Source: Bolinopsis microptera
Lineage: Eukaryota; Ctenophora; Tentaculata; Lobata; Bolinopsidae
DNA length: 64,000 nucleotides
Direction: 5' to 3'
Assembly: GCF_026151205.1 (NCBI RefSeq)
Contig: NC_087075.1
Location: 1,667,911-1,731,910, forward strand
The notes under the pieces: model-generated
Seen by the model: only the letters and a program-made list of their open reading frames with translations
Database searches by the model: none
Told to the model about the DNA's origin: nothing
Made by a program: the position numbers and the translations under genes
Shown: positions 1 to 64,000 of the stretch, piece by piece
Position numbering within the stretch: the stretch's first letter is position 1
How the letters are laid out: the number at the start of each line of letters is the position of its first letter

Positions 1-30
1 TGTAAAAACAAGTGTGGTCTACTACAGTAC

Positions 31-104
31 CTGCGGTGTAGGGGTATCCAGAGTAACTCTGTAAATGAAGGCGTGAGAAGATATCAACAGACTTTTCTCT
101 GATG
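31..104 (-). CDS. LRP-like gene: opening exon of propeller 6 (gene continues beyond window)
   Basis: Acceptor TTTCTTTCAG precedes 104 and donor GTACTG follows 31. In the incoming phase 1 it reads [16 protein letters not shown], the usual first strand of an LRP propeller. An alternative internal AG near 58 would give a 28-bp exon without such a match, so I prefer 104. Confidence 0.75.
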
Positions 105-3100
105 CTGAAAGAAAATTGTGAGTTAGAATCTGGTTGATGATTCCCTAGCACGTATTGAGTTTATTCTAATTATTTCTAATTATTTCTAATTATTTCTAAT
201 TATTTCTAATTATTTCTAATTATTTCTAATTATTTCTAATTATTTCTAATTATTTCTAATTATTTCTAATTATTTCTAATTATTTCGTCTTGATTACTTA
301 TTTTGTATCAGGATGAGAACCTGCCCACTAAGATCCCTCCAGGATCCAGATATTAAGGAGTTACCTCTAAGGTGTTACAAGGTGTTACAAAGTGTTACAC
401 GGTGTTACAAGGTGTTACAAAGTGTTACAAGGTGTTACAAAGTGTTACCTCTACAAGTGACACCGTCCTCATCCAGCATGAACAGGTCAGGACACAAGCA
501 CTTCACTCCCGTTTCACTAAGTGTACACGTGTGCGAACAGTTCCCGTTGTTCGTCAGACAGGGGTCCTCCGCTGGAACACAAGGAAATATTTTGAAACAT
601 TCAAGAGATATCTATGTGGGATTGAAACACACGGGAATGATATTCAAGAAAACAGAGTAAAACGAAAATTTTCTTGAAAGAGCAGAAAGAAATGTTATGT
701 GTAATTTGTATTATAAAGCTAATTAGTATTACGACAGTAAGCATATAATATGATATAGTAAAGACAAACTTACCACACGTTTTGCCGCCTATACCGTCTA
801 TAAGTTGTAAGTGAGTCTTACAAGCACATAAAGCTCCACTGGGGGTTTTAAGACAGAGATGTGAGCAACCGAAGTTATCATTAGCACATTCATTCGTTCC
901 TGAGGCACACATCATTAGCAATGTATAGTGAGGGAGATAAACGATATCTCAATAATTGTTAATGACGCTTTAAAGAAATACATGGTATCGATGAGTACTA
1001 TTTATATTGGAGATTTAATTGATCTGAAACACAAATAATCATGAATGAAGGGGAGGGGGGGGGGGTTAAAGGGGAAACTAATTCCAGTGTTCTCACCAAC
1101 AGGATTACTATACACGCCACTAACCTGTCTGAGTCCTGTGATCATAGTGATGGATTGTCATGAGGTTACTGTGGTAACTGTGGTTACTGTGTGGTTACTG
1201 TGTGGTTACTATACTCTCCACAAACCTGTCTGAGTCCTGTGATCGTAGTGATGGATTGTCATGTGGTTACTGCGGTTACTGTGTGGTTACTGTGTGTGGT
1301 TACTGTGTGGTTACTATACACGCCACAAACCTGTCTGAGTCCTGTGATCGTAGTGATGAATTGTCATGTGGTTACTGTGGTTACTGTGGTTACTGTGGTT
1401 ACTGTGGTTACTGTGTGGTTACTGTGTGGTTACTATACACGCCACAAACCTGTCTGAGTCCTGTGATCGTAGTGATGGATTGTCATGTGGTTACTGTGGT
1501 TACTGTGGTTACTGTGTGGTTACTGTGGTTACTGTGGTTACTGTGGTTACTGTGGTTACTGTGTGGTTACTGTGGTTACTATACACGCCACTAACCTGTC
1601 TGAGTCCTGTGATCGTAGTGATGGATTGTCATGAGTCTCTTGAAGTTGTTGAGAACAGAGGAGCGTTCTGTCAGGTTATTGGTGTTTACTGACTCAATAG
1701 CGTTAGTCCCCCAGTCTGTCCACAGTAGAATACCGTCATCTGAACAAATACTGTTATCTAATACTCTTATATCAATAGCTGAATAAGGAGGATACCTTAG
1801 TCGAGAGGATTCCACAAGAAACGTTTCAGGTGGGTGCCTCACTTATTTAGATACAGAGAGAGAGAGAGAGTATTTAAATTATAAAAGATCTTCTGAATAA
1901 GCTAGGCTTTTTTAAGGAATCTGTAGAAATATCAGATGATCACATTGAATACTCCTCCTCTCAATACGTATAAACTAATCACGTACCCGCGATTGTGATA
2001 GAGAAAGGTTGGTAGACTTTAGTAGCGACTATCTTCTCCACATTGTCACCCCTCATGGAGGCTCTACCGATGTAGTCTCTGTTAGCCTCCGTCCAGTACA
2101 TCACTCGGTTTATAGTATCTGATCATTGTTAGTCAATTAAAAAGTCATTAATTAATTAATTAAATCATTAATTACCGAGATAAGCGATTTAATTGGTCAA
2201 TGCCGCAAACTGACTGCTTTATCACTGCAAAACTAAATTTTACTTTCGCTTTTACCGGTTCTCACGTCAACTAGGGTTAAGTTTCATTTTCAGTTAAGAT
2301 GTAAAGCTTTTTTTAAGCAATATTAATTTTTAGCTATACTAATCACTAATGTTTAGCTATACTAATGTTTAGCTATACTAATGTTTAGCTATACCAATTT
2401 TTAGCTATACTAATGTTTAGCTATACTAATGTTTAGCTATACTAATTTGTAGCTATACTAACCTAAGACGAGACCATTAGGCCAGACAATGTCCTCTGTA
2501 ACAAGCCGCTCCCTGTAATTACCGTCCATGTCTACTCGCTCTATTCCAGAGTTGTTGTTCCCCCAGTCAGTCCAGAAAACGTGTCTGTAACAAGTTTAGT
2601 TACATAACTTATCTTTATTAAATTAATAAATTAAATAAAATAACTTACATAACTAATCCTTACTAAACTAAAAAATAAAATAAAATAACTACACTATTCT
2701 TGATAAAAACCACAGTAACCACGGTAACCATACTAAAAGTGTGGTAACTGAATATATTTTCTTTTTTTTAAGTTATAAAAAATAAATATAAAAAAATAAA
2801 TACATTAAAATAAAAAGAAAAAAGTATGGTAACTCACCCTAAGACAGGATCAAGTGCGATAGCTCGAGGTTTTTCCAAGTTATCTGACACGATAATCCTT
2901 CTGGCAGTTCCTTTGCCATCAACTACCTCTATCTTTCCTGCATTAGAAATAGGATGTTTACATCACTTCTTTTACAATGTACACCCTGTAATCTGTATAT
3001 ACATTATACAACATCACTTCTTTTACAATATACACACTGTAATCTGTATATACATTATACAACAGAGCTACTTTTGCGCTCTGAAACTTTGATAGATGGT

Positions 3101-6100
3101 ACACAAGATAGTGAGTGGAAATCATCATTAATGAATTTTGCGATTAGAGAAAATGTTACGAAATGTATAATATATCTAAAATATTTCAGATCATATATCA
3201 AAAATGACTATCACAACGAGTCCAAGAGAAAGTATAACAACTTAAACATCAGAACAATTTAAAAGGAAATGAAAGAGATGAGCAAATTGAAATACCGGAA
3301 GTTTCACCGCCGTTAGTCCAGAAGACATTGCCAGATATCCAGTCCACAGCCAACCCATCCACACTCTCCATATCACCCTCGGCCAGTACCTGCTTAGCTG
3401 TACCGTCCAGCTTGTAGCTAGCTATCTGGTGGTTAAAGGTGTCTCCTACTATCACTCTGAGGAAAACATCGTTAAACTTGCTTAGCTGTACCGTCCAGCT
3501 TGTAGCTAGCTATCTGGTGGTTAAAGGTGTCTCCTACTATCACTCTGAGGAAAACATCGTTAAACTTGCTTAGCTGTACCGTCCAGCTTGTAGCTAGCTA
3601 TCTGGTGGTTAAAGGTGTCTCCTACTATCACTCTGAGGAAAACATTGTTAGACTTGCTTAGCTGTACCGTCCAGCTTGTAGCTAGCTATCTGGTGGTTAA
3701 AGGTGTCTCCTACTATCACTCTGAGGAAAACATCGTTAAACTTGCTTAGCTGTACCGTCCAGCTTGTAGCTAGCTATCTGGTGGTTAAAGGTGTCTCCTA
3801 CTATCACTCTGAGGAAAACATTGTTAGAGGACACGCAACTCACAACTAACAACATACAGTTAACGGTTAACACACCACTCAACAGTTAACACACAGTTAA
3901 CACAAATTTAACACACAACACACAACACAACAATGAACACACAGTTAACTCACAGTTAACTGACATGAATAAAGACACGTTAAATTGCCTATTATATATT
4001 AATATATGTTAAGTTATCTATTTTATTTATTATTTAAGTTATTTGATATTTTTATTAAAGCTTCAGCTAGTTTGGTGTTGTTAGCATTAACGAAATTCTG
4101 GGTCACTAAAATTCATATTTTTCACTGATTTTTTATTTTGATTCGAGTAAGTCAAATCATTTCGGTTAACCTCAATTTCAAACCAAGATAATATGTTTGT
4201 TTGATAGATTAAAATGGATAAGGATACCTGGACTGAAATATCTGTCAAAAATTTGAGGAAGGGGGATATAAGAGTCACAAAATTTTAAGCCCATTTCCGT
4301 TCTTGTCGTTCATTCAAGAGTTGTCCATCTTCGCAAATAATTAACTATGAAAACAACCCAATACATTGTCCACCACATCACCCTCCGCTGACGACGATTA
4401 ACACATGTTTATTGAAAGCTTCTACAAGTTAAACTATCGTACCACTTATATCTTTTTAACCCAACTCCATTCAGTAATAAGACTGCTTATGGCATTAAAA
4501 GTGATGCTGTACAATACACTTGGGCCGGATACTATCTACTCGTCGTTGCCTCATTTTTAATAGGAGACACAACCATTCTCATAGCATCATAGCTAACTCT
4601 AAATCAGTAAATTGACTACCAAAATTTTTCCCCTCAGTTATCAATTTATCAGGGGGGGGGGGGGCATAAGACCATAAATGGTGGATAAATCTGTAAATTG
4701 AGTAGCAAAATAGCATCATGTCCCCTCAAGATATAAGAAATGGGTTTGTTTTTGTAATTTATAGGAAGAGCAATATTGATTCTGTTACCCTCAAGTATGA
4801 GATCAAGTAGGATAACATGTAACAATGAAGAAAAAAGAAATGATGATGTGATACAACTTTAATGCACCACAATTATAGCTCTATTTCCTTTCAGTCGTTT
4901 TAAAAATAGTTATCGCAAATACTTGATTATGACAACAACCCTATATCATGATGAGTACGGTAACAAAACTGCTTATGGCATTAAAAGTGATGCTGTAAGA
5001 TACACTTGGGCCGGATACTATCTATTCGTCATTGCTTCATCTTTAATAGGAGACACAACCATTCTCATAGCATCCATAAAGTACAAGGCCTTTAAACTTC
5101 ACCGGGTCATCATTGTTGTCATCCAGCACATAGCAGTCTGTGACCTGATTGTATCTGCTACCTACGTTCTCCCAAAGTTGGTCTCTGTCATCTCTGATAA
5201 GTGGGTGCTAGGAAACTTCTTCTGCTACTTGTACTCCTATGCACAGTTCTATTCAAACATGACGAGTGTGTTTCTCATCTATGCCATGACAACTAGCAAG
5301 CTGCTCCTTCTGAAATATCCCCTCCAACTTGGAACAACCACTTTGAAGAAAGCACACTTGATCTGCGTGACATGCTGGTTGGCAGCTTTCATCTTACCTG
5401 TGACGCTCCTTCTCGTAGATAAACATGATGTTTTCTTTTCGTATTATATAGGGGCTATCAATGCGAATATGGTTTCTCGTCAGAGGTTTGGCACTATCTG
5501 AGGCCTTGTGTGGCAGTGCTATTTGGATTCATTCCAACATCCCTGGTTGTATTAACCACCATTTGTTTGCTGATTGAAGCCAAAAAAGTTGTTTCCCGGA
5601 GCAGAGAAAGTTTGAAGTGGCAGGGGATCGTGACAACAGTCCTTACAGCGACAGTTTTCTGCTTGTCCCTCCTACCATACGTTGCTTATTTGATCGGGGA
5701 ATCTATCGTTGGTGTAGATGACAAGAGCAAGAGTTCATTCCGCACCACGTTTTATGAAGTTGCACTCTCACTCCTGTCTTTAAACACCATCAGCAACTTC
5801 TACATCTATAGTCTGACCGTGTCTAGCTTCAGATCATTTATCTGGTCGAAAATGCAGATGTCTTATCAGTACACTATCAACGTAACAACTTCTACAAGTC
5901 ACGGTAATAAACAATTTAAGTAGAATATTAATATTATTGATGGTTATTTATCAACCATATTGTCCTGACAGCGGATTTTAATTGAATAGAGGTCGTTCAC
6001 ATATTACGACCCCCTCCCCCTCTGTAATTATTTTTACACATAGCTATTGTGTCAAAATGACACTAGTGTAATCATTTGGAAACCCCCTCCCCCGTGGCTG

Positions 6101-9100
6101 ATTACGTAATATGTGTACATCCCCATAGCTCCGGATACTTTATATTAACAATGATGTATTTTGTACGGTTATTTTTTCAGGAGGAAGGGCGAGAACCGTA
6201 CAGAACCAAGGAAGGGCGAGAACAGAAGCGACCACTGGAAACGTGAATGAAGGTAGTCAACATATATATCGTCTCGCTTTATATATAGTAAGATGAGCCG
6301 GGCAAATTTTTGAGATAGGCCTTTAAACATTTTTTATTCGAATTTGAAATTCGCGGACCTCAAAAAATGATCCCTACAACATATCCTGAAAGTATCAGGG
6401 TGATAGCTCAAAAAATATAGGAGAGGATAGATTTTTAGACTCGATGTTCAGGGCACGTGATCAAAAATCGCTCACGCAATAAAATTACACCCCGACCCAC
6501 AATTACACCCCGACCCCGAGCCCGACCCCTAGCCCGAGCCCGAGCCCGACCCCGAGCCCGACCCTGACCCTGAGCCTTACATTAACCAATTAAGCTGATT
6601 GGTTAGTGGGAACTAAGTTCAATTGGGTTCAGTTGCCGGTCACCCTTTAAAATAGTTGTAATATTCCTGCTAGTAGAACTGTGATATAAGATCATTTTAT
6701 ACATTCCTAAGACCAGGCGAATTTGAAAACAATTTTCTCCCAACTGTGTTATCATATTATGATTTAAACCTGTTACTGCGTAGGAACCTACAAATCTGTA
6801 AATTGAGTAGCAAAACTGCTCTATGTCCCCTCAAGATATAAGAAATGGGTTAATCACAAGATGTATAGACCATTTCCGTCCTTGTCGCTCATTCAACAGT
6901 TGTTCATTTCTGCAAATACTTTATCATGCCAACAACCCAATATTATGATGATTACAGTAATAAGACTGCTTATGGCATTAAAAGTGATGCTGTAAGATAC
7001 ACTTGGGCCGGATACTATCTATTCGCCTTTGCCTCATCTATAATAGGAGACACAACCATTCTCATAGCATCCATAAAGTATAAGGCCTTTAAACTTCACC
7101 GGGTCATCATTGTCATCATCCAGCACATAGCATTCTGTGACCTGATTGTATCTGTTACCAACATTCTCCCAAACATGGTCTCTATCATCTCTGATAAGTG
7201 GGTGCTAGGAAACTTCTTCTGCTACTTGAACTCCTATACAACGTACTTTACCAACCTGACAGGTGTGTTTCTCATCTGTGCCATGACAACCTGCAAGCTG
7301 TTACTCTTAAAATATCCCCTCAAATTGGGAACAACCACTTCGAAGAAAGCACACAATTCTTATATGAGACACCTTTATGTAGTGTGTTAATATCATGTCA
7401 TTGAGTTTTGTTCTTTACATATTTAATCACTATTCTGTATCGTTTTTAAAGTGTCTTACTATGTTTGAGTATAAAAGCTTTTCTATCGTAATCAATCTTC
7501 CAGTTAACAGAACTTCATCTTTAAAATTCGAGTAAGTTAAGGTCAATTACAATTCCGATTATGAAATTTCGTGTGATTTCATTTTGTGATTTTATTATTT
7601 TTTTATTATTGAAATCTACGGTAACTGTAGTTTTAATATGTGTTACAAACTATTGCCAATACTTAAATAAAAACTTAATTAAGTTCAATTTTTGTCAATT
7701 TCTATCTCTTCTCGCTCAGCCCTAATTTTGGTCCTCTGTCCTATGCCAAACTTAATTCAATATTTTGATCATATTAAAAACTGGAAATAACGACAATTTT
7801 GATCTTTATTCTTATTTTACTTGTTTACTCTTGTTATCCTACATCAGAAACCTGGAGGGATCTTTGACGGTCAACAACGGTAATATTTCAAAAAAATGAA
7901 TCTTTTAAATAGTTGTAATATGCGTGTTCCTTTTAGTAGTTGTAATATAAGATCACTTTATACATTCCTAAGACCCGGCGAATTTGAAAACACTTTCCTC
8001 CCAAGTGTGTTATCATATTATGATTTAAACCTGTTACTGCGTAGGAACCTACAAATCTGTAAATTGGGTAGCAAAACTGCTCCATGTCCCCTCAGGATAT
8101 AAGAAATGGGTTAATCACAAGATGTATAGACCATTTCTGTTCTTGTCGCTCATTCAATAGTTGTTCATTTCTGCAAATAATTTATCATGCCAACAACCCA
8201 ATATTATGCCGAGTACAGTAACAAGACAGTGTATGGCATTGAAAGTGATGCTGTAAGATACACTTGGGCCGGATACTATCTATTCATCTTTGCCTCATCT
8301 ATAATAGGAGACACAACCATTCTCATAGCATCCATAAAGTACAAGGCCTTTAAACTTCACCGAGTCATGGTTGTCGTCATCCAGCACATAGCATTCTGTG
8401 ACCTGATTGTATCTGTTACCTACGTTCTCCCAAGGATGGTCTCTATTATCTCTGATAAGTGGGTGCTAGGAAACTTCTTCTGCTACTTGTACTCCTATGC
8501 ACAGTTCTATTCAAACCTGACGAGTATGTTTCTCATCTGTGCCATGACAACCAGTAAGCTACTCCTTCTGAAATCTCCCCTTCAATTTGGAACAACCACA
8601 TTGAAGAAAGCACACTTGATCTGCGTGACATGCTGGTTAGCAGCTTTCATCTTACCTGTGACGCTCCTTCTCGTAGATATACATGATGTTTTCTTTTCGT
8701 ATAGGGGCTATCAATGCGAATATGGTTTCTCATCAGAGGTTTGGCACTATCTGAGGCCTTTTTTGGCAGTGCTATTTGGATTTATTCCAACATGCCTGGT
8801 TGTAATAACCACCATTTGTTTGCTGATTGAAGCCAAAAAAGTTGTTTCCCGGAGCAGAGAAAGTTTGAAGTGGCAGGGGATCGTGACAACAGTCCTTACA
8901 GCGACAGTTTTCTGCTTGTCCCTCCTACCATACGTTGCTTATTTGATCGGGGAATCTATCGTTGGTGTAGATGACAAGAGCAAGAGTTCATTCCACACCA
9001 CGTTTTATGAAGTTGCACTCTCACTCCTGTCTTTAAACACCATCAGCAACTTCTACATCTATAGTCTGACCGTGTCTAGCTTCAGATCATTTATCTGGTC

Positions 9101-12100
9101 GAAAATGCAGATGTCTTATCAGTACACTATCAACGTAACAACTTCTACAAGTCACGGTAATAAACAATTTAAGTATGAATATTAATATTATTGATGGTTA
9201 TTTATCAACCCTATTGTCCTGACAGCGGATTTTAATTGAATAGAGGTCGTTCACATATTACGACCCCCTCCCCCTCTGTAATTATTTTTACACATAGCTA
9301 TTGTGTCAAAATGACACTAGTGTAATCATTTGGAAACCCCCTCCCCCGTGGCTGATTACGTAATATGTGTACATCCCCATAGCTCCGGATACTTTATATT
9401 AACAATGATGTATTTTGTACGGTTATTTTTTCAGGAGGAAGGGCGAGAACCGTACAGAACCAAGGAAGGGCGAGAACAGAAGCGACCACTGGAAACGTGA
9501 ATGAAGGTAGTCAACATATATATCGTCTCGCTTTATATATAGTAAGATGAGCCGGGCAAATTTTTGAGATAGGCCTTTAAACATTTTTTATTCGAATTTG
9601 AAATTCGCGGACCTCAAAAAATGATCCCTACAACATATCCTGAAAGTATCAGGGTGATAGCTCAAAAAATATAGGAGAAGATAGATTTTTAGACTCGATG
9701 TTCAGGGCACGTGCTCAAAAATCGCTCACGCAATAAAATTACACCCCGAGCCCGAGCCCGAGCCCGAGCCCGACCCCGACCCTGACCCTGAGCCTTACAT
9801 TAACCAATTAAGCTGATTGGTTAGTGGGAACTAAGTTCAATTGGGTTCAGTTGCCGGTCACCCTTTAAAATAGTTGTAATATTCCTGCTAGTAGAACTGT
9901 GATATAAGATCATTTTATACATTCCTAAGACCAGGCGAATTTGAAAACAATTTTCTCCCAAGTGTGTTATCATATTATGATTTAAACCTGTTACTGCGTA
10001 GGAACCTACAAATCTGTAAATTGAGTAGCAAAACTGCTCCATGTCCCCTCAAGATATAAGAAATGGGTTAATCACAAGATGTATAGACCATTTCCGTCCT
10101 TGTCGCTCATTCAACAGTTGTTCATTTCTGCAAATACTTTATCATGCCAACAACCCAATATTATGATGATTACAGTAATAAGACTGCTTATGGCATTAAA
10201 AGTGATGCTGTAAGATACACTTGGGCCGGATACTATCTATTCGCCTTTGCCTCATCTATAATAGGAGACACAACCATTCTCATAGCATCCATAAAGTATA
10301 AGGCCTTTAAACTTCACCGGGTCATCATTGTCATCATCCAGCACATAGCATTCTGTGACCTGATTGTATCTGTTACCAACGTTCTCCCAAACATGGTCTC
10401 TATCATCTCTGATAAGTGGGTGCTAGGAAACTTCTTCTGCTACTTGAACTCCTATACAACGTACTTTACCAACCTGACAGGTGTGTTTCTCATCTGTGCC
10501 ATGACAACCTGCAAGCTGTTACTCTTAAAATATCCCCTCCAATTTGGAACAACCACTTCGAAGAAAGCACACTTGATCTGCTTGGCATGCTGGTTGGCAG
10601 CTTTCATGTTACCTGTGACGCTCCTTCTCGTAGATAAAGATGATGTTTCCTTTTCGTTTAGGGACTATGGATGCGATTATGGTTTCTCGTCAGAGGTTTG
10701 GCACTATCTGAGGCCTTTTGTGGCATTGCTATTTGGATTTACTCCAATATGCCTGGTTGTATTAACCACCCTTTGGTTGCTGATTGAAGCCAAAAAAGTC
10801 GTTTCCCGGAGCAGAGAAAGTTTGAAGTGGCAGGGGATCATGACAACAGTCCTTACAGCCACAGTCTTCTGCTTGTCTCTCCTACCATTCGTCGCTTACC
10901 GTGTTGGGGAATCTATCGTTAGTGTAGATGACAAGAGCAAGAGTTCATTCCACACTACGTTTTATAGAGTTGCACTCTCGCTCCTGTTTTTAAACACTAT
11001 CAGCAACTTCTACATCTATAGTCTGACCGTGTCTAGCTTCAGAGCATTTATCTGGTTGAAAATGCAGATGTCTTATCAGTACACTATCAACGTTACAACT
11101 TCTACAAGTCATGGTAATACAAAATTAATGTATGAATATTAATACTATGGATATTTATTTATCAACCCTATTGTCCTGACAGCAGGTTTTTAATTGAATA
11201 TGGGTCGTTCACATATTACGTAATCACTTTTTGGGCAATTTTCAACCCCCTCCCCCTCCCCACTCTGTTATCATTTTTACACCTAGCTATTCAAATTACA
11301 CTCACGTATCTGCCAAAACCAACATGGCCCATGTGGAAGGGAGCCTTGACGTTGTTTATCACTCGGATATTTTATATTAACAATGAGGTTTTTTTGAACG
11401 GTTCTTTTTTTCAGGAGGAAGGACGAGAACAGAACCGGACGTTGGAAACGTGAATGAAGGGAGTCAAAAAACTCCAGTTTGATTGTGATACGGTGACCCA
11501 GAAAATTATTAGCGACATTAGAATACCATATTTGAAGAGACGTGTAGCAGAATGTACTAAATTTCAAAAACAATGTAAAATTTGATATCCGGAATGGTTG
11601 TAAAAAAATCGTAACTTAATTACAAAAAACATAAACTAATCTAGAGAAGTTTAAACTGCACCAATGTTTCGTGAACACTGTGTAAACGTTTTGATTGTTG
11701 TTTTACGTTGATTTACCTATTGGTGGTCAGATTGTGTCTTTCAAATTAAGCCCAAAAACAATTCTTATATGAGACACCTTTATGTAGTGTGTTAATATCA
11801 CGTCATTGAGTTTTGTTCTTTACATATTTAATCACTATTCTGTATCGTTTTTAAAGTGTCTTACTATGTTTGAGTATAAAAGCTTTTCTATCGTAATCAA
11901 TCTTCCAGTTAACAGAAATTCATCTTTAAAATTCGAGTAAGTTAAGGTCAATTACAATTCCGATTATGATATTTCGTGTGATTTCATTTTGTGATTTTAT
12001 TATTTTTTATTATTGAAATCTACGGTAACAGTGTTACAAACTATTGCCAATACTTAAATAATACTTAAATAAAAAATTAATTAAGTTCAATTTTTGTCAA

Positions 12101-15100
12101 TTTCTATCTCTTCTTGCTAAGCCCTAATTTTGGTCCTCTGTCCTATGCCAAACTTAATTCAATATTTTGATCATATTAAAAACTGGAAATAACGACAATT
12201 TTGATCTTTATTCTTATTTTACTTGTTTACTCTTGTTATCCTACATCAGAAACCTGAAGGGATCTTTGACGGTCAACAACGGTAATATTTCAAAAAAATG
12301 AATCTTTTAAATAGTTGTAATATGCGTGTTCCTTTTAGTAGTTGTAATATAAGATCACTTTATACATTCCTAAGACCCGGCGAATTTGAAAACACTTTCC
12401 TCCCAAGTGTGTTATCATATTATGAGTATTGCTGAAAGCACAGTGTAAGGCCTACACGGACCGCCTCTATGAACCTGTTACTGCGTAGGAACCTACAAAT
12501 CTGTAAATTGAGTAGCAAAACTGCTCCATGTCCCCTCAAGATATAAGAAATGGGTTAATCACAAGATGTATAGACCATTTCTGTTCTTGTCGCTCATTCA
12601 ATAGTTGTTCATTTCTGCAAATAATTTATCATGCCAACAACCCAATATTATGCCGAGTACGGTAACAAGACTGTGTATGGCATTGAAAGTGATGCTATAA
12701 GATACACTTGGGCCGGATACTATCTATTCATCTTTGCCTCATCTATAATAGGAGACACAACCATTCTCATAGCATCCATAAAGTACAAGGCCTTTAAACT
12801 TCACCGAGTCATGGTTGTCGTCATCCAGCACATAGCATTCTGTGACCTGATTGTATCTGTTACCTACGTTCTCCCAAGGATGGTCTCTATCATCTCTGAT
12901 AAGTGGGTGCTAGGAAACTTCCTCTGCTACTTGTACTCCTATGCTCAGTTCTATTCAAACCTGACGAGTCTGTTTCTCATCTGTGCCATGACAACCAGTA
13001 AGCTACTCCTTCTGAAATATCCCCTCCAATTTGGAACAACCACTTTGAAGAAAGCACACTTGATCTGCGTGACATGCTGGTTATCAGCTTTCATCTTACC
13101 TGTGACGCTCCTTCTCGTAGATAAACATGATGTTTTCTTTTCGTATAGGGGCTATCAATGCGAATATGGTTTCTCATCAGAGGTTTGGCACTATCTGAGG
13201 CCTTTTTTGGCAGTGCTATTTGGATTTATTCCAACATGCCTGGTAGTAATAACCACCCTTTGTTTGCTTATTAAAGCCAGAAAAGTCGTTTCCCGGAGCA
13301 GGGAAAGTTTGAAGAGGCAGGGGATCGTGACAACAGTCCTTACAGCCACAGTCTTCTGCTTGTCCCTCCTACCATACGTTGTTTACAGTGTTCGGCAATC
13401 TGTCGTTAAAGTAGATGACAAGAGCAAGAGTTCATTCTACACCACGTTTTATAGAGTTTCACTCTCGCTCCTGTATTTAAACACCATCAGCAACTTCTAC
13501 ATCTATAGTCTGACCGTGTCTAGCTTCAGAGCATTTATCTGGTTGAAAATGCAGATGTCTTATCAGTACATTACCAACGTGGAAACTTCTACAAGTCATG
13601 GTATTTAATTATTGATATATGAATAATGAATATTAATACTATGGATATTTATTTATCAACCTTATTGTCCTGATAGCGGGTTTTTAATTGAATAGTGGTC
13701 GGTCACATATTAATTAATCACTTTTTGGCCAATTTTCAACCCCTCCCCCCTCTGAAATCATTTTACAGTATCAAAATTACACTCGCGTATCAACCAAAAC
13801 CAACATGGCCCATGTGGAAGGGGGCCTTGACGTTGTTTACCACTTGGCCCTGCATCCGAAGCTGACGGTCGGCCTCCACTAATAGCTAGTGTGTCAAAAT
13901 TACACGAGCGTAATCATTCGGAAAACCCCCTCCCCCTTGGCTGATAACGTAATATGTGAACAACCCTATAGCTACGGATATTTTATATTAACAATAAGGT
14001 ATTTTGTACGGTTCTTTTTTTCAGGAGGAAGAACGAGAACCGTACAGAACCAAGGAAGGGCGAGAACAGAACCGGACGTTGGAAACGTGAATGAAGGGAA
14101 TCAACAAACTTCAGTTTGATTGTGATACGGTGACCCAGAACATTGTTAGAGACATTAGAATACCATGTTTTTTTTTGTTTTAAGATACTTTTAGTATTAT
14201 TAGCACAATATTGAATATACTCAATTTGAAAAACAAGTCTTCATCATTTCAAGAATGATGAATATTAATACTATCGATATTTATTTATCAACCTTATTGT
14301 CCTGACACAGGGATTTTATTCGAATAGCTACGGATATTTTACCACGAAAATAAGGTTTTTGTACAGTTTCTTTTTTCAGGAGGAAGGGCGAGTGGCAGAG
14401 CAAGCACAGGAGCGACCACTGTACGAAATTTTGATATCTGGAATGGTTGTAAACATATCGTAACTTAATTACAAAAAACAATAACTAATCTACAGATGTT
14501 TAAACTGCACCAATGTTTCGTGAACACTGTGTTAACGTATTAGTTGTTGTTCTACGTTGATTAACCGATTGGCAGTCAGATTGTGTCTTTGAAATTAAAC
14601 CCAATAACAATTCTTATATGAGACCCCTTTATGTAGTGTGTTAGTATCACGTAACACGTTATTGAGTTTTGTTCTTTACATATTTAATCGCTATTGTTTA
14701 TCGTTTTTAAGGTATCTTACTATGTTTGAGTATAGGAGCTTTTCTATTGTAATCAATATTCCAGTTAACAGAACTTCATCTTTAAAATTTGGGTTAGTTA
14801 AGGTCAATAACAATCCCGATTATAATTAGGATATTTCGTGTGATTTCATCTTGTGATCTTATTATTTTTTATTATTGAAATCTAACTGTAGTTTTAATAT
14901 CTTTTTCAAACTATTGCCAATAATAGAATAAAAAACTTAATTAAGTTCAATTTTTGTCAATTTTTATCTCTTCTCGCTCAGCCCTAATTTTGGTCCTCTG
15001 TCCTATGCCAAACTTAATTCAATATTTTGATCATATCAAACAACAATTTTGATCTCTATTCTTATTTTACTTGTTTACTCTTGTTATCTAACCCAGAAAG

Positions 15101-18100
15101 CTTAAGGGATCTTTGACAGTCAACAACGGTAATAAAAGCTTACATGGTGGCATTTTTCAACGTTTTCTTATAAAAATGGTTCAATATGGCGTCGTATGTG
15201 AATAGAGTACGAATAAATCTACTTTCATACATATTTTCGTTATTTAATATTTTTTTCCATCGGAACAGCGGAAAAGTAAACAACCTTACAGATTATGACG
15301 CTCCTACCTGACACTTAAAACTATAATAAGTCACCCATCAAAATTCAATGACCAGCTTCATTACCAATTTCAGTGTTTCTTGTGAATTTGTTTTTGTAAT
15401 TCTTAGGAAGAGCAATATTAATTCTGATACCCTCAAGTTTGAGATCTAGTAGGATAACAGTTAATTATGAAGAAAAAGAAATTATAATGAAATATATAAT
15501 AGGTCTGATGCACAAAATTTATAGCTCATTTCCGTTCTTGTCGTTCATTCAATAGTTGTACATTTTCGAAAATACTTTATCATGCCAACAACCCAATATT
15601 ATGATGATTACAGTAATAAGACTGCTCATGGCATTAAAAGTGATGCTGTAAGATACACTTGGGCCGGATACTATCTATTCGCTTTTGCCTCATCTATAAT
15701 AGGAGACACAACCATTCTGATAGCATCCATAAAGTACAAAGCCTTTAAACTTCACCGAGTCATCATTGTCGTCATCCAGCACATGGCATTCTGTGACCTG
15801 ATGGTATCTGCTACCGTCATTCTCCCAAAGATGGTCTCTGTCGTCTCTGATAAGTGGGTGCTAGGAAACTTCCTCTGCTACTTGTACTCCTATGCACAGT
15901 TCTTTTCATACCTGACGAGTATGTTTCTCATCTGTGCCATGACAACCAGCAAGCTACTCCTCCTGAAATATCCCTTCCAATTTGGAACAACCACTTTGAA
16001 GAAAGCACACTTGATCTGCGTGACATGCTGGTTGGCAGCTTTCATCTTACCTGTGACAATCCTTCTAGTAGATAAAGATGATGTTTTCTTTTCGTATAGG
16101 GGCTATCAATGCGAATATGGTTTCTCATTAGAGGTTTGGCACTATCTGAGGCCTTTTTTGGCAGTGCTATTTGGATTTATTCCAACATGCCTGGTTGTAT
16201 TAACCACACTTTGTTTGCTGATTGAAGCCAGAAAAGTCGTTTCCCGGAGCAGAGAAAGTTTGAAGTGGCAGGGGATCGTGACAACAGTCCTTACAGCGAC
16301 AGTCTTTTGCTTGTCTCTCCTACCATACGTTGCTTATATGGTTGGGGAATCTATCGTTAGTGTAGATGACAAGAGCAAGAGTTCATTCCACACCACGTTT
16401 TATAGAGTTGCCATCGCGTTCCAGTCTTTAAACACCATCAGCAACTTCTACATCTATAGTCTGACCGTGTCTAGCTTTAGAGCATTTATCTGGTTGAAAA
16501 TGCAGATGTCTTATCAGTTCGTTATCAACGTAACAACTTCTACAAGTCATGGTAATAAAACATTTATGTATGAATATTAACACTATGGATATTTATTTAT
16601 CAACCTTATTGTCCTGACATCGGGTTTTTAATTGAATAAGGGTCGTTCACATATTACGTAATCACTTTTTGGCCAATTTTCAGCCCCCTCCCCCTCTGTA
16701 ATCATTTTTACACATAGCTATTGTGTCAAATTACACTAGCGTAATCATTTGGAAACCCCCTCCCCCTTGGCTGATTACGTAATATGTGAACAACCCCATA
16801 GCTACGGATATTTTATATTAACAACGAGGTTTTTTGTAAAGTTCTTTTTTTTCAGAAGACAGGGCGAGAACTGTACTGAACCGAGGAAGGGCGAGAACAG
16901 AACCGGACTTTGGAAATGTGAATGAAGGGAGTCAACAAACTCCAGTTTGATTGTGATACAGTCAACCAGAACATTGTTAGAGACACTAGAATACCATATT
17001 TAAAGATACTTTTAGTATTATTAGCACATAATACTCAATTTCAAAAACAAGTCTTGGTATTTAAATATTGTTTCATTTCAAGAATGATGAATATTAATAC
17101 TATCGATATTTATTTATCAACCATAGTGTCCTGACACAGGGATTTTATTCGAATAGCTACGGATATTTTACCACGACAATAAGGTTTTTGTACAGTTTTT
17201 TTTCTTCAGGAGGAAGGGCGAGTGGCACAGCAAGCACAGAAGCGAACACTGGAAACATGAATGAAGGTAGTCAACAAACTCCAGTTTGATTGTGATACGG
17301 TGAACCAGAACATTGTTAGAGACATTAGAATACCATATTTAAAGAGACGTGTAGCACAATGTATGAAATTTCAAAAACAATGTCAAATTTGTTATCTGGA
17401 ATGTTTGTAAACAAATCGTAACTTAATTACAAAAAACATAAACTAATCTACAGATGTTTAAACTGCACCAATGTTTTGTGAACACTGTGTTAATATTTTA
17501 GTTGTTGTTCTACGTTGATTAACCGATTGGCAGTCAGATTGTGTCTTTCAAATTAAGCCCAAAAACAATTCTTATATGATACCCCTTAATGTATTGTGTT
17601 AATATCACGTAAAACGTTATTGAGCTTTGTTCTTTACATATTTAATCACTATTGTTTATCGTTTTTAAGGTACCTAACTATGTTTACATAGAAAAGCTTT
17701 TCTATCGTAATTAATATTCTGGTTAACAGATCTTTATCTTTAAAATTTAAGTTAGTTAAGGTCAATTACAATTCCGATTATGATATTTCGTGTGATTTCA
17801 TTTTGTGATTTTTTTATTTTTTATTATTGAAATCTAACTGTAGTTTAAATACGTTTTACAAACTATTGCCAATACTTGAATAAAAATTAATTAAGTTCAA
17901 TTTTTGTCAATTTGTATTTCTTCTTGCTCAGCCCTAATTTTGGTCCTCTGTCCTATGCCACACTTAATTCAATATTTTGATCATATTAAAAACTGGAAAT
18001 AACGACAATTTTGATCTTTATTCTTATTTTACTTGTTTACTCTTGTTATCCTACATCAGAAACCTGAAGGGATCTTTGACGGTCAACAACGGTAATATTT

Positions 18101-21100
18101 CAAAAAAATTAATCTTTTAAATAGTTGTAATATACGGGTTCCTGCTAGTAGTTGTAATATAAGATCATTTTATACATTCCTAAGACCTGACGAATTAGAA
18201 AACACTTTCCTCCCAAGTGTGTTATCATATTATGATTTAAACCTGTTACTGCGTAAGAACCTACAAATCTGTAAATTGAGTAGCAAAACTGCTCCATGTC
18301 CCCTCAGGATATAAGAAATGGGTTAATCACAAGATGTATAGACCATTTCTGTTCTTGTCGCTCATTCAATAGTTGTACATTTCTGCAAATACTTTATCAT
18401 GCCAATAACCCAATATTATGATGATTACAGTAATAAGACTGCTTATGGCATTAAAAGTGATGCTGTAAGATACACTTGGACCGGATACTATCTATTCGCC
18501 TTTGCCTCATCTATAATAGGAGACACAACCATTCTCATAGCATCCATAAAGTATAAGGCCTTTAAACTTCACCGGGTCATCATTGTCATCATCCAGCACA
18601 TAGCATTCTGTGACCTGATTGTATCTGTTACCAACATTCTCCCAAACATGGTCTCTATCATCTCTGATAAGTGGGTGCTAGGAAACTTCTTCTGCTACTT
18701 GAACTCCTATACAACGTACTTTACCAACCTGACAGGTGTGTTTCTCATCTGTGCCATGACAACCTGCAAGCTGTTACTCTTAAAATATCCCCTCAAATTG
18801 GGAACAACCACTTCGAAGAAAGCACACTTGATCTGCTTGGCATGCTGGTTGGCAGCTTTCATGTTACCTATGACACTCCTTCTCGTAGATAAAGATGATA
18901 TTTCCTTTTCGTTTAGGGACTATGGATGCGATTATGGTTTCTCGTCAGAGGTTTGGCACTATCTGAGGCCCTTTGTGGCATTGCTATTTGGATTTACTCC
19001 AATATGCCTGGTTGTATTAACCACCCTTTGGTTGCTGATTGAAGCCAAAAAAGTCGTTTCCCGGAGCAGGGAAAGTTTGAAGTGGCAGGGGATCATGACA
19101 ACAGTCCTTACAGCCACAGTCTTCTGCTTGTCTCTCCTACCATTCGTCGCTTACCGTGTTGGGGAATCTATCGTTAGTGTAGATGACAAGAGCAAGAGTT
19201 CATTCCACACCACGTTTTATAGAGTTGCACTCTCGCTCCTGTTTTTAAACACCATCAGCAACTTCTACATCTATAGTCTGACCGTGTCTAGCTTCAGAGC
19301 ATTTATCTGGTTGAAAATGCAGATGTCTTATCAGTACACTATCAACGTTACAACTTCTACAAGTCATGGTAATACAAAATTAATTTATGAATATTAATAA
19401 TATGGATATTCATTTATCAACCCTATTGTCCTGACAGCGGGTTTTTAATTGAATATGGGTCGTTCACATATTACGTAATCACTTTTTGGGCAATTTTCAA
19501 CCCCCTCCCCCTCCCCACTCTGTTATCATTTTTACACCTAGCTATTCAAATTACACTCACGTATCTGCCAAAACCATCATGGCCCATGTGGAAGGGAGCC
19601 TTGACGTTGTTTATCACTCGGATCTTTTATATTAACAATGAGGTTTTTTTGAACGGTTCTTTTTTTCAGGAGGAAGGACGAGAACAGAACCGGACGTTGG
19701 AAACGTGAATAAAGGGAGTCAACAAACTCCAGTTTGATTGTGATACGGTGACCCAGAAAATTATTAGCGACATTAGAATACCATATTTGAAGAGACGTGT
19801 AGCAGAATGTACTAAATTTCAAAAACTATGTAAAATTTGATATCCGGAATGGTTGTAAAAAAATCGTAACTTAATTACAAAAAACATAAACTAATCTAGA
19901 GAAGTTTAAACTGCACCAATGTTTCGTGAACACTGTGTAAACGTTTTGATTGTTGTTTTACGTTGATTTACCTATTGGTGGTCAGATTGTGTCTTTCAAA
20001 TTAAGCCCAAAAACAATTCTTATATGAGACACCTTTATGTAGTGTGTTAATATCACGTCATTGAGTTTTGTTCTTTACATATTTAATCACTATTCTGTAT
20101 CGTTTTTAAAGTGTCTTACTAAGTTTGAGTATAAAAGCTTTTCTATCGTAATCAATCTTCCAGTTAACAGAACTTCATCTTTAAAATTCGAGTAAGTTAA
20201 GGTAAATTACAATTCTGATTATGATATTTCGTGTGATTTCATTTTGTGATTTTATTATTTTTTATTATTGAAATCTACGGTAACTGTAGTTTTAATATGT
20301 GTTACAAACTATTGCCAATACTTAAATAAAAAATTAATTAAGTTCAAATTTTGACGGTCAACAACGGTAATATTTCAAAAAAATGAATCTTTTAAATAGT
20401 TGTAATATATGGGTTCCTTTTAGTAGTTGTAATATAAGATCACTTTATACATTCCTAAGACCCGGCGAATTTGAAAACACTTTCCTCCCAAGTGTGTTAT
20501 CATATTATGATTTAAACCTGTTACTGCGTAGGAACCTACAAATCTGTAAATTGAGTAGCAAAACTGCTCCATGTCCCCTCAGGATATAAGAAATGGGTTT
20601 ATCACAAGATGTATAGACCATTTCTGTTCTTGTCGCTCATTCAATAGTTGTTCATTTCTGCAAATAATTTATCATGCCAACAACCCAATATTATGCCGAG
20701 TACAGTAACAAGACTGTGTATGGCATTGAAAGTGATGCTATAAGATACACTTGGGCCGGATACTATCTATTCATCTTTGCCTCATCTATAATAGGAGACA
20801 CAACCATTCTCATAGCATCCATAAAGTACAAGGCCTTTAAACTTCACCGAGTCATGGTTGTCGTCATCCAGCACATAGCATTCTGTGACCTGATTGTATC
20901 TGTTACCTACGTTCTCCCAAGGATGGTCTCTATCATCTCTGATAAGTGGGTGCTAGGAAACTTCCTCTGCTACTTGTACTCCTATGCACAGTTCTATTCA
21001 AACCTGACGAGTATGTTTCTCATCTGTGCCATGACAACCAGTAAGCTACTCCTCCTGAAATATCCCCTCCAATTTGGAACAACCACTTCGAAGAAAGCAC

Positions 21101-24100
21101 ACTTGATCTGCGTGGCATGCTGGTTGGCAGCTTTCATCTTACCTGTGACGCTCCTTCTCGTAGATAAACATGATGTTTTCTTTTCGTATAGGGGCTATCA
21201 ATGCGAATATGGTTTCTCATCAGAGGTTTGGCACTATCTGAGGCCTTTTTTGGCAGTGCTATTTGGATTTATTCCAACATGCCTGGTTGTAATAACCACC
21301 CTTTGTTTGCTGATTAAAGCCAGAAAGGTCGTTTCCCGGAGCAGAGAAAGTTTGAAGAGGCAGGGGATCGTGACAACAGTCCTTACAGCCACAGTCTTCT
21401 GCTTGTCCCTCCTACCATACGTTGTTTACAGTGTTCGGCAATCTGTCGTTAAAGTAGATGACAAGAGCAAGAGTTCATTCTACACCACGTTTTATAGAGT
21501 TTCACTCTCGCTCCTGTATTTAAACACCATCAGCAACTTCTACATCTATAGTCTGACCGTGTCTAGCTTCAGAGCATTTATCTGGTTGAAAATGCAGATG
21601 TCTTATCAGTACATTACCAACGTGGAAACTTCTACAAGTCATGGTATTTAATTATTGATATATGAATAATGAATATTAATACTATGGATATTTATTTATC
21701 AACCTTATTGTCCTGATAGCGGGTTTTTAATTGAATAGTGGTCGGTCACATATTAATTAATCACTTTTTGGCCAATTTTCAACCCCTCCCCCCTCTGAAA
21801 TCATTTTACAGTATCAAAATTACACTCGCGTATCAGCCAAAACCAACATGGCCCATGTGGAAGGGGGCCTTGACGTTGTTTACCACTTGGCCCTGCATCC
21901 GAAGCAGGGACAAAAGGATTTCGCGGCGATTTTGGCCAAATTTCGCGATACCGCGAAATTTAACAGGCTATACATTAAACTATACATAAAATTTGTCGCG
22001 GAGAATGGAAATTTCGCGATTTCGTACATGCCGCGAAATCCTTTTGTCCCTGATCCGAAGCTGACGGTCGGCCTCCACTAATAGCTAGTGTGTCAAAATT
22101 ACACGAGCGTAATCATTCGGAAAACCCCCTCCCCCTTGGCTGATAACGTAATATGTGAAGAACCCTATAGTTACGGATATTTTATATTAACAATAAGGTA
22201 TTTTGTACGGTTCTTTTTTTCAGGAGGAAGAACGAGAACCGTACAGAACCAAGGAAGGGCGAGAACAGAACCGGACGTTGGAAACGTGAATGAAGGGAGT
22301 CAACAAACTTCAGTTTGATTGTGATACGGTGACCCAGAACATTGTTAGAGACATTAGAATACCATGTTTTTATTGTTTTAAGATACTTTTAGTATTATTA
22401 GCACAATATTGAATATACTCAATTTGAAAAACAAGTCTTCATCATTTCAAGAATGATGAATATTAATACTATCGATATTTATTTATCAACCTTATTGTCC
22501 TGACACAGGGATTTTATTCGAATAGCTACGGATATTTTACCACGAAAATAAGGTTTTTGTACAGTTTCTTTTTTCAGGAGGAAGGGCGAGTGGCACAGCA
22601 AGCACAGGAGCGAACACTGTACGAAATTTTGATATCTGGAATGGTTGTAAACATATCGTAACTTAATTACAAAAAACAATAACTAATCTACAGATGTTTA
22701 AACTGCACCAATGTTTCGTGAACACTGTGTTAACGTATTAGTTGTTGTTCTACGTTGATTAACCGATTGGCAGTCAGATTGTGTCTTTGAAATTAAACCC
22801 AATAACAATTCTTATATGAGACCCCTTTATGTAGTGTGTTAGTATCACGTAACACGTTATTGAGTTTTGTACTTTACATATTTAATCGCTATTGTTTATC
22901 GTTTTTAAGGTATCTTACTATGTTTGAGTATAGGAGCTTTTCTATTGTAATCAATATTCCAGTTAACAGAACTTCATCTTTAAAATTTGGGTTAGTTAAG
23001 GTCAATAACAATCCCGATTATGGTTAGGATATTTCGTGTGATTTCATCTTGTGATCTTATTATTTTTTATTATTGAAATCTAACTGTAGTTTTAATATCT
23101 TTTACAATTTACAAACTATTGCCAATACTAGAATAAAAAATTAATTAAGTTCAATTTTTGTCAATTTGCTGACAGCCCTAATTTTGGTCCTCTGTCCTAT
23201 GCCAAACTTAATTCAATATTTTGATCATATTAAACAACAATTTTGATCTCTATTCTTATTTTACTTGTTTACTCTTGTTATCTAACCCAGAAAGCTTAAG
23301 GGATCTTTGACAGTCAACAACGGTAATAACAGCTTACATGGTGGCATTTTTCAACGATTTCTTATAAAAATGGTTCAATATGGCGTCGTATGTGAATACA
23401 GTACGAATAAATCTACTTTCATACATATTTTCGTTATTTAATCATTTTTTCCATCGGAACAGTGGAAAAGTAAACAACCTTACAGATTCTGACGCTCCAA
23501 CCTGACACTTAAAACTATAATAAATCACCCATCAAAATTCAATGACCAGCTTCATTACCGATTTCAGTGTTTCTTGTGAATTTGTTTATTTAGAATTTAC
23601 ATAATGGAATGATGTCTATACGTGTAAATTCTAGCATGGCAAAAAGCCCTGCGTTTGGCGTTTGACCAGTGGACAAAAGTTCGCACATGACCTGTCACTG
23701 CGTGGGAACTGGGTACAACTGCCGAGTGCCGGTAGGCCTCTAAGTCTAGGGAACCTATAAATCTGTAAATTGAGTAGCAAAACTGCTCCATGTCCCCTCA
23801 GGATATAAGAAATGGGTTAATCACAAGATGTATAGCTCATTTCTGTTCTTGTCGCTCATTCAATAGTTGTTCATTTCTGCAAATAATTTATCATGCCAAC
23901 AACCCAATATTATGCCGAATACGGTAACAAGACTGTGTATGGCATTGAAAGTGATGCTATAAGATACACTTGGGCCGGATACTATCTATTCATCTTTGCC
24001 TCATCTATAATAGGAGACACAACCATTCTCATAGCATCCATAAAGTACAAGGCCTTTAAACTTCACCGAGTCATGGTTGTCGTCATCCAGCACATGGCAT

Positions 24101-27100
24101 TCTGTGACCTGATTGTATCTGCTACCAACGTTCTCCCAAGGATGGTCTCTGTCATCTCTGATAAGTGGGTGCTAGGAAACTTCTTCTGCTACTTGTACTC
24201 CTATGTAAGGTACTATACCTACGTGACGAGTATGTTTCTCATCTGTGCCATGACAACCAGCAAGCTGCTCCTCCTGAAATATCCCCTCAAATTTGGAACG
24301 ACCACTTTGAAGAAAGCACACTTGATCTGCGAGGCATGCTGGTTGGCAGCTTCCATCGTACCTATGGCACACCTTCTCGTAGATAAAGATGATGTTTTCT
24401 TTTCGTATAGGGACTATGGATGCGATTATGGTTTCTCATCAGATATTTGGCACTATCTGAGGCCTTTTGTAGCATTGCTATTTGGATTTACTCCAATATG
24501 CCTGGTTGTATTAACCACCCTTTGGTTGCTGATTGAAGCCAAAAAAGTCGTTTCCCGGAGCAGAGAAAGTTTGAAGAGGCAGGGGATCGTGACAGCAATC
24601 CTTACAGCGACAGTTTTCTGCTTGTCCCTCCTACCATATGTTGCTTATTTGATCGGGGAATCTATCGTTAGTGTAAATGACAAGAGCAAGAGTTCATTCC
24701 ACACCACGTTTTATAGAGTTGCAGTCTCGCTCCTGTCTTTAAACACCATCAGCAACTTCTACATCTATAGTCTGACCGTGTCTAGCTTCAGAGCATTTAT
24801 CTGGTTGAAAATGCAGATGTCTTATCAGTTCATTATCAACGTAACAACTTCTACAAGTCATGGTAATAAAACATTTATGTATGAATATTAATACTATGGA
24901 TATTTATCAACCTTATTGTGTCCTGACAGCGGGTTTTTAATTGAAATTAGCTACGGTTATTTTATTCTAACAAGGTGGTTTTTTGTACAGTTCTTTTTTC
25001 AGGAGGAAGGGCGAGAACCGTACAGAACCAAGGAAGGGCGAGAACAGAACCGGACGTTGGAAACGTGAATGAAGGGAGTCAACAAACTCCAGTTTGATTG
25101 TGATACGGTGACCCAGAACATTGTTAGAGACATTAGAATACCATATTTAAAGAGACGTGTAGCACAATGTACGAAATTTCAAAAAAAATGTCAAATTTAA
25201 TATCTGGAATGGTTGTAAACATATCATAACTTAATTACAAAAACAATAAACTAATCTACAGATTTTTTAACTGCACCAATGTTTTGTGAACACGGTGTTA
25301 ACGTTTTAGTTGTTGTTCTACGTTGATTAACCGATTAGCGGTCAGATTGTGTCTTTCAAATTAAGCCCAAAAACAATTCTTATATGAGACCCCTTTATGT
25401 ATTGTGTTAATATCACGTATCACGTTATTGAGCTTTGTTCTTTAAATATTTAATCGCTATTGTTTATCGTTTTTAAGGTATCTTACTATGTTTGAGTATG
25501 AAAGCTTTTCTATCGTAATCAACATTCCAGTTAACAGAACTTCATCTTTAAAATTCGATTAAGTTAAGGTCAATTACCATTCCGATTATGATTAGGATAT
25601 TTTGTGTGATTTCATTTTTGATTTTATTATTTTTTATTATTGAAATCTAACTGTAGTTTTAATATCTTTTACAATTTACAAACTATTGCCAATACTAGAA
25701 TAAAAAATTAATTAAGTTCAATTTTTGTCAATTTGCTGACAGCCCTAATTTTGGTCCTCTGTCCTATGCCAAACTTAATTCAATATTTTGATCATATTAA
25801 AAACTGGAAATAACGACAATTCTGATCTTTATTCTTATTTTGCTTGTTTACCCTTGTTATCCTACATCAGAAACCTGAAGGGATCTTTGACTGTCAACAA
25901 CTGTAATATTTCAAAAAAATGAATCTTTTAAATAGTTTTAATATACGGGTTCCTGCTAGTAGTTGTGATATAAGATCACTATTTATTTATACATTCCTAA
26001 AACCCGGAGAATTTGAAAACGGTTTTCCCTCAAGTGTGTTATCATATTATGATAATGGATACGCAATAATGTAATCACAATTTCATGAAGGTAGCAATTT
26101 CCAAATGATTTTTATTGAGTAATGACTAGCTTATGATTGATAATTTGTTGGGTCATAACGTCACAAATTGGGTATCATATTTTAGGGTTCAATTCCCAGG
26201 AGATAAAGATATCAGCCGAGGTCTCATTTTGTTGAGTAATAAATGAAATATGGATAATAGAAATCAAAGTGTTGCGCAACTCGAAATTTAATACCGTTTC
26301 TGAACGATGTGAAAGTCGAAAGCGACGATGCCGGTAACGTTGCCAATAGGAAGTACGGTTTGAGAAAGGACGTTGGTGACGTCAGTGGGGTCCAGTACCA
26401 CGTGCAATAATTCCTGACCACGTGCTATGAGCAGTCTGTGATCTGGCTCTGCGGGGAGATGTTTCGTTGATAGTTGGGTCTAATAACATGTTATTATTGA
26501 AACTGATCGTAATTGTAATTGTAATTGTAATTGTAATTGTAATTGTAGTTGTAATTGTAATTGTGATTGTAGTTGTAACTAACCAATGCACGTGACCCCA
26601 TCCTCGTTGAGCACAAAGTGAGAAGTACACCCGCACACTCTCGTCAGGTCTGGTTTTGCAAAACACAGATGTGTGCAGCCTCCGTTATTTGAGGTGCAGC
26701 CTGTCTTTATACCTGGTGTTGTTTAAAGTAAAAGTTATGAAAGTGGATAATAGTCACACTTTTTAAGAAACACCCTGTGCAGTGTACGTATATATAATAC
26801 TGGTTTAAGATAAGGTGTTTTGTAGATTGTGAGCGGGTATATTTGAGAAGCTGGGAATATCAGGAGTCTGGACTCTGGAGCTGGGGAAGATGTTATTACC
26901 TGTTGGTTGCCGGGAGGAGTGCACAACTTTAATACCGTGATATTACCTGTTGGTTGTCGGGAGGAGTGCACAACTTTAATACCGTGATATTACCTGTTGG
27001 TTGCCGGGAGTAGTGCACAACTTTAATACCGTGTTATTACCTGTTGGTTGCCGGGAGTAGTGCACAACTTTAATACCGTGTTATTACCTGTTGGTTGCCG

Positions 27101-30100
27101 GGAGGAGTGCACAACTTTAATACCGTGATATTACCTGTTGGTTGCCGGGAGGAGTGCACAACTTTAATACCGTGTTATTACCTGTTGGTTGCCGGGAGGA
27201 GTGCACAACTTTAATACCGTGTTATTACCTGTTGGTTGCCGGGAGGAGTGCACAACTTTAATACCGTGATATTACCTGTTGGTTGCCGGGAGGAGTGCAC
27301 AACTTTAATACCGTGATATTACCTGTTGGTTGCCGGGAGGAGTGCACAACTTTAATACCGTGTTATTACCTGTTGGTTGCCGGGAGGAGTGCACAACTTT
27401 AATACCGTGATATTACCTGTTGGTTGCCGGGAGGAGTGCACAACTTTAATACCGTGTTATTACCTGTTGGTTGCCGGGAGGAGTGCACAACTTTAATACC
27501 GTGTTATTACCTGTTGGTTGCCGGGAGTAGTGCACAACTTTAATACCGTGTTATTACCTGTTGGTTGCCGGGAGTAGTGCACAACTTTAATACCGTGATA
27601 TTACCTGTTGGTTGCCGGGAGGAGTGCACAACTTTAATACCGTGATATTACCTGTTGGTTGCCGGGAGTAGTGCACAACTTTAATACCGTGTTATTACCT
27701 GTTGGTTGCCGGGAGTAGTGCACAACTTTAATACCGTGTTATTACCTGTTGGTTGCCGGGAGGAGTGCACAACTTTAATACCGTGTTATTACCTGTTGGT
27801 TGCCGGGAGGAGTGCACAACTTTAATACCGTGATATTACCTGTTGGTTGCCGGGAGGAGTGCACAACTTTAATACCGTGATATTACCTGTTGGTTGCCGG
27901 GAGGAGTGCACAACTTTAATACCGTGTTATTACCTGTTGGTTGCCGGGAGGAGTGCACAACTTTAATACCGTGATATTACCTGTTGGTTGCCGGGAGGAG
28001 TGCAAAACTTTAATACCGTGATATTACCTGTTGGTTGCCGGGAGGAGTGCACAACTTTAATACCGTGATATTACCTGTTGGTTGCCGGGAGGAGTGCACA
28101 ACTTTAATACCGTGATATTACCTGTTGGTTGCCGGGAGGAGTGCACAACTTTAATACCGTGATATTACCTGTTGGTTGCCGGGAGGAGTGCACAACTTTA
28201 ATACCGTGATATTACCTGTTGGTTGCCGGGAGTAGTGCACAACTTTAATACCGTGTTATTACCTGTTGGTTGCCGGGAGGAGTGCACAACTTTAATACCG
28301 TGATATTACCTGTTGGTTGCCGGGAGGAGTGCACAACTTTAATACCGTGTTATTACCTGTTGGTTGCCGGGAGTAGTGCACAACTTTAATACCGTGTTAT
28401 TACCTGTTGGTTGCCGGGAGGAGTGCACAACTTTAATACCGTGTTATTACCTGTTGGTTGCCGGGAGTAGTGCACAACTTTAATACCGTGATATTACCTG
28501 TTGGTTGCCGGGAGGAGTGCACAACTTTAATACCGTGATATTACCTGTTGGTTGCCGGGAGGAGTGCACAACTTTAATACCGTGTTATTACCTGTTGGTT
28601 GCCGGGAGGAGTGCACAACTTTAATACCGTGTTATTACCTGTTGGTTGCCGGGAGGAGTGCACAACTTTAATACCGTGTTACTACCTATTGGTTGCCGGG
28701 AGTAGTGCACAACTTTAATACCGTGATATTACCTGTTGGTTGTCGGGAGGAGTGCACAACTTTAATACCGTGATATTACCTGTTGGTTGCCGGGAGGAGT
28801 GCACAACTTTAATACCGTGATATTACCTGTTGGTTGCCGGGAGTAGTGCACAACTTTAATACCGTGATATTACCTGTTGGTTGCCGGGAGGAGTGCACAA
28901 CTTTAATACCGTGATATTACCTGTTGGTTGCCGGGAGGAGTGCACAACTTTAATACCGTGTTATTACCTGTTGGTTGCCGGGAGGAGTGCACAACTTTAA
29001 TACCGTGATATTACCTGTTGGTTGCCGGGAGGAGTGCACAACTTTAATACCGTGATATTACCTGTTGGTTGCCGGGAGGAGTGCACAACTTTAATACCGT
29101 GTTATTACCTGTTGGTTGCCGGGAGGAGTGCACAACTTTAATACCGTGATATTACCTGTTGGTTGCCGGGAGTAGTGCACAACTTTAATACCGTGATATT
29201 ACCTGTTGGTTGCCGGGAGTAGTGCACAACGTTTATACCGTGATATTACCTGTTGGTTGCCGGGAGGAGTGCACAACTTTAATACCGTGTTATTACCAGT
29301 TGGTTGCCGGGAGGAGTGCACAACTTTAATACCGTGATATTACCTGTTGGTTGCCGGGAGGAGTGCACAACTTTAATACCGTGATATTACCTGTTGGTTG
29401 CCGGGAGTAGTGCACAACTTTAATACCGTGATATTACCTGTTGGTTGCCGGGAGGAGTGCACAACTTTAATACCGTGTTATTACCTGTTGGTTGCCGGGA
29501 GGAGTGCACAACTTTAATACCGTGTTATTACCTGTTGGTTGCCGGGAGGAGTGCACAACTTTAATACCGTGTTATTACCTGTTGGTTGCCGGGAGTAGTG
29601 CACAACTTTAATACCGTGATATTACCTGTTGGTTGCCGGGAGGAGTGCACAACTTTAATACCGTGATATTACCTGTTGGTTGCCGGGAGGAGTGCACAAC
29701 TTTAATACCGTGATATTACCTGTTGGTTGCCGGGAGGAGTGCACAACTTTAATACCGTGTTATTACCTGTTGGTTGCCGGGAGGAGTGCACAACTTTTAT
29801 ACCGTGTTATTACCTGTTGGTTGCCGGGAGGAGTGCACAACTTTAATACCGTGATATTACCTGTTGGTTGCCGGGAGGAGTGCACAACTTTAATACCGTG
29901 ATATTACCTGTTGGTTGCCGGGAGGAGTGCACAACTTTAATACCGTGTTGTAACTCATCTTCAGTAGGAAGGAACATGTCGGGAGTTCCATCGGGGTAAT
30001 CCCATGTCATCACACTCTTCTTATACCTGAAGAGGATAACACGTCATAGAAGTGCACTTGTCACGTGATGAGATGCACTTGTCACATGATGAGATGCACG

Positions 30101-33100
30101 TGTCACGTGATGAGATGCACGTGTCACGTGATGAGATGCACTTGTCACGTGATGAGATGCACGTGTCACGTTATGAGATGCACGTGTCACCAGATGAGAT
30201 GCACGTGTCACGTGATGAGATGCACGTGTCACGTAATGATATGCACGTGTCACGTGATGAGATGCACGTGTCACGTGATGAGATGCGCGTGTCACGTGAT
30301 GAGATGCACTTGTCACGGGATGAGATGCACGTGTCACGTGATGAGATGCACGTGTCACGTGATGAGATGCACGTGTCACGTTATGAGATGCACGTGTCAC
30401 CAGATGAGATACACGTGTCACGTGATGAGATGCACGTGTCACGTGATGAGTCGCACGTGTCACGTGATGAGATGCACGTGTCACGTGATGAGATGCACGT
30501 GTCACGTGATGAGATGCACGTGTTAAGTTAATGTTTGATATCAAGATAAACTGACCAGTCGCTCCAGAATATGGTCCCCAGATATTGGTCGATCGAGAAG
30601 GGGTGTTCGACGTGTGTTGAGGACAAAATCTGAGGAATAATTCGTAAGTTCCAGCAAATCAATAGAAAATTAGCCCCGCGTATTACGACTTATAATAAAA
30701 CATTTTAGATTTATATATAGATAATTTATATATAAGTTTATATATATAGATAATTGAACAGTACTTATATTGCTCTCCTCGAGATAAAATATTTTATCTG
30801 ACAATGATAATTCAATGAGAATTTACCTGCATTTCTGTCCCATCAACATTCATCATTCCGATAAGATCTCTGCTGGCATCAACCCATATCAACTGACCAG
30901 TCTCCAAGTTAATACTGAGACTGTTTGGCCAGGCAAGTCCTTGTTGTGCTAACACCTCCATATCTGTGTGAGAGTTGAGGTTAAGTTGGAAACTTAGTCG
31001 AAGTGAAGAAGGAATAAAAACAATACCATAATCTAGTACAGACAGATCCGTGTGCAATAATACCAGTAATTGTTTACTTACAATTACAGTAATTGTTTAC
31101 TTACAATTACAGTAATTTTTTACTTACAATTACAGTAATTTTTTACTTACAATTACAGTAATTGTTTACTTACAATTACAGTAATTGTTTACTTACAATT
31201 ACAGTAATTGTTTACTTACAATTACAGTAATTGTTTACTTACAATTACAGTAATTGTTTACTTACAATTACAGTAATTGTTTACTTACAATTACAGTAAT
31301 TGTTTACTTACAATTACAGTAATTGTTTACTTACTAGTTCCATCAAGCTCCATCTTCGCGATAAACGGGAAAGTTCCCCAGTCAGCCCAGTAGAGATAGC
31401 TATTTATGGGATCCACGCAAATACCTGATCATTAATTAATTAATTAATTAATAAATAATTTAATTAATTACTTATTTAATTAATTACTTAATTAAATATT
31501 TTGTACAAATTACAATTGAAGAGATGATGTACTATTTTTTGTGGTCGATTCAATTGTATTTGCTTATAAAAGGCAAGGAAATATTATGATTATACAGACT
31601 TCACCTCATTGTCTTTAAATTTTATTATTTTCTTTAATACTGTAATACAGAAACGGAAAAAATGTCAACAAGGTCTAATATAAACTAATTGTTACCGTGA
31701 TTAACACTTACCCCTCGGTTTGCTGAGACGATCAATGTAGAAAGATCGGCGATATTCTCCGTCTAAGGTGGCCACTTCAAACCTGCTGGTGTACGAGTCT
31801 GACCAATACAGATTTCTGTTTATCCAGTCAACTGCCATTCCGTCAGGTGTCTAGTAAAAAAAGGATTTTATTTTTAAAAGTCAGTTATTTACTAGGTTAG
31901 TACGCGGTGGGGAAGGAGGTACTTGATTGATGATTGATTTATTTTGTAAGCCAAATTAAAGTAAACATACACACAAGGAAATATTCTACAATACTGACCA
32001 CAAGTCCGTTCTCAACGACAACCTCTCTGTTCTCCCCCGTCATGTCCGATCTGTATATCTTGTTGTCCTTGACATCCGTCCAATAATACTTCTGATCCTG
32101 TGTTTGAGAGAATGTTAAGATTTGAAAAAGAGGTAATATTTAAAAAGAGGTAATATTTAAAAAGAGGTAATATTTCATGTGTTATTGATACTCCAGAAAC
32201 ACAGTCCATAGAACATAATATCCTTTATAATTAACATAAACAAATTTCGACAAATAACAAAGGATATTATAACCTAAAGAAAAGGAAAAGAGAAATATTG
32301 ACCTGCAGGTCGTAATCCACGATAACAGCCTGAGTAAGACCACTGAGTACTTCTCGAGCTTGTCTGGTTTTTATGTTAACAGCCATTACCTTGTTCGTTC
32401 CTGTTCAATTCACAATGTTAGGTTAATTAATACAGGTGAGCTAACTTCATGCTAACTTCATAGAGAGCGAATCAACAGTTAATCGCATTTAAATTGCAAA
32501 GTCTCTACGGGTATATGCCTCACAGAATGGCCAAAAAAAAGGAAGGTCTCTCAAAATCACAAAACACACTTTATTTCAGTTTTTATCTCATAAGAAGCTA
32601 AGTTGACACTCATATTTTTCTTCCCGGGGGTTGATTTAATCTCATAACCATTTTTTCTTTGAGAAAAATTGGCCGGAAAATCTTCCTCCAAAAAAACATG
32701 CCTCACAGAATGGCCAAATCTCCACACGTTGTTAGAAAACCTATTAAGGAATGGGGTAATAACCTAAAACTCACGAAAAAACTGAGCTGTGAAAAATTAT
32801 TTCACAAAAAAGAAAAAACGCCTCACAAAATGGCCAAAAAAAAATGAAAACGAGAAAATTTTATTTTTCTAAAACCTTTGGCTCTTGTTTCAGGCATGCT
32901 GCTGGTATTAGTATGCCTTGTTAACACCCCCATATAGGTGAAATTTCTTAGAACTGAATAAAAAGGGCATAATTTCCTACACCAAAAATGGCCATTTTGT
33001 TCATATTCCCTGATTTCATGATTTATAACCTTCATTCGGCTGTAAAAACACTCCATCTGGGGTGTTACTGTATGATAAATAGCTTGTGAATACTTTAGAC

Positions 33101-36100
33101 TTATTGTTTCATTGAATAAAAGGAGTTTTAAATTTTGGCCATTTTGTGAGGCATATTTTGGCCATTTTGTGAGGCGTTTAGCCATTTTAGCATTTTTTTC
33201 CTTCCTATATTGAACATTGTTCGTTTTGTTTGATGAATACTATTCTTTAAACATCTTCTGTCATACTGGTGCCAGAAATTCTCACCAAAATGCAAACTTA
33301 GTTCAAAAATTTGAAAACAAATTTTGTGAGGCATATTTTGGCCATTTTGTGAGGCGTGTAGCTATTTTAGCATTTTTTTCTTCCTATAATGAACAATGTT
33401 CGTTTTCTTTGATGAATAATATTCTTTAAACATCTTCTGTCATACTGGTGCCAGATGTTCTCACCAAAATGTAAACTTAGTTCAAAAATTTGAAAACAAA
33501 TTTTTCAGTGCTCAAAATTTCTACATAAACAGTCATATTTATGCCAGAAAATGTGGTCCTAGTTAATGATTTCACCACAGGAAGTGTTGCCAGAAGACTT
33601 TTGTTTCATATGGTATCCACAAAACCTACCAGTCTTATATAAAAAATTAGTTACAAAAACATTTACAAATTTGGCCATTCTGCGAGGCTAGCCATTCTGT
33701 GAGGCATTTACCCGTAAGTAATTTATTACATACATCATAATCAGTTTAAAAAATATAAACCCGATGGGTACTCCTAAAAAACATAACTTTTAGTTAGTTA
33801 TGTTGTTATGTTGTTATGTTGTTATGTTGTTATGTTGTTATGTTGTTATGTTGTTATGTTGTTATGTTGTTATGTTGTTATGTTGTTATGTTGTTATTTT
33901 GTTATGTTGTTATGTTGTTTGTTATGCTGTTTTTTATGTTGTTTGTTATGTTATGTGTTATGTTGTTTGTTATGTTGTTTGTTATGTTGTTTGTTATGTT
34001 GTTTGTTATGCTGTTTTTTATGTTGTTAGTTCTTTTGTTATGTTGTTTTTATATTTGTTATGCTTGTTATGTTTGTTAGGTACCGGAAACAAGAAGAAGA
34101 GGGTCAGCTCCACAACTCTTCTGATCAGTACTGAGAGGAACTGTCCCCCCACAGCCACAAGCCGGGCTCTCGTCTGGTTTCCCGAAACAGAACTCTTCGC
34201 ACCCATTGTTATCTCCCCCGCAACCGTTACCAGCTGTTGGGGGTTCAGAGTTACTATGGTAACCGTTGTAAGGATCAGTGTTGCACGTATCCATTCCTTC
34301 ATTTCTTAAGAATTATGGGAAACAAACAAATACTATAGATAAACTGCCAACAGAACAGCGACTAGTACCTGCGAATTTTAGAGGGGTGTATAGTTTGATG
34401 TCAATGCTTTGACCCTGGACAACATTGCCGATGTTGATATTCACTACTCCTCCAGCGGGTTTAAACGTCCAAAGTCGCCTGCAAATGTGGAATACGGAGA
34501 AATACTTGCATTAAATACAACCTTTTTTTTATTAAAATTTCTGATTGTTTCTGAATAGACTCAGTGAAGACAGATTCTAATGGAAATAAATAAAATCCAT
34601 TAGAATCTGTCTTCACTGAGTCTATTCAGAAACAATCAGAAATTTGAATAAAAAAACTATCAAATCATGAGACTCAAAAACACTACACGAATCCATCAGA
34701 TTAAATACAACTGTTAAGACGTGTCAAATATAAGTGAACGGATTTCAGGCCAGAGTATCATGAATATGTGATGCTCAATTCTTTGATTATCTAATTTTTC
34801 TATAAATTGAGAATGATATCAAATCACAATACCCGTCAGTTTCAAGCCAGATAACGTGGTCACCGTACGCAGTTATTTTAGTAGGGTTGAAGACAGTAGT
34901 CATGAAGGAGACAGGGTCAGTCCTGTTCAGATCACCCGACATGATTTGGGTTGAGTCAGCTAGCGTCCAATATAACCTTGCGAAGGAGATCAGGATTGTT
35001 TAAAAATTGGAAATGTTGATCCATATTGACTATTTTAGATGGAAAACATATCTTTTAAATTTGCGAAGAACATATAAAATGATGTAGATTATAAGATAAG
35101 GACTGACTTGTTTGTGTCTGTGTCGAGAGCCAGGCCTTGTGGTTCAGCAGATAGAGTGTACAATGACACCCTGTTATCCCCGTCCAGATCAGCCATCTCT
35201 ATCTCATACTCCTCCCCGTTATATGTAGTGTACACCAACAATCTAGCAGTATTATATTTAATAATTATTAATTTATATAATAATTAATTATTATATTTAT
35301 TTATTTCATAATAATATCAACCATCTCTATCTCATACTCCTCCCCATTATATGTAGTGTACCCCAACAATCTAGCAGTATTATATTTAATAATTATTAAT
35401 TTATATAATAATTATTATATTTAATAATAATATCAACCACCTCTATCTCATACTCCTCCCCGTTATATGTAGTGTACACCAACAATCTAGCAGTATTATA
35501 TTTAATAATTATTAATTTATATAATAATTATTATATTTAACAATAATATCAGCCACCTCTATCTCATACTCCTCCCCGTTATATGTAGTGTACACCAACA
35601 ATCTAGTAGTATTATATTTAATAATTATTAATTTATATAATAATTATTATATTTAATAATAATATCAGCCATCTCTATCTCATACTCCTCCCCATTATAT
35701 GTAGTGTACACCAACAATCTAGCAGTATTATATTTAATAATTATTAATTTATATAATAATTATTATATTTAACAATAATATCAGCCATCTCTATCTCATA
35801 CTCCTCCCCGTTATATGTAGTGTACACCAACAATCTAGCAGTATTATATTTAATAATTATTAAATATAATAAGTAATTATTATATTTAATAATAATATCA
35901 GCCATCTCTATCTCATACTCCTCCCCGTTATATGTAGTGTACACCAACAATCTAGTAGTATTATATTTAATAATTATTAATTTATATAATAATTATTATA
36001 TTTAATAATAATATCAGCCATCTCTATCTCATACTTCTCATTATATGTAGTGTACACCAACAATCTAGCAGTACAAGGGTATTATAATTAATAATTACTT

Positions 36101-39100
36101 ACTTGAAACTGGTTTAATGTTTTACTTTTATTAGAACAATATAGCTCGCATTGTTAATAAGTTAGTTGAAATACAAATAACCGCACTGAATCAAATATTT
36201 AATTTCAAGTGAATGGCCTAATGTATTACCCAGCACTAGGATGAACTTGTAGAAAACTGGCTCTGTTCAGTCCAAATGTTATGAGAATCTTGGACACTGC
36301 TTTTTTACTGCTAGCAACACCTGAACACATTGATATACATAGTTAAAGTGTAAATTTATAACTGGTGTAATATCTAAGCAATATTCCTGCAGCGAGGCAC
36401 AGGCCACAAACATAAAATTTAAACTTTTTATACGTAAACTTTACGTAAACTTTACCAATTCTTGATCTTGCAGAGCCCTCGATGAAGTAAACATTGTCAG
36501 CAGCCCAGTCGTACGCTATACTCGTCACGTCAGTCACATTAGGATCTGAAATCACAACAAATGTTAGGTGTTTTAGTGGCTAATACTTCACTATTTCACT
36601 ATTTCACTATTTCACTATTTCACTATTTCACTGTAATAAAGATCACTATTTCACTATAATAAGTTCGATAATATGATGCGGTTACCACCAACCTTTGTGG
36701 ATTATATCGTTTCTGGAGGAATTGCCTCTGACAATAGCTTCCTTAACTGTGCTGTACCAGAATGTGTCCCTTCGATCATAGTCAAGGTCAAAATGTGACA
36801 ACCCCTGAAATGAAAGTGTGTGCAAATTGGGATACCAAGCAAAGTTAGATGTCAAAATTAACACTACTACAATTATTATAACCATTACACAGGGTGTCCA
36901 GGTGATTTTGATAATGAAATCTATGAAATCTATGAAACTCAGAAAAGATCTATGAAATCTATGAATATTTCCATTCGAGCGAAGCAAGGTTTAATATTCT
37001 GCTCGAGGTCCCCGCTGGCGAAAATTCTGTTGTTTTTACCCTTTTTGTCCTATTTTTTAAAGCAATTTTTGGTTTTTTTTGTTGAAAAATCTGAAAATCT
37101 GATGTTTCTATTATATCAAAAATCCGTCCCAAAATCTATGAAATCTATGAAATCTATGAAATCTATGAAATCTATGAAATCTATGAAATCTATGAAATCT
37201 ATGAAATCTATGAAATCTATGAAATCTATGAAATCTACGAAATCTACAAAATCTATGAAATCTATGAAATCTATGAAAACCGATGTACCCGGACACCTTG
37301 GGCTTGACTATTTTACACTACAATTTTTCATTTTTTTATGTATCGACCGGGACCGTTTGTTTTGGCCGGGACAGGGACTGGTAAAAGGGCGCCGGAACCG
37401 GAATGTTTGGGTTTCTAAAATTAAGTTGTTAAAGAATTTACAATCTTATTCAAAATTTTACTTCGGTTTATCCTGATTTAAGTTTCAGCAGGAAACTAAT
37501 GAAACGTACCAGAAGTATAGGAACAGGCTGGCCACTCTCCGAGGTACTGTCAGTCTTGTAGTTGTAGAGATTACCATCCACACGTACCAGTAGGAAATCT
37601 TCTGACTCTGGGACAATTCTTTCGTTACTCCGAGAAGTAATCGTAATCTATTAGTTAACCATTTACCATAAAGTCTTTTTTTGTGAATTCATAAATGATA
37701 GTTGCTATAAAAACAGTGGTAACCAGTGGTAACTAGTGGTAACTAGTGATAACTAACCGATACAGTCCTTGCCGTTGGCAGCGAGGAAGTAACCCGAGTG
37801 ACAGGAGCAAGAAACTCCCTGTTGAGCATCAGTAACAGTAACATTGCACACGTGACTACAGCCTCCGTTATCTACCATACATAACCCGTCTGTAATGATA
37901 AGGTAAGATAAGGTATATAAGGTAAGCTGGTATCTACTATACACAAGGAAATATTAGCTGGTATCTACCATACACAAGGAAAATATGAGCTGCGGTCTAC
38001 CATTTCAAGATAAGATAAAATTTGAGATATTAGAAACGATTACTGTTTATCTTGTCTGATAGCAGCACGGATAACAAGTTGTCATGGTAACACTCACTGC
38101 ATCCGTTAGTAAGGGGATCTTGAGGGTAACCATCAGGACAGAGACAGGACACAGTGGCCGCCTCACCAGGGATACAGAAGTAGGGACACTTCTGGCACGC
38201 CGCCAACTCTTCTGATTGTAGAATGAGAGGTGAGAACATTTGTAGAATTGGTTAGTAAATGTTCAATATTACACTCAATGAAGCATTATGTACGTTTAGG
38301 ATGTAGTACTGCACCCTACTGAAGTACTAGGGTTTAAGGGGGAACCTCCCCCCCCCCCCCCATCCCTTAAACAAGCAATCGAGTTGTGACATTAACCTGA
38401 ATGCGTGAGTTACGACTATCATATAGCGATAGCAGAAAATCGTTAAGAAATGGGAGCGAATTATTGAAATCTTCTCTTTACTTGTTCATTCCATAAATTT
38501 TCTGTCGTATTAGATACAAGAAAGACGCCACAAAATGAAGAATTCGTTATAATTTTGTATGAATGAAAAGCATTAATACCTTGATTTGAAGCAGCAACAG
38601 CAAGCTTAAGGGGGGAACCCCCTCCCCCCCCCCCCTTAAACAAGCAATCGAGTTGTGACATTAACGAGGGGAAGGTTAGTATATTACAAACCACCACTAA
38701 TAAGAAGACTTTAAAGTACTATAACACCCATTCTGATAACATACCTTGATTTGAAGCAGCAACAGCAAGCTGCACAGTGAGAGGGGACCCGTTAGCACTT
38801 TTAAACAGGGCCTTTACAAGGTCACCTGTCTTTCTTATCCGATACACACCCTCACTTGTCCCTAACACTACAAACCTGTAATTTAGCACTCTCTAGTGGG
38901 TGAAACTACTATTTTAAATTATTTAACTCACTATCTAGTGACTACTTACGAAAGCAAGGGAGAGCTACAGGACAGTACTTTACTCGGGAATATTATGACT
39001 GGGATAAAGTGGTGGATTTTGGAAAATTCCGCCATATTTTTCCCGGTCATTAATCTTCCCAGTAATAAATTAACCCGCTATAATATTCCCGAGTAAGGTA

Positions 39101-42100
39101 AGCTATTTCACAAATAATCGAGCACACTAACTTTTGGGGGATGGTGATGGAGGAAATGGTAGAGTTGGTTATTGTTGAAGTGCTGATGTGGTCGATCTCT
39201 CTTCCTGACAAGTTAGAACTGTAAAATTAGCAATTTCTCTCAAATTGACAAGGGTTCTACCGGCCGATATTTTGAAATCATTTTCAATTCCAACATTTGG
39301 CTGAGTTCCAACTAAAACAATTTGAAGTCTGAACCTCTGAGTTTATTTGAGTAGTTCGGTAGATCTGTTAAGCTACTGAGTATGACAAGAGCTAAATCAT
39401 ATCTTACCTTCGAAGTCGAGCACTTTGATAACACCGAAACTCTGCACAACGTACAGTTTGTTATCTACTTTATCGACTGCCATACAGTTTATGGAGCCTC
39501 CATTGCGTTGTGTGAATATCTGAGGTAACTAGTGGTAACTAGCATAGTAACCTAGTAACTAGCATAGAAACCTGGTAACTAGCATGGTAACCTAGTAACT
39601 AGCATAGTAACCTAGTAACTAGCATAGCAACCTAGTAACTAGCATAGTAACCTAGTAACTAGCTTAGTAACCTAGTCACTAGCATAGAAACCTAGTAACA
39701 TTGCGTTGTGTGAATATCTGAGGTAACTAGTGGTAACTAGCATAGTAACCTAGTAACTAGCTTAGTAACCTAGTAACTAGCATAGTAACCTAGTAACTGA
39801 TGTCCTAGTAACTAGAGGAACCGAGTAACTTAGCTATAACCTAGTAACAGATGTTAGTTTAAACCTTTCAATTGAATTTTTGGGGAAAATAGTAAAATTT
39901 AAGTAACAGCATAAATAATCCCCTTTTAAATAGCTAGTTACCAGTAACTTTATGCAAGGTAAATTATTAACAAGCATGTAAACTCAGGTAACCTAGCATG
40001 TCCGAGTATAAATAAAGAACTGTATCTAGAATGTTTTAACTAAGTAATACATACTAACCTAGTAACTGCATGGTTTTACAGTAACTTAATGTAATAGAAA
40101 CTTGCATAGGGAACCAGTAACCTTCACACTCAGACCTAGTACTAGTCATTTTCATGTTACGATTATTGGGGGGGCAAAAATCAGTAACCAAAATAATAAT
40201 TTAACAAGTGCCAAACAGCTCCAAATTACATAGATGTCATATTGAAGATAAGGACGTTACGAAATAGTGTCAAATTCACCCACGTCGCCTAAGAATTTGT
40301 TATTTTAGACAACTTTTACAAAACAGTGAGTCGAGAAGGGAGCCGCTAAAGTGCCGGAATACAACCTGGCTGTTTTAGTTATGTTTAATACTAAAAAGGT
40401 ATATCCAACATCATTGTAATGAGTTTAAGCAAACTTAGATAATTGCTTGAAAAACACGTTCAGGTAACTTCTACCACGGTTAAACTCGCTTTCCCTACAC
40501 TCAGACCTGGAGTTTAGGCATTACCCTGAAGTGATAACGACTACTGGAGGTTCCCTCCGAGTACAGACAACCAACGGATAAAGTAAACTAGTGCATAATC
40601 AAGCCCGGAACTAAAACTTACGATGTCGATAATTGCAATGTGGCACGGCTATATGTAGGTCATAATAATGTAGTGTTCTATATGTCCGTTTAGATAATTT
40701 AATATCACTGTTCGAAAATTCACTGTTCCACAGAATGAAAAAACGTTCTAGAAATTCATAGAAAATTATTGTTGGGTCTAACGTTACTGCTGATTTCCAA
40801 CGAATATTATGCAATTGATGTCTCAAAAATTGGAGTATATGGATTTTACTCTTTGCATGATAACAATACTCTTAATACATTCTTGAGATCCACTTCAAAT
40901 AAATTTGATTACAACTGTAAATAATCTGAGAATCCAATTTGATTCACATCTCGCAAATACCAACTCTGCAGAAATCTAATCTATGGAAAACAACCTCATA
41001 ATAGCATATTCTGAATAATTAGCAGAATACTCTTGCAGAACCCAAGATCTGATTTTGTCCCATTTCTAGAATAATCTGGCAAATTTTAGTCTTCCAGACC
41101 AACAATGCTTGGTAATATCTGCCGCAATATGGCAATCACATAGTATACCTATAAACTTAGTAGGATCCTAACACATATAACTAGATAAATCCATCAGCTT
41201 TGTGTGGAAATCTGTGAGTTATTCACTATAATGCGTTATTTAGCAATTGCGCTTAACTGACTGTTTTTGGGCTAGCCATAAGGCATACAATTTACTTATA
41301 ACCGGCCATTATATTGATACAATCTATAAGATAGAAAGGTTATTAAAGTATAGAATACTACCCTATGGCTTATAGAAAAGGTAAAGCTTCAAATACTGAT
41401 TGTTATGGCTTCGAGTAAGAATTATGAATTTTTAGTAGTTTGTAGCTAAAATAATCAACCATATGTAAAATTCCAATTTTCTCGAGTTATTGTGTAGTTA
41501 CCGTAGGTCTTTTAAATTGTTTGAGTCTTATTTTTTGGTCAAGCAGTCTACAGAACACCTTTCAGACATATTTGGATGGTACTAACATGTCTAATATAGC
41601 CTGCCCCCCTATTCTGGCCCACTGTGTAATTGCACTGATACACCCAGGGTGGGATAGAAAGTAGTGTCAGAATATACTACCCACCGTGTCAGCAGCTAAG
41701 CCATATTCCATGTTCTTTTTCTTCACGACCAGTTGATCTGGGGTGTGTTCTACAAAGAACATGAGTCCGAGAGAGGGAGCCAACCGCAAATGTGACAGAG
41801 TCGAGCCTGGTCATGTTACTAGTTATGGTGTGTAAATACTAAATAGTCGTGTTATCCAACTTGTTGTGTCATGAACGGTAAGAAAACTTAGATAAGTTGT
41901 GATGAAAAAGCGGATAAACATTTCCTTACCAGGACTGGTGTAGATGGTAGCGTGGTATCCAGGCATGTAAACTTGGATTGTGTTGTAGGAATCACCACCT
42001 GAAGGTGACGTCACCACCCAGACCTGACCTGAGGTGTCCACCTCCACCGAGCTGACAGACACGTTCTCTGGGTAAAGTCACGTGTTAGATAATAATGTCA

Positions 42101-45100
42101 CGTGTTAGATTATAATGTCACGTGTTCGATAATAATGTCACGTGTTAGATAATAATGTCACGTGTTCGATAATAATGTCACGTGTTCGATAATAATGTCA
42201 CGTGTTCGATAATAATGTCACGTGTTAGATAATAATGTCACGTGTTAGATAATAATGTCACGTGTTAGATAATATAACGTGTTAGATAATTTCAAATAGA
42301 AAATATTTTCTGGGTCTACTGTTACTTTGTCTATGATTTCCAACACGTTTTATTATGACAAATCATTGGGCAGCAAACTAAGGAGTACTGAGTAGGGATC
42401 TTTAGACTCCCTTTCTGATACCAATCTCTGCAGAATACCAATCTCTGCAGAATACCAATCTCTGCAGAATACCAATCTCTGCAGAATACCAATCTCTGCA
42501 GAATACCAATCTCTGCAGAATTCCAATCTCTGCAGAATACCAATCTCTGCAGATTACCAATCTCTGCAGAATACCAATCTCTGCAGAATACCAATCTCTG
42601 CAGAATACCAATCTCTGCAGAATACCAATCTCTGCAGAATACCAATCTCTGCAGAATATCAATCTCTACAGAATATCAATCTCTGCAGATTACCAATCTC
42701 TGCAGAATACCAATCTCTGCAGAATACCAATCTCTGCAGAATACCAATCTCTGCAGAATACCAATCTCTGCAGAATACCAATCTCTGCAGAATACCAATC
42801 TCTGCAGAATTCCAATCTCTGCAGAATACCAATCTCTGCAGAATACCAATCTCTGCAGAATACCAATCTCTGCAGAATACCAATCTCTGCAGAATACCAA
42901 TCTCTGCAGAATACCAATCTCTGCAGAATACCAATCTCTGCAGAATACCAATCTCTGCAGAATACCAATCTCTGCAGATTACCAATCTCTGCAGAATATC
43001 AATCTCTGCAGAATACCAATCTCTGCAGAATACCAATCTCTGCAGAATACCAATCTCTGCAGAATACCAATCTCTGCAGAATACCAATCTCTGCAGAATA
43101 TCAATCTCTGCAGATTACCAATCTCTGCAGAATACCAATCTCTGCAGAATACCAATCTCTGCAGAATACCAATCTCTGCAGAATACCAATCTCTGCAGAA
43201 TACCAATCTCTGCAGAATTCCAATCTCTGCAGAATACCAATCTCTGCAGAATTCCAATCTCTGCAGAATACCAATCTCTGCAGAATACCAATCTCTGCAG
43301 AATACCAATCTCTGCAGAATTCCAATCTCTGCAGAATACCAATCTCTGCAGAATATCAATCACAAATAAGTAATAATAATAATATCTTGTATCTAACCAG
43401 CAATAACTGTGGCAGCATCCTCATCAGATAGTGTCGTGTCGCTGTAAAGTGCACGTGTGACGTTATTCCACCAGTACACGTTATTTGCACGTGCAGCTAT
43501 GAGGCTGAACCCTCCGGCTCTCCCTGGCAGCACGTTAAGGCCCTGGAAAGAGAGGTTAGCAAAAATGAGATAAGACATTATATTGATAAGCAGTTGAGAT
43601 AAGAGAATGAGATAAGAGATTATATTGATAAGCAGTTGAGATAAGAGAATGAGATAAGAGATTATATTGATAAGCAGTTGAGATAAGAGAATGAGATAAG
43701 AGATTATATTGAAAAGCAGTTGTCAGAATACCTCCCTCTTGGTATAGAAGAAGGTGCAAGCTCAATATGGTGTTAAGTCCTATCGAAGTATACAAGTATG
43801 ATATTTTATAGTGTAGACAGAAAGTAGAATCACTACCTCGATGGTAGCAGATATCTTGTCCTCTGAGTAGTATCTAGCTAGTCTACCGTACAGTGATATT
43901 ACTACCTCGTAGTCCTCATCTGAAATATTATGTAGATTAGAACTGGGGGGGGGGGGGGGGATACTAGGTAGGGTTTATAGGAACTGTTATCATAATATCA
44001 TACCTATGGAGTTAGTGTTAAGTTAGCATTAAGGGATGATGGGAAGGGGTGGGGCACAGTGGGGCACCACACTAAGAAGGGGGGACATAGTGGGGCACTA
44101 CACTAAGAAGGGGGGACATAGTGGGGCACCACACTAAGAAGGGGGGATATAGTGGGGCACCACACTAAGAAGGGGGGACATAGTGATGTACCACACTAAG
44201 AAGGGGGGACATAGTGGGGCACCACACTAAGAAGGGGGGACATAGTGGGGCACCACACTAAGAAGGGGGGACATAGTGGGGCACCACACTAAGAAGGGGG
44301 GGGGGGCGGGGGCACAATGGGGCACCACACTAAGAAGGGGGGACATAGTGGGGCACCACACTAAGAAGGGGGGCATAGTGGGGCACCACACTAAGAAGTG
44401 GGGCACCACACTAAGAAGGGGGGACATAGTGGGGCACCACACTAAGAAGGGGGGACATAGTGGGGCACCACACTAAGAAGGGGGGGGGGGGCGGGGGCAC
44501 AATGGGGCACCACACTAAGAAGGGGGGACATAGTGGGGCACCACACTAAGAAGGGGGGCATAGTGGGGCACCACACTAAGAAGTGGGGCACCACACTAAG
44601 AAGTGGGGTACCACACTAAGAAGGGGGGCGGGGGCACAATGGGGCACCACACTAAGAAGGGGGGATATATAAATACTCACGGAAACAAAGACCAGTAGTC
44701 TCATTGAAAGATAACATCTCATCACACAGACAGTGAGGAGTGTTGGAGACTGAGTCTGCGATACAGAGTCCGTTGTCACAGTAACCGGCTCTATCACATG
44801 CTGTGTTACCGTTATCACACTCCCAAACTACTTCCAGCACCTACAACATCTTGTTTAGATCTTTACATTTTAAACATTTTAAACATTTTGGTCCGGGGAT
44901 ATACTTTAATATATACTTTAATATATTTTAATATACTTTAATATACTTTAATATACCTATATTATCTCGAATCTCGATTCAAACTTTGGCCGTTTCATTT
45001 CTTTAAAGGCCTATAATGTATAGATTAGATTTGCCTTTCATGCAAAGTTAGTCTTGTTCAAAGATATTGATACTTGACCAATTTATGGGCCAAAATATAT

Positions 45101-45269
45101 CAAATTTGGTGCATATTCCCAAATATGGGCATATGGTTTTTGATTCATAATTTAGCCATTTTTGTCCAGTCTCGATGAAAATTCAAATACAAGTTCAGGG
45201 GACCACTAGCTACAAGTAGAGCACCTTAAAGCGGGTTTTGGGCAGGGGTGTAGGAATGATTTTCTTCAT

Positions 45270-45301
<32 letters not shown>

Positions 45302-48300
45302 GCAAATTCTAAATATTTTTTGGTGCTTCGCCACAGACTTAATTTTTTGGCGCTTCGTGAGAAAAATATTTTCGGCTCAGAATGATCAGGGTAGCATGAA
45401 ACATGAGCAAAAGTAGTTTTCAAGAAAACTTTTTCAAGAAAATTTTTGACTTTGAAAATTTTTGAATTAAAAAATTTTCAGTAAAAAAAACCCGAACATT
45501 TTTTTTCCCAAAAATTTTTAGAAACCTAAATTAAAAAGTTGGCCCTTTTTGGCCCCTTGCCCAGATTTCATGGGGGGGGGGGGGTGGCGATGGCCCCCCT
45601 GCTCCCCCGCTTCCTACACCCCTGGTTTTGAGCATTTTTAGGTGGTTCTGCATAATTGGGCCAAAAAGGGACGAGATATGGGCGCGGCTGCCCTGTACGA
45701 TTGATGGATATTATATCTAGCTAGCTACAGACCACTCATTTTTTTAGATTTTCTTTAAGAGAGGCTGGGCCTGGATGGCCCACGAGAGGATAGAAAGATG
45801 AACTAAGACAACATACGAATAGTCTCTAATTCTCACATCGGTCTTTCTGGTCGAGCTCCTTGGGCACAATTAGGCGTTAGGTGCGGTTTGGGAAATTGAC
45901 AGTAGTGGTGATATGCTGGTTGTCAAATATTTCATTGACTGAGAGGTCCTGGAAATATTGCCCCCTTATTTGGGCGATAGCCGGGCACTGACCGAGAAAG
46001 TGTGAGACACCGCACATAGGACAAGCACTGATGCTTGATTTGCCAATGAAGTGAAGGTGTTTTTGAAGGCCACAATGTCCCGTGATAAGGTGCACTGCAG
46101 TTCTGTAATTTTGTCTGTTGTTGCTAAGTGTAGTGTTAAGGTTTTTGATGATGTTGACGTGTTTGCAGCCGAGTGTCGTTTTGGTGTGTCTGGTACCATC
46201 AGTTAACCACAGTTTCCTGATGCAGTCTGGTGACTTTGTCGTTGATCAGGCGTTTGATGAAGATTGTGAAATTGAAAACTTGAAAATGGACCCACATTCA
46301 CTGGTTGTGCCAAGCTTCGCCAGTTCATCTGCTTTTTGTTTCCCCACAACCCGCTTAGTCATCGGCCACCGCCTAATAGCTAGTAAATAGCCATCAGCCG
46401 GCCAGTGACCACTTTTGAAGTTCCAGCTAGTGACCGCCTAGTAGCTACTTTTAATTTTAGTGACTACTAGCATTTGTGTTGCTAGTAGCTGGCTAGTGAC
46501 CGCCTAATAACCCCTTAGTAGCCACTCTTAATTTAACAAAGAAGCTAGGTATATTAAAGTATATTAAAATGTAGATTTTTCCCCGATTTTGACCCGGGGA
46601 TATACTTTAATATGGTTGCCCCCCCCCCCCCCCCCCCCCCCCCGGGAATTTTCTACTTTTCCTTTGCTAGCAGGACTAGCTAATAGCACTAATAGCTAGA
46701 AGGACTTGTTATTAATGCTATGGAAAGAAAGTAACAAATATTAGCTACCTGTCCTGGGGCACCAGTGCACTCTCCCACACTTCCATTTAGTGTGATATTA
46801 CAGGTAGACGCCCCAACACACATTGTACTGATCTGTCCTGTGATGTCTTCTGTGCACGTGCTCGTACCAGTTCCGCACGTGCTGCAAAAAGAGAGATCAG
46901 TTTCAAGCATGAAGTGATCAGTTACAAACATGAAGAGATCAGTTACAAACATGAAGAGATCAGTTACAAGCATGAAGTGATCAGTTACAAACATGAAGTG
47001 ATCAGTTACAAACATGAAGAGATCAGTTACAAACATGAAGAGATCAGTTACAAGCATGAAGTGATCAGTTACAAACATGAAGTGATCAGTTACAAACATG
47101 AAGTGATCAGTTACAAACATGAAGTGATCAGTTACAAACATGAAGTGATCAGTCACAAACGAGATAATATCTGGTACCATCTGATAATATTACTCAAATA
47201 TTACTCAAATAATTTGCGGAGGAACTTGAATAAGTCAACTTATAAATTTGCGAACCTAAAAACTAGTGAGGCTTCAGGTTACCTGATATGGGGTGAGGTA
47301 AGGATGGTAGCAGTGACTCTAGTTAGTGGATAAGAGGTAAGTTACCTGATATGGGGTGAGGTAAGGATGGTAGCAGTGACTCTAGTTAGTGGATAAGAGG
47401 TAAGTTACCTGATATGGGGTGAGGTAAGGATGGTAGCAGTGACTCTAGTTAGTGGATAAGAGGTAAGTTACCTGATATGGGGTGAGGTAAGGATGGTAGC
47501 AGTGACTCTAGTTATAGTTCCTCCAGACACAGGACAAGAAAGCATTTTAGTGTCACTCGCACACGACCTTTCTAGTATCCTGAGATGTGACGTTTTGTAG
47601 TAACTGGGTACAATTGTAATATGTATAAGATATTAATTACACATATTACTTTTTAATTATATATAAAAGATTTGTTTGAATTTGAGAAGAAAAAGTTTGT
47701 TTAACGGAATTATGATCTAATATAAATAAAAATTATAAAGCCTTGCAGATAACCGAGTGATATTTACCCTTTAGGACGCTGATCTTTGTGCACCACCTTA
47801 ATACCAGTTAACATACTCTCAAACTGTACAGTGAGCGTTCCAACCTTCTCTCCTGTGTACTTGTTCAAAGTCACTACATCGGAGGAGTCTATCACGTACA
47901 GTAGATCTCCTGGTAATATAACTAGAGTTACGAGCTATCACGTACAGTAGATCTCCTGGTAATATAACTAGAGTTACGAGCTATCACGTACAGTAGATCT
48001 CCTGGTAATATAACTAGAGTTACGAGCTATCACGTACAGTAGATCTCCTGGTAATATAACTAGAGTTACGAGCTATCACGTACAGTAGATCTCCTGGTAA
48101 TATAACTAGAGTTACGAGCTATCACGTACAGTAGATCTCCTGGTAATATAACTAGAGTTACGAGCTATCAGATACAGTAGATCTCCTGGTAATATAACTA
48201 GAGTTACAAGCTATCACGTAGAGTAGATCTCCTGGTAATATAACTAGAGTTACGAGCTATCAGATACAGTAGATCTCCTGGTAATACAACTAGAGTTACG

Positions 48301-51300
48301 AGCTATCACGTACAGTAGATCTCCTGGTAATATAACTAGAGTTACGAGCTATCAGATACAGTAGATCTCCTGGTAATATAACTAGAGTTACGAGCTATCA
48401 CGTACAGTAGATCTCCTGGTAATATAACTAGAGTTACGAGCTATCACGTACAGTAGATCTCCTGGTAATATAACTAGAGTTACGAGCTATCAGATACAGT
48501 AGATCTCCTGGTAATATAACTAGAGTTACGAGCTATCACGTACAGTAGATCTCCTGGTAATACAACTAGAGTTACGAGCTATCAGATACAGTAGATCTCC
48601 TGGTAATATAACTAGAGTTACGAGCTATCAGATACAGTAGATCTCCTGGTAATATAACTAGAGTTACGAGCTATCACGATACAGTAGATCTCCTGGTAAT
48701 ATAACTAGAGTTACGAGCTATCACGTACAGTAGATCTCCTGGTAATATAACTAGAGTTACGAGCTATCAGATACAGTAGATCTCCTGGTAATATAACTAG
48801 AGTTACGAGCTATCAGATACAGTAGATCTCCTGGTAATATAACTAGAGTTACGAGCTATCACGTACAGTAGATCTCCTGGTAATATAACTAGAGTTACGA
48901 GCTATCACGTACAGTAGATCTCCTGGTAATATAACTAGAGTTACGAGCTATCAGATACAGTAGATCTCCTGGTAATATAACTAGAGTTACGAGCTATCAG
49001 ATACAGTAGATCTCCTGGTAATATAACTAGAGTTACGAGCTATCACGTACAGTAGATCTCCTGGTAATATAACTAGAGTTACGAGCTATCAGATACAGTA
49101 GATCTCCTGGTAATATAACTAGAGTTACGAGCTATCAGATACAGTAGATCTCCTGGTAATATAACTAGAGTTACGAGCTATCACGGTACAGTAGATCTCC
49201 TGGTAATATAACTAGAGTTACGAGCTATCACGTACAGTAGATCTCCTGGTAATATAACTAGAGTTACGAGCTATCACGTACAGTAGATCTCCTGGTAATA
49301 TAACTAGAGTTACGAGCTATCACGTACAGTAGATCTCCTGGTAATATAACAAGAGTTACGAGCTATCACGTACAGTAGATCTCCTGGTAATATAACTAGA
49401 GTTACGAGCTATCACGTACAGTAGATCTCCTGGTAATATAACTAGAGTTATGAGCTATCACGTACAGTAGATCTCCTGGTAATATAACTAGAGTTACGAG
49501 CTATCACGTACAGTAGATCTCCTGGTATATAACTAGAGTTACGAGCTATCACGTACAGTAGATCTCCTGGTAATATAACTAGAGTTACGAGCTATCACGT
49601 ACAGTAGATCTCCTGGTAATATAACTAGAGTTACGAGCTATCACGTACAGTAGATCTCCTGGTAATATAACTAGAGTTACGAGCTATCACGTACAGTAGA
49701 TCTCCTGGTAATATAACTAGAGTTACGAGCTATCACGTACAGTAGATCTGCTGGTAATACGACTAGAGTTACGAGCTATCACGTACAGTAGATCTGCTGG
49801 TAATATAACTAGAGTTACGAGCTATCACGTACAGTAGATCTCCTGGTAATATAACTAGAGTTACGAGCTATCACGTACAGTAGATCTCCTGGTAATATAA
49901 CTAGAGTTACGAGCTATCACGTACAGTAGATCTCCTGGTAATATAACTAGAGTTACGAGCTATCACGTACAGTAGATCTCCTGGTAATACAACTAGAGTT
50001 ACGAGCTATCACGTACAGTAGATCTCCTGGTAATATAATTAGAGTTACGAGCTATCACGTACAGTAGATCTCCTGGTAATATAACTAGAGTTACGAGCTA
50101 TCACGTACAGTAGATCTCCTGGTATACAACTAGAGTTACGAGCTATCACGTACAGTAGATCTCCTGGTAATATAATTAGAGTTACGAGCTATCACGTACA
50201 GTAGATCTCCTGGTAATATAATTAGAGTTACGAGCTATCACGTACAGTAGATCTCCTGGTAATATAACTAGAGTTACGAGCTATCACGTACAGTAGATCT
50301 CCTGGTAATATAACTAGAGTTACTATCACGTACAGTAGATCTCCTGGTAATATAACTAGAGTTACGAGCTATCAGATACAGTAGATCTCCTGGTAATATA
50401 ACTAGAGTTACGAGCTATCAGATACAGTAGATCTCCTGGTAATATAACTAGAGTTACGAGCTATCACGTACAGTAGATCTCCTGGTAATATAACTAGAGT
50501 TACTATCACGTACAGTAGATCTCCTGGTAATATAACTAGAGTTACGAGCTATCAGATACAGTAGATCTCCTGGTAATATAACTAGAGTTACGAGCTATCA
50601 GATACAGTAGATCTCCTGGTAATATAACTAGAGTTACGAGCTATCACGTACAGTAGATCTCCTGGTAATATAACTAGAGTTACGAGCTATCAGATACAGT
50701 AGATCTCCTGGTAATATAACTAGAGTTACGAGCTATCAGATACAGTAGATCTCCTGGTAATATAACTAGAGTTACGAGCTATCAGATACAGTAGATCTCC
50801 TGGTAATATAACTAGAGTTACGAGCTATCAGATACAGTAGATCTCCTGGTAATATAACTAGAGTTACGAGCTATCACGTACAGTAGATCTCCTGGTAATA
50901 TAACTAGAGTTACTATCACGTACAGTAGATCTCCTGGTAATATAACTAGAGTTACGAGCTATCAGATACAGTAGATCTCCTGGTAATATAACTAGAGTTA
51001 CGAGCTATCAGATACAGTAGATCTCCTGGTAATATAACTAGAGTTACGAGCTATCAGATACAGTAGATCTCCTGGTAATATAACTAGAGTTACGAGCTAT
51101 CAGATACAGTAGATCTCCTGGTAATATAACTAGAGTTACGAGCTATCACGTACAGTAGATCTCCTGGTAATATAACTAGAGTTACGAGCTATCAGATACA
51201 GTAGATCTCCTGGTAATATAACTAGAGTTACGAGCTATCACGTACAGTAGATCTCCTGGTAATATAACTAGAGTTACTATCACGTACAGTAGATCTCCTG

Positions 51301-54300
51301 GTAATATAACTAGAGTTACGAGCTATCAGATACAGTAGATCTCCTGGTAATATAACTAGAGTTACGAGCTATCACGTACAGTAGATCTCCTGGTAATATA
51401 ACTAGAGTTACTATCACGTACAGTAGATCTCCTGGTAATATAACTAGAGTTACGAGCTATCAGATACAGTAGATCTCCTGGTAATATAACTAGAGTTACG
51501 AGCTATCAGATACAGTAGATCTCCTGGTAATATAACTAGAGTTACGAGCTATCAGATACAGTAGATCTCCTGGTAATATAACTAGAGTTACGAGCTATCA
51601 CGTACAGTAGATCTCCTGGTAATATAACTAGAGTTACGAGCTATCAGATACAGTAGATCTCCTGGTAATATAACTAGAGTTACGAGCTATCAGATACAGT
51701 AGATCTCCTGGTAATATAACTAGAGTTACGAGCTATCACGTACAGTAGATCTCCTGGTAATACAACTAGAGTTACGAGCTATCACGTACAGTAGATCTCC
51801 TGGTAATATAACTAGAGTTACGAGCTATCACGTACAGTAGATCTCCTGGTAATATAACTAGAGTTACGAGCTATCAGATACAGTAGATCTCCTGGTAATA
51901 TAACTAGAGTTACGAGCTATCACGTACAGTAGATCTCCTGGTAATATAACTAGAGTTACGAGCTATCACGTACAGTAGATCTCCTGGTAATATAACTAGA
52001 GTTACGAGCTATCACGTACAGTAGATCTCCTGGTAATACAACTAGAGTTACGAGCTATCACGTACAGTAGATCTCCTGGTAATAAACTAGAGTTACGAGC
52101 TATCACGTACAGTAGATCTCCTGGTAATATAACTAGAGTTACGAGCTATCACGTACAGTAGATCTCCTGGTAATATAACTAGAGTTACGAGCTATCACGT
52201 ACAGTAGATCTCCTGGTAATATAACTAGAGTTACGAGCTATCACGTACAGTAGATCTCCTGGTAATATAACTAGAGTTACGAGCTATCACGTACAGTAGA
52301 TCTCCTGGTAATATAACTAGAGTTACGAGCTATCAGATACAGTAGATCTCCTGGTAATATAACTAGAGTTACGAGCTATCAGATACAGTAGATCTCCTGG
52401 TAATATAACTAGAGTTACGAGCTATCAGATACAGTAGATCTCCTGGTAATATAACTAGAGTTACGAGCTATCAGATACAGTAGATCTCCTGGTAATATAA
52501 CTAGAGTTACGAGCTATCAGATACAGTAGATCTCCTGGTAATATAACTAGAGTTACTATCAGATACAGTAGATCTCCTGGTAATATAACTAGAGTTACGA
52601 GCTATCAGATACAGTAGATCTCCTGGTAATATAACTAGAGTTACGAGCTATCAGATACAGTAGATCTCCTGGTAATATAACTAGAGTTACGAGCTATCAC
52701 GTACAGTAGATCTCCTGGTAATATAACTAGAGTTACGAGCTATCACGTACAGTAGATCTCCTGGTAATATAACTAGAGTTACGAGCTATCAGATACAGTA
52801 GATCTCCTGGTAATATAACTAGAGTTACGAGCTATCACGTACAGTAGATCTCCTGGTAATATAACTAGAGTTACGAGCTATCACGATACAGTAGATCTCC
52901 TGGTAATATAACTAGAGTTACGAGCTATCAGATACAGTAGATCTCCTGGTAATATAACTAGAGTTACGAGCTATCACGTACAGTAGATCTCCTGGTAATA
53001 TAACTAGAGTTACGAGCTATCACGTACAGTAGATCTCCTGGTAATATAACTAGAGTTACGAGCTATCACGTACAGTAGATCTCCTGGTAATATAACTAGA
53101 GTTACGAGCTATCACGATACAGTAGATCTCCTGGTAATATAACTAGAGTTACGCTATCAGATACAGTAGATCTCCTGGTAATATAACTAGAGTTACGAGC
53201 TATCAGATACAGTAGATCTCCTGGTAATATAACTAGAGTTACGAGCTATCAGATACAGTAGATCTCCTGGTAATACAACTAGAGTTACGAGCTATCAGAT
53301 ACAGTAGATCTCCTGGTAATATAACTAGAGTTACGAGCTATCAGATACAGTAGATCTCCTGGTAATATAACTAGAGTTACGAGCTATCAGATACAGTAGA
53401 TCTCCTGGTAATATAACTAGAGTTACGAGCTATCAGATACAGTAGATCTCCTGGTAATATAACTAGAGTTACGAGCTATCACGATACAGTAGATCTCCTG
53501 GTAATATAACTAGAGTTACGAGCTATCAGTACAGTAGATCTCCTGGTAATATAACTAGAGTTAGCTATCAGATACAGTAGATCTCCTGGTAATATAACTA
53601 GAGTTACGAGCTATCAGATACAGTAGATCTCCTGGTAATATAACTAGAGTTACGAGCTATCACATACAGTAGATCTCCTGGTAATATAACTAGAGTTACT
53701 ATCAGGTACAGTAGATCTCCTGGTAATATAACTAGAGTTACTATCAGATACAGTAGATCTCCTGGTAATATAACTAGAGTTACGAGCTATCACGTATAGT
53801 AGATCTCCTGGTAATATAACTAGAGTTACGAGCTATCACGTACAGTAGATCTCCTGGTAATATAACTAGAGTTACGAGCTATCAGATACAGTAGATCTCC
53901 TGGTAATATAACTAGAGTTACGAGCTATCACGTACAGTAGATCTCCTGGTAATACAACTAGAGTTACTATCAGATACAGTAGATCTCCTGGTAATATAAC
54001 TAGAGTTACTATCAGGTACAGTAGATCTCCTGGTAATATAACTAGAGTTACTATCAGGTACAGTAGATCTCCTGGTAATATAACTAGAGTTACTATCAGA
54101 TACAGTAGATCTCCTGGTAATATAACTAGAGTTACGAGCTATCACGTACAGTAGATCTCCTGGTAATATAACTAGAGTTACGAGCTATCACGTACAGTAG
54201 ATCTCCTGGTAATATAACTAGAGTTACGAGCTATCACGTACAGTAGATCTCCTGGTAATATAACTAGAGTTACGAGCTATCACGTACAGTAGATCTCCTG

Positions 54301-57300
54301 GTAATATAACTAGAGTTACGAGCTATCAGATACAGTAGATCTCCTGGTAATATAACTAGAGTTACGAGCTATCACGTACAGTAGATCTCCTGGTAATATA
54401 ACTAGAGTTACGAGCTATCACGTACAGTAGATCTCCTGGTAATACAACTAGAGTTACGAGCTATCACGTACAGTAGATCTCCTGGTAATACAACTAGAGT
54501 TACGAGCTATCAGATACAGTAGATCTCCTGGTAATATAACTAGAGTTACTATCAGATACAGTAGATCTCCTGGTAATATAACTAGAGTTACGAGCTATCA
54601 GATACAGTAGATCTCCTGGTAATATAACTAGAGTTACGAGCTATCAGATACAGTAGATCTCCTGGTAATACAACTAGAGTTACGAGCTATCAGATACAGT
54701 AGATCTCCTGGTAATATAAGTAGAGTTACGAGCTATCAGATACAGTAGATCTCCTGGTAATACAACTAGAGTTACGAACTATCAGATACAGTAGATCTCC
54801 TGGTAATATAACTAGAGTTACGAGCTATCAGATACAGTAGATCTCCTGGTAATATAACTAGAGTTACGAGCTATCACATACAGTAGATCTCCTGGTAATA
54901 TAACTAGAGTTACTATCAGGTACAGTAGATCTCCTGGTAATATAACTAGAGTTACTATCAGATACAGTAGATCTCCTGGTAATATAACTAGAGTTACGAG
55001 CTATCAGATACAGTAGATCTCCTGGTAATATAACTAGAGTTACGAGCTATCACATACAGTAGATCTCCTGGTAATATAACTAGAGTTACTATCAGGTACA
55101 GTAGATCTCCTGGTAATATAACTAGAGTTACTATCAGATACAGTAGATCTCCTGGTAATATAACTAGAGTTACGAGCTATCACGTATAGTAGATCTCCTG
55201 GTAATATAACTAGAGTTACGAGCTATCACGTACAGTAGATCTCCTGGTAATATAACTAGAGTTACGAGCTATCAGATACAGTAGATCTCCTGGTAATATA
55301 ACTAGAGTTACGAGCTATCACGTACAGTAGATCTCCTGGTAATATAACTAGAGTTACTATCAGATACAGTAGATCTCCTGGTAATATAACTAGAGTTACT
55401 ATCAGATACAGTAGATCTCCTGGTAATATAACTAGAGTTACGAGCTATCACGTATAGTAGATCTCCTGGTAATATAACTAGAGTTACGAGCTATCACGTA
55501 CAGTAGATCTCCTGGTAATATAACTAGAGTTACGAGCTATCAGATACAGTAGATCTCCTGGTAATATAACTAGAGTTACGAGCTATCACGTACAGTAGAT
55601 CTCCTGGTAATACAACTAGAGTTACTATCAGATACAGTAGATCTCCTGGTAATACAACTAGAGTTACGAGCTATCACGTACAGTAGATCTCCTGGTAATA
55701 TAACTAGAGTTACGAGCTATCAGATACAGTAGATCTCCTGGTAATATAACTAGAGTTACGAGCTATCAGATACAGTAGATCTCCTGGTAATATAAGTAGA
55801 GTTACGAGCTATCACGTACAGTAGATCTCCTGGTAATATAACTAGAGTTACGAGCTATCAGATACAGTAGATCTCCTGGTAATATAACTAGAGTTACTAT
55901 CAGATACAGTAGATCTCCTGGTAATATAACTAGAGTTACGAGCTATCACGTACAGTAGATCTCCTGGTAATATAACTAGAGTTACGAGCTATCAGATACA
56001 GTAGATCTCCTGGTAATATAACTAGAGTTACGAGCTATCAGATACAGTAGATCTCCTGGTAATATAACTAGAGTTACGAGCTATCACGTACAGTAGATCT
56101 CCTGGTAATATAAGTAGAGTTACGAGCTATCAGATACAGTAGATCTCCTGGTAATATAACTAGAGTTACGAGCTATCAGATACAGTAGATCTCCTGGTAA
56201 TATAACTAGAGTTACGAGCTATCACGTACAGTAGATCTCCTGGTAATATAACTAGAGTTACGAGCTATCACGTACAGTAGATCTCCTGGTAATATAACTA
56301 GAGTTACGAGCTATCAGATACAGTAGATCTCCTGGTAATATAACTAGAGTTACGAGCTATCACGTACAGTAGATCTCCTGGTAATCTAACTAGAGTTACG
56401 AGCTATCACGTACAGTAGATCTCCTGGTAATATAACTAGAGTTACGAGCTATCACGTACAGTAGATCTCCTGGTAATATAACTAGAGTTACGAGCTATCA
56501 CGTACAGTAGATCTCCTGGTAATATAACTAGAGTTACGAGCTATCACGTACAGTAGATCTCCTGGTAATACAACTAGAGTTACGAGCTTTCTTTTGGTAA
56601 TATAACTAGAGTTACGAGCTTTCTTTTGGAAATATAACTAGAGTTACGAACATTCTTTTGGAAATATAACTAGAGTTACGAGCTTTCTTTTGGAAATATA
56701 ACTAGAGTTACGAGCTTTCTTTTGGAAATATAACTAGAGTTACGAACATTCTTTTGGTAATATCGCTTCAGTCACGAACATTTTTTGAGATCATTATATG
56801 ACTCGATAGGTTTACAGTTTTTAAACCGATGAAGCTTAAATATGAAAATCTTGAAGAGTTTCACTCACCGGAGACGTCTATCTTAGTAGCAGCCATGTTG
56901 GTTGGTAACATAAAGTTCATAATCTCGTTACCATGGTTACTACCACCACTGATATCCAGAGCAGATATGAAGTAGTCACCACTCTCTTGGTAACTGTAGT
57001 ACAAGACGGACTCTCTCACGTCCACCGCCAAACTACAGCGAGGAGGTTAAATTATAGTTGGTTACTAGGTCTAAACATTTCCGCTACAAAAACTAAGTTA
57101 ACCAATAACAACAGTTGTCATATCGAATAAAATAATCCCACTCAAAGACTCAAGACATGAAATAACATAAAAACTCCACTCCGAGTGGTTTACAAAGAAG
57201 TTACCTCCTGGGTTCGACCACAGTGCGAGTAGTTAACTTGAGAGGAGTAACTTACCTCCTGGGTTCGACCACAGTGCGAGTAGTTAACTTGAGAGGAGTA

Positions 57301-60300
57301 ACTTACCTCCTGGGTTCGACCACAGTGCGAGTAGTTAACTTGAGAGGAGTAACTTACCTCCTGGGTTCGACCACAGTGCGAGTAGTTAACTTGAGAGGAG
57401 TAACTTACCTCCTGGGTTCGACCACAGTGCGAGTAGTTAACTTGAGAGGAGTAACTTACCTCCTGGGTTCGACCACAGTGCGTGTAGTTAACTTGAGAGG
57501 AGTAACTTACCTCCTGGGTTCGACCACAGTGCGAGTAGTTAACTTGAGAGGAGTAACTTACCTCCTGGTTTCGACCACAGTGCGAGTAGTTAACTTGAGA
57601 GGAGTAACTTACCTCCTGGGTTCGACCACAGTGCGAGTAGTTAACTTGAGAGGAGTAACTTACCTCCTGGGTTCGACCACAGTGCGAGTAGTTAACTTGA
57701 GAGGAGTAACTTACCTCCTGGGTTCGACCACAGTGCGTGTAGTTAACTTGAGAGGAGTAACTTACCTCCTGGGTTCGACCACAGTGCGTGTAGTTAACTT
57801 GAGAGGAGTAACTTACCTCCTGGGTTCGACCACAGTGCGAGTAGTTAACTTGAGAGGAGTAACTTACCTCCTGGGTTCGACCACAGTGCGAGTAGTTAAC
57901 TTGAGAGGAGTAACTTACCTCCTGGGTTCGACCACAGTGCGAGTAGTTAACTTGAGAGGAGTAACTTACCTCCTGGGTTCGACCACAGTGCGAGTAGTTA
58001 ACTTGAGAGGAGTAACTTACCTCCTGGGTTCGACCACAGTGCGAGTAGTTAACTTGAGAGGAGTAGCCCCGAATCGGAGGAGAAGAGAGTACACTCCTCC
58101 CTTGTCTCCTCCGGTGTAATCAAACACTGTCCAATACACCTCTCTGACACGGAGAGATTAGATAATTGAGAGATTAGATAATTGGGTGATTAGCTAACTA
58201 TGTTATCTTCTAGTCTAATTTTCAAATTTTATTTAAAAAATGTTTCTATTTAAAAAGTTTAATCAAACTTTATCAAGACAAGCTTATGGAGTTCCAACAA
58301 GGTGATATAATATCATGATCTGGAATATATTATATAATATAGATATATCAAGTTTACCCTCTATAAGGGTTGACAGCAAGACTTTCTGCGTTGCTCAATA
58401 TTGTCTCTATATATCCAGTTTGTTCCACGTCCACATACACACTAACTCTGTGTAGCCTGGGATGTTGCTAGGTTACTAATGCGGTTACTAGGTTACTAAT
58501 GCAGTTACTAACGCGGTTACTAATGCGGTTACTAGGTTACTAATGCAGTTACTAACGCGGTTACTAATGCAGTTACTAGGTTACTAATGCAGTTACTAAC
58601 GCGGTTACTAATGCGGTTACTAATGCGGTTACTAGGTTACTAATGCAATTAGTAACGCGGTTACTAATGCGGTTACTAATGCGGTTAGTAATGCGGTTAG
58701 TAATGCGGTTAGTAATGCGGTTAGTAATGCGGTTACTAGAGCGATAATTAGGTTACTAGTGCGGTTACTAGGTTACTAACAACTTCGCAATATCATTAAA
58801 AACGGAGGTTTAAATCTGATTTTAAAGCAAACTCCCAATTATTACACCCCAGTTCCATGGCCGGATATTATGCCAAATTATTAGACGGAGATCGTCTACT
58901 GATATTTCTCCGGATATTTCTCCGGTTTGCAGTTCCACGACCGGAGACCATCTACGGTAATTTTGTTGATTCTGTATGAATTAATCTCCGAGAAATTCCC
59001 GGAGAGCTTCATCTCCGTCAAATACAGTAGACGGAGCCGGAGAATCATCTCCGGAGATGATCTACGGGAAATGGACCTCCGTCTAATAATTTGGAATAAT
59101 ATCCGTCCATGGAACTGGGGGGTTAGTATATCTCAGATGTAAACGTAATAAAACTGACCCGTCAAGAGAGGACACGAATATCCCCAACATAGAGTCCAGC
59201 CAGACGATTATCTTGTTAACCCAGTCATATCCTACACTCGTTATAATTCCACCACCTGACAAACATACACTTTAAGTCATAATGTAGTGTGTAGTAGTGG
59301 TATAGTAGTATGTAGCAGTGGTATAGTAGTATGTATCAGTCGTATAGTAGTATGTAGCAGTCGTATAGTAGTATGTAGCAGTCGTATAGTAGTATGAATC
59401 AGTCGTATAGTAGTATGTATCAGTCGTATAGTAGTATGTATCAGTCGTATAGTAGTATGTAGCAGTCGTATAGTATTATTTAGCAGTCGTATAGTAGTAT
59501 GTATCAGTCGTATAGTAGTATGTATCAGTCGTATAGTAGTATGTATCAGTCGTATAGTAGTATGTATCAGTCGTATAGTAGTATGTAGTAGTTTTATGAC
59601 GCATGAACGAGGAAAGTGGTTTTACACAAGTAACGAAATTCCACCTCATTTAACTAAACTAGAGAGGGAGAATAACAGATTCTGAAGAATCAAGTAGTAT
59701 GTAGAGTAGTAGTAGTAATGCTAGTTATAGAGTCTAGACAGGGGAGCCCTCTATATAGTAGACTTAGTACAACTAATCAAACTCTCAGGAGAGTAGTGAT
59801 CAGTCATTTCATTTGAATAATTAATCCCTTGAGAATTAAACAATTCTCTGTAAATTATTTGGCGGTCAGAAGAAAGCTAAGTAGGGGTGCGTTGCTTTAA
59901 ATCATGGTTAGAGTAAAGATGGGATTGCAGTGGATTCAAAGATTAAATAATGGTTTTCAAGAGTGCTCGAAGATGAAATCAGTATAAGATATTGAATAAA
60001 ATGGATCATGAAAAGAATAATCCAAAGCATTTAATTTAAAACATTTAAAAAAACATTTAATTTATTAAACATCGATAATCATGGCATGGATATTCTAAAT
60101 TCGGATACGATAGATTACATTTTCATTTGTAAATGTAATCTATCGTTTTTTTTTCGTCTGTTTTAAATTCACAGCAGAAAACAACAAAAATAAAATTCAG
60201 CGAAGCAAATCAGCTTAATCTCAGATTCACAACAAAACTCCTGTTGGAGAAGAAACAAAAAACTAATTGAAACAGAATTAAGTGAGTGACTCCCAGGAGG

Positions 60301-62352: not shown

Positions 62353-62575
62353 CTGAAACACAAGGATTTATATAGAGAAGATTTGTTCAAGGAGAAATGC
62401 AACAACTTGAATTCCGTTACGTATCATCATACAGCATTTCTTACTAATAGGTAGTAGTATAATTGCTTTTGCATCGTTTTATTGAGCTCGCTTATCAGCA
62501 AATTTATCTACTGAGCAAGCATTACCATCGGCTATCTCTGTGTGTATACATATTGTCTTGTATATACATTACTCC

Positions 62576-63823
62576 ATGGTTACGAGTTCTGAGAATGATG
62601 GCAGTGAAAAAGTTAAGATTATCATCGGGAAGCTTATTGATAAAGCTGAAATGCACGTTAGACCGGTTATTTCTGCTTTTGATAATTCTCAGTCGTGTGC
62701 AGCTAACGCTAAGCGTTTTGATCGGTTTTCTCTCCCAATACTTGAAAATTGTGCGGAATTCTTAAGAATTTCTCTCGCTGACAAGGACAATTTCAAGATA
62801 TTTACGAAGAAATCACTTATGGACCGTCTTTATTGTGGTTTCCAAGCTTTGATGCCCTCTAAATGTGCGGAATGTAGTGAGGACTATGTGATCGACCACG
62901 AGCCAGATGATGCACCATGTTTCACATGTTTTCGGTGTTTTAAAGGCTCGCACAGCTGTGAACGGAACACGCTACTTCATCAGACCATATCAGCGATGAA
63001 CACTCCTTCCGGCTTTGTGTGGCTATGTGACACATGTTACAGTGCTGTTGATCCGATCGAGTCCAGAAAGACAAGATCACGACATACATCTGCTTCAGAT
63101 AATAATAGGAGTGGAGCTCAATCCAACAATTCTATTGGAGGAGATTTTTCTAATATCATCACCCCCTCTGGAGATGGGATGTCCTCTACCCACAACCCCC
63201 AACAGCAATTCGTGTCTTTCTCTGAAGAGAATTCAAATCAAGGAACTGAAAGAATCTGCCAGAAGTTCTTGAGCTGGAACTGTCCGCACGGAATTAGCGG
63301 AAAGAAGACAGTGAATGGAAATTGTTGTCCCCTCAAACATCCCCGAGTTTGTAATCAGTATAGAGTGTCTGGGTTTACTGGTAAGAAGGGATGTATAAAG
63401 GGTAAAAACTGTGCATTTTTTCACCCTGATATTTGCAAGGTAGCACTCGAAAGAGGATCGTGTCTCAACAAAGAATGTTCCAAGTTTCACCCCCTTTCTT
63501 GTAGAAAGAAGAAAAAGGAAGAACCCACTCGGGACAGGAATCAGAGATCCGGTATGCAGACAACCTCTAACTATAAGTCTAACTCTTCTTCTAGTTCGAG
63601 TGGTTTTTTAGAGCTACGAGACTTGGTCACGGGGATGGCGGCCAAGTTAGCAGCTCTAGAAAAGAAAATGGATCAAAGTGCCCCGTCCTCAGTGTGCCAC
63701 CCTCCAGCACAACCAGCGGGACAAATGTTCTACCCATCCCAAGCAGCTCCTGCGATGATGAGTTTAGGTGTTCCCAGGCTACCCCAGCACCAGACTCCCT
63801 TCTCTCTTCCCTCCTACTTCTAA
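62576..63823 (+). CDS. LINE (non-LTR retrotransposon) ORF1 protein
   Basis: 415 residues from ATG 62576, chosen because upstream in-frame sequence resembles 5' UTR. A Cys/His cluster resembling a PHD/zinc-ribbon finger (CAECSEDY ... CFTCFRCFKGSHSC ... WLCDTC) lies at about residues 95-155. Three CCCH-type fingers follow (about 225-325): ICQKFLSWNCPHG ... CCPLKH, VCNQYRV ... NCAFFH, ICKVALERGSCLNKECSKFH. A short coiled coil follows (LRDLVTGMAAKLAALEKKM), then a Pro-rich end. ORF1 proteins of LINEs bind RNA; CCCH fingers fit that role. It sits in the intron upstream of the first visible LRP-like exon, in the opposite orientation. Confidence 0.8.
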   Translation: MVTSSENDGSEKVKIIIGKLIDKAEMHVRPVISAFDNSQSCAANAKRFDRFSLPILENCAEFLRISLADKDNFKIFTKKSLMDRLYCGFQALMPSKCAECSEDYVIDHEPDDAPCFTCFRCFKGSHSCERNTLLHQTISAMNTPSGFVWLCDTCYSAVDPIESRKTRSRHTSASDNNRSGAQSNNSIGGDFSNIITPSGDGMSSTHNPQQQFVSFSEENSNQGTERICQKFLSWNCPHGISGKKTVNGNCCPLKHPRVCNQYRVSGFTGKKGCIKGKNCAFFHPDICKVALERGSCLNKECSKFHPLSCRKKKKEEPTRDRNQRSGMQTTSNYKSNSSSSSSGFLELRDLVTGMAAKLAALEKKMDQSAPSSVCHPPAQPAGQMFYPSQAAPAMMSLGVPRLPQHQTPFSLPSYF

Positions 63824-64000
63824 ACGCTAGGAGCTTAAACCCCTCCGCTAAGAGTGCCGGGAGGTGGAAGCTGCAGGACCTTATAGGTCACTTAGACGAG
63901 AAGCGACAGGACGGACACCTGTTTCCTTTTATCGCCATCACAGAATCCTGGCTGAAATCATACCACCATGATGCTCAGTTAGAGGTTCCAGGATACTCTC
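63690..64000 (+). CDS. LINE ORF2, N-terminal endonuclease (partial, runs off window)
   Basis: In the -1 frame relative to ORF1 and overlapping its end, the sequence reads LLLNARSLNPSAKS, then PFIAITESWLKS and LEVPGYS. LNARSL and TESWL are the first two conserved motifs of the APE-like endonuclease/exonuclease/phosphatase domain of CR1/L2/Rex-type LINEs. The reverse transcriptase would lie beyond 64000. No clear ATG precedes it, so translation by frameshift or reinitiation is likely. The start given is approximate. Confidence 0.8.

Follow-up and report, generated by a model that had tools for sequence, protein, structure and literature searches.

The closest described counterparts of the arrays reported here are the lancelet "mirages", which two reports document in Adh3, TnC, the globin genes BflGb6 and BflGb9, and PGBD5 (PMC3087553, PMC3902484). 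These are tandem repeats lying over an exon-intron boundary, at either end of the intron. Their units, which measure from 10 up to about 160 bp, are alike within a cluster, and many keep the AG or GT (PMC3087553, PMC3902484). In PGBD5, according to its report, repeats of 60 and 108 bp lie over splice sites, and Adh and TnC are named there as further cases (PMC3902484). A related event is described for a potato gene in which a tandem duplication crossing a boundary made a new intron (PMC4974935). Here, we describe an LRP-like gene of the ctenophore Bolinopsis microptera whose introns hold many tandem arrays, a number of which contain the end of the neighbouring exon together with its splice site. 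Because their anatomy is the same as in the lancelet cases, we class these arrays as mirages, taking lancelets as the animals in which mirages were found and not as part of their definition; the pattern is both real and dense in this one large receptor gene.

An LRP-like gene and its surroundings

The window, that is, the whole stretch of 64,000 nucleotides that was analysed (C4:1667911-1731910), holds the following gene.

31-62352, minus strand: LRP-like gene with EGF-type and LDL-receptor class B modules, running from X1 (62352-62194) to X45 (104-31)

Its 46 exons were rebuilt manually, using open frames together with GT/AG sites, and checked by script, the 38 exons of X1-X37 giving a stop-free translation of 1460 codons and the eight exons of X38-X45 one of 340 codons. 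In X1-X37, Pfam matches LDL-receptor class B repeats (E 2.3e-22) as well as FXa_inhibition modules (E 9.3e-22), and the LRP-like label, which the gene already bore in a preliminary description, is therefore correct. Same-strand matches to LDL-receptor class B extend beyond the window on both sides, from C4:1642519 to 1752114, in a genome of 264.65 Mb and 232 contigs. X38 begins in phase 2 whereas the exon before it is of phase 1, and the model must therefore lack at least one exon between the two; in a single gene, that exon would have to lie in the interval from X37 to X38 (3457-26583), where a simple motif search for a phase 1-to-2 exon found none.

The same interval contains, on the plus strand, clustered rhodopsin-type GPCR genes that closely resemble one another (4200-26300); one copy was checked with Pfam and matched 7tm_1 (E 2.7e-20). 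Elsewhere in the LRP-like protein, X10-X12 (46692-47603) resemble a galactose-binding (SUEL-type) lectin domain, for which Pfam gave no match at E 0.01. Open frames in two regions (45571-46437 and 62486-64000) look by eye like pieces of non-LTR retrotransposons, two of these frames matching no Pfam family, and one intron has homopolymer runs of 31 G (45270-45300) and 25 C (46619-46643). Downstream of the window (C4:1637911-1667910), same-strand exons show, again by eye, kringle-, C-type lectin-, fibronectin type II- and F5/8-like modules among LRP-type modules.

Exon edges copied into neighbouring introns

The 100 overlapping rows that Tandem Repeats Finder (TRF) returned for the window were merged and measured against the exon edges, and each edge was compared with its adjacent intron by ungapped shifts (over 2 kb at each end in the case of the X37-X38 intron). 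At 11 of the 90 internal edges, 13-69 exonic bases and the adjoining splice site are copied into the neighbouring intron, as follows.

61912-62211, minus strand: array over the X1 donor, 18 exonic bases, 4 extra copies
57201-58065, minus strand: array over the X7 donor, period 51, 45 exonic bases, 16 extra copies
47889-56787, minus strand: array over the X9 acceptor, period 46, 21 exonic bases, 184 extra copies counted
47278-47514, minus strand: array over the X10 donor, period 63, 43 exonic bases, 3 extra copies
42073-42290, minus strand: array over the X15 donor, period 20, 13 exonic bases in exact register, 9 extra copies
39535-39848, minus strand: array near the X18 acceptor, with one acceptor copy and 19 exonic bases, displaced by 198 bp
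38576-38606, minus strand: single copy of 27 bases of the X19 end (donor edge) plus GTAT, displaced by 165 bp
35250-36073, minus strand: array over the X26 acceptor, period 116, 55 exonic bases, 7 extra copies
26894-29947, minus strand: array over the X36 donor, period 47, 42 exonic bases, 64 extra copies
3391-3826, minus strand: array over the X38 acceptor, period 88, 69 exonic bases, 4 extra copies
1105-1633, minus strand: array over the X42 donor, best-scoring period 105, 38 exonic bases, 4 extra copies

Tandem units are found at nine of these 11 edges, the exceptions to head-to-tail copying being X19 and X18, each with a single displaced copy. Copies were counted as near matches of an exonic core (12-25 bases, with up to 2 or 3 mismatches), and exact-word counts are slightly different (190 instead of 184 for X9, 8 instead of 7 for X26). 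When all 46 exons were searched with exact words, the same 11 exons came back, each at its edge, plus two 13-base matches elsewhere. Dispersed copying of exons was rejected, only two exon-to-intron matches of 13 or more bases missing an edge: one from X21, part of a near match of 16 bases whose start lies 5 bases into the exon, and one from X24, which is antisense.

The preliminary description had listed 13 sites at which an array or a smaller duplication contains an exon edge, and ten of these stand, with at least 13 exonic bases in register: the donors at 1095 (38 bases), 26889 (42), 47281 (43), 57205 (45), 61895 (18) and 38580 (27), and the acceptors at 3393 (69), 35190 (55), 47889 (21) and 39698 (19). 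The remaining three (362, 2336 and 31072) start at intron base +0, +1 and +0, respectively, and have no exonic bases in register, the first of them showing at its far end the last four exon bases followed by GTAAC. Conversely, the array at 42072, which had been thought merely to stop near an exon, contains the end of X15 and its donor in nine extra copies. The end of X15 (42262-42300) also carries a second, diverged copy of the array unit within coding sequence, TRF reaching 29 bases into the exon; on its sequence, it looks as though the exon had taken in one unit, with the donor sliding by the same length.

The splice dinucleotide, GT or AG, is intact in 297 of the 297 counted copies. Decay of the decoy sites was accordingly rejected as a feature of these arrays (0/297 lost), and there is no sign of selection against decoys. 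Units within a cluster are alike, with a minor-allele frequency of 0 to 0.05 per site in the alignable arrays (five donor arrays and one acceptor array, with at least four copies), and since their exonic and intronic parts vary equally little, recent homogenisation explains the conservation of the sites. Contrary to what had been proposed, the duplicated sites are not equivalent to the originals, because the nearest extra site, if used, would cause a frameshift at seven edges (X1, X15, X36, X42, X9, X26 and X38) and introduce an in-frame stop at the other four (X7, X10, X19 and X18). The modelled protein comes from the exon-proximal site only, which is presumably also the site that the cell uses: joined at these sites, with all copies taken as intronic, the exons stay open, which on the sequence would be consistent with a normal mRNA.

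Crossing of exon edges and starts at donors

That arrays starting at random in introns would rarely include exon edges was the central argument of the preliminary description, and it fails because the introns are so short. As a null, we took tandem duplication with a random breakpoint in the pre-array intron, edge crossing being allowed as the exon-proximal site survives. Under this null, a unit u in an intron I crosses an edge with a probability of about 2(u-1)/(I+u-1), so that a 50-bp unit in a 200-bp intron does so about 4 times in 10. With arrays collapsed to one unit, the median intron shrinks from 344 to 202 bp, and the arrays of the window with a period of at least 8 make 10 crossings in 46, against 8.60 expected (P=0.34). 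Other cut-offs of period and score give P values of 0.05-0.34, the strongest arrays (period 20+, score 200+) nearing significance with 10 crossings in 19 against 6.40 (P=0.05). Without the X37-X38 intron, there are 9 crossings in 43 against 8.65, or against 11.05 and 12.73 when introns are capped at 200 and 150 bp, respectively. The share of exonic bases in nine of the crossing units is compatible with uniformity (KS P=0.34). All tests took periods of at least 8 and thus excluded homopolymers and the 4- and 6-bp arrays, including one at 26509 (at +5 of the X37 donor); the arrays of the X37-X38 intron stayed out of the edge-distance tests (one version excepted), three near its acceptor being part of the 46-array test, and the X19 copy, which is no TRF array, lies outside all null counts.

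The claim that arrays are associated with edges above chance therefore does not hold for crossings. It partly holds for crossing or lying within 30 bp of an edge, which applies to 28 of the 43 arrays of the window against 19.64 expected (P=0.002), or against 25.69 (P=0.27) with introns capped at 200 bp. A further departure concerns arrays that begin 0-5 bp inside a donor, such as the following.

61247-61409, minus strand: array starting 3 bp inside the X3 donor, period 75, 2.1 copies
37715-37755, minus strand: array starting 2 bp inside the X21 donor
36431-36455, minus strand: array from the first intron base after X24, period 11, 2.3 copies
33797-34078, minus strand: array starting 5 bp inside the X29 donor, period 8
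31064-31334, minus strand: array from the first intron base after X33, period 23, with GTAAGT in each unit
2311-2461, minus strand: array starting 1 bp inside the X40 donor
369-448, minus strand: array from the first intron base after X44, with AGAG plus GTAAC (exon-end-like) just past its far end

Such starts account for 7 of the 43 arrays, against 1.05 expected from measured introns and 1.38 or 1.62 with introns capped at 200 or 150 bp (P about 0.0001-0.001, in a bin chosen post hoc); the figures are 5/29 against 0.93 for scores of at least 100 (P=0.002) and 4/28 against 0.73 for periods of at least 15 (P=0.005). No array of the window (0/43) lies within 4 bp of an acceptor. Eroded crossings were considered as a source of the donor-abutting arrays and rejected, only one of nine inspected (X44, by eye) having an exon-end-like stretch at its far end and a programmed search finding none. 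GTAAC or GTTAC occurs in 9 of 47 array consensuses (nine arrays, 369-58770), and the two words are mildly enriched in introns outside arrays (18 and 22 occurrences against 10.8 and 13.0 in shuffled sequence).

The donor-start prediction was fixed before exons were modelled in the flanks, 30 kb on each side of the window, in which 48 further exons were built around hand-picked protein cores, a program setting the edges by splice scores and phase (one of 49 cores had no acceptor and was dropped). A home-made exon predictor, which found 26 of 46 exons exactly in cross-validation (74 predicted) and 34 of 46 at the setting used (77 predicted), was rejected and left out of the statistics because it made too many false exons, which is why the flanks were modelled on hand-picked cores and why the arbitrary stretches described below served for array density only. 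The main flank counts cover 27 arrays in phase-matched introns of up to 3 kb, a restriction set after the prediction, and leave aside one doubtful exon (flankL 21701-21939, with an array seemingly inside an over-long exon). Copies of edges with five or more exonic bases are found in the introns at 10 of 96 flank edges, the doubtful exon included. Crossings number 5 in 27 against 3.90 (P=0.34; 5.39 with capped introns), or 6 in 28 against 4.05 with the doubtful exon. Donor starts at 0-5 bp number 3 in 27 against 0.57 (P=0.02; 0.78 and P=0.04 capped), and 4 against 0.67 over all 49 arrays in the modelled flank gaps (P=0.005). As many as 20 of the 27 arrays cross an edge or lie within 30 bp of one, against 10.60 (P=0.0001; 14.52 and P=0.02 capped), and 3 of 27 are found no more than 4 bp away from an acceptor, where 0.48 would be expected (P=0.01). 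Both the crossing result and the donor-start excess are thus repeated in the flanks, in a sample that comes from the same gene or gene cluster as the window.

Arrays are not peculiar to this gene. Those with a period of at least 8 number 51 over eight 10-kb stretches taken arbitrarily from other contigs (80 kb) and 47 in the 64-kb window, which makes the genome as a whole array-rich; 12 stretches near LRP-like genes have 3 to 15 each, and all 20 of these further stretches contain arrays. The one exception seen is the GPCR cluster at 4200-26300, where 22.1 kb hold a single array of period 8+, as compared with 43 in the 33.8 kb of the remaining introns (P about 1e-8 in a binomial test on raw length); the stretch may be young.

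Chance duplication as the probable origin, its rivals and the known counterparts

We consider it likely that these arrays are mirage-type minisatellites that arose by tandem duplication at chance positions in short introns and were tolerated, in a genome rich in minisatellites. The steps would be that (i) tandem duplications arise in an array-rich genome, here within a gene with many short introns, (ii) a unit of 20-120 bp often spans an exon edge by chance, (iii) the duplication is tolerated, the exon-proximal splice site staying put and a normal mRNA still being possible and (iv) arrays grow and stay alike via slippage or unequal exchange, which would also preserve the additional splice sites. 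Directly observed are the copies, the confinement of these to exon edges, the intact dinucleotides, and crossing counts and overlap lengths that fit random breakpoints; the mode of array growth, like the use of the exon-proximal site, is what we infer from them. The published lancelet mirages speak for this account too, since they behave in the same manner (PMC3087553, PMC3902484). Short introns make boundary-crossing duplications commonly expected, so mirages as such need no special mechanism. The preliminary description had offered tolerance and a mechanism acting at exon-intron borders as alternatives: tolerance is supported by the near-random crossings and the uniform exonic share of units, and a border mechanism is superfluous for crossings but may yet lie behind the crowding of arrays at exon edges, donors above all. 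That crowding does go beyond chance duplication, which leaves unexplained why arrays that do not cross start so near exon edges, the donor above all. Against chance placement, arrays hug edges more than random breakpoints would have it unless introns are capped at 150-200 bp, and in the flanks they do so even then (P=0.02); the donor-start residue is real.

It is conceivable, if rather unlikely, that exon edges, and donors in particular, seed the duplications, arrays beginning at or across the edge. This might happen because the donor consensus, which can be read as an imperfect 4-bp repeat (AGGT-AAGT, AGTT-AGT), could seed slippage, or because replication or repair is held up at splice sites by their chromatin and by R-loops. 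The donor starts speak for seeding, in the window (7/43 against 1.05-1.62, post hoc, with P=0.005 in the period-15 subset) and in the flanks (3/27 against 0.57-0.78, P=0.02-0.04; 4/49 against 0.67 in all gaps, P=0.005), as do the edge-hugging of 20 of 27 flank arrays and the recurrence of GTAAC/GTTAC in arrays and introns alike. However, crossings are in excess neither in the window nor in the flanks; seeding by donors only is at odds with the flank arrays that abut acceptors (3/27 within 4 bp, and 0/43 in the window); and the numbers are small, from one gene and with flank edges chosen by a program. Sense GC skew ranges from -0.63 to +0.62 over the ten crossing arrays, with no common sign or strand bias, and we therefore reject the link to R-loops that had been suggested for this locus. 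In its widest form, which we regard as about equally unlikely, the genome's minisatellites would be born at exon edges, donors above all, the repeat-like sequence of the donor or its binders acting as a breakpoint hotspot. If so, many intronic arrays would be by-products of splice sites and mirages the visible tail of a duplication process directed to them.

That repeat assembly created the arrays or inflated their copy numbers seems improbable, although copy numbers could nevertheless be wrong: one array is 8.9 kb long with near-identical 46-bp units, and one of the lancelet mirages was aberrantly assembled in a draft genome, as stated in the globin report (PMC3087553). Yet 11 edges with differing units and periods, and arrays in all 20 further stretches, would be hard to produce by error, and re-sequencing, according to the PGBD5 report, argues against assembly error in that case (PMC3902484). 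Least probable is selection for duplicated sites, with extra donors and acceptors strengthening exon recognition or making regulated isoforms, since these isoforms would be broken at 11 of 11 edges and exonic and intronic unit parts vary equally little where alignable, even if the dinucleotide is kept in every counted copy.

The arrays are of interest on three counts, namely that (i) 11 edges and 297 intact extra splice sites in one gene are a natural test of how splicing ignores identical decoys, (ii) the null supplied here is quantitative and predicts boundary-crossing duplications to be common in short introns and (iii) the donor-start pattern is specific and testable, and bears on where minisatellites are born as well as on intron sliding and gain.

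How does this gene compare with the known systems? The remaining arrays of its introns are like ordinary intronic minisatellites, without exonic bases, and it is the exon edge or splice site in the unit that sets the mirage arrays apart from these. In the potato case, a tandem duplication likewise crosses an intron-exon boundary and duplicates splice signals (the AGGT model of intron gain), whereas the copies in the LRP-like gene sit inside modelled introns and the joined exons remain open (PMC4974935). With the lancelet mirages, it shares tandem units that span the boundary, retained splice signals and the likeness of units in a cluster (PMC3087553, PMC3902484). In lancelet, tests were made of splicing and of variation in length, whereas the LRP-like gene is known from the sequence of one haplotype. 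What distinguishes it from the lancelet cases is its extent, with 11 of 90 edges affected in one gene and up to 184 counted copies at a single edge.
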